DNA of 64,000 nucleotides, from positions 868,001-932,000 of the forward strand of contig CP126199.1 of the NCBI GenBank assembly GCA_030272155.1, written 5' to 3'. Source of the DNA: Tetradesmus obliquus (Eukaryota > Chlorophyta > Chlorophyceae > Sphaeropleales > Scenedesmaceae). Each line of letters opens with the position of its first letter. Position 1 is the first letter of the stretch. Made by a program: the position numbers and the translations under genes. A model generated the notes under the pieces. The model was given only the letters and a program-made list of their open reading frames with translations, was not told where the DNA came from and searched no databases. This document shows, piece by piece, positions 1 through 64,000 of the stretch.

Positions 1-1747
1 CTGGCTCGAAGCTCCTGCCCTCGTGTGGCATAACAGTGAGCATGAGTGTGACGAAGCACACTGCGAGCGCGCCTGTTGCGATGAGTATGCAGTGTCGCTT
101 GACCTTGGAGTACAGTAGCCTGGCCAGTAAGGTGGGTGAGCGAGCCCAGGTGCCACCTGAGCCCTGCATACTCCTCCCATTCATTGCTGGACTATCTCAC
201 AGTGTTGTGATCGGAACGGTATCCTACGCTACGGCCGTGAAGCCATCACCCACGGAACTTGCAACGAGCTTCTCTGCCACATGATGGTCAACATAACCTG
301 ATTACACCAATTTATATACTTTCAAAAAAAAGTGATTCATCATACAAGCTTTGCTGCCAGCGAATCGACGCTTTGCTGTTTGAGTGAGAGGTCTAGTGAA
401 CACAACCCTGGCTTGTCCCCTGGTAGGGCCTGGCCAACAGACGCCAGTCGTAACCTGGCGTGTTTGTTGCGGTGCTGCTTTTCACCCAAGCACGTGTGCT
501 TTTCTGTGGATAACCAATGTCGTTTGTCCGAGGCGTTGGTTGCTCAGCAAAGTCAGATGCTGTGGCAAGTGTGAAGAAGTGAAGCAACTGCTTCTGCACA
601 CCATGTTTCAGTACAGCGGGTGTCAAGCCCGTCTCACTGCTTGGATTGCACTGCTTTCTGCTTACTAAGGTAAATTATGTGATTGCAGCTGCATGTACCT
701 GATTGCACTGCCGCCAGCTTTGATCCAGTGTGCTGCACTGCGAAGGGCACTGCTGGGTCTGCACTGCACACCGCCTTTGACTGCGTCTTGCTGTCGCTGC
801 TGCTACTACTCCAAGGAACAACCGACTGGCACTGCACCACATTCGCACGCACCGCCACAGCCACAGCCGCCCCCGCCACTGCTGCTGCTGCTGCTGAGGC
901 TACCACAAGTGCTGCCACACTCCCTGCCCCCACGCTTCTGCACACCAAGCGCAGACTGTTGTACTGTGCTGAGCAACTGAACTATGCGTAAGCGAACCCA
1001 TGCATGCATAAAAGAAGCAGCAATTAAGATGCCCCCTCCACCACGCCCAGCACCTTGCTGCTGCTGCACACACCAGACACACAGCTGCCGCCTGCACTGC
1101 CATAAACTGTTGACGAGTCTGTGATTGTGTGCATCCACCCACTGATATTGCAGTCCGTTGAATATGCAGCTGACACCAGCAGCTGCCCTGCCGCCCGCAT
1201 CTGCACTGCTGAGCAAACTGCTGCCACTCACGCTGCTGTTACACGCTGCTGCTACGCGCTGCTGCTGCTGCTGGCGTGCTGCTACAGTGCTGCCATTGAT
1301 GGCCATACCTGATGTGCTGCAGCTGCGCTGCTTGCGCCAATGCTGACTGTGCCGACAGCGTCGTCAGCGAACTGCTGCTGTTGATTGCCTGGCATGCACT
1401 GCCTTTTGCAGCTGCCACATCTGCCGCGGGCTGTGCCATGATCCATTGCAGGCACTGCTGCATGTAAAAGTTGCCTGCACCTGCGTTCCAGGCCAGTGGT
1501 CAGTGCCTGCTGCTGCTGCTCTGCTGCTGCTGCTGACCCTGCCGCCTGTAAAGATCGACAGTCTAGCATGAAAAATGCAAAGCTGCTGTGCATGCCCTCC
1601 GCTGCTGTTGCTGCTGGTGCAATTGCTAGCTGTACCAGTCACTGTGCCAAACGCGGAAGCTATGCTACAGCATTTCATTAGTCGCCTGCCCAGGCAATGA
1701 CAGCAGACAGAAAGGGACACGTTTTCAAAAGACAGACTCAACGCATG
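1..1747. other. CTG/CAG-rich stretch without a recognisable gene
   Basis: I see no conserved protein, splice chain or RNA gene here. The longer open frames on both strands are low-complexity Cys, Leu, Ala and Ser strings read from CTG/CAG repeats. Part of this DNA must lie beyond the 3' end of the eL33 gene. A dispersed sequence at 1548-1591 recurs in inverted orientation near 3.7 kb. Confidence 0.6.
1548..1591 (-). repeat. dispersed repeat, inverted copy of 3665-3707
   Basis: About 44 bases here read, on the reverse strand, almost the same as 3665-3707. The shared core contains AGCTTTGCATTTTTC followed by a TAGACTGTC motif and TCTTTAC. Only a few bases differ. The pair lies about 2.1 kb apart and flanks the eL33 gene. 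The copies could be remnants of a small non-autonomous element or a duplicated 3' end; I cannot see terminal repeats. Confidence 0.6.
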
Positions 1748-1752
1748 TTACA
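1748..1752 (-). terminator. TGTAA polyadenylation signal of the eL33 gene
   Basis: On the minus strand these bases read TGTAA, the usual green-algal polyadenylation signal. It lies about 145 nt past the eL33 stop codon, a normal 3' UTR length. Assignment rests on motif and position only. Confidence 0.55.
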
Positions 1753-1893
1753 CAAACCGGTCAGCGCCATACCGCGCGCAGCAGCGCGCCCCACCACTGT
1801 GTGCTGCTGCCCGTGCTGCGCCTGCTGCCTGCAGCAACAGTACTGCCGTATGCCGCTGCTCCTGTTTGCTGCTGCTGTTGCAGCTGCTGCTGC

Positions 1894-2552
1894 TTAAATC
1901 CTGCTGGGGTACAGCATCACGCGCACGGTGCCGCCCAGGCTCTTGGGGGGCAGGTTCTTCCTGAACTTGGCCCTGCAGGACAGCAATGATAAACCAAGCA
2001 AAGGACAGCAGCAGCATGGTTTGCTGAGACAGCTGTGCATTAAACGCTTCATGAGCAACATATCGTGCACACAGCCTGCAGGAAACCTAGCGACATGGGA
2101 ACAAGCAGGAAACGTCAGCAGGAATGAGCCAAACCGCTGATGTGCGCCTTATGAGCACTGCCTGCTGCAGAGCAAGCATTGCACTTACATCCCACAATCC
2201 GCTCTTCGCGTTTGCCTACTATCATGCTCAACACTTGCACTGAGCAGGCTGTTCCTGCCCCTGCAGCCGGCAGCAAGCAGCAGCAGCAGTAGCACCCCAC
2301 CCACCTCAGGACGCCAGCGTTGCCGTGTGCCCGGGTGAACTTGCCCCAGATCACGCGGAGGAAGCTGCCCTTCTTCTCTGTGCTGGCCTTGTAGATGTAG
2401 GCGACGCGCTTGCCGAGGTAGAAGTCTGTCTCGCCCTTGCTGACAACTCCATCCACCTTGATCAGGGAGGTGTGGTTGTGCTGGTTTGCCTTGCTGCGCT
2501 TGTAACCCAGCACCTGGCCCTTCACATATAGCCTCACTGGCTCGCCACCCAT
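1894..2552 (-). CDS. RPL35A: 60S ribosomal protein eL33 (L35a family), two coding exons
   Basis: Structural protein of the cytosolic large ribosomal subunit. Coding exons are 2305-2552 and 1894-1972, joined by an intron with donor GTGGGT and acceptor CTGCAG. The splice falls inside an AGG codon and gives 108 residues, the usual length of this family. The protein opens with [12 protein letters not shown], then [36 protein letters not shown] and ends NLPPKSLGG...VMLYPSRI, all diagnostic eL33 blocks. The start ATG is chosen because it matches the algal N-terminus; a possible 5' UTR acceptor (GAGCAG) stands just before it. Unlike most genes in this window it has no poly-Q/A/S insertions and no duplicated exon edges. 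Confidence 0.95.
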
Positions 2553-4446
2553 CCTGCTCGCTGGTGCTAAGGAAGGCTGGACACTGCGGCTGCTCGTCTG
2601 CAGCAACAGAAGGGCTGATTGATGCCCTTAACACAGCTTCGAAAGGGCTTCTTTCGAGCCATGACGAGCCAGATATGCCCAGAACTGTGGCTGCTGTCAA
2701 AGCCTGACTCCTGAACCCGGGGTGGCTGTCACCGATGTCTGCAAACTTTGATACGCTTATGCTTGTATATCGGCATGAGTTTTTATACACGGTCGTCGTA
2801 GCTAGCTGGGCTACTGTTGGCCTGCTGTTCTTCTCACGACCCGCCATCGCTATCGTTCAAGTTCGGTTCCTCTGATGGTGCTTGAAGTAGCTCAGACAGG
2901 TCATCCTCATTCAGGACATTATGAATGATCCTGTGGGCGCATTCAGATGTCGCTTCGGGGTGGTAAGAGCTGTCAAGCAGGTGTACTTGGGAGTGTGCAG
3001 TAGATATGCAGTGACTCTGGCCAGCAGAGGCCACTGCTGTGTGGCAAGTGCCACTCCTGCGGAATTACCAGTGGCTGGTGTTCAGTTGAGCACCTGTAGC
3101 ACTGCAGGTGTAGTACAGGTATGATCATGTTGTGTTGAAGTGCATCATGATGGCAAGCTGCTGTCATGCCACCTGACTGTGCGTAGGCATGCGTTGTGAC
3201 CAAAGCAGCTATCCTCTCTTGCTCTGCAAGACTGAGCATGCCACTGGACTGATCCTCTGTGGGGGGTGCTGTTCTGCCTGACTATAGCAGACACCCTAAT
3301 GCCACATCTGCTGAGGCTCAGCAGGCTGGCAAGGTAGCAACGCAGGCTGGCACAATGCAACAGTGCACCCACCTGCAACGTATTTGTCTTAAGAAATAGC
3401 AGCGCGGCAGTCATTGCTGTTGATGTGTTGATTGTGCCATGTACAGCATTGCTTGAAGGTGCGCAGCTGTGCATGACCAGCATCCTTCGGGATCCTGCCA
3501 GGATCATCCTGGCTTCGTCTGGAATTCGTCATTTTGCTCTTGCGGCAAGCAGCACCCATGTATCCCTTGCAGGACCATATTGGTTGTCCATCATCACCTG
3601 TGTTAAATCTATTCTGTACATCACCGCACACGATTCGCACACTACAACACAGCAATGCTTGAAGGTGCGCAGCTTTGCATTTTTCAAGCTAGACTGTCCA
3701 TCTTTACAGCTGCCGCATCTTGGTGTAGACGTGCAGTAGCTGTGCTTGCATGCAGGAGCAATGAGGAACTTCAAGTTGCTTGCTGGCATGCAGGACTGCA
3801 CTTGTCTGCTGTGAACAGTGGCGTAGAGGGGGCTAGGTTGCTTGCTGCAGCTGGTACTGCTGACCACACGGTGCTTCATCAACAGGGGTGCCTCACTGTG
3901 ATACTGTGATCATCTTTAACGCCGCTAAGATGCAGTGCAGGCAGTGCCTGCGTCAAGCCCTGCTGGACGTGCCGATGTTGTGGTGCACCAGGCCGCACCA
4001 CAATGTTGGGAGCGCACGCTGCCTGCTTTGCTTTCTTCCAGGTCTGGAGCACTGCGTCATGCTATACACACGGGCCAGGCCTGAGTGTGCTGTTTTGTGC
4101 TGTTTTGAGTGGTCCAGCCACTGCTACCAAGCGCGGCTGGTGCTTCTGCAGGCAACGCCTCAGAAGTTCTGAAAGGCAGGCATCTGGTATGAACACCCAA
4201 CCTTTCTGTAGTAAGACTTGAAATGTGTGACACCCTCATATTTACTGAGCTGCAGTGTGGCATGAATGTGGCGATGACCAGGCCGTACTACAGGTCAAAC
4301 CTGTCACAAGCCGGGTGCCAACGTTTCAGAACCCTGTTGTGTCTGAACGCAGCAACAGGACAAGATGACCCGAGCGTTCCAGCATTAACCGCCAGAAGAA
4401 TGTTCGGTTTGATTCTGGGGAAGGCGTGAGTGGCGATGCCTGTGCG
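2553..4446. other. region between eL33 and the S9A peptidase gene, no convincing gene
   Basis: The part next to 2552 is presumably the 5' UTR and promoter of eL33, and the right end the promoter of the plus-strand peptidase. The open frames in between show no conserved motif. Short sequences recur within it: about 40 bases at 3439-3478 return at 3648-3683 (shared core GCTTGAAGGTGCGCAGCT), and 3665-3707 is the inverted mate of 1548-1591. This looks like duplicated non-coding DNA. Confidence 0.5.
3439..3707 (+). repeat. dispersed repeat: direct pair plus inverted mate near 1.55 kb
   Basis: Segments 3439-3478 and 3648-3683 share a GCTTGAAGGTGCGCAGCT core about 209 bases apart. The second continues into the block (3665-3707) that is found inverted at 1548-1591. 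No terminal inverted repeats or target duplication could be made out. The family is unknown. Confidence 0.5.
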
Positions 4447-4802
4447 ATGCCACCCGTCAGGCAACCACACGATAGCAACGTCTCTTTGCAAAGACAGGCC
4501 AGAAGCAGGTGTAAGCCATCATCAGGCTCTTTCATAGTCTCACAAAGTCGCTATAGTAACACTGGAAAGGCAGGTCCTGCAGGCAGGTTAGGGGCAGCAG
4601 CAGCAGCAGCAGGAGGGGATGCGCCAACTCAGCCGTCTGTGACATCAGCCAATTTGCAGCCTCCAGTGCTTGAGCAGCGGCCCCACAGTGAGACGTGGCA
4701 TGGCAGGCAGCGGCGGGATGAGTACAGCTGGCTCAGCGGGCTGGGGCCTGGTCACCCACAGGTAAGCTGACGCAGCAGCGACAGCAGCAGCAGCAGCAGC
4801 AG

Positions 4803-4834
<32 letters not shown>

Positions 4835-5567
4835 CAGCGGAACATGCGACACAAAGTCTCTCAGCTGTAAAGCGTAAGAAATGACAAAGTGGTTGCAGCA
4901 GCAGCTGCTGCGGCGGTGGCAGCACAGCTGTAGGAATAATGGCTGCATGCTCGAAACCTAGCGGGTCTGCAAAATTTGAGTGGCTATCAGTCTGGCATTT
5001 GCAATACTGCAACTCAGTGTTCTTTGACGGGTCTGTATGAATTTTGTCATCATTATGCTGCTGCAGCTGCTGTCCTACCTCAAGGCTGAGAGCCAGCACA
5101 CCATCAGCTGCATGGCACACACGCGGCAGCAGCAGCTGCAGCTGCAGACCGCCATAAACACCTGGCAGCAGCAGCAGCAACAGCAGCAAGAGACGCAGCT
5201 GGGGGCAGATGATGTGACAGTGCAGCCAGACGCACTGGCTGGCAGCAGCTTGCTGCACTACAAGCAGCAGCAATCATTTGGCTGGCCTGGGCTAGTTGTT
5301 GGGCCCTGTGTGTTCTTCTCTCTGCCAGCTTTCCCAGGCAGCAGTGTAAGTGCCTTGCTGCATTGCAGGGCACCCGATGCAGCAGCAGCAGCAGCAGCAG
5401 CTGCTGCTGCAAGTGGCTCAAGTGATGCAGGCTGCACGGCAGCAGACAGACAAGGCAGCAGCAGCAACAGCAGTAGCAGCGGCAGCAATGCTGCAAGCAC
5501 ACTGCAGCCAGGCATGCCTGACATACCAGCAGATACTGTCATCCTTTGGGATGAGTCTGACAGCGGC

Positions 5568-5612
<45 letters not shown>

Positions 5613-7250
5613 GTAGATCGCCCACCACAAGGCGCCCCATCCACAATCCACAGCTTAACAGTGTCCCCGTGTGATTGCTTTCTGGCTGTGACTTCCAGCA
5701 GCAACAGGGGCAGCTGGCAGCTGTCTGTTGTGGACTGCAGCAGTGGGCAGCTGTTGCTGCAGCCAGTACAGGGAGTCTCTGGGCCTGTGCTTTGGGTGTC
5801 AGCAGCAGCAGGGCAAAAAGCAGGAGAGCTGGATGCATCAGCACCTGCTGTAACTACGGGACATGGACAGCCACAGCAGGCACAGCAGCAGCAGCAGCAG
5901 CACTTGGTGTATGTTGCAGACGACCACCAGGCACTGTACTGCCTCTTGATTCCAGGCAGTATAGCAGCAGCAGCAGCAGCAGATAGTGGCAGGCACATCA
6001 CATTGCCAGTAGCTGAGCCATGCCTCATCTACAGGGACCGGCAGCATGTACGGCTGTGCATTGCTGCAGCAGGCGGCAGGGCGTTCATCCAGGTGTTTGC
6101 TGCAGATGGCTTGGTGCGGCAGGTGCTCCAGTACTGCAGCAACAGCAGAAGCAGCAGCAGGGCCAGCGGTCATCTGCCACCAAGCGATCCTTCTGCATGG
6201 CAGCCTCTACTGCCAGCAGCCGCTGTTGCTCAAGCATTGATCGAACACGCTGACAATGAAAATGACTTGACAGCAGCAGCATCATCAGCAGCAGCAGCAG
6301 CAATGGTAGCAGCTGGTGACGATGATCCTTCTGCACGGCTGGCTGTTACTGTGCTGGATGGAGGCTGGTTGCTGGCCAGGCGCAGCTGTGCAGCAGTGCC
6401 AGAAGGCATGCTGCTGCTGGGTAGGCAGCAGCAGCAGCAGTTGGATTGGCATCTGCTGCTGCCAGCTCAGCCTGGCTTTTTCCTAGAGGCCGCCTTTGTG
6501 TGCCACAAGCACAGCAGTAGCAACACATCCCACCACACAGATGGCGTTCGCAGCAGCAGCAGCAGCAGCAGCAGCAGTGTGGCGCAGCTGGTAGTGTTGG
6601 GTCTTGAGCACCGCACGGAGCAGCAGGAGTGGCAGTACGGGGCAAAACTTGACCGGCAGCTGCTGCATGCACAGCTGTACACCTTACAGCTGCCCAGCCA
6701 GCCACCAGAAGACATCCTGGATTGTGTACAGCGTGATAGTCCTGTGCCAAGACAACAGCAGCAGCAGCAGCATGTAGCAGCAGGGATACATCATGCAACA
6801 GCAGAACTGCAGCTGCAGTGCGCTTGTGTGCTGCCTATTCCTGATGCATTCTTTCAGGTCAGAAGCGCCAGCTGGCATCCTGTCACTAGTGAACTTTGCA
6901 TTGAGTTCACCTCCCTAGCGCGGCCAGTTTCCAGGCTCACCGTGAAAATAGAACAGCTGGCAGCACAGCAGCAACAGCAACAGGAGCAGCAGACAACTTC
7001 TTCAGAACCAGCAGCTGCTGTTAGCACAGGTTCAGGCTTCAGCTTGCAACAAGTGCAGCCTTCGCCAGCAGGCTTTAACCAGAGCAGTTATGACACACTG
7101 CAGCTGCATGTGCCAGCAGCAGATGGTGCGTTCATTCCCGTGTCACTTGCCTGGCACAGGCAGAAGACACACCTGCCACAGCAACTGCTGCAGGCAGCTG
7201 CATTGGCAGCATCCAAGCATGCAGCAGCCTCATGTAGTGCTCTAGGCGCC

Positions 7251-7297
<47 letters not shown>

Positions 7298-9166
7298 TGA
7301 TACAACAGCAGCAGCAGCAGCAGGCCTGCCTCCCATGCTGCTGTCCTGTTACGGCTCCTACGGCATCCGCGAGGCTGTAGCGTTTGACCCCGAGCTGCTA
7401 CAGCTGCTGGATGGCTGCTGGCTGCTGGCTGTAGCACATGTGCGCGGCGGCGGCTGGCTGGGCAGGCGGTGGGCTGAGGCAGGTAGAGGGTTGGGCAAGC
7501 CAACTGGTGTGGCTGACTTGGCGGCTGTTGCAGGCTTTGTGAAGCAGGTGAGGCGCTTGCTAGGTACCATGGCCAGTTGTCTGTGGCTTTGCCAAAGCCA
7601 GTGGCAAATGGCAGGAGGTGGGGGACAGCAGCTGACCAGGCAGGGTGCAGACATGCAGCTGTGAGAGCCAATCACACATAGTAAAAATGTACATATGCAC
7701 TGCATTGCGCATGGTGGCGGCTGGCTGGGCAGGCGGTGGGCTGAGGCAGGCAGGGGCCTGGGCGAACCAACAAGTGTGGCTGACTTGGCGGCTGTGGCCA
7801 ACTTTGTGAGGCAGGTGAGGCACGTGTTGGATCGAGGATTGATGAGCCCGTGCTTGTGTAGTTGATGCAATGTGTGGGGCAGCGGCTGGCATGGCAGAGA
7901 GTGGACACAAATTTTCTGGCACTACAGCAACTGTGGCTGATGTTACAAAACGTCAAGCATGGCCATACACACACCCTCAGCTACTTTTGCTATACTACTG
8001 TCGCTGCTGTCCCTGCTTTTGCACCTGCCCTGCAGGCTGGCCTGTGCAGCTCCCTGTGTCTGCAGGGCTCCTCTGCTGGCGGCTGGCTGGCTGCCTCGCT
8101 GCTGCTGCAGCAGCCGGGCTGGTTTGCTGCTGCAGTGCTGACCGTGCCATGCCTGGACCCCCTGGGCCTGCTGCTGCACAAAGGAGACGGAGCACTGGAG
8201 CTGGGGCCGGCTGCTGCTGATGCACAGGTTGGTGTTAGCCTGATGTGCTTCTATTAGCTCTTCTTTTGGTCCAATGTGCCTCGCATTATCTGGCAAGGGG
8301 ACTCATGTAGCATCATGTTGATGGAGGACTTGCATTTGGTGGCATGGAAGCAGCCTAAGGGACTCCACACAGGCTGGTGTGCTGCTGCACAAAGGGGACG
8401 GAGAACTGGAGCTGGGGCCAGCTGCTGATGATGAGCAGGTGGGTGGGATGCACTGAGCAGGTGTTGGTGACAGGTCAACATATAGACATGCATGCGTGCA
8501 AGCTGCTGCACTCAGGGGTGGCCAGCTGGAGATGGGGCCAGCTGCTGATTGTGAGCAGGTGGGTAGCGAGGCATAGTTAATCCATGAGCGCGGGTAGTCA
8601 GCACGTCAACAGACGGCATGCATGCAGGTCTGTGTCGATGCAGTTGTCAGATATAAAACACGGAGTGGAAGAAACAGCACAGCTTGCTGGACGAGGCAGG
8701 TGCCTTTGAACTGGCAAGGTGTCAACTGTCGACAGGTTTGTGTCACAAACCCTGGTGCTGTGGATGTTGCTGCCTGCAGGTGTACAGCAGCAATGCGTCA
8801 TGGGCACCGTATGACCTGCTGGAGCAGATGCTGTACCCCGACCCTGAACCTCAGCAGCAGCAGCAGCAGCAGCAGCACCAGCAGCAGCAGCTTTTGTCGC
8901 TGCCACATGTGCTGATCAGAGCAGCACTACACGATGTAGAGGTGCCAATAGACAACCCTGTGAAGGTGCTTGCACGCATGCGGCGCCTAAGCAGTGTCAA
9001 CAACCAAGAGCAGCGGCAGCAGCAGCAGCAGCAGCCCTTGCTGCTGCTACGGGTGCTTCCTGGCGGGCACTTGGCTTTTGAGCAAGACACCAAGGAGTCT
9101 GCTTTCAAGCTGGCTTTCCTGCAGGAGGCTGTGAATGAGGGGCACAGGCCCAGCAGCGGCCACTGA
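4447..9166 (+). CDS. S9A prolyl-oligopeptidase family (oligopeptidase B-like), four exons
   Basis: Serine peptidase that in this family cleaves short peptides after basic or proline residues. Exons 4447-4761, 5067-7547, 8036-8227 and 8780-9166, all phase 0, sum to 1124 residues; typical members have about 700. Exon 1 gives a Ser/Arg-rich leader that may be an organelle transit peptide, then RPHSETWHG and DEYSWL, the N-terminal family signature. Exon 2 holds the propeller, swollen by Q, A and S runs, and the FDPELL and HVRGGG blocks. The nucleophile is in GSSAGG (exon 3); the Asp is in LHDVEVP and the His in PGGHLAF (exon 4), so the triad is intact. The first ATG of the open exon is used; earlier exons are not excluded. 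Copies of the 3' edges of exons 2 and 3 lie in the following introns. Spacing around the third and fourth exons is slightly short for the family, so a tiny exon may be missed. Confidence 0.85.
4773..4835 (+). repeat. CAG trinucleotide tract in intron 1 of the S9A gene
   Basis: A nearly pure run of AGC/CAG units occupies the first part of the intron just after donor GTAAGC. Comparable runs inside exon 2 (for example 5570-5612 and 7255-7296) are translated as serine. Confidence 0.9.
7709..7830 (+). repeat. intronic copy of S9A exon 2 3' edge with donor
   Basis: About 120 bases repeat the end of exon 2 starting near 7440: the GGGWLGRRWAEAGRGLG coding block, the VADLAAVA block, the final Gln codon and the GTGAGGC donor. 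The copy lies 270 bases downstream within intron 2. It has scattered substitutions but its donor is unchanged. Translation stays open through the copy, which suggests a fairly recent tandem duplication across the splice junction. Confidence 0.85.
8378..8567 (+). repeat. two intronic copies of S9A exon 3 3' edge with donors
   Basis: The end of exon 3 (8172-8235, coding LLLHKGDGALELGPAA and followed by GTTGGTG) recurs at 8378-8447 with donor GTGGGTG. It recurs again, more worn, at 8506-8567 with donor GTGGGTA. All three lie in order on the same strand. The second copy still reads LLHKGDGELELGPAADD. They look like successive tandem duplications carrying a 5' splice site. Confidence 0.85.
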
Positions 9167-9427
9167 GAAATGTCAGGGGTGTGTGCACTGCGTGCTGGCA
9201 TGGGGAGGCAGAGTTTGCGACATCGCGGGTCTGTGGCTGTACAGCCCTTTGCGTGCTGCTGGAACGTTTTGGGCCACCTGTCAGCTGGACTGCTTTACAC
9301 ATCAACATGTTCTATGTGCCCTTCACCAACCAGGGTTTGTCATTGTACGAGTGCTTTAATCAGCACAAAGCTGCAACGGCTCGTTGGATGTTTGGCCTGG
9401 GTGTTCTGAACAGCCCGATGAAATTCA

Positions 9428-9432
9428 TGTAA
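9428..9432 (+). terminator. TGTAA polyadenylation signal of the S9A gene
   Basis: TGTAA lies 262 nt after the peptidase stop codon. The convergent ABC-transporter gene has its own TGTAA on the other strand at 9465-9469, so the two transcripts end almost on top of one another. Confidence 0.55.
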
Positions 9433-9464
9433 GCACTGCCAGCGACCTCCAAATTTGCACCATG

Positions 9465-9469
9465 TTACA
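9465..9469 (-). terminator. TGTAA polyadenylation signal of the ABC transporter gene
   Basis: The minus strand reads TGTAA 180 nt past the ABC stop codon (9649). Motif and distance fit a green-algal 3' UTR. No other gene is visible between the two convergent stops at 9166 and 9649. Confidence 0.55.
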
Positions 9470-9648
9470 GTGCCAGCTGGTCCACGCAGATCTACAGTGT
9501 ACCCTGATCCCAATGCACACCGAAACAATCCTCAACACCTGCATGATGACTGGCTCACATGAACCTCACCAAAAAAACAGCTACAAACAGACTACGAACA
9601 CAGACAACCCCAACATGTGACGGCCCATCCCATCACAAGTAACAGGTG

Positions 9649-12600
9649 TCACCGCTGGGCTCCTGCGCTGCTAGGCCGCCGCTGCTGCTGCTGTTCTGGC
9701 TCCTCTGGCGCCTCAGGGGAGGGGGCTTCCGAAAACTCCACATCCGAGGTACCTGCAAGTACACAGCAGAAGACAATGATGCAGCATTACTTGCAGCAGG
9801 ACTCAAAGCAAGCAAACACGCATCAGCTCCCTGTCCCCACCGCAGTAGATGTGTATAGACATGCAAGCCGTCCGCCAGTGCAGCAGTGCTGCGCTGCAAA
9901 GTATCAGCTCACCCAAGGCATACAGCAAGCAAGAGCTGCACCAACCGCACCAGGGAACACATTCCACTCACCTGTCTCAGCTCGCCGCAGCATGTGGTAG
10001 CGCCGTATGCTGGCACTGCTGTTCACCAGCCGCCTCACCCCACCCTCTTCATCCTCTGCTGCCCCACCCCCGCTGCAGCTGCTGCCCCTGCCGCTGACCC
10101 CGCCCTCTTCTACACCTGTTGCCAACTCCCCCAAGCTATCTACGCCGATCAAACCAGGACCCTCGTCATCATCGCCAGCAGCAGTAGCAGCAGCTGAGTC
10201 AGCAGGGCTGTCCCCTCGCTGCTGCTGCTGCTCTGCTGCTGAAGTCTCCTCCGCATCATCTGGCTGCCGCAGCAGCAGCTTCAGCGGCCCTTTTACACCC
10301 CTGCTGACTTCACCCTGCAGCAGCGATGCCCCAAAGGACTTGTCTCGCGGCAACCGCGCTGCTGCTGCTGCTGGCGCTGCTGCTAGGCCGGGGCCTGGGC
10401 TGGGTGAGGGCGGTATGCTGCAGTAGTCCTGCTGGCGGCTCCACATGCTGCAGTACTGGCCCCCTTGCTCGATGAGCTGCGCGTGCGTGCCCTGCTCGAC
10501 CACCTGCGCAGCGCAAAGAAACCATGGCCGCTCAGCATGCAGGCAAAGGGTGCTGTGCTTGTCTGTTATGTGATTGATGTAGCATGCAGCACCTGCTGGA
10601 GCACAGCAGAGTGCCCTGCGCCACCACCTGCGCAGCACACAGGGCACCGCAGCATATGACACACCTTGAGCAAGCCATGAAGAAGATTTTGACATGCAGA
10701 CAGTGGAAGGCTGCTGAGCTGAAGTGCTGCCCGTACTGTTGACGCCACGGCGCATGCAGCAGAGTGACCAAAGCATGCTGGCTGCAGGTCAGAGCAGCAG
10801 AGCATAGCGAAGGAAGGGTAGCCACGCCCTTTTGCACAACCCCAATGCAGGCTGCCACACTGCGCAGTGCTACTCCGCACAGGTTCGGCTCGTTGCAAAG
10901 CTGCTCTGCAGCCACCCAGCGCACCTTGCCCCGTTCCAGCACCACGATGATGTCAGCATCCATCACCGTGCTCAGCCGGTGCGCCACGATCAACTGCAGC
11001 AGCAGCAGCAGCGCAAGCAGTAGCAGGAGTAGCGAGCAGTTATGGCGCAGATGCATCTCATTGCAGCGCATGCCACGGCACATGGTATTCCTGTATTTGT
11101 ACCCACAAAACTGGGAGGACAGGCTATTTGGCACGCTGTTTGTACACTGTTCCTCGCATATCTTGTATCGCTGCCAACCGCCACTTCAAGCTGACACATC
11201 AACAGCAAGCCCGCCACCATCACCACCAGCTGTCACCACCCAGTCGCCCACCTGTGTGCACCGTCCCCTGATAGCAGCCAGGCTGTCCTGCACCATCTTC
11301 TCAGTCAGGCTGTCCAGTGCACTCGTGGCCTCGTCCAGCACCAGGATGGCCGGCTGCTTCAGCACGGCGCGCGCAAACGCCACGCGCTGCTTCTCACCGC
11401 CAGACAGCCGCAGCCCACGCTCACCTGCACAAACAGGTGCGGCCATACAAGAGGTTACAAGCTGCCAAGACACAGCCAGGACAGCCAGGACACAACAGGA
11501 TGCTCTGTGTGTTGGTGTGCTGAGGTGCGCTAGTGGATGTCGAGGCAGTGGCAGCAGCAGCAGTGGAGGCAAGTGAAGTGCAACGCTAGCCAGACTGCTT
11601 CAACGCTGTACTAGCCTGCACATGCAAAGATGCTGTGCAGAGCTGTTGGCACACAGTGCTTCCATGTTTGCTTGGCAAAGACTGTGCGGCATGATGGTGT
11701 GCTGCTGCCACTCACCCACGCGCGTGCTGTAGCCGTGTGGGAAGCGCGTGAGGTGCTGGTGGATGTGGCCAATCTCTGCTGCCTCGTACACCTGCAAAGC
11801 AGCAGGCAGCAGAGCGAACACCTGAGAACCATGACAACCAAACAAGTCAACATAGTATGCAGAACCGCTTCTCATGCTTGCAATACTGGCGGCTGCAGGA
11901 GGACAGGTGTGCAAAACATTTAGAACCAGCTGTACGCAGAATGCACCATGTACTGAGGTTTTCACAGCAATCAACCAGGGCACATGCAAATGTGCCAAGC
12001 ACGCATGCAAAAAGCAGCCTAATGTGTGAGAAAAAACACAACACACGAACCAGACAAACTATGCAACCGCCACACCTGGCTGTCGGTGGCTGTGGTGCGC
12101 CCGTAGCGGATGTTGTACATGATGGTGTCGTTGAACAGCACCGTGTCCTGCGGCACCACTGCAATCACGCCACGCACGCTGGCCTGGCTGCAGTGCCGGA
12201 TGTCCTGGCCATCGATGAGCACCGCGCCGCCTTGGGGGTCGTAGAAGCGCAGCAGCAGTCTGCAGGGGCAGCAGCAGCAGGCGGTACAGCACGAGAACAG
12301 AAGCGACTTGATGATCGTGACAACAGCCCTGACGCCACCTAGCCTGCTCAGCTGGGTGACTACCCCCACAGACAGCTGTTAAGTATTGTCTATGCAAAAC
12401 AGCTGCTGCCCACGAGAGAACTGCAGGAGCATTTGATAAGTGCAGAGGCGAGACAGCAGACACCTGGCCTCCCAGCTTTCAAGCATTCAGCTTTCAAATG
12501 AAACAAAATCAGACTATTCACCTGAGCAGCGACGACTTGCCGCTGCCTGTGCTGCCCACGATGGCCAGTGTCTTGCCGCCTGGCGCGGTGAAGGACACTC

Positions 12601-15600
12601 CCTTGAGCACAGGCTGGCCCAGCAGCGGGTTGTAGCTGAACACGACCTGCGATGGCAGCGGCAGCAGCAGTAGCAGCAACAGCAGCAGTGACAGCAGCAG
12701 CGATGGCAGTAGCATGTCTGGTCGATGTACGGTGGAGCCATTGCAAATGCTCCTTTTCTGTGTCGCTGGCGCAATGATGCTTTGCACACGCCATCTGGCC
12801 AACAGACCTCGCATGCCGCACAATTGGGGTAGCAACGCAGCAGATGTGAACATACAACAAACCATTATATGGCCTGCCAACAGAGCTGCTCCAGCAACAT
12901 GATTAAAAATAGAAAACTCACAGCTGAGCCAGACACTCACCTCCTTGAAGTCCACGCGCCCCTCGCTCACACGCAGACTACGCGCTCCCGGCTCATCAGC
13001 CACCGCTGGGGTGGTGGCCAGCAGCTCAAACATGTTCTCCATGTCAATCAGCGCCTTCTGCACCTGCACGGGTGACGCAACACGTCAACACAACGCTCAA
13101 TAAGAACGCTGTTAACATGTGCCGTGGCCAGCAGCTCAAACATGTTCTCTATGTCGATCAGCGCCTTCTGCACCTACAGCGCAGTGCGATGTGTGGTACA
13201 CAACAAATGGGCCTTGCACACAGCCTGCAAGCCCCCGTACTACTATTGTAAGGCACATGCTGTGTACTAAGCTGTCATCTCCCATCAATGCATGTGTACA
13301 GCATGCTGCAACACACTGCAATGCACCTCACGGCCCGCAATTCATGCATCACACTATCATACCACAGAGACTCTTACCTGGCGGTAGTAGCTGCCGAAGT
13401 ATGTCAGCGGCACGTACAGCTGCTGCATCATGGTGATGAACAGCACGGTGTCACCAACAGTCAGGCTGCCCCTGCTGCTGCCCCACACGCACACGATGAG
13501 GCCTGCGGCCAGGCCGATCCACACCACCATGCTCTGCACGATGCTCAGCAGGCTGAGGAAGGCCAGCTGCCAGTACTCCGCAGCCTGCAGCAGCAGCAGC
13601 AGCAGCAGAGTGCGGAAACATTGGCAAGTGCGCAGAAGCATCGGCTGGGCTGTAATGAGCGGCAAGGCACGGCAGTACAGGCGAGGCTGCAGATCACTGC
13701 GGCAGTAGCCATGATAACTGTGCGAGTATGAGGCCAGATTGCCTCACCTGGTACTGCCGTGTGGCCTTGTCGTACAGCGCCAGCTCAAAGTCTTCATTGC
13801 AGAAATACTTCACAGTCTCGTAGCCCAGCAGCACGTCCGTTGCCCTGCTCTCACGCTCATTGTCCAGGGCGTTCATGACTTTGCGGATCTGCAACAGCAG
13901 TGGTTGATGTGGGTGCATGCAATCTGGAGTATGTGCAAGGGGTTGTTCGCTGCTTTGCCGAAGCACAGGCAGCTGGTACAGCCTCACTTCACTTGTAACA
14001 TTGGTTGCTGCTGAATGCAAGCAAGTGACTTGAACCAAACAGTAGCTAAACAGGCAATTATACTCGCTCCAAGAGCAACCACAAGCCACAAGCATACCAA
14101 CAGCAACAATTGCACTACCCTATTCAGTCACTGCACCCTACATCAAGAACACATTGCAGTCCTGCTAGCACCCTCAACAGACCCACCTTGCCCCTGCGCT
14201 CCGTGATGCACACGGTCAGCGGCACGTAGCTGCTGACTGTTACTAGCACGATGCCTGCCACCCAAGGTTGCATCTTGGTTGCTAAGTAGCTGCAGGCCAC
14301 CACGATGTCGATCATCTGGGGCACCACGTTGAACAAGATGATGTTGACAATGTCCTGCATGCAGAATAGCAACAGAACAGCAACAGCAGGCTTCACTACA
14401 TGGTCTCAAGACAGCTGTCCTGCAAGCAGCACATGAGGCATCACAATAAACAGGATCACATGGACGATGTTCTGCAAACATAGAAGCAAAAGAACAGCAG
14501 CAGCAAGGTTATGTCATGGCTTTGACACAGCTGTCCTGCAAGTGCAGCACAAGGCAGCAGCCAGCATGCAGTCTCAGGCCAACTGTGTCCCTGCTGCACC
14601 TCTATCTGTACACAAGCAGTATGCTCAACAGATGGTTCTCCAGCCCTCAAAACACAACACTAAGCAGCAACCGCCGCTGCCCGCACACCTGTATGCTGCT
14701 GGTGCCCCTGTCCAGGATGCGCATGATCTGGCCGGTCTTGCGGTGCACGTGGAAGTTGAGGTCCAGCGCCAGCAGGTGGCCAAAGACAGCACAGCTGATG
14801 CGGCAGAAGGCAGCCTACAGACCAGCAAGACAGGTGTGTAACCCAGTGGCAAGTGAGTCCACAATGCTTGCCTGTGTGTTGTGGCAAACATTCCATGCAA
14901 TGCTGCAGGCAGCAAAGCGCTGCACTAGCATGCTGGCTGTCACAGGCAAACATCGCATGCTGTTGTGCAGGAAGAATCGTGTGCAGCACTGCACCGCACT
15001 ATCTACTGCTATCAGCATAGCTGCCAGTAGGCGTGTCTGCAAGCTACACACTAGCAAGATGCCTGCATGCAAGCCTAACATCAGCTTTCAAGAGACCTGA
15101 CAAAGCCAAACAGCTGCACCCCAGGTATCGGATTCGCTAACATGCAGGCCAAACTGCTTGCAGGAAACATGCCACTGCTTGGCCTGCACAGCCACTTACC
15201 TGTGTGATAGGTATCCACAAGATATCTCGCACGTTTGCAAGCAGCCCCTCACTGCCGCTGCCGCCCCGCAGCAGGAAAGCTGCAAGGTAGATGAATACCC
15301 AGGGGTAAAACAGCACCCAAAAGGGCGCCAGCAGCTCCGCACTGCCACCAGCAGCAACTGCTGGTGCAGCAGCAGCTGCAGCCATTGTTGTGCTTGCAGC
15401 TACTCCAGCTGCAGCAGCATGTATGCTATGGCTTGCTTCGCTGCCCCCTGCTGCTGCTACCATCAGAAGCCGCAGGCCTGTCCGCAGAGCCCCCATCAGG
15501 CCGCTGCCATCAGCAGCTGCTGCAGCTGCTGCATCAGCAGTAACAGCAGACAGCACCTCCACCATGTGCTTGAAGGCAATGGGTGCTGCGAGATTGATAG

Positions 15601-17324
15601 CTCGCTCTGCCAGCACGAGTATGAAGCACGCTGCTAGCCGCGTTCGCAGGATACCTGTGGTAGGCCACACATACGCAAAAGCAGATGCTGCCATGCGCCA
15701 TCTGCTGTCTCCGGGCCGCCTGCAGTACAGCAGAGTTACCATCAAGACACGCAGGGGGGCCCTGTCAACTGAAATTCTGCTCTATGTTTGTGGCAAAGCA
15801 GCTGGCATGGCGACAGTGCAGACGCTGCCCTGTCTCATGCAAGAAATCTTGCAAGAGCGTGCGCTGCGGCATCAAAGGCAGCGCCTGGGCAGACACGAGC
15901 TCTGGACTGCTGCTGTGTACACGCCAGCCACTAGCAGTGCACAACCACGTCAATTAAAGCCAGCAGCATTCTGCACCCGTGTCATTGCGGCATGTGCTGT
16001 TGCATCCATGTGCTGTTGCATCCATGTGCTGTTGCAGCCATGTGCTGTTGCAGTCATGGGCAACGTACACAACAGAACATCAACTCACCACATAGGCAAC
16101 TTATGCTTGCTCTTGCCTGCCTCCTCATCCTCCCCTGGCAGCTGCTGGTAGCTGCCCTGCCGCTGCCCAAACCCGAGTCCTGCAAACATTCCTGCAGCCC
16201 TGTGCGGGCTGCCGCCATTCACTCCATTGCTGCCAGCATGGTGCATCTGCGGCTGGTCAAAGCTGCTGCGCTGCAGCAGCTGGTGCTGCTGAATGATGAC
16301 CTCGCTGATGAGCAGCCCCGTCAGCAGCACCAGCTGCAGCCCATGGACCACCACCCTGCAGCAGTAGCAGCCGCGCCAGCATGATTGTCGTGGATGTGAA
16401 ACGAGCCAACAATTGCATGGCAGCATGGTGCTGCTGCAAATCCGGTGGGCACCAGCGCCCCTGCAGCTGCCGGCCCTGTGCAGCAATTGGACGCCACCGC
16501 TACCAATGCCAGGTGCACACCAGTCATGATGCATCTCCAACAGCACAGCGCAAGCTGCCACACAACCAGCTGCAGGACAATTAATTATGTGCACTGATGG
16601 CATGCCTTTGGCGCACCTTGCTACATGTTCAGCATCAAATTGACCACCAGGCCGCACAACTGTTATGTCTTCGGCAAACAACAGCCCGGGTTCCAGCAGT
16701 GCAAGCAGCAGCACGCCGCTGAGCCTCAGAGACAGCTGCGTCGGCCATCGTGTGCACAACACCACCTGCAGCAACAGCATAAAAGTTTAGGTTCATCTGC
16801 TGGTCTGCATAGCACGCGGTGATGCAGGTGTGGCAGGCATGGGCTGGTGGCTGGTTTGTTTGCAGATGTGCCAGCAGTAGCTTCACCACAACAGCACATC
16901 AGCTTGCAAGGCGCGACAAGCTGCATGTGCTACAAATATGCAGACGTTGGTAACAAGACAAATAAGCCTTGAACAAGTAAAGCACGTGTGCACTGCTATC
17001 AAAGCAAGACGGTAAACAGGATCCTGAGCGCACCAGAGTTGAGAGATACAGCAGCAGTACTAGGAGCTGTGACAGATCTATCCAAGTGAGCCCGTCGGTC
17101 GTCAAGTGGCTAAACAAACGAGCTGTCGACAGCCCCAGCTGCAGCAGCACAAGAGACACATAGACAGCGAGCCTGCCATGCTTGAAGCCCCTGTACTTGT
17201 GCTCGTATTCAGGACAGCAGTGCGCCTGGCGGGACTGTTTGCACGCAAGGAAGAGGAATACCGCGTTAAGCGAACTTACTACAGCTATACAGCCGAAATA
17301 ATACAAAAGTGCCTGCGGGTCCAT
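9649..17324 (-). CDS. ABCB6/HMT1-type ABC half-transporter, 16 exons
   Basis: ATP-driven exporter of the ABCB ATM/HMT group, typically in vacuolar or mitochondrial membranes moving metal-thiol conjugates or porphyrins. Exons: 17034-17324, 16617-16765, 16089-16355, 15200-15719, 14689-14814, 14187-14354, 13748-13888, 13378-13584, 12941-13063, 12522-12646, 12076-12259, 11716-11791, 11252-11424, 10925-10993, 9972-10503, 9649-9752. They sum to 1084 residues with every phase matching. Exons 1-3 encode the extra N-terminal membrane domain (TMD0) that marks ABCB6/HMT1. Exons 4-9 are the six-helix domain with [17 protein letters not shown] and [18 protein letters not shown]. The ATPase is complete: Walker [42 protein letters not shown] and the VAHRLST switch His. 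A long acidic Q-rich tail is added. Exact substrate cannot be read from sequence. Confidence 0.93.
10606..10640 (-). repeat. intronic copy of ABC exon 15 5' edge with acceptor
   Basis: On the minus strand this repeats the CTGCGCAG acceptor and the first bases of exon 15 (VVEQGTH becomes VVAQGTL). It lies about 115 bases upstream of the true acceptor at 10503. The acceptor is unchanged. Beyond about 35 bases similarity fades. Confidence 0.7.
13124..13180 (-). repeat. intronic copy of ABC exon 9 5' edge with acceptor
   Basis: About 55 bases match 13013-13067 almost perfectly: the start of exon 9 ([18 protein letters not shown]) plus its acceptor, here CTGTAG instead of GTGCAG. It sits 113 bases upstream of the true exon start. 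Only four or five bases differ, so the copy is young. Confidence 0.85.
14438..14548 (-). repeat. intronic copy of ABC exon 6 5' edge and flanking intron
   Basis: The block 14321-14430, covering the first codons of exon 6, its acceptor and upstream intron, is repeated about 117 bases further upstream. The copy is worn; its acceptor region reads GTTTGCAG. Both copies share the AGAACAGCA-rich intron and a TGCTTGCAGGACAGCTGT-like end, so the unit spanned intron and exon. Confidence 0.75.
15991..16054 (+). repeat. 16-bp minisatellite in ABC intron 3
   Basis: Four tandem copies of CATGTGCTGTTGCATC, the last two with GC or GT endings. It lies in the intron between ABC exons 3 and 4, close to the donor at 16088. 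Confidence 0.9.
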
Positions 17325-17972
17325 GCCCGGCAGTTGAAGTCAGTGCAGATCAGTCCCCTCGCTGCATGCTTGAACGGTTGCAGTGCTGTTGAGTTTCATT
17401 AGCAAAATCGTTTAGTGTAAATCAATTCGTTGAACATGCACGGACATCAACGTCGCTAGGGTTGGGCAGACAAAGTTGCAATGACTCCTGCTGTTATTGA
17501 CAGGTGCCACTCCAGGCTGTGTCTGCTGACCCCAGCACAGGGCCTGATCGTCACTAGTGCAAGTATGGAACACTGTATCAATGATCCTCCAACTTGCTTG
17601 ATGGAAACATCAACCCGACAGGCAAGTGCTTTGTCGCCATCTTGTGTGGCTGGGCACAGCTCTCCAGGGTGCTGCACACAGTGATGTCTGTGGGTCGCTG
17701 TTGCCAAAGTCTGAACGTTGTCAACATGGCTATACGGCAGGGGCTACTGCCTCACGCAACTGGGTGGTCACCAAGTTGTTTGAAAGGCTCAAACCCCAGC
17801 CTGATTATGTTACGCCAATAGCCAGTCTGGCGCTCAAGTATCCTTCCCAATCCCTTTGAATAATCTAAAAATTGTTGTTAAGTTCTTCTTGTTTTCATTC
17901 AGCCAGATCGGTTGGTCGAAGTTACAGTCACAAGCTCCGCACCGTGCCGCTTGAAGAGCAAGGAGGCAGCTC
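17325..17972. promoter_or_regulatory. shared divergent promoter region, ABC transporter and membrane protein genes
   Basis: About 650 bases separate the start codon of the minus-strand ABC transporter (17324) from that of the plus-strand membrane-protein gene (17973). It must hold both promoters and 5' UTRs. It lacks CAG runs and is less GC-rich than its neighbours. I could not assign a TATA box or a specific operator. Confidence 0.5.
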
Positions 17973-19689
17973 ATGGCTCGCAATTTGATCCAAAGCTGCT
18001 TCCCAGATACAGCGAGGCTGCTCAGAGCCGCGTCACCAACAGTGTTTGACTACCTGCTGCCTGAGTCCTGCACCCCACTAGCACTGGGCAGTGTGGCATA
18101 TGCCACACTGCTGCCCCTGTGTGTCTTTGGGGTTGCAGCCAGCTTACATGGCTTCCTAACGGTGAAGCACAGCATATACAGGCGGGCCCTCCTGTACTAC
18201 GCGTGCATGAACGCGGTGGCAGCTATGAGGTACGCCTCTGCTGCTGCTGACGTGCAGCCAGTTCATCAGCTGTGTGTAGTATTCATTCTTGCCGCGTACT
18301 CAAGCTAAAGTGTAGCAGCACATGTAAAGCTTAGCAGCACCTGTTCAATTTGGCCGAAAAGCTGTTCACCGTGACGCATGCGGCCGCTAGCATGTGTCAT
18401 TGTTAAGCACAGCAGCAGGTGCTTGCAGGACTGTTCCAGCAAGCACTAGCACAACACAGCATGCGACAATCTACCTTGACCTGCCTGCTTGTGAACTTTT
18501 GCAGTCATTGCAAGCTGTACAACGTGCTTAACATCCAGGCTACAAAGAGCCTGTGGCTTGCAGGTGGGCTGAGACGCTGCTTTGCAATGCCCATCTGCCG
18601 CGATGCGTTGTTGATTATACAATTTGAATTCAAACATGCACCGCAGCAAAGCATGTTGCTGCCAGGTGCATGCTGTAAGCGTTATGTATCAGGCATGAGT
18701 ATACATCCTCAACGTAGCATGTTGCAAGCTATTTCACCCGCCTGCTTCCCAAGATTAACTGGAGGTGCCGCCTGTCGGACTGCTCACATGCCGGCCTTCT
18801 TTGTCGCTTGCAGCTGATGTGGGCTTCACCAGCGCATGCTCGCTGTGCCTGTGCCTAGCGGCAATCAGCCGCGGCCAGGGCAGCAGCAGACAGCAGGCGC
18901 TGCAGCAGCTGTCCCTGCTGGTTGGGCCAGCAGCACTGGCGCTGGCACTGCTGGGGAACTGCGTGAGCAGCAGGTGAGACAGTGTAAGCGCATGTGCCAG
19001 CTTTTACTGCTCACTGCTTCAGCTTACCTGTCTGCACCATGACGTGAAGCCGGTCCAGTAAGGTGTTGTCGACATTGGCCCGGCACAGGGCCAGCAGCCT
19101 GTGCTCTAGAGCGTTGCTGTTTGCATGCTGGCCAGCATGTGCTTTGCACATGTTCTGCAGCCAGCCTGCTAAGGCCGCTGCTTTTTTGTTGCTGTGCTGC
19201 TTGTAGCTAGCGGTCTGGCGCGCTGACTTGATTGAACACCTCCTGCAAGCAGCCGTGCTGCCAGGCCTTGCCTGCCTTTCCGTTTGCACCGCGTGCCTGT
19301 ATGTACTGTAAGTACTGCTGTGCTCTCTGCTGTGTGCTGCTACTTCCTGCAGGACAATTCCCTTCCTGAACGAGCTGCTGTATGTGCAGCCGACGCTGCT
19401 CGCAGCAGGCCTGCTGTTTATAACGGAGGTCCTGCGGCCCGGCCTGCCAGCAGCACAGCGCCGCACCATCATCGGCGCTGCCTGCTGCTTTCTGGTGACG
19501 CCTCCGCTGCTGCTCGTGAACCCGCTGCTGTGCCAGTATGCACGCAGCGCTGGCGGCTGCTGGTTTGATGCCACGCAGCTGTACTTCCTGGGCTGCGATG
19601 TGGCAATGATGCTGATTGGGAGGTATGTGAGGCTGCAGGAGCGCGAGGCTGCTGCTGCTGATGGTGATCTGGCAAAGAAGAGTGCCTGA
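17973..19689 (+). CDS. polytopic membrane protein of unknown function, three exons
   Basis: I do not recognise the family. Proposed exons 17973-18229, 18833-18973 and 19353-19689 give 244 residues with matching phases (donors GTACGC and GTGAGA, final acceptor CTGCAG). About seven hydrophobic segments are visible, from LALGSVAYATLLPL in exon 1 to LYFLGCDVAMMLIG near the end, and there is a short charged tail (LQEREAAAADGDLAKKSA). The acceptor of exon 2 is uncertain: CTTGCAG at 18813 is stronger but does not fit the phase of the chosen donor, whereas CACCAG at 18832 does. The gene is head-to-head with the HMT1-type transporter, which may mean shared regulation. Confidence 0.7.
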
Positions 19690-19725
19690 GCGCAGGTTCG
19701 GTTATTGTTCTGCGTTTTGCTATTT

Positions 19726-19730
19726 TGTAA
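19726..19730 (+). terminator. TGTAA polyadenylation signal
   Basis: TGTAA lies 37 nt after the stop codon of the membrane-protein gene, in a short T-rich stretch. Motif and distance are typical for green algae. Confidence 0.55.
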
Positions 19731-20810
19731 TAGCCGTGATGTGATTCAGCCAGCAGATATACAACCACTGCTGCTGGCGCTGTAGAAGCACCAAGCATGC
19801 AGTGGCATTTTACCACTGGGGTGATCTGAGGCAGCGGCGGCACTGCAGGCAGTGCGGCATCTGATGTCTTGGTGGTGGAACTGTGGTCCTGTGACATGTC
19901 TAAGCATTTGGGCCTCACGGCTGTGGAGCATGTGCTCGTGTGAGTAGGACTGGCACAACTGATTGCCTGGCTGTGTGATTTGTACCCTTGTCTACCGTGA
20001 TCCTGATCATCCCTCAAAGGGTTAACGTGATTGTTCCTCAACATCAGTCAGAGTAGTAGACCATGCATCATTACCAACATTTCTGGGGTATGCGCAGACG
20101 TTCTTCAGCAGTAGCTGTGCTGTCAATGCCAACAGCAGCATTTTTGGGTTTTGATAGAGAGGGCAGTCCTGTGTTGCTTCTTGGTGCCTTTGATCAGGTT
20201 CACACAAGAACACGGCAAGGTCAGATCAGCCCAACATGTGCTAGTGGGATTGTGCCTCGAGGTGTGCAAGAGGCTCTGGCGGCATATGGGCTTGACAACT
20301 ATCTCTTCTGTTCTGGTGCGAGCTGTGATGCAGCCGCGCGACTAGGTGCTAACACAGGTTTAAAACTAGAGCCCTTGAGAAGCAGTTTCTGCAGAGCAGA
20401 GTCCTGTTCGTGTATGTGTCACTTTGGTGAGTGGTGAGTGATGTGCGTATGGTCATCGAGAAGCATGGGCTGCCAACCATTCAACGCGGGTGGCTACCCC
20501 ACCTGGCGCTGGTGGTTGAGGTGCTGCAGTCGTATGCATACGGGTGTCATGGATCAAACCACACGACTGCCATCACTGTTGTCATTCTGGCAGTGCCTGC
20601 ACTGCAGTTGTCAACCAGCAAGCGTGTAATGAGGTTGAGGTTCACATATACATACGGTGTATGGCTGTACTTCAGGACGTTTTGAGTGCACATGTGGGGC
20701 AGCACAGTTTGTGATCTCCATGGGCCTGGCGTCCCAAGGGAGCCGTAGTAGGATAGAGTACTGCTTCATATGTGCTTGAAAGCATGAATACTTTGTAGAA
20801 GGGTGCACCG

Positions 20811-20827
20811 CACCGCACGGTGCGGTG
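20811..20827. repeat. short GC hairpin
   Basis: CACCGCAC and GTGCGGTG face each other across a single base, and flanking GC-rich bases extend the symmetry imperfectly. It could fold in RNA or be a binding site; no function is claimed. Confidence 0.6.
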
Positions 20828-21089
20828 CCGTGCTCCACGTTTTGCTTCAGATGCACGTGGCTTATGTGCATGGTGATGTGCTGGCAGGGGCATCACAATT
20901 GTCACGGTCGATTACGTGCTTCTGGGGTGGGCAATGTCTCAGCTTGCACTCTGTAACATTGATCAGGCATCATTTCACGGCGATAAGACGCACCAGGACA
21001 GCGCAGTCACTGCACAGTGTGCAAGGCTGACGGTGTGTCCAGGGACAGGTGCCACCTGTAGACGGTCTACATCACGATGTGTGTGTTAC

Positions 21090-21167
21090 AAAACGGGAAC
21101 TCAGCCCGTTTTTTGAGCCAATGACAGCTCATTGGTCAAACACGTATACGTGGATTACATAATCCAC
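21090..21167. repeat. cluster of four consecutive inverted repeats
   Basis: Within 78 bases are AAAACGGG/CCCGTTTT (21090-21112), CCAATGA/TCATTGG (21118-21135), the perfect palindrome CACGTATACGTG (21141-21152) and GTGGATTA/TAATCCAC (21150-21167). Loops are 7, 4, 0 and 2 bases. All arms are perfect. The cluster could be a structured RNA, a regulator binding array or the end of a foldback element. Confidence 0.75.
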
Positions 21168-21298
21168 AACCATCCACTGGATTTGGCCAGCGACTCTAGC
21201 GCACCGGCAAGCTGCACTATGACAAACAGCCCCCAATCCTGACTATACCGTGTAGTGCGTGCACGTACAGCCGGAGAGGCAGGTGAGCCACCGCCTGG

Positions 21299-22249
21299 CT
21301 ACTGCTGTTGTCTCGTGCGCAATGCTATCACACCCATACCCGCCATCTCACAAGAAGATGCAGCAGAGAACCAGCGAGGGCTGTAGCCCTGCATGTGCTT
21401 GGTTTGTGCATACGCAGGCAATGCTGGCGCATCACTCTGGGGCTCCTGCTCCGCGTGCACCAGGTCGTGGCTGGGACTCACACTCTTGCGCGCTGCAAGC
21501 TGCTGCTGCTGCAGCGGCAGCGGCGGCGGTGACTGCTGCGGCCCGTACTCCTGCAAACCAGGCTGCCCTGGCCCCTGAGGTGCTGACACATCAGCTGTGG
21601 CAGCAGCAGAGCCAGAGGCGGCGCCAAGCACAGCCTGCTGCACCCCACCATCACCTGTTGCCAGAGCCGCTCTCTCGTTGCCCAACTGCAGGAGCTTGCG
21701 CTGGAGCTGCGGGCAGTTGTGCCGGCAGCTGCAACGCTGCAGGCTGCTGCAGCTGCTGCCAGGCCTCTGCCGCGATGGCTGCAGCCATGCCTGGGGATGG
21801 AGGCGGAGACTGCGGCGGCGGCGGTGGAGGTGACGGCGAGTGCGGAGAGCCGCAGCGCTGCTGCTGCTGCCATTGCAGTCCCTGCTGCTGCTGCAGTCCC
21901 TGCTGCTGCTGTTGCCTAGACACCAATGGCACAGCCCCGTGCGGTTGCTGCCCCTGCTGCACCGGCTGCGTCTGCGCTGCTGGCCGCGCCCCTTGTTGCT
22001 GCTGCTGCCCCTGCTGCTGCTCCCGAGCATCTCTGTCTGCTGCTGCTGCTGGTGGTGCTGGTGGTGTAGTTGCTGCTGCTGGCGGTGGTGGTGGTGTTGC
22101 TGCTGCTGCGGCAGCGGCTGCCGCTGCAGCTGCCGCAGATGCTGCTGCTGCAGCCGCATCTGCTCTTGCATCCTTGCGCTGGCCTGCTGGGTGCAACCCG
22201 TTGGGTGTTCTGAGCTGTGGGGCTGCCGCGCGCTGCTGCTGATTAGCAC
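21299..22249 (-). CDS. possible Q-rich coding exon(s), frame uncertain
   Basis: Both strands are open here because of CAG/CTG runs. On the minus strand one frame is open for about 316 codons, beginning with a Gln/His-rich part and ending in a more ordinary stretch (RKLLQLGNERAALATGDGG, then PPLPLQQQQLAARKSVS). A second minus frame has Ala/Pro and Gln runs. This may be the C-terminal continuation of the repetitive minus-strand locus to its right. Start, splice sites and frame are unresolved. Confidence 0.3.
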   Translation of the reverse strand: MLISSSARQPHSSEHPTGCTQQASARMQEQMRLQQQHLRQLQRQPLPQQQQHHHHRQQQQLHHQHHQQQQQTEMLGSSSRGSSSNKGRGQQRRRSRCSRGSNRTGLCHWCLGNSSSRDCSSSRDCNGSSSSAAALRTRRHLHRRRRSLRLHPQAWLQPSRQRPGSSCSSLQRCSCRHNCPQLQRKLLQLGNERAALATGDGGVQQAVLGAASGSAAATADVSAPQGPGQPGLQEYGPQQSPPPLPLQQQQLAARKSVSPSHDLVHAEQEPQSDAPALPAYAQTKHMQGYSPRWFSAASSCEMAGMGVIALRTRQQQ

Positions 22250-22421
22250 GCTGCTTTCAATTCTGCTGCTGCTGCTGCTGGCCTTTCATTGGCCGGGCAT
22301 CATCCACATCCTGTGCAAAAACAGCACACAGGCAGTGTTGGTGATGAGTCGCTTGCTCCTGTGCAGCGCTCGCATGTGCGGTGTGAGCACCTAGCTGTAG
22401 CTATGCATGCAGCAGTTGATG

Positions 22422-22537
22422 CACAAGCACGACAAGCGCACAAGCATGACAAGCGCAGAATCACGACAAGCGCAGAATCACGACAAGCGCGGAATCACAA
22501 CAAGCGCAGAATCACGACAAGCACACAATCAGGACAG
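22422..22537 (+). repeat. 17-bp minisatellite
   Basis: Six to seven tandem copies of a 17-bp unit based on CACGACAAGCGCAGAAT, with single-base changes between copies. It lies between the Q-rich segment and the armadillo-like exon. Confidence 0.9.
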
Positions 22538-22709
22538 ATGCACAGTTGCGCCCAACATGATGCAAGAGGCGGCTCATGATCCAGACAGCCTGCTGCAGAT
22601 GTGGCCTGGTGAAAGATAGCAGCAGAAGGATCGGCTCAGCATCAGTTGGAAAGATTCTGAACAAAATGACAGTGTGCTGTTCAGCACACTGCTGTGGCAT
22701 GCTGGGCCC

Positions 22710-23314
22710 ACCTGCTGCCCCGCCAGACGCTTCCGCACGTGACGGCCTGGCGGCAACAACGCAGCAGCAGCAGCGCCGTGCCCATTGAACGCGCCCATGC
22801 CAGCAGCAGCACCAGAGGCAGCACCACCAGCAGCAGCAGCAGCACCAACAGCAGCTGTTGCGCCTGCTGCCTTCTGCGCTTGCTCTGAAGCCAATCTAGC
22901 CTGGTTTGCATGCATCTGCGCTGTGCTGTGCAGCTGCATTCGCGCCAGCAGCTGCTGCGGGCTCAGCAGGCCCTGCAACTGCTGCAGCTGGCCCTGCACC
23001 TGCTGCTCCGCTGTTACATGCTGCTTCAGGGCATCACTGCCGGCAGCAAGCTTCTTTAGCACCCGTGCAGCTAGCACATGCACATCGGTGTTGCCACTGC
23101 CCAGCAGCTGCACCAGCGCAGTGAGCGCGCCTGGCTCTGCTGCCACACGCTGTTTCAGGGCATCACTGCCAGTAGCAAGCAACTGCACATCAAAAATGCG
23201 CAGCGTGCAGTTGTCTCGCGGCACCCCTGCAGGGTCCAACTGCTGCTGCTGCAGCTACTGTGGCTGCAACAGCTGCATAGGTTTGTGCCGCTCAGGTAGG
23301 GCCAGAGGTGGCAC
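22710..23314 (-). CDS. armadillo-like exon of the repetitive minus-strand locus
   Basis: The minus strand encodes two adjacent similar segments, ATGSDALKQRVAAEPGA and AAGSDALKQHVTAE, separated by LVQLLGSGNTDVHVLAARVL. They resemble armadillo-type helical repeats. A glutamine/alanine-rich tail ends near a donor GTGGGC at about 22710. The segment begins after acceptor CTTGCAG (exon edge 23314) with VPPLALPERHKPMQLLQ. That is clearly similar to the start of the module at 24215 (VPDLTLPQQSIAMQLLQ), so it is a fourth copy of the module start. A TAG codon interrupts this beginning, so translation may start at a later acceptor (CCCTGCAG, near 23236) or the copy may be decayed. Confidence 0.45.
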
Positions 23315-23648
23315 CTGCAAGCAGTGGATCACCGCAGCGGCAGCCTTCATAGCAGCATGCGCTCAACACAGCAGCACTGCACACCAATGCACGCTTGCTG
23401 CAAACGCCAGTCATTGAACCATTGTATGCCTAACAAAGCATGCACAGAACATGCCAGGCCGGTGATGCAGTGCAGCTCAACGGGACTGCCCGTAAGTCGA
23501 ATACGCATTGACTGCCGCACTCACGATGGGTCACAGGTACATGCACTGCGATGCAAGGCAAGAAATGCATGCACGTGAGGAATGCGCGAGCTGCTGCCCA
23601 TCCCAGACAGAAGCGGTGGCTGTAGAGTGCACCGATTGCTGCACCAAC

Positions 23649-24215
23649 CTGGCAGGAAGCACCAGCACCAGCAGCACCAGCACCAGCAGCTACGCCTGCA
23701 GGGCAGCAGCCTGCTCCTGACCTGAGACTGCAAGTGCTGGCGCAGCCCGTAAAGCTGCTGCATTGCATAAGCCTGCTGATGCTGACAACAAAGCGACGAA
23801 CTTGCACGTCCTGCCGTCGCTGCTGCAACAGCCGCAGCGGCCAGCTGCACAGTCTCTTCTCCTGCAGCAGCTGCAGCACCTGATCCACTGCTCGCAGGTA
23901 CTCGCAGACTGAGCTTGGCGCCAGCTTGTCAAAGCCCTTGAGCAAGGCATCTAAATTGCGCTGCTGCAGCAGCACGTCCATCTCTCTGCTGCCGCCAGCA
24001 GCAGCTGACCAGCGCTCCATCACAGCACGCTCGTCACAGCTGACCTGGCCCGAGGGCCGAGCCTCAGACAGCAGCTCACAGACCTGATCCAGGGTCAAGT
24101 GTCCTGCAAGTGACAGAGCTCTTGGCTGCTGGTGCTGCTGCTGTCGCTGCTGCTGCTGCTGCTGCTGCAGCAGCTGCATAGCAATTGACTGCTGGGGTAG
24201 GGTGAGATCTGGCAC
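23649..24215 (-). CDS. module copy 3 (WSAAAGGSR module), exon of repetitive locus
   Basis: An open exon of 189 codons between acceptor CCTCAG (24215) and donor CAG/GTTGGTG (23649). It holds a glutamine run and then LDQVCELLSEARP, ERWSAAAGGSREMDVLLQQ, LDALLKGF and CEYLRAVDQVLQLLQE. Two paralogous modules with the same order lie at 24511-25115 and near 26.2-26.8 kb. All end at the same kind of donor. No known domain name fits. The copies may be spliced into one long protein after the SBP/ankyrin part, or be decayed exon duplications. Confidence 0.45.
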
Positions 24216-24510
24216 CTGAGGAAGATAACCGCAGCAGCAACATTCACAGCAGCCTGAGCAGGCGGCAAACATAAATGCACACTTCTGCTGGCTGATGATG
24301 CATGAAAGGAACTGGCGAAGCTGAGCGGTGCAGGCGCAGCTCAAACAGCCTGCCCATAAGGCAAATCACCCCCTGGTCTGCGACAGCAACATGTTGTTAA
24401 CACGAGGCTGCAATGCAAGGCATGCATGTGAGTAGTTGACTGGGCTCCTGCCCAATCCCAACTAACAGCTGTGGCTGTACAGGATCAGAGCGCACGGCCA
24501 CTGCACCAAC

Positions 24511-25115
24511 CTGACAAGAAGCAGCGGCACCAGTAGCACGAGCAGCAGCACCAGCGCCAGCGCCAGCAGCCTGCTGCTGATCTGCCGGCGCAGGCACAGG
24601 GGCTGCACCGCGCCGTGCTGCTGCTGCTGTTGCTGCCAAGCTTGCCTCGACTGCATCGCGCAGTTGGGCGTGCACACACTCCAGTTGCTGCTGCAGCTGC
24701 TGCGCGCTGTACAGCCCCTGCTCCTGCAGACGCTGCAGCACCTCCACCACTGCTTGCAGGTACTCGCACACGGTGCTTGGCTCCAGCAGCTGGTCTCCTA
24801 TACCAGGCTGCTGGAAGCCCTTGAGCAGGGCATCAAGATTGTGCTGCTGCAGCAGCACGTCCATGTCTCTGCTGCCGCCAGCAGCAGCTGACCAGCGCAC
24901 CAACACAGCACGCTCAGCACGGTTGATGTTTCTGAGGGGTCGTGCTTCAGAGAGTGCTGCTGCTGCAGGAGGAGGTGGAGGGTGCTGCTGCTGCAGGTGC
25001 TGCTGATGGCCACGCTGCATGATGCTGGCTGGCAGTGCCCAGTCAGCAGCTGCAGGCTGCACAGCAGCAGCTGGTTGAAGCCCACTGCAGCATGCCGCGG
25101 GCGGCTGCACCCCTG
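24511..25115 (-). CDS. module copy 2 (WSAAAGGSR module), exon of repetitive locus
   Basis: Open minus-strand exon between an AACACAG acceptor (25115) and donor CAG/GTTGGTG (24511). The entering phase is 1 and the leaving phase 0. A His/Gln/Pro-rich beginning is followed by LSEARPLRNINRAERAV, RWSAAAGGSRDMDVLLQQ, LDALLKGFQQPGIGDQLLEP, CEYLQAVVEVLQRLQEQGLY and an Ala-rich end. From RWSAAAGG to the donor it is nearly identical to copy 1 at 26.2-26.7 kb, so these two copies are closer to each other than to copy 3. Confidence 0.45.
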
Positions 25116-26125
25116 CTGTGTTGCTGCTGGTGTGGCTGGTGAAGTGCACCTGATCAAACAAAACATGCGCAAGCACGCATGCTTCAAGACCACAGGTGCC
25201 TGGCTCGACATGTTGTAGCATGCACATCTCAGTAACAGGAGCTCTGCCGCCAGGCAGCCACTGCAGGGTTTCACACATAGCAGGACACCAGCTGCTGTGA
25301 GCTTGCATTCAAGTAAACCAGAGCCTGGCGGTGCCCACCTGCACGAGGTTGAGTGGTGCTGCGTTGATCTTGGTCAGGCAGCAGCCTGACAACTGTGGCA
25401 CAACGGCTGTGGGGATGTTGACATGAGGCTTGGTGTGTCCGCACAAACTTTGCAGAAAACGCTCTCCTGGCCCCCCTGCAACCACATATACAAGTGTTCA
25501 ATGTGTTCGCATGATTTCCAAACAAAGCCGCCGATCAACCAGATTGGATTCAACCGTGTTAAACAAACACTGCTTGTCAGACGGCTGCTGGCAGCCCAGT
25601 TAACTGAACCCTATAGAATTAATGCTTTGGACTCAGATGCACACAACTGTGATTGTGCGAATGTTGGCATAGCTTGCTGTTGTAGTCATTCAGAAGCACA
25701 GCAGCAGAGCAAGCTCTAAACATTGCACCAGTGTTTTGAAACCAGAAGTCTGACCTATGGCTGTGCAGCTAGCTAAGCAGCTTGGTGCATGATTTGGGCT
25801 CAAGAAACTGTTATGAGTGATCACTGCCACGGCTTCCTGCAGTGAGCACAGTGCAGTTGAGCTGAGAGCTGTGGTGCTTGACACCACCCCACCTGCAATG
25901 CAGGTGCCGTCCTTGTGCACTGACAGCTGCACTTTGAAGTTGGCCTGCTTCCAGGCGCCACCAAAGGCTGAGGCCAGCAGGGTTGAGGGCAGCAAACACC
26001 TCAAGCAGATTCTGCTGCTGCTGTTGTCCACCTGAAGGCACGTGATGCCGGCAGGTTCCTACGGTCGTGCAGCAGGCAGCAAATAGCACAGATATGTTGC
26101 AGAAAGCGTTGATCAGCGCAAATCA

Positions 26126-28052
26126 TCATGATCCATGATGTGTTGTGCATTTGATGAGTAGGTGAATGGGCTCCTGCTCAATCCCAACCAGCAGTGGCTG
26201 CACAGGAGCAGAGCGCACGGTCACGGCACCAACCTGCCACAAAGCAGTGGCACCAGTAGCACGAGCCGCAGCACCAGCGCCAGCGCCAGCAGCCTGCCAG
26301 GAGCACCAGCAGTGCTCCTGATCTGCCGGCGCAGGCACAGGGGCTGCACCGCGCTGTGCTGCTGCTGCTGTTGCTGCTGCTGTTGCTGCCAAGCTTGCCT
26401 CGACTGCAGCGCGCAGTTGGGCGTGCACACACTCCAGTTGCTGCTGCAGCTGCTGCGCGCTGTACAGCCCCTGCTCTTGCAGCAGCTGCAGCACCTCCAC
26501 CACTGCTCGCAGGTACTCGCACACGGTGCTTGGCTCCAGCAGGTGGCCCCCTATACCAGGCTCCTGGAAGTCCTTGAGCAAGGCATGAAGATTGTGCTGC
26601 TGCAGCAGCACGTCCATGTCTCTGCTGCCGCCAGCAGCAGCTGACCAGCGCGCCATCACACGCTCGGCACAGCTGATGTTGGGGAAGGGCCGTGCCTTAG
26701 ACAGTAGCTCACCAACCTGGTCCAGGGTTACTGCAAGTGACGCAGCTCCAGGCTGCTGCTGCTGCTGCTGCTGCTGGGTAAGCGGCTGCATGAGGTGACC
26801 TGCAGCAGCTGCGGCCGAGTTGCCTGTCACCGCTGCTGCAAGCCTGCGCGGTGCTGACAGCCTGCGCTTTCTGCCAAGCCTGCCAGCTGCTGCGCTGACT
26901 GCTGCGCCTCCTGTGCCAGGCAGCTGCCCCTGCCCTGGCTCTTCCTCCATTATGGTGTCTGCATCAGCAGCCTGGATGGCAAGGGCTGGCTGGTAGGGCG
27001 CATGCGTGGCAGGTGCAACATGCTGCTCTGGAGCACCTGCCGCTCCGCCTGCTGCTGCTGTTGCTGTTCCACCTGATGGTGCTGATGCTGGCGCTGCTGC
27101 TGCTGTGGCGGCTGCCGCTGGCATCGGGCTTCCGGCCTCCACTGGCTGCTCCCAATCCTGCAGCTGCAGCTCGATTGCCAGGCAGGCCGGCATCTCCAGG
27201 AACAGCCAGCTGCACTGCTGCCGCAGGTGCTGCAGCAGGCAGGCCACTGTGCGCTGCTCAAGGCTGCTGTGCTGCAGGTGCTGCTGCAGCGAGAAACAGA
27301 TTGGTGTCGCTCCAGCAGGCCTGATGCCATCCAGTGCCTCATGCAGCCCCAAGCACCAGGCCGTTGCAGCTGCAAACAAGCCAGCAGTGACTGCTGCTGA
27401 GCTGCTGCCATCAGGCGGCATTGCTGCCGGCAGCAGCCTATTCAGCAGCAGCTGCAGCAGCCTGCCGCCATCGCCCTGAGGGCTGGCTTTGCGTTTGGCG
27501 GCCCACTGCAGAGCGGCACCACAGCAGGCTGCAGGGTGGGCGCCATACTGCAGCAGCTGCTCTGCTGCTGTGTAGTTGCCAAGCACCACCGCTGCTGCGA
27601 GTGCAGCAGGTCGTCTTGGCTGGCTGAGGCAGCCAGCACAGCAATGCGCCCGGCAGCGCCCTCAGCAGACAGGGCAGCAGCATACACTGCAGACAGCAGG
27701 TCACCTGCAGCAGCACAACCATGTGTCACATGCCATTGAATACGGCTCTGCCAAGTGACAAGGCACATGATGCATTGGAGCGCTGGTGAGTGCGTGTAAG
27801 TGCTGGCTGTGTTGCACAACTGGGGCGCACCGGAGTCGTGTTCAGCATGCGACAGGCGGGTGCCGCGAGGCGTGAGCATGGCATGGTTGTGTGTGTTGTG
27901 TGCAAAATCAAGCTGCACAGTGAGCACGGCCTTGCTGCAATGGCAGCTCTCACCTGCAGGCCCAACAACGATCTCCACCTGCTAGGGGTTGGATGCACTG
28001 AGCGTGTCGGGGACGCTGCGCACCAAGCTGTTCACCTGCTGCCAGAGCTCAG

Positions 28053-28103
<51 letters not shown>

Positions 28104-28906
28104 CACCGCAACAACTGAGTGCGCTGCTGCCTGGGACTATCTTTGTGGTGCGCTGAACCTGGTATGCCTCAACAATCAAACTTGTAACGGCTGCTCCAGG
28201 TATGCTCGACAGCAGCTGCTTCAGCCAGCCGAGCAGCCAATCAACCAGCACAGGCTGCCCGCTCCGCGCAAACAGCTGCAGCAGCTGCAGTGCTGCTGCT
28301 TGGCAGTGTGCATGCTGCTGTGCAACCGCGGTTGCCTTAGTGCCGCGCAGCTGCAGCAGTGTCATCAGCAGCCGGCTCGCCTCAGCTGCGTGCGGACTGC
28401 AGCAGGCCAGTGGCAAAAAGCAAGCAGAGATAGCAGAACATTGGTTGACGCTTTCTGTGACAGCTTCACAAGCAGGGCAACAGAAACCCATGTCTGCTTG
28501 CTAGAGACTGCTTCCCGAGTTCTACTACTCACGGCGGTCAGCTGCAATCGCACAGTCATACAGTGCTACGCAGCTCAGGCATTACCATCTGCATACAGCT
28601 GTGAGCATCACTGCACGAACATGCACAGTACACAAACCAGCCGTCTTGTCTTGGCTCTATGATGTTAACAGACCAGAGCCGTGAATGCTGTCAGCACAAG
28701 CAACTCACAGGTTCTGCAGTGCCTCCACCACAGCAGCGTCTGCGTCCAGCACCAGTACAGGCAGTGACTCGCTTCTGAAGCGCAGCTTGGTCTTTGCTGC
28801 CGCCCCCAGCACGCCTTTGCCGCCAGCGAACATCTCAGATGGCACCTGCACCGACCAGCTGCTGCTGCTGCTGTCGCTGCTGGCAGTGCTACAGCTGCAG
28901 CCAGTG

Positions 28907-28955
<49 letters not shown>

Positions 28956-29367
28956 TGTCGCTGACATCACCAGCGCTGATGACCTGGCTGCTGTCAGGTG
29001 GAGCCACAGCAGCAACAAAGTGCAACAGTCGCATGCGCTCGTCCAGCCGCACCAATGCGCGATTGCCTGCGATGTTGCGCCCGTTGATCAGAAGCTGCGC
29101 GCCTGCTGCTGCAGCAACTGACCGTGACAGGAAGGCTGGCCAGACGCTTAGCAGCTGTGGTGTGCTGTTTGCGGGTCCCATAGCTACGCAGGTTCCTTGT
29201 TGGTTGACTGACACCATGCAGCCCTCCAAGCACGCAGTGTGGCTGCGGCTGCTGAAAGATGGATCACTGCGAGCGCACTTTGCAGCCAGCCTGCACATCC
29301 AGGTGTGCAGCTGCTGCACGCTTGGCTTCTGGCTGACAGCTATGCCAGCCAAAATGCAGCCAGGCAT
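26126..29367 (-). CDS. SBP (CRR1/SPL7)-type C-terminal region with ankyrin-like part; zinc finger not found
   Basis: Resembles the C-terminal half of SQUAMOSA-promoter-binding proteins of the copper-regulator class. From the left of the protein: AMPGCILAGIAV (cf. RPGC), WPAFLSRSVAAAAGAQLLI then NGRNI, WSVQVPSEM and SESLPVLVLDADAAVVEAL. This exon ends at donor GTGAGT (28709). The next exon (28396 downwards) gives PHAAEASRLLMTLLQLRG and LLQLFARSGQ, then a Ser run. Ankyrin-like sequence follows near 27.1-27.7 kb (NYTAAEQLLQYGAHPAA), then module copy 1 and either donor CAG/GTTGGTG at 26234 or a stop at 26126. The region around 27.6 kb seems to change frame by one base between DLLSAVYAAALSAEGAAG and ALAAAVVLGNYTAAEQ, so a missed splice, an error or decay is possible. 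No SBP zinc finger is seen upstream before the next gene. Confidence 0.5.
28053..28102 (+). repeat. CTG trinucleotide tract
   Basis: About 16 CTG units on the plus strand; on the minus coding strand they read as a serine run (AGC). A similar tract with the same reading lies at about 28909-28950. Confidence 0.9.
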
Positions 29368-29702
29368 GGCGCCTTGGTTGCCAAGGTGCGGCAAAAGGCC
29401 GGGTGGATGCTGTCCGTTGCCGACGCTAGAAACTGGTCGCAGTCAACTGCAGGTGTGCAGGGACATTGCGTGCAGTGAGGGCAGCCAGAGAGTGTGGGGC
29501 ATAAACGGCAGACGGCAGTACGTCATGAACATACGAGTTGCAGGCGATGGTGATACTCTGCAGATGCATGCTTGGGTAGCTGCATGACAATTGATGTAGG
29601 ACTGTGTTAGTAGTGCTACAGGTTCACTCCGCATCTGCAGGACAGCTGTCATAAAGACCGGCTATGAGCCTTAATCAATTTAATCTGGTATGCGTTGCAT
29701 AA
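29368..29702. other. gap between two minus-strand regulators
   Basis: About 335 bases between the first visible part of the SBP-like gene and the stop codon of the zipper gene. An open minus frame runs back to about 29.43 kb, so an earlier SBP-gene exon edge may lie here (candidate acceptors near 29.43-29.45 kb). Nothing else is supported. Confidence 0.4.
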
Positions 29703-31608
29703 TCAGTTTTCCGTACCTGCGCCTGGGTGGCCAGGGAAAACGCTGTGCAGACCAACGTCAGCACCGTAAACCCCAGCGTCCCCTGCTAGCCCACTCTGCG
29801 GCTGCTGGTCCTGCTGCTGCTGCTGCCCTTGCGGCAGCAGCTGAGCATCATGAGCACCCCATGGCATTGGGATCACTGACAGCTGCTGCGCAAAGTGCTC
29901 TGCCTGGTCGATGTCCATGCTTGCAGCATCCTGTGTGGGCTCATTGCACTGCAGCAAGCATGGCACAAATTTGATGCAGGAGGAGCTGTGAGTTATCAAC
30001 GCCGCAAAACACATCATCAGGAAGGCACGTGCACCAACAGCACTTCACTGGTCCACTGGTAGAAGCACCAGCGTCTACAAGCAACACAAGCCGCCTTATC
30101 TGCCCATGGTGCTGTTGCATGTGTTTTGAGCAGGTACTTGCTGCTGTTGCTGCTGCAACAGTGGGTTGTGTCGCCACAAGTGCAGCAACAGCTGCCCACC
30201 AGCAAGCAACAGGCATTGCTGTCATCAGTCACTCCTGCAGCTGTTGCGCTGGCATGCTAGTCAATCATGCTCACCCCATCGGACGCCAGAAAGTCGTCTA
30301 TGGACGGATTGCCCTGCAGAAGATACATAACAATCAATTAATTCATCATCTAAGTAGGTGGTGTGCATCGAATGATGATAGATCCCGTGATGTCAGGGTA
30401 ACAAGCTGCAACGGTGTAATGCAAGGACTAACACGCCAAGGATGCCGTGTAAATTTCGAAGCGAACGTGACAATGCAGCATCCAGTAACTACAGTACCAC
30501 CAGCTTAACCAGTGTCCCTTGTTTCAGCAGTCGTAAACATGATGCAGTGTGCACAACCAACTGCCTCCCTGCGGGTGCTGAGCATGCAAGTGCTGTGTAT
30601 ACACTACCTGCGGTAAGCCGGGCAGTCCAGCAAGTAGCAGGGGAGCCCAGCATGACATTGATGGTGCTGCGGGACCTGCTGCTGCTGCTGCTGCTGCTGA
30701 GGCGGTGGCATTGCTACCGCCTGCTGTTGAAGCTGCCATTCTTGCAAAGTTGGGTGCTGCAGCTCCTGAGAAGCTCTGTCCTGCAGCAGCTGCTGCTGCT
30801 TGTGCCAATGATGCTGATGATGATTGACCTGTCGCAGCAAATGCTGTCGTGTCAGCGCTTGCTGCGGCTGCTGCAGCAGCACAGCCTGCTGGGTAGCCTG
30901 CAGCCGCTGCTGTAGCAGCAACTGCCGCTGTCTGTGTGGTGCATGGCATTGCACCAGATTGCTGCCAGAACCCAACACCAGAATCTGCGATCAGCCCAGC
31001 GCCACTACCATATGGCTGCAGGCTCTGCGCAAAGCAGCAGCCAGGATTGTAGGGTGTTAGACGGTGCTGGCACGCGCAGCCACAGTGATACACCACAGTC
31101 CAGCTCGACACCATTGTATTGTGGGCTGTGCTCATGCTGCCACCGCTACATGGACTGCAAGCAGACGGTGAGCGCTCTTGCAGGATATGCAATGTACCAC
31201 TGTGCAACATACAACTGTGCTGCCCATCCATAAAATGCAGTAAAACGCGTTGCATTCAATGCGCAACAGAGACACCGCTGAAGTTTGGTTTGCCGTAGGC
31301 CTGTGAAAAGACCAGAGTCTGCGCTACCCACCTGCTGCCACTGCTGCTGCTGCTCCAGCAGTCTGGTCTGCAGCTGTTGTTCCAGCAAGCATGGCAACCA
31401 GGATGCTGGTACCGCCTGCAGGGCCTGCCACATGAATGGAGACAGCTGGCAGAGCACCTGCCACGTGGCTGCAGACAGCTGGTCCGGCATGTGCCACATG
31501 GCAACGGACAGCTGGTGCAGCTCCTGCAGAACTTGTGTGGGCAGCTGCTGCAGCTGCTGCATCTGCAGCAGCTGCGGCAGAGTCAGGCCACCGGCTGCTG
31601 CTGGGCAG

Positions 31609-31670
<62 letters not shown>

Positions 31671-32495
31671 AGAGGCTGCGCCAGCCCAGAGGTGCTGAAC
31701 TCTTGGGCATCCTCCTGCAGTGTTACAGCCGAGCACAGGCGCAAAGCACAGATACGAATGATGCTGTTGTCGATCTCACCCAGGGAGTGATGCAAAGGAC
31801 TGAGGGAGGCAGGGAGTACAGCAGGGACAGCAGGGCTTGTGCACGATGCAGGGAGAGGGTGATGCGGTGATGGGAAGTATGAGCAAACAGCAAGTAGCAT
31901 ATGCCCAGTTGTGTAGCCATACCAACAGCACATCATATACGCAACACTACCACGGCTGCACATGCCATTGCTGTGCTCTGTGCTTGCGATTAGGCGCCCT
32001 CACCTGTGCGCGCAAGCTCTCTACGTGGTTTTCTAGCTGCTCCAGGAAATCTGCCTGGTGGTGGGCCTTAACCTCCGTGCGAGATGCCAAGGTATGCTTG
32101 CTTGACACTCTGTCCGTCAGCCACTGTTTCAAGCTGTTGTTTGAAGGCAGGTCCTCAGTGGTGTCTGGTGCACCAGCAACCTGAAGGGCGGAGCTTGCAG
32201 CCGCTGCAGCCTCTGCTACCATTTGTTCTGCCCATTTCCTCATGGCTGCAAGGGCGGGGTTGGAGTTTCTCATCACTCTTGATGCGCCTCTCAAGATCTT
32301 CGCCCTGTCGGCTGGCTGTGTAAAGCATGTCCATGCCACCCAGATGGCAAGCAGCACCAGCTGCTTGCTGGCAAGGCTAGTATCCTTACTGCCATCACAT
32401 GCGTCCTACGCACCTAGCTGCTCTTGCTCTAAAATCAACGCCTGCTTACAGCCCTCGAAATACGAATCTTTATCCTTTTCTCGGTAGCTGGGCAT
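29703..32495 (-). CDS. glutamine-rich leucine-zipper protein, putative transcription regulator
   Basis: Proposed exons 32004-32315, 31756-31774 (a 19-nt microexon), 31332-31714, 30608-31024, 30275-30313 and 29703-29948 join in phase into 471 residues up to the stop. The first ends in a coiled coil, ADFLEQLENHVESLRAQ, and the microexon adds IDNSII, extending the zipper. Then come a long Ala run, LPQLLQMQQLQQLPTQVLQ, Ala/Gly-rich DNA, NPSIDDFLASDG and a final acidic, Gln-rich exon. The basic region in front of the zipper is poor, so bZIP identity is only a guess. A good first exon is 32414-32495 (MPSYREKDKDSYF then EGCKQAL), but its phase does not match the 32315 acceptor, so the 5' end needs another small exon. 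The microexon acceptor (GGTGAG) is weak; without it the frame breaks in the CAG tract. Confidence 0.55.
31608..31667 (+). repeat. (CTG)20 tract in coding sequence
   Basis: Twenty uninterrupted CTG units on the plus strand. On the minus strand the tract is translated as alanine or glutamine depending on the frame used. This is one of the longest perfect repeats in the window and a likely site of length polymorphism. Confidence 0.95.
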
Positions 32496-33350
32496 TGCAA
32501 AAGGGACGTTTGAACCTGAAGAACAGCTCCGACACCTCAACTATCAGCCGTCACGTCTCTCCAGCCGCAAATCTTGGGACAGGTCTTAACTTTTAAACAT
32601 CACTCCCAGCACACCAACATGACAGATCCTGACGAACAGGCGAAAGTGTCCAAGTTTGTGTTTGCTGCTAGCACAAACGTGTCACGCCGGTGGCGAATAA
32701 TGCAGTTTTACGCAGAAAACAATGCAAAGGAAGCTGCTGCGGTGCTGTGTCCTACGTGGATGTTGGGCGCCAACTTCATCGAACTTTGTCATGACAAGTT
32801 CAATGAAATTTCACTTACGTCACCACAATAGACAAAGGCGAGTGCAAAAACACGCTCCGTTACACAAGAACAGATATATACTGATCTCTCAAGCATACAG
32901 CAGCCAATCCGGGCTGATTATGGTTCGCCTGAACTAAACACCTGGTCGCGGTTTTGTGTTTTGAAAGCAATGCTCTTTGTGCTTTTGAAGCTGCTTGTTC
33001 TGTCAATCGACTGACGTCACACGGTTTTTGCACCCAGTAGAGAGAGGGGAGGTGTATTACCCCAACTGGGAACCGACCGAAAAGCGTACAAAGACTTCGA
33101 CTGGCAGTTGATAGGTTTTAACAGACTCCATTTTAGAGCATGTTTTGCCACTAAGATCTGACAGGTGCGTCGGCACAGGTCACGGGGACACCAAGTCCAG
33201 CTGCTGGCAGCCTGCAAAGCCTTGAATAATATGGGTTCAGTCCCATACTTTGGTGTTGGTATTGGTATTGGTATTGAATAAATATCGGTGCCACCTGCAG
33301 CATCAATGCACATCGCGAATGTGATATGAACTTATTCTGCAACTCACACG
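32496..33350. promoter_or_regulatory. AT-richer divergent intergenic region
   Basis: Between the first exon of the zipper gene and about 33.35 kb the sequence becomes visibly richer in A and T and loses CAG repeats. It probably carries the zipper-gene promoter. A small open frame on the other strand (32619-32831) is listed separately. GTTGGTATTGGTATTG-type short repeats occur near 33.26 kb. Confidence 0.4.
32619..32831 (+). CDS. small hypothetical protein, 70 codons
   Basis: An ATG-started frame beginning MTDPDEQAKVSKFVFA and ending ISLTSPQ. It is free of the low-complexity runs seen in shadow frames nearby and has balanced amino acids (WRIMQFYAENNAKEAA, CPTWMLGANFIELC). It starts 124 bases from the divergent zipper gene. 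I recognise no family, and it could be one exon of a longer gene or chance. Confidence 0.3.
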   Translation: MTDPDEQAKVSKFVFAASTNVSRRWRIMQFYAENNAKEAAAVLCPTWMLGANFIELCHDKFNEISLTSPQ

Positions 33351-36300
33351 TGTTGTTGCTCACGTGTCGATGATCGTTGTACAGGGGGATGCGTCTCGCA
33401 GCTGCATGCAGGCACTACGGTGGCAGCAGGGAGCGAGCTCGCACTCGAGTGCTGCCAGTCACTGCAGCACTGAGTGCTGGGAGTCATTCAAATTTGAAGT
33501 GTCCCAGGTGGCGTCACTCGTGACTCGTGACGCGCGACTATGGTGAAGCACCTGAGCAATTACACATCCAGGACCAGGCAGAGATAGCTACAGCGGGTAA
33601 GTTTCGTGTCATAACGCTGACACTGCAGCGCGTGCCTGTATGGGCAGCGCTATGGGCAGCTCCACTTATGTGCTGCTGTGAGGCTTGCAGCGGTCCCTAT
33701 GCTTGCACTCGGGCAAATGAACCAGGGCAGCCAGAACCTTCATGTTTGCTGTGACTGATACTTCTGCTGTGTGCAGCGCCTGCAGGCCCAGCTGGCCTAC
33801 ATATAAGCTTGACTGTCGTGGCAGCAGCCAAGCTCAATGCAGGCATCAGCCGCCTGGTCAAAGATGCAGGTGTGTGTGCTGACTGGCGCCAGTGATGGTG
33901 CGCATGCACCATATGCGCAGAGAACATGTTGCAATGAGGACTTTTCATGTAACGCGCATTCAACGGTGTAGCACCAAGCAGCAGTATGTGCTCTGCAGCC
34001 TGAAAGCCATTGCAAATGCGAGTGCAGATTACAACAGCATTGCCAAGGTCTGGTTGGTCGGCTCAGGCACCTCAGCCTCAGAATGTATGGGTGCAGCATG
34101 CGTAAGCAGCAGGTGCAATGTGACTCTATATAAGGTAAAAGTTTTGATGCTGTTTGGCTGATGTCAGGATTGATCTTTGCTGTGTATATGCTGTGCAGGA
34201 GCTGCTTCCAGCAGTGACAGGAAGACAGCCATCAGCGGGCCGGGAATGGCGCCATGTCTAGCCAGCCGCCAGCGCGGCTGATGCTGATCATCATGATGAC
34301 TGTTAACGGTCATGTAACTTTACATGATGGTTGCAGAGGCACAAGTGCAGTACTGCCCGCATGTGCAGCAGTCACATGGCTGAGCTCCTAGCCTGCTGCT
34401 GAGCTCAGCAATCATGTTGCTCGAGCAGCACATGGGCCTGGCTATGCGATGGCTTGATGGATAACATGGTGATTGCGGGCCTGCGTTGGGCCTGGCAGCA
34501 CAGGCTGCGAGGATTATGCAGCGCGGTCTGCAGGATGTTGCCAAGTCTGTTGATTGTTGCCGGTCAAGCAATGCTGCGCGGGCTGCAAAGGCAGAGACAG
34601 TGTGCAGGCCTGGGATGGTAGGCCGGAGTGTAGATTTATGCGACGTCAGGTATCATGCAGTAATGGTGCCAGCAGCGCTGTTTGGCGTCAAGCCACATGC
34701 ACTGGCTGCATGGCAGCAGCATGCAGAGGCAAGGCTGACACATGCAGATTCACGTGCGGCGTCCACCGTAGCATTCGGACAACATCATGTTATTGTCACA
34801 CTATATGGCATGTGCTGATTGAAGGACTCCACGTGGCAGGTGGATGGCCAGCCTGCTGCATGCACACTGTACAATTGTCGTGCGGCAATTGCACTCCTTA
34901 TGCATGCAGCTTTAATAACTTTAACCAGGTGCAAGCTTGCTCAGGCCTTGGTGAGGCAGCTGCCCCCAACGGACAACGGCCAGGACTGGGCACCCTGCTG
35001 GTTGTTCTGAAGCGTCCTGCAGTGGTAGATTGGGCATGGGCATGCACACACGGTTGTTTGAATGTACTACGATTGGCACAGGTGCACTTGCAGCTGCAGG
35101 GCCCTGCCATAGCAGGCAAGCAGAAAAGGGCAACAGTGCCACTCATGCGTGTGTTACATGCTCCATTCAATCAAGTGGTTGGAACCACTAGGAGCAAACA
35201 AGAGGCTCATAATGTTTATCCATAAAGACTTCCAGCCGCTGCTGTAGCATTTCACACTGTGAAGCACACTACAAAGTATGCTGAGTCAGCACTACTGCAT
35301 AGCTCTTTCCTCACACAGAACAGTGTGTAGCATAGCTCCATGTAAAATGTCGTGTTGGGGTAACACAACTGCTTTCCCCTCCCAAATCAAGACTGGGGCC
35401 GCCCATGCGGCGTCAGCACAGTAGCATGGCAGATCAATGCAAAGCTCATCATCAACCAACACATGCAACATGCAAAGCCAAGTAAGGCCAGCCAGCAGTA
35501 CACCAAAGCATAACGCCAACAACCTGTATGCAAACCAAATTTTCAGCTGAACTATGGTCATGCAGATCATGATGCATCACAGTAGTGGTACAACTCAATG
35601 CACAACCCTAGCCAGTTGCAGCACACACCACAGCAGACACTTCATTTTTGCCTCACACTTCTCATGGGTAACCAATTCAGCTCATTCATCGAGCAGTAAC
35701 AGGTGCATGACTCATGATTGTGCAAATTCAGCAACATAACTCATGTCAGAGCGGCAAACACGAACCAACAGCACCGCCAGAGCTCATTCTGGCAGTCACC
35801 AAAAAACGGGTCACACGACAACTCCTGGGCCACAGACAAACACCCGACAGTTTCCACTGCGCTTGGGTTGGCCAGAGGCAGGCACAGACAAGGGCATGCG
35901 TTACTGCAGAGTTCACACAACCCCACGCGGCAAACAGCAAGAGCAAATTGCTGCAAATCGCACACTACAGCCATGTATAGGGCTTAGGAAGACCGACCCG
36001 GATGGCCGAGGCACTTATAGCATTCTAAGCATAAAGTAACCACCATCAGGCATGTCTATGGTATACCAGCGTTATAGCTTTAAAATAGCGTGCCCTTGCC
36101 CATATGTGTGCGCATGCGCGCTGCTTACAGTAGTACAAGTACTAGTACTGCGGCTCAACTTCACACACAATGTGTCACTTCATAAACTGCTTGATCAAGT
36201 GCTTCTGGAAAGAAGCTTTGCACAATTTATTCAAAGCAATCAAATAGATGCTGGTGCCACAGCCAGTATGCCTGGCACGTGTGCACGCCGCTGTCTCGAG

Positions 36301-36360
36301 CAGTTAAACAGCAGGCAGCTGCTGCGCAGCTGCTGGCTGCACATCAATTACCCATTTCAG
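33351..36360. other. 3-kb stretch without a supportable gene
   Basis: Plus-strand frames at 34486-34818 and 34554-35225 and several smaller ones exist, but none shows a conserved motif, plausible splice chain or codon pattern I can defend. CAG runs are nearly absent. The right end should hold the 3' UTR of the minus-strand secreted-protein gene (TGTAA at 36125-36129). The rest is intergenic as far as I can see. Confidence 0.45.
36125..36129 (-). terminator. TGTAA polyadenylation signal of the secreted-protein gene
   Basis: The minus strand reads TGTAA about 230 nt past the stop codon at 36361. It is the nearest such motif downstream. Assignment is by motif and distance. Confidence 0.45.
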
Positions 36361-38889
36361 CTACAGAGCCGGCAGCTGCTGCATGCGCCCCACCTTGCGC
36401 ATGTAGCGCACGGCGTAATTTGGCATCACAAACTCCGGGAATGACAGCAGGCCATAGAACCCTGGCTCATAGCCATCATCAGTAGCAGGGCGCCAGCCCA
36501 AGCCATTTCCGGTCTGCAGCGCGCTCGCTTGGAAGCAGAATTCCAGCGCTGCCCTGTAGGAAAAGATCGTAATGCGCGTTGCTGTCAGTTGCTTCAGGCA
36601 GTCGAAGGTGTTGGGCTTGCGGTTAGTCATGTTGGTGTTTGAGGGGTCAAACTTTGCGAAGCGCTTGAACTCTGAGATCAGCTTCGGGTTGCAGCCGCAG
36701 GCATCAGCTGCGGCTTCCGGCCAGTTGGTGGTGCTGGCCAGGCAGTTGCGGTCGCAGCTTGCTCCGTACAGCGTGTTGTTGACAGCAGGCCAGTAGTCTG
36801 CTACCACTTCGCGCAGCACCTGCATCAGCAGCAGCAGCAGCAGCAACAAAAGGAGATGACGGTAAAGCTGCTGCAGCTCACTGCAATAGCCTTTCTGTTG
36901 CGTGCTCCCAGCATGCATATCTTCCTTTGAGATGGTGGCAGAGTGCTGCTGTTGAGGCATGCACCAGCGCAGGCTGAGGAGTGGGCACATAGGGTTGTTG
37001 AGATATTAATATGCAGTGCGTTGAGCAATCCCCTCACGAACCCACGAATCACAACATGACAGCCATCCTCGCCGATTTGGGGAGCCAAGCGCAGATAAAC
37101 GCACCTGATCTGGCACCTCGATGGCGTACGTGCTCATTATGTAGTCAGCAAAGTAGGCCGGCCCCGGCACCTGGCGCTGCACCTTGCTGGACTCCTCAAT
37201 GGCGCACTGCTGCCACACATTGAGCAGCATGTTGGTGTCATTTGCACCATTGACAAAGCCCTGCAGGCGCCAGGAAAATGTGCGGCAGAGCATCGTGTGG
37301 TGAAGCAGCAGAAGCAGCCACCAAAAGACAGCAGAGCCATTGCAAGACTGCAGAATGCTTGTCTGCAGGTGACGGGGGCATCACAGGGCGTTGGCTCACG
37401 GCAAGGCGGATTGTAACTGCCAGCAAAGCAAGCTGTGACTCATTCCTTGGAGGAGCAAAGTGGTGTTGCAGCATGCAGCCTACATGCTGAGCCACCTGCT
37501 CGCGCTTCCGACACAGCTGTAAGCGTCCCCTGGTGTTGCAGGCATCAGTCTTAAACACAACACAACGTGGATGAGGTGCAGCACTGCACCAGTCTGTGGC
37601 TTTGTGCGGCTGCCCCCGCAACCTGAGCGCCAGCTATGTAGATGGTGTTGCAGGCATCAGGATACCAGTGCATGACATTGAGTGAGGGACAGCACTGCAG
37701 CCAGTCTGTGGCTGCACCTGCAGCCTCACCTGAGGTCCAGCGATGTAGATGGTGTTGCATCAGGCTGCCAGTGCATGACGGTGAACGAGTGCACCAGTCT
37801 GTGGCTGCAACACCGCATCAGTCTGTGGCTGCAACACCGCACCAGTCTGTGGCTGCACTGATCTGCTGCTGCACCTGCGCCTTCACCTGCGCGCCGGCAT
37901 TGTAGATGGTCAGGTCTGCCCTGGGGCGGCTGCACCTAAAACTAGTTACACTGCACTGGCCTGTACACCCCACATGAGGCTTTGCACATCTACACCCTCA
38001 CCTGCGCGCCGGCGATGTAAATGGTCAGGTCGACCCTGGGGCGGCTGGGGTTGCTGCCGTCAAACTCCTTGTTCCACTTGAGGAACTGGCGGATGGTGCG
38101 GAAGCCTGAGAACCACTGCAGCTCAAAGCCTGTAAGAGAGGCAGACAGACACACCAGGGCAGCTCGGCGACAGGTGATTGATTTTGTAGTGCAGTGGCAG
38201 TGCAAGAGCAGCAAGGTGCTTTTGGCTGTAGACTTCAACCTGGCATCATGCATGCACTGGTTGTACATGAACAAATCCACGATATTGCAGCATGCAGCTG
38301 ACAGCGTTACAGCCTGCCAAAACAGCTCAGCGGCCGACATGCAGGCTGCTGCTGCTGTCGCTGCTGCTGCCCCTGCGCTCACCAGGAGCATACATGAAGT
38401 CCCTGCAATGAAAAAGGAAAATTGCAGCCGTTCAAAGAGCTGGCTTGCAAAAGGGCGAGTGCTGCCATTGACTCAACCCCATGCGTCACAGCTGGCAGCA
38501 GCAGTGGTGCAGTACAGGAACAGCAGGGCAGGCTGCTGGTGCTGCACACCACCGGCCAACTGTCCGCAGCTGCAGCTGTCAACTACAACCAATCGCTCTG
38601 AAACCTCACCATCCTTCCATGTGTTCTGCTGCAGCTTCCATGCAATGTCTGCAAAAGTGTGGACTCACTTGCTGTAGCTGATGGAGAGGGCCAGGCAAGG
38701 GTTGATGTACTCAGGCACCTGACGAGCCTTCCAGGCTGTTACAAAGTCACTGGGATCCACGATGCCATTTTTGACGGGAGGTCTGCGCGGCTTGTAGCGG
38801 TGGTGCTGCGGCTCAACGTCTTCAGGTGCTTGCTGCGCTGCGCAGCAGCTGACCAGCAACAGACACAGCACTGCTGACAGGTTACGCAT
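36361..38889 (-). CDS. secreted protein of unknown function, five exons including a 20-nt microexon
   Basis: I do not recognise the family. Exons 38669-38889, 38383-38402, 38002-38129, 37105-37260 and 36361-36819 give 327 residues with all phases matching. A signal peptide is plain (MRNLSAVLCLLLVSCCAAQQ), followed by a basic/proline stretch RYKPRRPPVKNG. The mature part contains DLTIYIAGAQGFVNGANDTN across the exon 3/4 joint and a C-terminal half with several cysteines (CDRNCLAS, DACGCN). The 20-nt exon (KDFMYAPG with its neighbours) is flanked by TTGCAG and GTGAGC and is required to keep the frame. No transmembrane helix follows the signal, so the product is probably extracellular or luminal. 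The intron after exon 3 carries several copies of that exon's 3' edge. Confidence 0.8.
37621..37933 (-). repeat. three intronic copies of secreted-protein exon 3 3' edge with donors
   Basis: The end of exon 3 (TIYIAGAQ plus GTGAGG donor, 38001-38047) recurs at 37881-37933 with about 90% identity including the donor. It recurs in shorter, more worn form at 37729-37760 and 37621-37655. All are in the following intron and in the same orientation. Between them lie further short repeats containing CAGTCTGTGGCTGCA. Confidence 0.8.
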
Positions 38890-40028
38890 GGTCACGGTCT
38901 GTTATATGGGAAAGATTTGGAACGAAAGCTTGCAGGCGCGTCACGCGCTGCAGATGGCAGGCACCAAGTCGTTGGGGGCAGCAGCTTAGCTAATCGCTTC
39001 TGGGGGATTGGTACTTAGGACCTGAAACTGCAAACAAACATATTCAATGAGACGTAACACAACATTCGACCTTGCGGTGCGAGCCGTGTGCGTTCATCAC
39101 GCTCTTCTTGGCCTGTTTCAGGGTGTAGTTGTGAGTGATCACTCTGTTCACACTTCCCGGGCACACTACTACGGGGCTTGTGCATGCGCAGTGCTGGATA
39201 CGACAGCAAATTTGATACTACGATTATAGTACGTGCATGCTGTACATGCGTGTGGTGCTAGTGTGCACCGGCTGTCGGAACGGTGCTGCAGTCATCATGA
39301 CATTGAGTCATCATGACATTGAGTCGATGCGGATGTTCGGCGTTCAACGCCAAGCATTTCATTCGATAAATAACAAATATTAACTGCGATGTTACTCTCG
39401 AACCTTTTGTCAACACGATCAAATAGATGCAGCAGGATAGGCAACAGCCCCATCAGTGTACCACAGTAGCCTGCAAACGTATTCCAGGGCATGATGCCAG
39501 CTGCAGCAAATGCTAACACAAGATAAGCGCTGGGTAAAAGCAACATATCAGCCCGCACATGAGACAGCAGTGCCACTAGGCGCCACATGCTGTGCCAGCT
39601 GCTGGATGCATCACTGCTGGCTGTTGACACTGGCTTGCAAGCAATTGCACTTCAGTGCAAACCCTCACGACCAGCGTTGACTCGACTTACAACCTGCAGG
39701 CACAGAATCCGGCAACAAAGACACGAAGGACATGTTGTGAAGCCATGCGTCCGTGTGCAAGGCGCAGCACACTGCCAGTGCATGACAAGCAAGTGTTGCT
39801 GCAGCTGCTGCAAGATATCTCGCAGGCAGCAGCAGGCAATGATGTGCAAGGTGTTTTGAACAGCTGCTATTGCTGCAGCACTGGGCACGCGCGTACTGCT
39901 CTTAGATCCTGTTCATGCTGCAAGATGCGTGGAGTGGCCTTGCAGCAGCTCTCACCTCCTCCTGTAGCAAGTGCACTGCCACCCACAACCAGCTGTATTG
40001 CTGCAGCAGTCACCAGCCGCTAGCTGCT

Positions 40029-40078
<50 letters not shown>

Positions 40079-40693
40079 GACTGGAGGATGTAGTGTGCCA
40101 ATGGGTAGTAGGAACAACTGAGGTGCAGCTGCTGCTTCTGCTGCTGCGTTTACTGCTGCGAGTTGCCTGTCAGCTGCGCGCTTCAGCACTCAGGCTGCTG
40201 CTGATCATGGCGGTGTATGGGCACTTGCAGGACCCAAAACATGCAAGGAGCCCCTGCAACAGCAGAAACAGCAGCAGCAGCAGCACCTTGCACTGATGAG
40301 CTGTCATAACCACCAGCCATGTCAGCATGATGAGCGTGCTTTGGTGACGAGCCAGTAGGATTCCGCCCCCGCTGGTTCTAAAAATGACGAGCGTGCTGCC
40401 AATGTGTGCTGACATACGCGGTCAGTAGCTTGCCATGCATAGTTGGCTCCATGTGCCATACACACGCCAGCAACTGCTTCAGCCGACAACACAACAGGCC
40501 GCTGCTGCTGCCGCTGCCGCTGTTAACTCCGCTGCTCTGCTGGCGGCATAACGCTGCTCAGGTATGCCGGGTCACACTGCCTCACACACACATGCAGCCT
40601 CCGCTGAGCACCAGCCGCCAGTGTGCTGCAATGCAACCCCACCTATGGTGTAATGTGGCGTGCTGAGGGTGGTGCCGCCAGGCGGGGAAGGAC

Positions 40694-40727
<34 letters not shown>

Positions 40728-40922
40728 ACCTGCGTTGCCTACCTGCCACTGGTTGTGGTGATGATACTGGTGGTGGTGGTGATACCACTGGTTGTGGTAA
40801 TGGTGGCACGCCTGCCGCTGCTCCACACAACACCTGCAGCAGCTGCTGCCAGCACAGCACGAGCCCTCCAGCAGCACATTTAAACAATTGCTGCTGCCAC
40901 TGGCAGCAGTGCTGCACCTCTT
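38890..40922. other. region between secreted-protein and YSL genes, mostly unexplained
   Basis: It contains a hydrophobic minus-strand frame at 39295-39630 (listed separately), two copies of CATCATGACATTGAGT side by side near 39.3 kb, and CTG runs at about 40034-40077 and 40696-40728. The left end must include the promoter of the secreted-protein gene. The right end includes the 3' flank of the YSL gene. No other gene is supported. Confidence 0.4.
39295..39630 (-). CDS. possible exon of a small membrane protein
   Basis: An open minus-strand frame with one or two strong hydrophobic stretches (LLLPSAYLVLAFAAAG, GTLMGLLPILLHL) and a charged end (FDRVDKRFESN). It contains MPWNTF, which recalls transporters of the nucleoside type, but nothing else supports that. 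Upstream, 40170-40415 has another hydrophobic frame that could be an earlier exon. I could not build a consistent splice chain. Confidence 0.25.
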   Translation of the reverse strand: MSTASSDASSSWHSMWRLVALLSHVRADMLLLPSAYLVLAFAAAGIMPWNTFAGYCGTLMGLLPILLHLFDRVDKRFESNIAVNICYLSNEMLGVERRTSASTQCHDDSMS

Positions 40923-41038
40923 CAAGCAACCTTCATGCATATCGGAGGTACCACGCCGCCGACTGCAAGCAGCGCTGCGGGCACAGCCCACAGGCCGTCA
41001 CCCACAATCAGCCCAAATGCATCGTCTCCATCAACCGC
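40923..41038 (-). repeat. copy of the YSL last-exon end, downstream of the stop codon
   Basis: Nearly 100 bases repeat the end of the YSL coding sequence (41039-41155) about 117 bases further downstream: WAVPAALLAVGGVVPPIC, M/LKVA and the same TGA. The true stop is in the upstream copy, so this copy lies in the 3' UTR or flank. It is the same tandem-duplication habit applied to a gene end rather than a splice junction. Confidence 0.85.
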
Positions 41039-41615
41039 TCAAGCGACCTTCAAGCATATTGGAGGCACCACGCCGCCAACTGCCAGCAGTGCTGCAGGCA
41101 CAGCCCATAGGCCGTCACCCACAATCAAACCAGCTGCCAACAGCGGCCCTAGCTGCAGAGCTGCAGCCGGCCGCCTCCACTCCCAAATCATCATAATGAT
41201 AGAGCCTAGGAAAAAGTCGATTGCATTATTTGCCGCGATGTAAAAGGAGAACGCCATGCCCATAGGGCTTGGTATGAAGCGTGCGAATTGGTGAGGCAGC
41301 GCGTCGCGTAGTGAGCAGAGCAGCAGGCCTGCAGCAAAGAAGGCGGCGGCGAGCGTGCCGCAGTGCCTGCAGGTGGGAAGCAGCAGCAGCGACGGCGGCG
41401 GCACAAACGCTGTGAAACACAAAGTGTCGAGGGTACGCTCAGCAAGCCTGAGCAGCCACAAAAGCGGCACTGCAACACATGCTACAGCACACATGCATCA
41501 GCAACATCATATCGGCTGCTACTGTGTTGTTTTCCTGCCGCTGCTTGTCATATCGCTGCTTGCAGACACTCCCCACAACTGCACTGCACTGCGCTACCTC
41601 TAGCTGCGCCCGCTG

Positions 41616-41652
<37 letters not shown>

Positions 41653-42251
41653 TCACCTGGGCAGTGCACTGAGCCCCTCAGTGCCGATAACGGCGATGCC
41701 TCGAGACACGTCAGCAAAGGGGTTGGGGTAGCTGCAGCAGCGCAGACACACACAGAACAGCAAAGTCGGCATTCACAAGGCCTGCAGGCATAGCATGCTA
41801 TACAACACTGTACCTACAAACCTCTCATTTGCTGATGAAGCAGCATACTCGTGTGCTCCCAGGAAATGTATGACATATGTACCGCCAGGGAAGCAGTACA
41901 TGAAATACTGAAGATTACCAGGCCAGTTGGGATGCACACCATGCCAGACACCCACACAAGCAACCAAACAAGCAAGCGAGCAAGCAAGCAAGCTAGCAAT
42001 CATCCACAGCAATGGCCCACAGTAAGCAAACAGGCAGCAGCAGCAGCACTCACGGTCCGTCCTTTCGCCCCACCAGCCCAGTGCTCCAGAACATAAAGAA
42101 CACCGCTGGCGCCAGCACCACGCCTAGGGCAGTGCCAGCAAGCTGAGCCACAAACATGGCTGTGGGGTGCGTCTGCGTGATGTACGCAGTCCTGAAGTCC
42201 TGCAGCAGCATGAAATGCGCGCGGCGCAAGCATGCCAGTGCGTTGCTGCTG

Positions 42252-42300
<49 letters not shown>

Positions 42301-45300
42301 AGTGAGCGCAGCTGCATGACGTGAGATCAAGGCAAAGGCATGCATATACCGCACATGCCTAGCAGGGACTTTCACTGACGCCCAGGCCTATGTAGGCCCA
42401 TATCCTCACACAGACCAGATGCTTCACAGGTGGTGCACAGCAGCATCCTTGCAATCCTCGAGTAAACAGGAGGCTGCCAAGGAGAAAGTACTCTGCATTG
42501 CCCGGTGCACCACCTGCATCAGCACTGATGCCGTCATAAGGCAACAGAGAGTGGTGTGCAGCAGCATTGCTGAAACCCCTACCATCTGCTAAATGAAGCA
42601 CTAAACCAGTCATTGCACCCACCTGCATCAGCACTGATGCCGTCACAGCACACACCATCACCACGCCCATCAATGCGCAGCCTGCAATGACGCCGTTGCC
42701 GCTGCTGCCAGCCCAAGCAGCAAACAAAAACAGCGCCAGAGTTGCATAGTTTGCGCCGTTGTCTTGATCAGTGAGGCCTGCTCCGTATGCATTTGCCAGC
42801 GCGATTGGGGGCCCGATGAGGAAGGCTACAAGCGTCATGTGCCACTTGGCTGTGGCAGCAGCAGCAGCAGCAGTAGCAGCAGCAGCAGCAGCGGCAGCAG
42901 CAGGGACAGGTTGGGTTTGCAACAGAAGGGGCCGATGAGGAAGGCGACCAGGGTCATGTGCCATGTGGTTGCGCGGATGATGCCACGCACATGCCACAGC
43001 AACCCCAGCGGCATAAGTGGCAGCAGCAGCAGCAGCAGCAACAGCAGCAGGGGCAAGGTGGTTTTGCAGCGGAAGGTCAGCTTGCAGGAACAATATACAA
43101 CAGCACATGGAACCAATTGCAGCATGTGCAGCACAAGGTGATGCTGGCAGACACAAGAAGGCACCCACTGCACAGCTGCCTCGGCTCCAGTAACTTACCC
43201 CCCTCAATCTCTCCCCCAGAAACACTTCCTCTTTTCAACAAACACGAACGCACCTGGCGGGTACAGCAGCGGCAGGAAGGCAGTGCCCAGGGCCGCCAGT
43301 GCCGCGTAGCCGCAGGGGCCCACCCACCAGGGGATGGCGCAGGAGCGGAACACAGCCTCACGAGCAATGCGCTGCATGGGGCAGTCAGAGGCGGATGACC
43401 AGCAGCAGCAGCAGCAGCAATGGCATTGGTTGCAGGTGAAATGCAAATGCTGTTGATGCAATGGATTGGCAAGCAGCAATGCATGGCTTTAGGCCAGCAT
43501 CTTTGGAGTTGATTGCAGTGCATGATTAGCTAGCTTTGCAAAGTCCGAGATCATTCCGAGAGCAGTTTGTGTTACAAACATGAGAAACACCTAGAAAGCG
43601 GCAGCAGGAGCCGCACCTCTTGCCAGCTCTCTTTGAACGCCATGCCTGCTACTCCACTTTCTTTTGCACCATCTGCACATTCTACTGCCGCAAATGCTGC
43701 TGCTGCTGCTGTGCTGTTACTGCTGCTGCTGCCGCCAGCCATGCACACAGCGTTACGGTGCCTCAAGCAGCACTGCTGCTGCTGTTGCTGGCTGCTACTG
43801 CCTGCCGAGCTTTCCATGCAGGCAGGCTGCAGTGCAGCATCCTTGCAGCCCTGCTGGGTTGGTGTGTTGCTGTAGCTATCTCTGGCTGTGAGCGGCAGCA
43901 AGGCATCTGTGGATGCTGCATGCGGCAGCACAGCAGCAGCTGCTATGGTAGAAGGCAAGCAGCTGCCGCTTGCGAAATGCCTGCTGCTGTTGCGGCGCTG
44001 GTAGTGCGTACGTGCATGTCGAAAGCCTGCACAGCAGGGTGACATGTCATTCAGCCCTTAGCAGCCATATACTTATCTTCGGAAAGAAGCTTTGTAGCAT
44101 GCAACCAAGCAATGCCAGAGCACATTGCCAGCCATGCTATAGCAGCGCATAAAAGGTAACGCAGCAACATTGCGCACCAGTTTGCTGCATACATCGTCCC
44201 TCTGCACTGCGACAACAGGAAGCTATCGCACCACCACCCAGAAGACCTCAACCCAGTAACCAGCACACGCATTGCTGCAGTATAATGCCATTCAACGCAC
44301 GCTTGGCACCAGCACCATACAGCACCGCGCAGTGCACACACAACAGGTACCCTCCACCCTCACAGCAGATGCTGTCTCACCCTGCAGTGGCGCCTTGGCC
44401 ATGATGTAGGCGCCCTCTCCCAGCAGCAGCCACTGGCACACACACACACACACAGCATGTGCATTTACTGTAAAGCTCGCCCCTTTAGATGTCAACTGAA
44501 ACTGCACAAACAGCAGCTGAATCGTCTTACCGAGCAGTGCCGCCTTGGCCATTATGTAGGCGCCCTCCCCCAGCAGCAGCCCCACTGCCAGCCAGGCCTT
44601 GTTAGTCGCACGCCCAACAATGTACATGGCCTACACGGATGCTGCACTCCACCTAGCGCTTCATGCAGTGCGAACCCTTAGCAACATGTAAGCCCCCTCT
44701 GCCAGCAGCAGCCGCTGTCACACACACAGCACCCAGAACCTGCACAAACAGCAGCTGAATCTCCTCACCCAGCAGTGCCGCCTTGGCCATTATGTAGGCC
44801 CCGTCGCCCAGCAGCAGGCCCACTGCCAGCCAGATCTTGTAGCCGCCCATGCCTGGTACTAAGGCTATGCTCAATATTTGCACGAAAAACACAACAGCTG
44901 AAGCAGATAACCGACAACATAACCTGCAGTAGATGCAGCCCCCGTATGCATTTGGTACTTGCACAAACATATACAAAGTCCCTCACCCAGCAGTGCCGCC
45001 TTGGCCATGATGTAGGCGCCCTCTCCCAGCAGCAGCCCCACCGCCAGCCAGATCTTGTAGCCACCCATGCCCCGCATGTCAGAGCTGGGCAGACCGGCTG
45101 GGTACCAGTCCCCCTCACGCCGCTGCATGTGCAGCACCAGCAGCAGCGGCAGCAGTAGGAGCAGGAGAACAGGCAGCGGCAGCAGGAGTAGAAGGAACCG
45201 GAAGTGGTCTGTGGTGTTTTGCAACCTGGCCATGTTAGGCGTCATCAAACCGCGAGTTGTTGCATCAACGCCGGCAGCGGCCACATCACGCCCCAGGTGA

Positions 45301-47561
45301 GCAGCGTGCACAGCATCATGCTGGCAGCCATCACACGTCAACAGCCACAAACAAGGTACCGCAACCAGATGTATGATGCGCTGCCTCACTGCCGGCAGCC
45401 GCCACATCACGCCCCAGCTCAGCACCCCGACCAGCATCGCATTTCATCCAAATACCAATATCCTCTGTTATAGCCACTGTTTGAGCAAATAAAAAATGTA
45501 TTGCCTCACCGCCAGCAGCGGCCACATCAGACCCCAGCTGAGCACTGCCCCCAGCATCATGCTCCATGCCACACACATTTCACTCAAAAGCTCAAAACTC
45601 TCTACAGCAGGCAGTAACAGAACATAGTAGCTTTCTCACCGCCAGCAGAGGCCATCAGCCCACAGCTCATCACTGCCCTTAGCATCATGCTCCATGCCAC
45701 CACGTGCGGCACCAGCATGCCTGAAGCTTTGTACTTTTACTGAGACCCTACACAAGTCACTTACCGCCAGCAGTGGCCACATCAGCCCCCAGCTCATCAC
45801 TGCCCCTAGCATCATGCTCCATGCCACCACATGCGGCACCAGCATGCCTGCAGCTTTGTACATTTACTGAGACCCTACACAAGTCACTTACCGCCAGCAG
45901 TGGCCACATCAGCCCCCAGCTCATCACTGCCCCTAGCATCATGCTCCATGCCACCACATGCGGCACCAGCATGCCTGCAGCTTTGTACATTTACTGAGAC
46001 CCTACACAAGTCACTTACCGCCAGCAGTGGCCACATCAGCCCCCAGCTGAGTACTGCCCCTAGCATCATGCTGCATGCCACCACATGCGGCACCAGCATG
46101 CCTGCCCCAATGTACTGCTGCTGGAAGTCAAAGCGCCAGGTCCAGGCTGCTGCTGCCTTGCCAAAGGTGGGCAGGCTGGAGAAGCCGCAGCTGTAGCTGG
46201 GGCCCTGGAAGACCCTGCGGGACAAAATAACAGTAACAAGTAACAAAATAATGTTGAAGTTTGGTGAATGTTTTAGTGTAAATCACCTTGACAGCATACC
46301 TATGCAGCCAGTTGATGCACTGGGAAGCATCGGTCCACTGGGGCGGGGCTGCAGCTGTCAGTGGTGGGTCACCCACCGCTAAGCAGCCCAAGTAACAAAA
46401 TAATGTTGAAAAATGAATGTTGCAGAATCACAGGTACATGTAACAACAATTAAGCTTGATACACGTTAGGATGTTTTGCCAAAGGTGGGCAGGCTGGAGA
46501 AGCCACAGCTGTAGCTGGGAACCTGGAAGACCCTGCGGAACAATGTAACAGTTAAAAACAGTTGCAAATAAAACATGACTTTGAAGTGTGCAAGCCATCA
46601 CAGCTGCCATAGCAGGTTGACAGTGGCCGGCGGTCACCACAGCCGCGTCACACGCAACTTGCTTGAGTGACTGCGTGTGCAGTTTTCCATTACCCCAAAA
46701 CACAGCAGAGCTGTCAGATTCCACACACAGATACACACCATACGTGTCCATACGCATCCATGGCTTGATCATGCCAGCAGCAGGCTCTGCTCACCATTTG
46801 AAGGCGTCAAACAGGACACAGATGCAGCGTTGACGCACCTGCCCTGCTGGCTGGTCTGCACAATTGCACCAAGCCTGCTCACCACTTGAAGGCGTCAAAT
46901 AGGAATGAAGCGGCTGCGCTGACCGCCAGCAGCTTCACCTTGGCCGCCGCTGCTGCCGCCTCTGCCCCGCCCTGGCTGTGCAGGCTGAGGATCATGTAGC
47001 CTGATGCACTGCCACTGGGGTACGGCAGCCTGGCACAGCAGCAGCAGCAGCAGCAGCAGCAGCACACGTATACATACATTCACACATGAGGATCATATAG
47101 CCTAATGCGCTGCCGCTGGGGTACGGCAGCCTGCGGCATTACATATACGCGTACACGCATGGCGGTGAGGCATGCAGCGCAATGCGCTCTCGTAATGAAC
47201 AATATTAGTTGATTGGAGTGGATTGCTTTCGCAGCCCGTGGGGTTGCATATGTGCGCGTAGACACACGCAGTGGCAGTGGAGCATGCAGCGCACTGTGTT
47301 CTTGTAACGAGCAGTATGGTTTGTTGCAGTGCACTGCTTTTGAAGCGTTGCTGCTGGGTGGCGGCCGAGTTTAAACGTATAGCCAAGCCACGTGTGAACT
47401 CAAATTTCATCGTCTTGCAGCATCGTCATTGCCCGCACCTCCAGTTGAGTATGAGCAGGTTGCGCAGCCCCAGCAGCGCAAACATGCCTGCAAACGCAAT
47501 CAGCAGCAGGTAGGGCCACACGCGCTGCGGCGTGGGCTCGATGACCGCTTCTGCAGGCGGC

Positions 47562-47607
<46 letters not shown>

Positions 47608-48909
47608 CAACGTCAGCTACACCACGGCAGAGAGCACAGCAGCAGGCACATGCAAACAAAGGGGTAAAACGTGTGACCACCGCAGCTGCAACAGTGACGT
47701 GTCACAGGCAAGCTGCCTGCATCAAGCAAGCCACAAGTTTTGAGCTGAAAACAAAAACAGACACTGCCTGCAATGGAGCAACAGCATCTCCTCTCAGCAC
47801 CTGCTGTTTGCAGCATGTGTTCCTTACAGTGATGTTATAACAGTGTAACACATTTTGTAACACCCCTGCCTCACCAGCTTGATAGCCCGGCTGCCCCTGT
47901 CGCACCCCTCCCACATTCAGGTACGCCTGATAGCCCATTGCCAACAGGTAACTGCCAAACCCTGAGTATCCAGCCAGGCTGTAGCAGGCACTGGTCATTG
48001 TCTGCACCACTGCATTCTCCTGCGGAGTGAAGCTGGCAGGCAGCGGCAGCGGCGGCAGCAGCGGTCCGCTACTGCTGCTGCTGCTGCTGGAGCTGCTGCT
48101 GCTGCTGCTGCTGCTGCATTTGCTGCTGAGTTGGGTGAAGGCTTTGAGCAGCACGTAGGAGAGCAGTCCGCCTGTGTAGTTGCAGTAGTAACAGGATGTG
48201 ACGTTGTACGAGTGCATGAAGCGGTGATATAATGTTGTGAGCCAGGATTAACTGGGTTGGGCGTTTGGAGTGTGCAGGCGGCAGCTTCTGCATACGCACA
48301 CCGCCCTTGCTGTAGTGCAGCTACCACTGCTGCTGCTGCTGCTGCTGCTGCAGCAGCCTTGCGTGGCTGTGTCTTTCGCTCAGCTTACCCACCTGCGATG
48401 TTGAGTGAGGGCGTCATGCCCGCTGAGCCCAGGTTGAGCTTGATGGTGATGATGCAGAACACGTGCTAGGGTTTTCTGAAGCAGACACTTGGGGCATGCA
48501 GGTGGTATGCAAGTGGTAGTGAATGTGAATGCACACCCGCAGTTGCTGTTGTAAAGCTGTCACTGCTGCTGCTGCTGCTGCTGCCCTGCCTGGCCATGTT
48601 TACTCTCCCCTCACCTGCGATGTTGAGTGAGGGCGTCATGCCCGCTGATCCCAGGTTGAGCTTGATGGTGATGATGCAGAACACACAGCCCAGCACAGTA
48701 GCCACCAGGAAGCCCCTGACAGTGAGTGCTGCATGCCATGCTGCTGCTGCTGCTGCTGCTACTGGTGGTGGTGGTGGCTTGGCGTTGTCTGGATGGGTTT
48801 CAGTGTGGCTGAACGTGTCTGGTGGTGATGGTGGCAGTTGGGGTAGGCAGGTGGTGGGTGCTGGTAGAGACATGCTGCTGTTGAAGGGCTGTGACAGGCC
48901 GGCTGGCAT
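41039..48909 (-). CDS. OPT/yellow-stripe-like (YSL) metal-chelate transporter, 12 exons
   Basis: Proton-coupled oligopeptide-transporter family; YSL members carry metal-nicotianamine complexes or peptides across membranes. Exons: 48615-48909, 47875-48171, 47439-47550, 46883-47029, 46019-46214, 44987-45122, 43617-43915, 43254-43371, 42623-42849, 42054-42199, 41657-41731, 41039-41366. They total 791 residues with every phase matching. Family blocks appear in order: LTVRGFLVATVLGCVFCIIT, GGFGSYLLAM-like SGFGSYLLAMGYQAY, YPSGSASG, SYSCGFSSLPTFG, GDWYPAGLP, GYKIWLAVGLLLGEGAYI, NAYGAGLTD, FAAWAGSSGNGVIAG, DFRTAYITQTHP, GTEGLSALPRHCGTL and GLIVGDGLWAVPAALLA. Exon 7 adds a Ser/Gln-rich loop. The start ATG precedes a Pro/Ala-rich cytosolic leader. 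Introns are crowded with copies of exon edges. Confidence 0.93.
42248..42301 (+). repeat. CTG tract in YSL intron 9
   Basis: About 17 CTG units on the plus strand, just upstream (in transcript order) of YSL exon 10. Here the sense strand carries CAG, unlike most introns of this gene, where the sense strand carries CTG before the acceptor. Confidence 0.9.
42504..42538 (-). repeat. intronic copy of YSL exon 9 3' edge with donor
   Basis: The end of exon 9 (coding TASVLMQ, followed by a GTGGGTGCA donor at 42611-42650) returns about 110 bases downstream with a GTGGTGCA donor. Roughly 35 bases match with two or three differences. Confidence 0.75.
42926..42975 (-). repeat. intronic copy of YSL exon 9 5' edge
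   Basis: About 45 bases match the start of exon 9 (WHMTLVAFLIGP) upstream of the true acceptor at 42849. The copy reads HMTLVAFLIGP in the same orientation. Its acceptor is worn. CAG/CTG units separate the two. Confidence 0.75.
44375..44855 (-). repeat. four intronic copies of YSL exon 6 3' edge with donors
   Basis: The exon 6 end (KIWLAVGLLLGEGAYIMAKAALLG plus GTGAGG) recurs at 44764-44855, 44685-44716 (short), 44526-44605 and 44375-44435, all in the next intron. Donors read GTGAGG, absent, GTAAGA and GTGAGA. Some copies begin further into the exon, so several duplication events of different size are implied. Confidence 0.85.
45265..46018 (-). repeat. tandem array of YSL exon 5 3' edge, about 126-bp units
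   Basis: Directly after the true exon 5 donor (46018) the sequence repeats with a 126-base period. Two units (45893-46018 and 45767-45892) are almost identical, the next (from about 45641) is slightly worn, and two to four further ones down to about 45265 are increasingly diverged. Each unit holds MLVPHVVA...MLGAV and SWGLMWPLLA coding sequence, a donor (GTAAGT in the young units, GTGAGA or GTGAGG in older ones) and, in the young units, a CTGCAG acceptor in front, so it looks like an 83-nt cassette exon. Inclusion would break the reading frame. Confidence 0.9.
46474..46541 (-). repeat. intronic copy of YSL exon 5 5' edge with acceptor
   Basis: About 65 bases match 46157-46222: the exon 5 start (VFQGPSYSCGFSSLPTFG) and its CCGCAG acceptor. 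The copy lies roughly 320 bases upstream of the true acceptor. It keeps CCGCAG and differs at only a few bases. Confidence 0.85.
46786..46812 (-). repeat. intronic copy of YSL exon 4 3' edge with donor
   Basis: The exon 4 end (LFDAFKW and GTGAGCAG donor, 46871-46902) recurs about 86 bases downstream. The donor is intact and two bases differ. Confidence 0.75.
47088..47135 (-). repeat. intronic copy of YSL exon 4 5' edge with acceptor
   Basis: The exon 4 start (LPYPSGSA, SGYMILSLH) is repeated about 100 bases upstream of its true acceptor at 47029. The copy carries a CCGCAG acceptor in place of GTGCCAG. A CAG/CTG tract separates them. Confidence 0.8.
47158..47345 (-). repeat. pair of diverged direct repeats in YSL intron 3
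   Basis: Segments 47158-47235 and 47267-47345 share GAGCATGCAGCGCA-like and TGGATTGCTTT/TGCACTGCTTT-like blocks in the same order, about 109 bases apart. They lie between exons 3 and 4 and appear to be older intron duplications without coding sequence. Confidence 0.5.
47566..47608 (+). repeat. CAG tract directly upstream of YSL exon 3 acceptor
   Basis: Fourteen CAG units on the plus strand, so the transcript carries (CTG)14 followed by CCGCCGCCTGCAG and exon 3. The repeat forms most of the pyrimidine-containing tract before this acceptor. Confidence 0.9.
48389..48463 (-). repeat. intronic copy of YSL exon 1 3' edge with donor
   Basis: About 75 bases match 48612-48690: CVFCIITIKLNLGSAGMTPS and the end of exon 1, then a GTGGGTAAG donor in place of GTGAGG. 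It is some 220 bases downstream of the true donor. Only about four bases differ. Confidence 0.85.
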
Positions 48910-49507
48910 GGGTACCTTGCAGGCTGTATGCAATTACTGTTGCTGCTGCCAGCCTGTGGATGGTCAAGTAGGTGCAACAGCAGAACTGTGTTGGGGCCGC
49001 TGGGTTGGGGCCGCTGGGACTACAGCATCTTATTTTTCAGAATTCATATTGTAGTCATACTTGCAAGTTTTGCCTGAATATCGCAGCGCTCAAACTTTGC
49101 AGTTACCACTGGTGGTGGTGGTGGTGGTGGTGGTGCTGCTGCTGCTGCTGCTGCTTTATCATGACTGCTGCTGCAAGCCGTCAGATGACAGAGTAATAAC
49201 ACATGTATGTCTTGCAACAGTTGAACGCTGAGCAGGTGCTTTTACAATCTGAATCGTGTCGCTGCCACACTGTTCCCGGACAGTGCTCACCGAAAACTAC
49301 ACCGGAGGTCTACCAGCAGCTCATTGACCTGCAACTAGTGGCTGCTGACAAATAAACCCACTTTGTGGGCCACCGGGAACCAACGACGTGGAAAAGACAA
49401 CAGGCCGCGACCTGTCAGGGTGGGGTTTGGGTGTGAGTTTGAAATTGGCCATGAGGCCACGTGACACGAGCCTTTACATAAACGACTTTAAAATGATTGA
49501 CAAAGTG
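48910..49507. other. intergenic between YSL 5' end and carboxypeptidase 3' end
   Basis: Contains the presumed YSL promoter, GGT/CTG runs at about 49111-49154 and a small plus-strand frame (49388-49600) with no family match. Transcription of both flanking genes is leftward, so the carboxypeptidase transcript ends here. No other gene is visible. Confidence 0.45.
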
Positions 49508-49512
49508 TTACA
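49508..49512 (-). terminator. TGTAA polyadenylation signal of the carboxypeptidase gene
   Basis: The minus strand reads TGTAA about 175 nt past the stop codon at 49684. Motif and spacing fit. Confidence 0.5.
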
Positions 49513-49683
49513 ACCTCTGGAGGAGCTGCCTAGCAGCAAGATCAGGGTGGCACTCCCTGCGCCGCAGCCTGGCGGACTGTCCAAAGCGCCAAATGTGTAA
49601 CAGTACTGCTGCTGCTGCTGCACTGAGTGTGATTAGGACAAACCGCCATGCAGACATTGCAGAGCAACGAACGCCGACCAGTG

Positions 49684-50883
49684 CTACTGCTTCTGCTGCT
49701 CGACGTTGGTGGCCCTCTCCTTCAGCAGCGTCGGCACAGTGTTGACAAAAGCTGTCACGTGGCTTGCTCCAAAGGCCTTAGCACGCTCAGGGCTCCAGCC
49801 AGTTTCCGCGTTGGGCGTGTCTGCAGGGGCAGGGCAGACACAGAGTACACATGCATCAATGCTACCAATATATCACCTAGTACGCAACTGCTAAGTCTAT
49901 GCTGCGGCGGCCGAGAAAAGCAGACATGTGATCGGTTAAATTTGTGATCGGTTTAAAAGGCCTTGGCCTGCTCAGGGCTCCAGCCGGTCTCTGCATTGGG
50001 CGTGTCTGCGGGGTGGCAGCAGATACGGAGGACATTTATCAATCCACACCAGGAATCAGTGTAGGGTGTGTGGTCCCAAAACACTAATCAATCATGAAAC
50101 TGCTGAGTCGGTGTGCTGCTGCTGCTGAGAAAAGCAGCCATGCAACCGGTCTCAGAAGGCCTTGTCCCGCTGAGGACTCCAGCCGCTTTCTGCATTGGGC
50201 GTGTCTGCAGGGGTGCAGCAGACACCAGGTGGACAAAGCAGCAGGCAGCAGTGTGCGACGGGCTTGTTGCACAGCAGTGAGTGCAGTGCGGATGCATCCT
50301 CCACTAGTCACAGCTAGCAGCAGTGAAAGTTGCAATTGGCAGACACATGGCCTGCCACAAGTCTCCCTGCACTCCTGCATCAAAGGACAACGACATGGAG
50401 TGCAGAGTTTGGCGTGAGCCGTGACAGCACCTCTGCTTTCTTGTATGTGCAGCATGCGCCCTGTGCAACATCCAAGAGGTACTACCTCTAGTAGCTTAAA
50501 CTCTGCTGGGTGTGCTGCTGCTTGACTTCAATTCAGCCGTAGCATAGCGACTTGGCCAGCATGATGCAGCCGTAGCATAGCAACTTGGTCAACGTGTGCA
50601 CCCACCTGTGGTGTCCTTGAAGGGCTGCTCCAGCACCAGGCTTAGCGTGTTGAACATCCACTCAAGCCAAGTCATAACAGTTACAACTGTTACATAACAG
50701 CTGTATGTGTGCACCCACCTGTGGTGTCCTTGAAGGGCTGCTCCAGCACCAGGCTCAGAGTGTTGTACTTTTGTGCATTGGCCTTGCTGGCGGTGCTCAG
50801 GTTGGCACCACCAGGGGGCGGCAGCGCATAGCCCAGCTTGGTCTGGAAGTCCGGGCTAGCTGACAGCAGTGCATCTGCAGTGG

Positions 50884-50950
<67 letters not shown>

Positions 50951-52908
50951 GTGTATGTCATGACCTGGCAGCAGCGCATAGCCCAGCTTGGTCTGGAGAT
51001 CCGGGCTAGCTGACAGCAGCGCATCTGCATTGATGGGAGCAGCAGCAGCAGCAACAGCAGCAACAGCAGCGGCGGCGGCGGCGGCGGGGGCGGCAGCAGG
51101 GTGTATGTCATAACCTGGCAGTGCATAGCCCAGCTTGGTCTGGAAGTCCGGGCTAGCTGACAGCAGCGCATCTGCATTGATGGCAGCAGCAGCAGCAGCA
51201 GCAGCAGCGGCGGCGGCGGCGGCGGAGGCGGCAGCAGGGTGTATGTCATAACCTGGCAGTGCATAGCCCAGCTTGGTCAGGAAGTCTGGGCTGGCTGACA
51301 GCATCGCGTCTGAGATTAAGTTCCAGATACGCAGGTGGCAGCAGCAGCAGCAGCAGCAGATGCAGATGCAGATGCAGCAGCAGTGCTGATGCCATTGCTG
51401 GGATGTTCACAAGTATGCCCAGGGCTGCGTCTGCAGCAGTGTCACTCCTCACCATTATGTACCACTGGGTTTGCACCACCATATACCGTACTGCCACAGG
51501 CACGGGCACATGCACAGGCACAGGCACGTACCCACACACCCACGCACACACTCACACTCCCCCGCTCACCCAGGAAGAAAAAAAGACACACCCACAAGCA
51601 CAAGCGCACGTGCACAAGCGCACATACCCACACACTCCCCCACTCACCCAGGAAGCAGTTCTGCAGCCCCTCCAGGTGGGCACCCCAAACATGCTGCCAC
51701 AGAAGTTGACAGGGATCTCCTCGTCACCATGCACATCTAACAGGAAGCCCAGAAAGGTGGCAATGATGGCGCGACATCCTGTGCGGCACACTGTGCCTGG
51801 CAGGCGCACACCGGCACAGGCACACAACAAATACACACCAACACATGCGCACGCGCACGTGCACAGACGCGCATACCCGCACACTCCCGCACTCACCCAG
51901 GAAGCAGTTCTGCAGCCGCTCCAAGCGCGGGCCCCAGGCAGGCACCCCAAACATGCTGCCACAGAAGTTTGCAGGGATCTCCTCGTCACCGTGCACATCA
52001 AGCAGGAAGTCCAGCCCAGTCGCCTCGATTGCACGGGACACAGCGAGCACCTGGAAGGACGGTGAGGTGATTGCAGCACAACTCAACATGTGGTATGCAT
52101 GTGTCAGCTGTGTGGGGCACAAGGTGTCGCCATGCAAACATTGGTTGCAAGTTTGAAGGAATCTCTCGTCACCATGCACATCAAGCAGGAAGTCCAGCCC
52201 CGTGGCAGCGATGGCTTGGGACACCGCCAGCACCTGGAATGATTGTTAAAACCGTGACACAGCACAGAGCATGCGTGTGTGAGCTGTGATGTGTTTCAGG
52301 ATGGGGCCGAGCCGCCGCAAAAAGTGTGTCAACAGTCCAGGAGGCCGCACCGTGCCCCACAGTGCTACTGCAGATGCGCTGGAGAAGCAAAGCCTGGTCG
52401 ATGGTGCTACTGCAGACTGGCAAAATATGTCAGCTGGGCACCGCAGGGCTCAAACGGTGATTAGCAGTGGTCAAGGCCTGCCAGGTTAAACACTGGTCAA
52501 ACACTGTTGTTGACTGCAGGTCCATAGCAGCAGATGGGCCGCGTCTCACCTCAGGGCTGAGCTCAGCGCTGGGTGCCGCCCACTCCCTGTTAAGGTTGCT
52601 GCCGACAGCATTAGTGCGCAGGTGACCCCTGCATATACACACACAACCGCAATTAAAACGTGCCCCTCGGAGGCAGTTACAGCAGCATGAAAGTGCAAGC
52701 TGACAACTGCAGCGAGAGCACGCCAGCAAGTGCTGTCTACAGCACATACAAAAGGAAGCGCTGCAACACATGGAGTTTGATGCTGTTCATGGGGGAAAAT
52801 GCAGAAGCACGCCCGGTGTGTCACCTCACGGAGCCGTCGGGGCACATGTTGGGCACGATGAACAGCACGGCCTGCTGCAGCAGCTGCGCCACGTCAGCGT
52901 CACCACCA

Positions 52909-52946
<38 letters not shown>

Positions 52947-54762
52947 CCCCTCTGCTGTGAGCCGCTCCAGCAGGCCCTCTGCAAACCACTCCGCCATGGA
53001 CTCCCCTGCAGGGCGATGGAAACAAATTCCGCTTTTTCAGCTGCTGGATGATCGCAGAGAGGCTTACTGGAATGCAGGCCGTGCGGCGGTGCAGACTGTT
53101 CTTCTGGCTGTACGCCTCTGGCATCATATATTGCAAGCATTATCATCATCATGTTATGTTGCAAGCATTGTGCTGTGCACTGACGAGGACACACGTTACA
53201 AGAGCAGAAACACAGCTGCAGGCCCACCTGGGTGCTGCCGGCAAATGACCCAGATGACTGCCTTGTCAGGAGCAGGGGTTCCAACCTGTGAGCAACGCAA
53301 CAGCAACGCGAGGGTGGCGGGCACACACAGCTCCAGGAGGCACAGACTTATGCGCAAGTAACGCATCGCTGTTGCTGATTATTACACCTGCTCCTGCTGC
53401 TGCTGCTGCTGCTGTCATCTTTTGCTTGCAGCACTTTGCACACCATGCTCATGGGACACATGCACACAATGCAGGTATCCTGCAAGCCAGCCGACAGCTG
53501 CCTGCCTGATCTGCAACACTGTCACCCTTCCCAGCAGTTGCCTCAACATGTCATCACAATATGTAGGTCAGACTCTGCCGAAATGATTCATGCCTGGTCT
53601 GCAGCATACCTGCAGCATGTGTAGGTCCCGGCCATCAAGGGTGCGGCCCAGCAGGTGCAGCTGCACATTGGGCCGGTGCTGCAGCGTGAACCAGGGGATG
53701 TCAGCAGGCAGATGTTTGCCCAGCAGCACAAGACACACCCAGCAAGCAGCAGCAGCAGCAGCAGCGGCGGCAGTATGATCGTCAGTGACTGTAGCATGCA
53801 ACGAGCGGCACATGCCGCTGTGCTGCTGCTGCACGGCGCTGCAGCAGGCGCATTGTTGCCTTGAGTGCGTGTGATTTGACACATGCCACAGATCACAATC
53901 CATGTTCAAACTGCTTCCCAGCTGTTCCCCTTGCTGTCTACAGTGCTACTGCAAGTGTTGCCACCCACCTGCATGCGCATGACCAGCTCTGTGTGCCGCT
54001 CCCAGCTGTACGGAGCAAAGTAGGCATAGCGCACGCACGGCTGCGTTGGTGTGTGGCGGATCGTGAGCCTGCCTGCTGCATCGTCATATGCTGTGTCCAC
54101 CCTAAACCAGTGGGTCATGTCGTAGCTGGCTGCTGCTTTGTAGCCCTGCCAGGCAGACGCATAGCTGGCACCGCCTGCAGAGCAAGCGCGCATACAAAAT
54201 GTGAAATTCCTGTCGATACACATGTATGTACGACTTTCGCGACTAGCACATGTGCAAAGGCTCAGTGCACAGCGCAGCATGCAGCCCCACCCCAAGGCAG
54301 CCATGCGTATCTGAGCAGCAACCAGCCGGCTGTCCCCTCCTGGCAGGCCTTACTTGCGTTCACGATGTGCATGGTGAGCGGGGTGCCTCTGGGTATGGCG
54401 GGTTTGACTGCAAAATATTCTTACATGTAATACGTCCAGCACCTCTACTACTATGCTCACCTGCGTTCACGATGTGCATGGTGAGCGGGGTGCCAGCTGA
54501 TGTACTGACTTGGAAGTGGAACCACTGGTAGTGGGCCTGCGCATCTGCAGGGCACACAGCGAAACGGACACACACATACAGCCAGTCAGCAGCGCTGTTG
54601 CCATATCTTCTTCACAGCTTCATTCCTGCCTTGCCTCAGAGAGCCGACTTCAATGCCAAACAGGTGATGTGTTATGCAAGCAGTCGACCTGGCGTTGCCA
54701 CCCTGTGCTGTGCCCTGCCAGAGCACTAGCCCAGCCCTGGCAGGGCTTCTGCTTCTGCTGCA

Positions 54763-54793
<31 letters not shown>

Positions 54794-55177
54794 TGCCCTG
54801 CCAGTGCTCTGCCAGTGCAGCAACCTGATGACGCTGGCCAGATTGCTGCTGCTGGCTGCTCCGGTTCCTTGGCAGCGCACCTGACTCGCAAAAAGGGTCT
54901 GGCCTGATTTTCAGCTGCACATTAGCTGGGTCACTAGCATCCACAACCTGCAAGCAGCAGCACAACCGCATCACCATGAGCAGCAGCAGCAGGAGGAGGA
55001 GCAGCAGAGGATGCGTGGGGTGCAGCGTGTGCTACGTATACACCACATGCCCGCGATCACAACGCAAACGTGAGCTGCTGCGGCTAGCAGCTGTGTAGCT
55101 GTAAGTATGTTTACCTCTATGTTGCCAGAGTCGAATGCGGATGTTATCTGCAGTGTTGGCCCTTGGAACTGCACCAT
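49684..55177 (-). CDS. M14 zinc carboxypeptidase (cytosolic carboxypeptidase-like), 11 exons
   Basis: Zinc peptidase removing C-terminal residues; this subgroup has an extra N-terminal beta domain as in cytosolic carboxypeptidases. Exons: 55115-55177, 54881-54947, 54461-54544, 53969-54174, 53610-53678, 53228-53285, 52825-53005, 52550-52628, 51897-52050, 50719-50874, 49684-49820. They sum to 417 residues with matching phases. The N-terminal domain shows HYQWFHFQV and [12 protein letters not shown]. The catalytic part has [10 protein letters not shown], the zinc motif [22 protein letters not shown], the third zinc ligand in DVHGDEE and the catalytic Glu in [10 protein letters not shown], so the active site is complete. 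A small Ala run interrupts exon 7. No signal peptide is visible, so it is probably cytosolic. In relatives, substrates include polyglutamate side chains of tubulin, but the specificity here is unknown. Confidence 0.92.
49952..50208 (-). repeat. two intronic copies of carboxypeptidase exon 11 5' edge with acceptors
   Basis: The exon 11 start ([18 protein letters not shown]) with CTGCAG acceptor recurs at about 49952-50010 (acceptor CCGCAG) and 50153-50208 (CTGCAG), both upstream of the true site at 49820. Copies differ by a few bases each. The unit is roughly 190-200 bases. Confidence 0.85.
50597..50663 (-). repeat. intronic copy of carboxypeptidase exon 10 3' edge with donor
   Basis: About 65 bases repeat the end of exon 10 ([12 protein letters not shown] and GTGGGTGC donor, 50707-50770) about 110 bases downstream. 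The donor is identical and only a few bases differ. Confidence 0.85.
50875..51330 (-). repeat. three in-frame copies of carboxypeptidase exon 10 5' edge with acceptors
   Basis: Upstream of the true acceptor (50874) are three further acceptors at exon edges 51024, 51171 and 51309. Each is followed by about 60 bases coding [18 protein letters not shown]-like sequence and an alanine run made by GCA/GCG repeats (the longest at 50886-50946). Spacings are 150, 147 and 138 bases, all multiples of three, and the frame is open through all copies into the true exon. Confidence 0.9.
51640..51760 (-). repeat. intronic copy of carboxypeptidase exon 9 3' edge with donor
   Basis: About 115 bases match the end of exon 9 (51888-52010): [20 protein letters not shown] and LQNCFLG plus the GTGAGT donor. 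It lies about 250 bases downstream of the true donor. A short deletion removes part of the PAWGPRLER block. Confidence 0.85.
52168..52233 (-). repeat. intronic copy of carboxypeptidase exon 9 5' edge with acceptor
   Basis: About 65 bases match the start of exon 9: [20 protein letters not shown] here versus [20 protein letters not shown] in the true exon at 52050. It is preceded by a CAG acceptor with a poor tract. It lies 180 bases upstream. Exon 9 thus has copies of both its edges, one on each side. Confidence 0.85.
52912..52945 (+). repeat. CTG tract coding alanine in carboxypeptidase exon 7
   Basis: Eleven CTG/GCT units on the plus strand are read as an alanine run between LERLTAEGP and [11 protein letters not shown]. 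The run sits in a loop after the zinc-binding motif, so it should not disturb catalysis. Confidence 0.85.
54353..54392 (-). repeat. intronic copy of carboxypeptidase exon 3 3' edge
   Basis: About 40 bases repeat the end of exon 3 ([11 protein letters not shown], 54461-54500) some 108 bases downstream. The donor has changed from GTGAGC to a shifted GTAAGG-like form without the leading G, so this copy may be splice-dead. Confidence 0.7.
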
Positions 55178-57373
55178 TGGTGCTGATGCTTAAGTTGCGC
55201 TGCTGCTGACTAGCCTGCTGCTAACTTGCGCGCCAGGACGCAGCCTTGTGAGCGTCCTTAGACACCAATTGCTGCAAATGTCGGTTCAGGATGTTGAGTA
55301 TCGCGCCTAGGCAGAACAAGCAGCAGCTAGGTTGCTGCTTGGAGCTGCTTACCCTGCCTGCATCTAAATCTTAGCTCAGGCGTGTTGCTGATTGGAAGGC
55401 GGTATAAAACATTATGTTGGCTGATCACATGCTTTTCATCAAGCTTGCTCAGCATTTGCGAGCGATCGAACGACGTAAGACCTAACCTGGCCAGTACGAG
55501 TGTTGGAGTCTGCAACAAGCGCACAGTACACTGTTATTACCAGCAGAAAAGCTAACCGTTAAGCAGCATCTGCGTCACCGCTTTGTTTCACGCATGAAGC
55601 ATGAGCATGACCTTGGCAGTGCCACCATGGTCCTGATGAGCAGGACTTGGGACTGCCAAGAACTGCTGCAAGAGGGTCATGTGGCCCTTTCCTACACATG
55701 CAAGACCACCCCAGACTGAGCGACACCAGGTTTGCAGGATCAAAGACATTTGCTATTCGCAGCTCTAGATTGGCTGTGCAGTGGCCAACCAGCAGCACAG
55801 CAAGTGTCACTGCTGGCAGTGGAGGGGGATGACAGTGCTGCTGTCCTGATGACAGGAAAGGTGCTCATATCAAGCAAGCTGATCCTTCTGACGCGGCGAT
55901 ATATCGTCAATGTAAACAGTGTTGTTTATATCATGTCAAAAAACGCGCGTTCGCTAAATTTCTTACACGTCACTAGTGCGTGCTGCGGAGTTGCCAGCAG
56001 CTTGTGCCAGATATCGTCGCAGCGCCTACTTTGCATGGCACCGTATGACTTCAGGTAGTGTCAGAGTGAGAAAGAGCTTATATCGATGTGCTATTGCGCA
56101 TCCACCACGTTCGGAAGAGCCATGTGGTGGCATAACACACTGCATTTGTCACAATTACAACGTATACGCACGCTTCCCATACAATTTTCAAGCACCAACA
56201 GCATGTTGGATGTAATGATCTCACTCTCACACTGTCTTGTATTCGTTTTGGAACCCCGCGTCACTAGAAGAATTGGCGAAGTCGGTTGTCTCCAGAGCGT
56301 GCTGCGCTGCAGCAACACATACAATGAACTGATACGAACCATTGCATCTATTACTTTGAGAGGAGAGCTGGCCAGGCAGACTGCCACATGCCTGAAAGGA
56401 CGGCTGCAAGCTTCGTAAAAACTGACACCCCAGCTTGTAGGCGCTGGACTTGCTCACCATATCTTGGATACGCCTGCAGAGCTGGTGAGAAACATCCGTT
56501 GCGTCTGATCTAGAAGACCTTGAATATTTCGTAGTCCCCTTGCGAACTGGACATTTACTACAGAACGGTCAGTGGATACCAGCGAATGGCACAGACGGCA
56601 TGCGTAGAAAATAATTTTGCTTTTACGTGGTGCACAGACGGTAATTCACTGGCTCACCACAGGTGACGCGGGCGACACTGATGCTTAGCAGCGTCTGGCC
56701 AGACAAACACGTTGAGCACAGAAATGTTTTGCTATCAGAAGTGTTGTGTGAAGCAGTTGGGGTGCTGGCTACATTGTTGATGCATAGACGAACGCTGTGT
56801 CGCCATTTCCTGACCACTTGCACTGGCAGTGCCGATCATGTAGTACAACACTTTGCTTGAAATGCGTTGCATCCACTGGCGCTATGGATCAAGTACATAT
56901 TCACGCTGTGCGCGAAGTTGGCTTGACGTGCAGAGGAAGGGCGACATGCGCTCAATGCTGCACGCATTCACTTCATTATGCTTGCTTGAAACAGGCCTTG
57001 CCATTCTCCGTGGATAGCCGATAGCAGTTTTAGCTTCTACAGTACTGCCACACCAGCAGCTCACGCAGGCCCCTCCACTAGAGCAAACCTTCCAATGCAA
57101 GTCAGGGCCTTGAAAACACTGCTAGAAGCAACATTGTCCACCATAGACAGCTGCTGTGCAATAGCAGCACTGGTGGGCTGGCCGCAGCTGTCACCACAAC
57201 CGCTGATGGATGAGGGGTGACGCTCATGCCTCACCTTCACCACCTATCTGCCGTACAGCAGTGCCTGCGCGCTGCTGCGCAGTTGCAAGGTACAAGCAGC
57301 AGCAGCAACGAAACACACCAGCAAAGCTCGGAGATGTATGTGATCATGTGCTTGCCTGCCTGTGTGCTTGCAG
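55178..57373. other. divergent intergenic region, carboxypeptidase and RNA-binding protein genes
   Basis: Both flanking genes point outwards, so this 2.2 kb should contain two promoters and the unresolved first exon(s) of the RNA-binding protein. A minus-strand frame at about 55559-55810 contains LELRIANVFDPANL, which resembles the first exon of the carboxypeptidase ([13 protein letters not shown]), so it may be an old copy. The middle (55.8-57.2 kb) is free of CAG runs and AT-richer. No RNA gene was seen. Confidence 0.45.
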
Positions 57374-58955
57374 GACAAGGGGCCTGACAGCTGTCAGGGC
57401 GAGCAAGCCCAGCCAGCCAGGCCTGCAGGGGAACAGCAGCAGCAGCAGCAGCAGCACAGCAGCAGTGACCTGCAACCACTGCTGACATCAGCAGCAGCAG
57501 TAGCAGCTGAGCAGGAGCAGCTGAGCCGTGAGGTTGCATGCCAAACAACACCACCGGCATCACCCACAGCAGCAGCAGCAGCAGCAGCGGCAGCAGCGAC
57601 AGTGCATGCTCCTAAAACAATGTGCTGCCAGCAGATGCACCTAGCTGACCCAGAGATGCAGCGCGACAGCAGCGTATACGTGCAGGACCAAGACCAGCGA
57701 CAGGCGTCATCAACAGCAGCAGCAGCAGCAGCAGCAGCATCAAGTGCTGCCATGGCAGAGGCAGGGAAGCCTTCTGGCTACACAGCAGGCAGCCAGCAGG
57801 GCAGTGAAGAGCAGCACAGCGAGCAGCAGCTGTTCACGCTGCTGCTGTCAGGCGTGCCTCAGAGCTTCAGTGAGGCTGAGCTGCTGCCGCTGCTGCAGCA
57901 GGTGGGAGCAGGAGGCAGCATATCTTGCTTGTGTGTATGTAATATATGCCAGTAGCAGCTGCAGATACGTGCTAGGAGCTGCGTTAGCCTGCACTGCCCG
58001 CTCTCAGGACAGACAAACGACAGTCACAGTGCTTTTCACCTCAGTGCACAGACAGTTTAAGTGGTGGTTGCATTGTTCATTGGGCTGATGTCAACGCTTG
58101 CAGCATGCACGGCACAGCAGCCCCCACAGCACATCACAACACATGCACTCGTTTTGCATCACTGAGGCAGGTGCCAGCAACCCACTGCCAGCTGACGAGC
58201 CAATGCATTGTTTCAACTTTAAACTTGCTTTTTATTGCACCATCCACCCACAACAACTAATGTCAGCTGCTGCTGCTGCTGCTGCTGCTGCTGCCGCCGC
58301 CGCTGCCACCCACAGCATGGAGACGTGGCTGCATGCAGCGTGCTGCGTGACAGGCACAGCGGGCAGTCCCTGGGAGGGGCCCTGCTGAGCTACAGCAGCA
58401 GGCAGGCCGCTGACAGTGCCCTGGCAGCACTGCAGACTGTGCAACTGCCAGGAGCGGAACAGGCCCTTGAGGTGGGTGGGTGGCGGTCACTGCTGACCTA
58501 ATATAATATTGTTTTGATATGCTTTATGTGAAGAGTCTCGTCAACGTGTAGCAGCTGATTGCCGATAGTGCGCGGTTTGCGTCGTTTCTGCTGTGGATGC
58601 ACCCACAGAGACATATGACTCGAGCTGCGCAACACCGGCCTTCGGTTGCTGACACGGTGACGCGCCTTGGTGGCGTGGCTGCAGCGCAGACCTGCGCGCT
58701 GAGGTGGCTGCGCATGTATGTGCTCAAATAGTCAACCTTCTTGTGTAGCATTGGTGCAAATAGCGGCTCAACCTAACCTCTCTAAAACTGTCAAATTGGT
58801 GCATTTGTGATGCTGCATGCGCCACAACAAAGCCAGCAGTGCCTCAGAAACATGTCAGTGCTTGACCCCTCAGCTGTGGCAATGTCACTCGCAGGTGCAA
58901 TATGCAACCAACGAGGAGGGGTGCCAAACAGAGAGCTTGGAAGCACATCAGCAGG

Positions 58956-58998
<43 letters not shown>

Positions 58999-59148
58999 CT
59001 CGTCCTCGCAGCCACTGGAGGTGGCTGCTGCTGCCGCTGCAGCAGCAGCAATGGCAGGTCTGCCGCCTGCAACCGCTCTGCAGCAGCAAACACAGCAACA
59101 GGAACAGCAGCAGGCGGCCCAGCCGCGGCTGACACTGCTGCAGCAGCT

Positions 59149-59179
<31 letters not shown>

Positions 59180-59471
59180 GGGGCCGGCGGGTCGCAGCAG
59201 CAAGGTGTTGACGCACAGCAGCAGACTGAGCAACAAAAGCAGCAGCAGACTCTGCCTGAGGGTGTCATGGTAAGTTTATGTGCAATCTGCGCCCCTGGCA
59301 TCAGCGCACAAGTTGTTTTGCAGCAGCCTGCACGTGGTGATGGCTAAGGCAGCAGCATACAGCACATTCACTGTTTTGTCTACATAGCATGCAGTGCTAT
59401 GGGGACCACTTGCTGCGGCGACAGGAATGAGCCTGCGTCACAGGCCGGCTTGACTTGTGTGCCGCTGCTGG

Positions 59472-59502
<31 letters not shown>

Positions 59503-60092
59503 GCTGCTGCAGCTGTTCTTTGCCAAGGTGCCGCGCAGTGCGGCAGCCGAGCAGATCAAGCAGCTGTTTGCCAGGTTTGGGGAGGTGCAGCAGCTGGACC
59601 TCTTCGCAGAGTACCCGGTGCGTGCCGCGCTGCTGCTGCTGCTGCTGCTGTTGCTTATTGTGCAGCAACATTTGCAGCGTGACGTGCGAGTAGCGCAAGC
59701 GTATCTGATGACGCTTCACTGCGCTTGCAATCCCATTCCATGCCGTTTTGGCTGCTACCGCTCACAACACAGCGACCTGCCGCCACCCCTGCCGCGCTTC
59801 CTTTCCAACTACTTGCTGCAGGGCGCCCCAAGCAGCAAGGGCTGTGGCCTGGTGGCCTTCCCATGCTGTTTATTGCCGCCGTTTGCCCAACTATAATGTC
59901 ATTTGTCCTGCTTTTTCCGACTGCAGGGAGCTCCCAGCAGCAAGGGCTGCGGGCTGGTGGCCTTCACCAGCAAGGACTCCGCAGCAGCAGCCATAGAGGT
60001 GCTCTGCAACAAGTACATCTGGCCAGGCATGCGATCCCCAATGGTGGTTAAACTCATCACAAACAACCCGGGCAAGCCCTCAGAGGCCGGCC

Positions 60093-60130
<38 letters not shown>

Positions 60131-63100
60131 CCGTACTCGTGGAACGTCGGCAGCAGGGACCGAGGGTTTGCGGCACGGCAGTACGATCTGCTGAGCATGT
60201 ACAGCAGAGAGGGCCAGGGAGGGTACGGCACAGGCGGGCGGGATCTGCCGGCAGCGGCAGCGGGTGCGCTGCGGCTGCCGCACCAGGATGTGCTGCCGCG
60301 AGGTTGTGCGCCGGATGCGTATAAGCTGTTTGTGGGCAACATACCCAAGACATGCACAGAGCGCGAGCTGCGGCAGGTGCGGGTTTTAGGGTTTAAAGGT
60401 TTGGCGCTGTGGTTTGTCTGTGTCAGAGTGATGCGTACAAGCTGTTTGTGGGAACACACCTAAGACGTGCACAGAGCGCGAGCTGCGGCAGGTGCCAGGT
60501 TAAGGGTTTGAAGGTTTGGCGCTGTTGTTTGTCTATTATGTCAGATTGATGTGTACAGGCTGTTTGTGGGCAACATCCCCGAAACCTGCACAGAGCGCGA
60601 GCTGTGGCAGGTGCGGCTTGTAAGTTGTGAAGGTTTGGAGTTTGGTGCTGTGGTGTGTGTGGCGCAGTGGTGCCTACAAGCCGTTTGTGAGCAACACCCC
60701 AGGAGCGCGCAAGCAGCGCAGAATGCAGCAGGTGCGGAAACCGCAGCAGCAGCAGCAGCAGCTGCTGCGGGCTATGTCTGACGCTGCCCATCATGATGAC
60801 TGCAGTGTGAATGTATGTTACACCAAGATTGACTGCAGCCAGCTGAGCACTGTTTGCATGAAGTGTGAACTCTGACCATGTGGCTCGAACAGCGACCACT
60901 GCTGTGCCTGTTGTATTGCGGAATTGCCTGTACATTGGGTACATTACCTACATTGGGTACATTACCTACATTGGGTACATTACCTACATTAGGTACATTA
61001 CCTACATTGGGTAAGACGCTGGCTGATGCATTGCCTGCTGCTGCTGCTGCTGCTGCTGCTGTGTGTTTGTGTGCTGGCAGGTGCTTGAGAGTGCCGGGCC
61101 AGTGGTGGAGCTGGTGCTGCTGCGTGACAGGGTGGCGCGGGAGTCCAAGGGCAGCGCCTTTGTGTGGTATGCCTCAGCACGCGATGCCGACCGGGTGAGT
61201 GAAATGTTTCAGTTGGGATCATGTTGAGCAATAGCAGCTGGTTGGAGCGGCAGCTCTTGCAGCGGCAGCGGCAGCAACCTAATGCATGCTGTAGTGGCTG
61301 ACATGACAGCAGCGTACCATGTGTGCAACTGACACCTGGAGCTTGCATGATAGCAGGGGTGGTAACGGTCGACTCAAGCATGCAAATGCCTGCTTATTCC
61401 TCCACAGCCATGTTGCATCAGGTTGTGTGTGTAGGTATCTCACGCACTGCCAAACGGCAAACAGCCTTGCAGCAGGTGCAGCGTTTCAGATAAAGGCGCC
61501 GCAGCAACCTCCCCTTCCCTCCATCCGCAGACTGTGCGGCGCCAGCACTGCTGAAGTTGCCATGCAACTGCCCCTACAATCAGCCTGCACAGCAATTTGA
61601 CATGTCACGCTGCGCCGTTGTGCTGCCCATTTCTGCTGTCCCTGCTGCAGGCTGTGCAAGCGCTCAACATGCGCGTGGTGCTGCAGGCAGTGGGCTCCTC
61701 TGCACCCCAAAAGCCCCTCGTGCTTCGTAGGGCCACAGCCCGAGGCTCAAACGAGCCAACCACCACAGGCATCTACCCCGCCTATCACACCGCAGCAGTG
61801 CCAGACACGCGGCAGTACCAACCGCAGCAGCAGCAGCCGCCGCAGCGGCTGCAGCTGCCGCTGCAGCAGCAGCAGTTTGCTGGCGGGTCACTGCCTGTAG
61901 TGCATGTCGGGCAGCAGCCACACAGCCCTCAAGGCTTGGGTCAGCGGGGCCAGCAGCAGCAGCAGCAGCAGTACCAGCAGTATCAGCAGCAGGTGCACGT
62001 GCAGGTGCAGGGGCACCCCCCACCTAGCCCGCCAGGTGTGCTATCTCCTGGTCAGCCGCAGGTGCAGCTGCCTCAGATGCAGCAGCAGCAACAGCAGCAG
62101 CAGCAAGCTTGGCAGTGGCCGTTGGCATCACCCGGAGGGACAGCAACAGCAACAGGTGTACCTTATGTGGTGTACCACCAAGGGAGCTACTCCGGAAGCG
62201 TCGCAACCAGCAGCGAACCTGTTCGCAGCATCAGCAACGCAAGCAGCAGCATCCTGTCTTCACAAAGCAGCGGCCAACAGACTGCGCTGCAGAAGCAGCT
62301 GTCATCGGTTGCGTCTGCATCGACTGTTGGTGGCAGCTTTTCAGCTATGGCAGGTGCAGGTCCTGCTGCTGGCACTTCCTCTGGTGGAGGATTTCAGCTC
62401 GTGGTTGTTTCTGAGGCACCGACAGCACCTTACATGCAGCAGCAGCAGCAGCAACCGCTAGATACTCAGCAGGCATGGGCTGCAGCGCAGTCACAGGCAG
62501 CATACATGCAGACCGCACAGCAGCAGCAGCAGCAGCAGCTGTGCTATGTGCAGCCGCAGCAGCAGCAGCTGCATGTACCTCAGGGCTCCGCACCTATGTT
62601 TGTCATGGTGCAGCCCACATACATGCAGCAGCCGCAAGCTGAGCAGCAGCAGCAGCAGGACATGCAACAGCAGCAGCAGCAGCAAGACTACATGTCGCAG
62701 CAGCAGCAACAGTCGTCCGAGGTTGCGATGTGTTACCCGGTTGCTTCCGGAGCTCTAACACCTGAGCAGGTCCAGCAGAACCTGGCAGCTCTCTCAATCC
62801 AGCCTACTGACACAGGCAGTGCCTCAGGCCTTGACCTGGCTCAGCAGCTGTCCCTTCCAGGGCAGTATATTGCATCAGGCAATGTGAGTCCTGTGATGCT
62901 GGGCACAGCGCTGCCAGTAGTAACCTCCAGCACCAGCAGCGGGCCAATTTCAGGGGGAATTTCAGTCATGCCGATGCCCCCTGGACTGAAGGGTGGAGTT
63001 CACGGCGGCGTGCACACTGGAGTTCACGGTGACGTCACCGGTGCGGGTTACACCAGTCCGGCTGAGTCCCAGCGGCTCAACATGTCGCTGCAAGTGACAC

Positions 63101-63345
63101 CACGTGTGCCGCTGCAGCAGTGCATTGATGTGCTGAGCCCGCAGCTAAACAATGCATCAATGCTGTCTGGTGCTAACATCACAATGCTAGTCGGTGGCGC
63201 TGCATTGGGTGCTGGAGGCTCAGGAGAGACGATTGTTGTGAGCATCACAGGCAGCCAGCAGCAGGTGACTTCTGCCTGGCAGCTCGCCAGCAGCATCCTG
63301 CAGCAGCCTGCATTGTCTGAGGTAGCAGTGCTGGAGCAGGCATAA
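57374..63345 (+). CDS. three-RRM RNA-binding protein, CELF/CUG-BP (algal C3) type, 5' end unresolved
   Basis: Binds RNA, probably UG-rich elements; the green-algal C3 relative belongs to a clock-linked translational regulator. Exons 57374-57901, 58316-58471, 58895-59269, 59513-59617, 59927-60376, 61081-61194 and 61651-63345, all phase 0, give at least 1140 residues. The 57374 edge follows acceptor TTGCAG, so a start exon lies upstream. RRM1 is split (LLLSGVPQSFSEAELLPLL / VLRDRHSGQSLGGALLSY) and has a weak RNP1. RRM2 has LFFAKVPRSAAAEQIKQLF and KGCGLVAFTSKDSAAAAIE. RRM3 has KLFVGNIPKTCTERELRQ and RESKGSAFVWYASARDADRA. Long Q-rich linkers separate RRM1 from RRM2 and follow RRM3. The last 70 residues (VPLQQCIDVLSPQLNN... 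VVSITGSQQQVTSAWQL) look like a degenerate KH domain. Confidence 0.85.
59817..59862 (+). repeat. intronic copy of RNA-binding protein exon 5 5' edge with acceptor
   Basis: The start of the exon at 59927 (GAPSSKGCGLVAF) and its CTGCAG acceptor are repeated about 105 bases upstream. The acceptor is unchanged and four or five bases differ. Reading stays open through the copy. Confidence 0.85.
60377..60740 (+). repeat. three intronic copies of RNA-binding protein exon 5 3' edge with donors
   Basis: The RRM3 beginning and donor (YKLFVGNIPKTCTEREL then CGGCAG/GTGCGG) are repeated at 60428-60500, 60542-60616 and, shortened, 60668-60736. The period is about 115 bases, and GTTTAAAGGTTTGG-type intron sequence is shared between units. 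Each copy keeps GCAG/GTGC at its junction. Divergence rises with distance from the true donor at 60376. Confidence 0.9.
60931..61013 (+). repeat. 18-bp minisatellite in the RRM3 intron
   Basis: Four and a half tandem copies of TACATTGGGTACATTACC, one with a single change. It lies about 70 bases before the next exon, followed by a CTG tract and the acceptor. Confidence 0.95.
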
Positions 63346-64000
63346 GCAGCAGGTGGCAGTGCTACCTCACTTGGCAATGCTGGAGCACGCTTGGGCAGCC
63401 GAACTGCATAGCCGTTGCATTACATGCTTTGCAGGTGGTGGTGTGCAAAGGGGGCCCTGCGTGCCCTGGAGTGCCAGCAGCAGTGTGTTACTAGTGCCTG
63501 TGGCTGTTCACTGCTGGGAGTTGGATTGGAGGAGATTTGTTGCAGGAGGCTGATCAGGTCTGATACTGCTACTGCAGACACCTTCCATGCCTTGCCTGCG
63601 CTGCCCTTTGCTGCTTGCATACTTGCTGAGCACTTGGGTATTACAGCGCTGTTATAAGGCGGATGTCTGTTTGGGTTTATGTAGCGTTTGGGTGGGCTTC
63701 TGGGGCTCAGTTCTGGCCAGCTGGCACTGCTTGTGTGCAGAATAACATAATAACATAAACAGCGACGTGTGGTGGATGCTATGCATGGATTATGCCTGTC
63801 GGCTCATGCACAGCTGCTGTGCAGCGCTTGATGTCACTTGGCTTTGGCAACAGCATGCCATGTGGGTGGTTTGGGGTGTTAACAACATACTGTGCGGGCA
63901 TGCAGCGGTTGTGGAAGATTGGCATGTGGGTGGTGGTCACAGCACACCGTGCGGGCTTGCTGGACATGCATAGTTGTGTATTTGCCATGCGTGAAACTGT
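63346..64000. other. 3' flank of the RNA-binding protein gene
   Basis: Presumably 3' UTR and downstream DNA. Just after the stop, a sequence like the last codons (GCAGTGCTGGAGCAGGC versus GCAATGCTGGAGCACGC near 63377) recurs, perhaps another small duplication of a gene end. GCATGTGGGTGGT-type blocks repeat near 63.85 and 63.92 kb. No TGTAA signal or further gene was found before the window ends. Confidence 0.4.

Follow-up and report, generated by a model that had tools for sequence, protein, structure and literature searches.

Why do the edges of exons recur in the neighbouring introns across a 64-kb stretch of the Tetradesmus obliquus genome (the window)? An earlier note on this DNA had proposed that tandem duplications across splice junctions are retained when the outermost pair of splice sites is kept, leaving copies that decay freely as ghosts. 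Aligned to itself, and with low-complexity matches removed, the window yielded 48 matches, 47 direct and one inverted, and 45 of the 48 had an offset of at most 910 bp. Adding 24 readable 10-kb segments from the same genome, placed at arbitrary round coordinates, to the window gave a wider sample of 304 kb. Matches less than 700 bp apart in this sample numbered 171 direct versus 22 inverted, with 110–120 bp as the most frequent offset; the presence of repeats across the sample makes the habit genome-wide. More than 3 bp separates the copies in 126 of the 171 direct pairs, so most are not plain tandem repeats. The proposal of short tandem duplications was borne out as to direct, outward copying over about 100–150 bp and not as to the adjacency of the copies.

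The signal in a first period-3 test was largely accounted for by one constrained member of the pair, and exon models were built for this reason. They cover seven genes, four in the window (an HMT1-type ABC transporter, a YSL-type transporter, an M14 carboxypeptidase and an RNA-binding protein) and three elsewhere (MDH, GCL and OYE), the latter selected after their repeats had attracted attention. All models derive from homologous proteins or from homology-recognised frames of the genes themselves, independently of the repeats. Forty-four modelled exons were searched to 700 bp on either side, leaving out a few that were short or lacked a frame, and 46 direct copies of exon edges were identified. 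Forty-one copies touch the facing exon edge (≤2 nt) and five lie within 23 nt of it. Copies mid-exon or at the opposite edge numbered zero of 46 over the same 44 exons and flanks, and the flipped-strand control also returned none. These results confirm that duplication at coding edges is real. The claimed same orientation and outward placement likewise held, with 46 of 46 at or within 23 nt of the facing edge. In a separate listing of copied edges, the side assigned to a ghost is incorrect where copies overlap inside one tandem array.

A copy was present at 28 of the 88 edges searched, so the majority of edges have none. The nearest copy lies 98–157 bp off at 22 of these 28 edges and never closer than 98 bp, and the displacement range is equal for acceptors, donors and stop codons, the three types of edge copied. 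Among four stop ends searched, three had a copy, one of them in the window (YSL) and two outside it (MDH, GCL). The rule stated for splice junctions is therefore correct for acceptors and donors and too narrow, as it applies to coding edges in general. Position, direction, displacement and spread through the genome are established by these observations.

The ABC transporter gene (16 exons, 9649..17324, minus strand) was modelled by splicing three homologous proteins onto the DNA, and the three models concur from exon 5 onward, as numbered on the longest of them. The acceptor edge of exon 9 (13014-13068) has a 55-bp copy at 13124-13178 (span 13014..13178, minus strand) with 95% identity and a 55-bp unrelated spacer. 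The exon 15 acceptor edge (10487-10518) is copied at 10611-10642 (span 10487..10642, minus strand), and the exon 6 acceptor edge together with its intron has a tandem copy (14317..14559, minus strand, offset 117, 73% identity). In intron gain of the Rogers type, by AGGT duplication, the new intron has the length of the duplicated unit and arises at a previously intronless position. From the fifth exon, the ABC intron positions are common with those of a Scenedesmus sp. protein in spliced alignment to the T. obliquus DNA, so this part of the gene gives no sign of a new intron.

The eight C-terminal exons modelled for the YSL-type transporter occupy 41039..46214 on the minus strand, and the gene continues upstream to about 48.8 kb; all copies in it are on the same strand. 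Its C-terminal end with the stop codon (41039-41127) is copied beyond the stop at 40922-41010 (span 40922..41127), with differences of 1:0:8 over codon positions 1:2:3. At exon 5, the donor edge (42614-42645) is copied at 42506-42536 (span 42506..42645), and the acceptor edge with its intron has a copy at an offset of 119 (42809..43076, 69% identity). The exon 2 donor edge (44957-45071) is followed by a ladder of copies at 44738-44853, 44498-44602 and 44376-44431 (span 44376..45071), the nearest differing by 0:0:7. Exon 1 has a 127-bp tandem ladder at its donor edge (45382..46105), and its acceptor edge (46158-46234) is copied at 46476-46552 (span 46158..46552). Minisatellite-like tandem arrays are constant-period ladders, a feature shared by the 127-bp ladder of YSL exon 1; unlike such arrays, the T. 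obliquus ladders begin at coding edges and most copies are single and non-tandem.

The M14 carboxypeptidase gene (five modelled exons, 49723..53003, minus strand) was identified by homology to solved M14 structures and a spliced model. The donor edge of exon 4 (50707-50768) is copied at 50594-50655 (span 50594..50768), its acceptor edge lies in a tandem ladder of about 150 bp (50817..51383), and exon 3 has both an acceptor-edge copy (52149-52242) and a donor-edge copy (51579-51752; span 51579..52242), all on the minus strand. For the RNA-binding protein gene, two homologous proteins supported the modelled RRM exons (58316..61194, plus strand). One acceptor edge (59921-59965) is copied at 59816-59860 (span 59816..59965, plus strand) with five differences, all at third positions, and a donor edge from 60314 has tandem copies at offsets of 116, 234 and 355 (span 60314..60737, plus strand).

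Clustering at coding edges over mid-intron, also claimed earlier, was examined by randomly sliding 37 non-redundant pairs in four genes. The expectation was 12.6 pairs at edges, 6.8 in exon interiors and 17.5 in noncoding sequence, versus 25, 2 and 10 observed; by inspection, nine of the ten noncoding pairs join two copies of a single exon edge. The claim is upheld, with the enrichment being partly one of detection since constraint on one member keeps a pair recognisable for longer. The earlier note was also right that many copies keep their splice signals, the dinucleotides being intact in 30 of 33 copied splice sites.

Differences between real edges and the 46 copies fall 40:36:173 on codon positions 1:2:3, with 69% at third positions, and those between copies fall 26:20:75 (62%). 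Simulated neutral copies, run through the same detection with no indels and a divergence set of our choosing, gave a third-position share of.41 and a maximum of.454 in 150 sets. A mutational bias to third positions was rejected, as no such bias is predicted from the base spectrum seen in plain tandem pairs. Ectopic gene conversion as a source of constraint was set aside by reasoning.

The copies could be further separated by their noncoding flanks. Homologous flanks are kept in 15 of the 46, whose differences of 20:16:45 and nonsynonymous share of.51 lie between the two expectations and closer to the neutral one. The other 31 have unrelated flanks despite a similar exonic identity of about 91%, and their 20:20:128 resembles two constrained coding sequences, unlike the simulated neutral copies. 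Of 40 young pairs, 12 are significantly similar on one side or both and 28 on neither. Decayed plain tandem repeats were rejected as a general account because spacers score like unrelated sequence against their flanks, in a comparison that used local scores only, the global-alignment null being flawed by unequal lengths. The tandem unit with a homologous noncoding half, and ghosts that behave roughly as predicted, are found in 15 copies; the remaining 31 combine an unrelated noncoding half with about 91% exonic identity, which is not expected from plain tandem-duplication decay, and the copies as a class depart from neutrality.

Freely decaying junction duplications, taken as the entire explanation, fit the direction, position and unit size of the copies, the constant-period ladders and the presence of some clearly decayed copies with stops. 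A further 32 pairs, which lie outside L033 and the ABC, YSL and RNA-binding genes and whose reading frames were guessed on the basis of codon usage, also look neutral (56:46:97, 58% nonsynonymous). The codon pattern in the modelled genes and the unrelated spacers that adjoin closely matching exonic halves argue against this account, and we consider it unlikely to suffice.

On balance we favour local duplication at coding edges with a selective filter, plus a protein-constrained class of copies, as the probable explanation. Direct copies of roughly 25–120 bases that reach the coding edge are gained repeatedly, displaced by about 100–150 bp, and lie in the adjoining intron or 3' region. Their most likely origin would be local duplication of 100–150-bp units via repair or replication, with retention limited to cases in which the exon's own edge continues to yield the old protein. 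Repeated rounds could then build constant-period ladders, introns and gene ends lengthening outward from coding edges. A second step is required for some two thirds of the copies found in the modelled genes. Flanks that are unrelated, splice signals that are mostly intact and differences mainly at third positions indicate that these copy lineages were under protein constraint for a large share of their history; they may either still be used somehow or have been copied from a diverged homolog instead of the resident exon. It is possible, at well under even chances, that most copied edges are protein-constrained second edges: either an unrecognised set of alternative exon edges and gene ends, or fixed fragments of diverged homologs joined in at coding edges by a process with an inherent displacement of about 100–150 bp.

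A template in another allele, strain or hybridising species would yield coding parts whose differences lie chiefly at third positions, and noncoding parts that are unalignable from the outset. Such a source matches the unrelated flanks, the intact splice sites, the coding-like differences between copies as well, and two copies of the MDH end that carry different stop codons and diverge by synonymous changes alone. We hold it tentatively, as the genome has no second copy for the three loci tested: neither the YSL loci, of which there were two, nor the single MDH locus gave a source elsewhere at the DNA level, and a protein search returned distant MDH exons only, at 56% and 46% identity. It would also demand very many exchanges and deep diversity, and would not by itself produce the 98-bp floor.

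Present selection on the copies as alternative coding edges or gene ends would explain the third-position differences and the intact splice sites and stops. No copy among the 46 touches both edges of its exon, so that the whole exon is never spanned as in tandem duplicated (mutually exclusive) exons, and no consistent splice partner was apparent by eye on the spacer side. Stop read-through or in-frame extension was rejected in the cases examined, where the spacer contains stops or the offset is not a multiple of three. No use of the copies was found, and their current use appears rather doubtful.

False short duplications might also be created in assembly where diverged haplotypes or strains cease to align, that is, at coding edges. 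The displacement is close to short-read length, the copies end at edges of alignability and carry the corresponding codon pattern, and they are known from one assembly. Constant-period ladders with up to four copies, homologous-flank copies with near-neutral differences and the decayed copies make such an artefact quite improbable. The X-spacer-X anatomy could in principle reflect introner-like mobile elements, the spacer being the element and the copies long target-site duplications. We know of no target-site duplication that matches 25–120-bp duplications anchored at coding edges. Comparison of 52 spacers with the 304 kb gave three off-locus matches and no family, rendering this origin highly implausible. 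Introners share genome-scale growth of intron sequence (PMC9860276), with the difference that no multi-copy element was seen among the T. obliquus spacers compared with the 304 kb; in a term search, Tetradesmus, Scenedesmus and Sphaeropleales were absent from the main text of that paper.

In the potato RdRp gene, one tandem duplication across an intron–exon boundary made a new intron (PMC4974935), and the same orientation across such a boundary is shared with the present copies. Unlike that single event, the T. obliquus copies lie in existing introns and 3' ends, recur at 28 of 88 edges within a narrow displacement and mostly have unrelated spacers. Repair-mediated capture of nearby DNA likewise produces local copies, of up to 619 bp, that include exons and intron splice sites, with filler DNA and microhomology at the breakpoints (PMC2671141). 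That set was found via insertions in transposable elements, with distances of up to 5 kb and exclusion of pairs within 50 bp; it is not described as tied to coding edges or to a 100–150-bp displacement, unlike in T. obliquus. Coding-edge copies as a genome-wide habit were not described among the top matches listed, by title and abstract opening, for open-licence PMC papers.

In T. obliquus, introns and gene ends seem to lengthen away from coding edges by measurable steps, which stay legible as ladders, so that growth of introns through duplication can be tested directly. Should the coding-like divergence of the copies with unrelated flanks be upheld by RNA and population data, these copies are in use or else document exchange between diverged genomes, and a gene finder would be wrong to call them either debris or exons. 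Candidate direct pairs of this kind also occur, on the evidence of self-alignment, in the S9 peptidase and secreted-protein genes; in the former, a stretch at the end of the first long exon (7441-7554) is copied at 7706-7821 (span 7441..7821, plus strand) with 86% identity.

Self-alignment of the window (C9:868001-932000 of the 104.7-Mb, 17-contig T. obliquus genome) with low-complexity matches removed gave 47 direct matches and 1 inverted, the latter a 41-bp pair (1546-1586 and 3669-3709) of 95% identity lying 2.1 kb apart. The copying of exon edges into adjacent introns, which the earlier note had called window-wide, is real. Twenty 10-kb stretches at arbitrary round coordinates (19 readable, one N throughout) yielded 131 direct versus 14 inverted matches. 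Over 304 kb, comprising the window, the 19 stretches and five more, matches less than 700 bp apart were direct in 171 cases and inverted in 22, with a most frequent offset of 110-120 bp. The direct excess and this offset in the pooled sequence mark the habit as the genome's and not the window's. Window positions 23552-26776 also hold three diverged direct copies of a coding-like block of 0.3-0.55 kb, 0.86-2.6 kb apart, which are larger than the edge copies and different in kind.

So that the repeats would not decide what counts as an exon, the ABC transporter, YSL and RNA-binding genes were modelled by spliced alignment of homologous proteins to the DNA with a purpose-written aligner. The joined ABC exons matched two Tetradesmus obliquus protein entries, one with 99% identity across 98% of the query and the other (OEZ86_001427) with 100% across 76%, as well as a Scenedesmus sp. 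NREL 46B-D3 protein with 89%. For the M14 carboxypeptidase, which like these three lies inside the window, and for MDH, GCL and OYE, the baits were the genes' own open frames recognised by homology, via solved structures for M14 and MDH and via family motifs for GCL and OYE, which we take to belong to those families. Repeats in MDH, GCL and OYE had attracted notice before these genes were modelled, which is a selection bias.

A search of 700 bp on either side of 44 modelled exons, keeping at most six matches per side, found 46 copies above threshold. Forty-one matches extended to within 2 nt of the exon edge facing the copy and the other five to within 23 nt; none of the 46 lay elsewhere or touched the opposite edge, and the identical search of reverse-complemented flanks found none. 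Copies were present for 28 of 88 edges, some of which are model ends and not proven splice sites: 13 donors, 12 acceptors and 3 of the 4 stop codons searched. The YSL C-terminus recurs beyond its own stop, and the malate dehydrogenase (MDH) gene (L033:1662-5345, outside the window), several exons of which have ladders of copied edges, has two copies of its C-terminal end and stop past the real one. The earlier restriction to splice junctions therefore fails on the stop codons, while the direct orientation and placement at the facing edge hold. Compared with random sliding of the 37 pairs of four genes, 25 edge pairs were observed versus 12.6 expected, and 10 noncoding pairs versus 17.5; by inspection, 9 of these 10 were two copies of one edge. 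This bears out clustering at exon edges over an even intronic density, although the enrichment is in part a detection effect, because constraint on one member keeps a pair recognisable for longer.

Many copies stop abruptly close to the coding edge with unrelated sequence between them, as in the ABC exon 9 pair, where 55 bp at 95% identity is followed by 55 bp without similarity. By eye, matches in 52 pairs with an unrelated spacer often end a few bases past the donor or ahead of the acceptor, and 15 of 24 shared donor-like motifs lay 5-14 nt from the match end. Spacers scored no higher against their own flanks than did unrelated spacers; similarity on at least one side was significant in 12 of 40 young pairs. 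Plain tandem repeats were rejected as a general account on these sharp ends and unrelated spacers. Over 40 nt of noncoding sequence, 15 copies had homologous and 31 unrelated flanks, with exonic identities of 92% and 91%, respectively. Copied splice dinucleotides were intact in 30 of 33 cases.

For 27 copies of four genes, 388 synonymous sites held 90.5 differences and 1151 nonsynonymous sites 46.5. The nonsynonymous fraction of.339 (bootstrap 95%,.234-.438) compares with expectations, under the mutation spectrum seen in plain tandem pairs, of.60 with one member free and.22 with both constrained. Across seven genes the exon-versus-copy fraction was.376, with differences at the three codon positions of 40:36:173 (15:18:90 for window genes alone: 24 copies from ABC, YSL, RNA-binding and eight M14 rows); 29 copy-versus-copy pairs at one edge gave.488 and 26:20:75. 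Neutral copies simulated through the same aligner and threshold gave.639, with third positions taking a share of.41, at most.454 over 150 sets of 46; constraining both members raised the share to.73. Our first period-3 test gave a signal mostly accounted for by one constrained member. The constraint claim is limited by 32 pairs drawn from sequence other than L033 and the ABC, YSL and RNA-binding genes and framed by codon usage only, which matched neutral copies (56:46:97, 58% nonsynonymous); some are probably noncoding or misframed. Individual copies are plainly decayed, the far copy of MDH exon 5 carrying 7 nonsynonymous changes and a stop.

Two classes are mixed among the copies of modelled genes. 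About one third (15 of 46; homologous flanks, 20:16:45) fit the mechanism first proposed, edge-spanning tandem duplication leaving neutral ghosts, with a homologous noncoding half and nearer-neutral differences. In the other two thirds (31 of 46; 20:20:128) the homologous noncoding half is lost or was never present, yet the differences are those between two coding sequences. A freely decaying tandem duplication should keep its noncoding half if the coding half is 91% identical; either constraint or a diverged source is therefore required for this class. A diverged source was sought for three loci and none was found at the DNA level; constraint through use in splicing meets the difficulty that we recognised no splicing route. 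The habit is real, genome-wide and sharper than first reported, the duplication mechanism explains part of it, and the surprise is that the larger class behaves like coding sequence.

The nearest copy lay 98-318 bp from the 28 edges, never closer than 98 bp, and at 22 of them 98-157 bp away. The range was alike for acceptors, donors and stops; the displacement is thus not set by splicing distances alone. Since it is close to read length, the copies are possibly an assembly fault, against which stand their degradation and the constant period of some ladders: YSL exon 1 at 127, 254, 381 and 508, GCL exon 4 at 149, 300, 452 and 603, and M14 exon 4 at 150, 297 and 435. Separately, an intron of the RNA-binding gene contains an 18-bp tandem array of TACATTGGGTACATTACC type (window 60930-61013). 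The first exon of the S9 peptidase gene (window 5112-7574) is one long open stretch of ~2.4 kb with numerous CAG-type repeats, in contrast to the gene's intron-rich neighbours.
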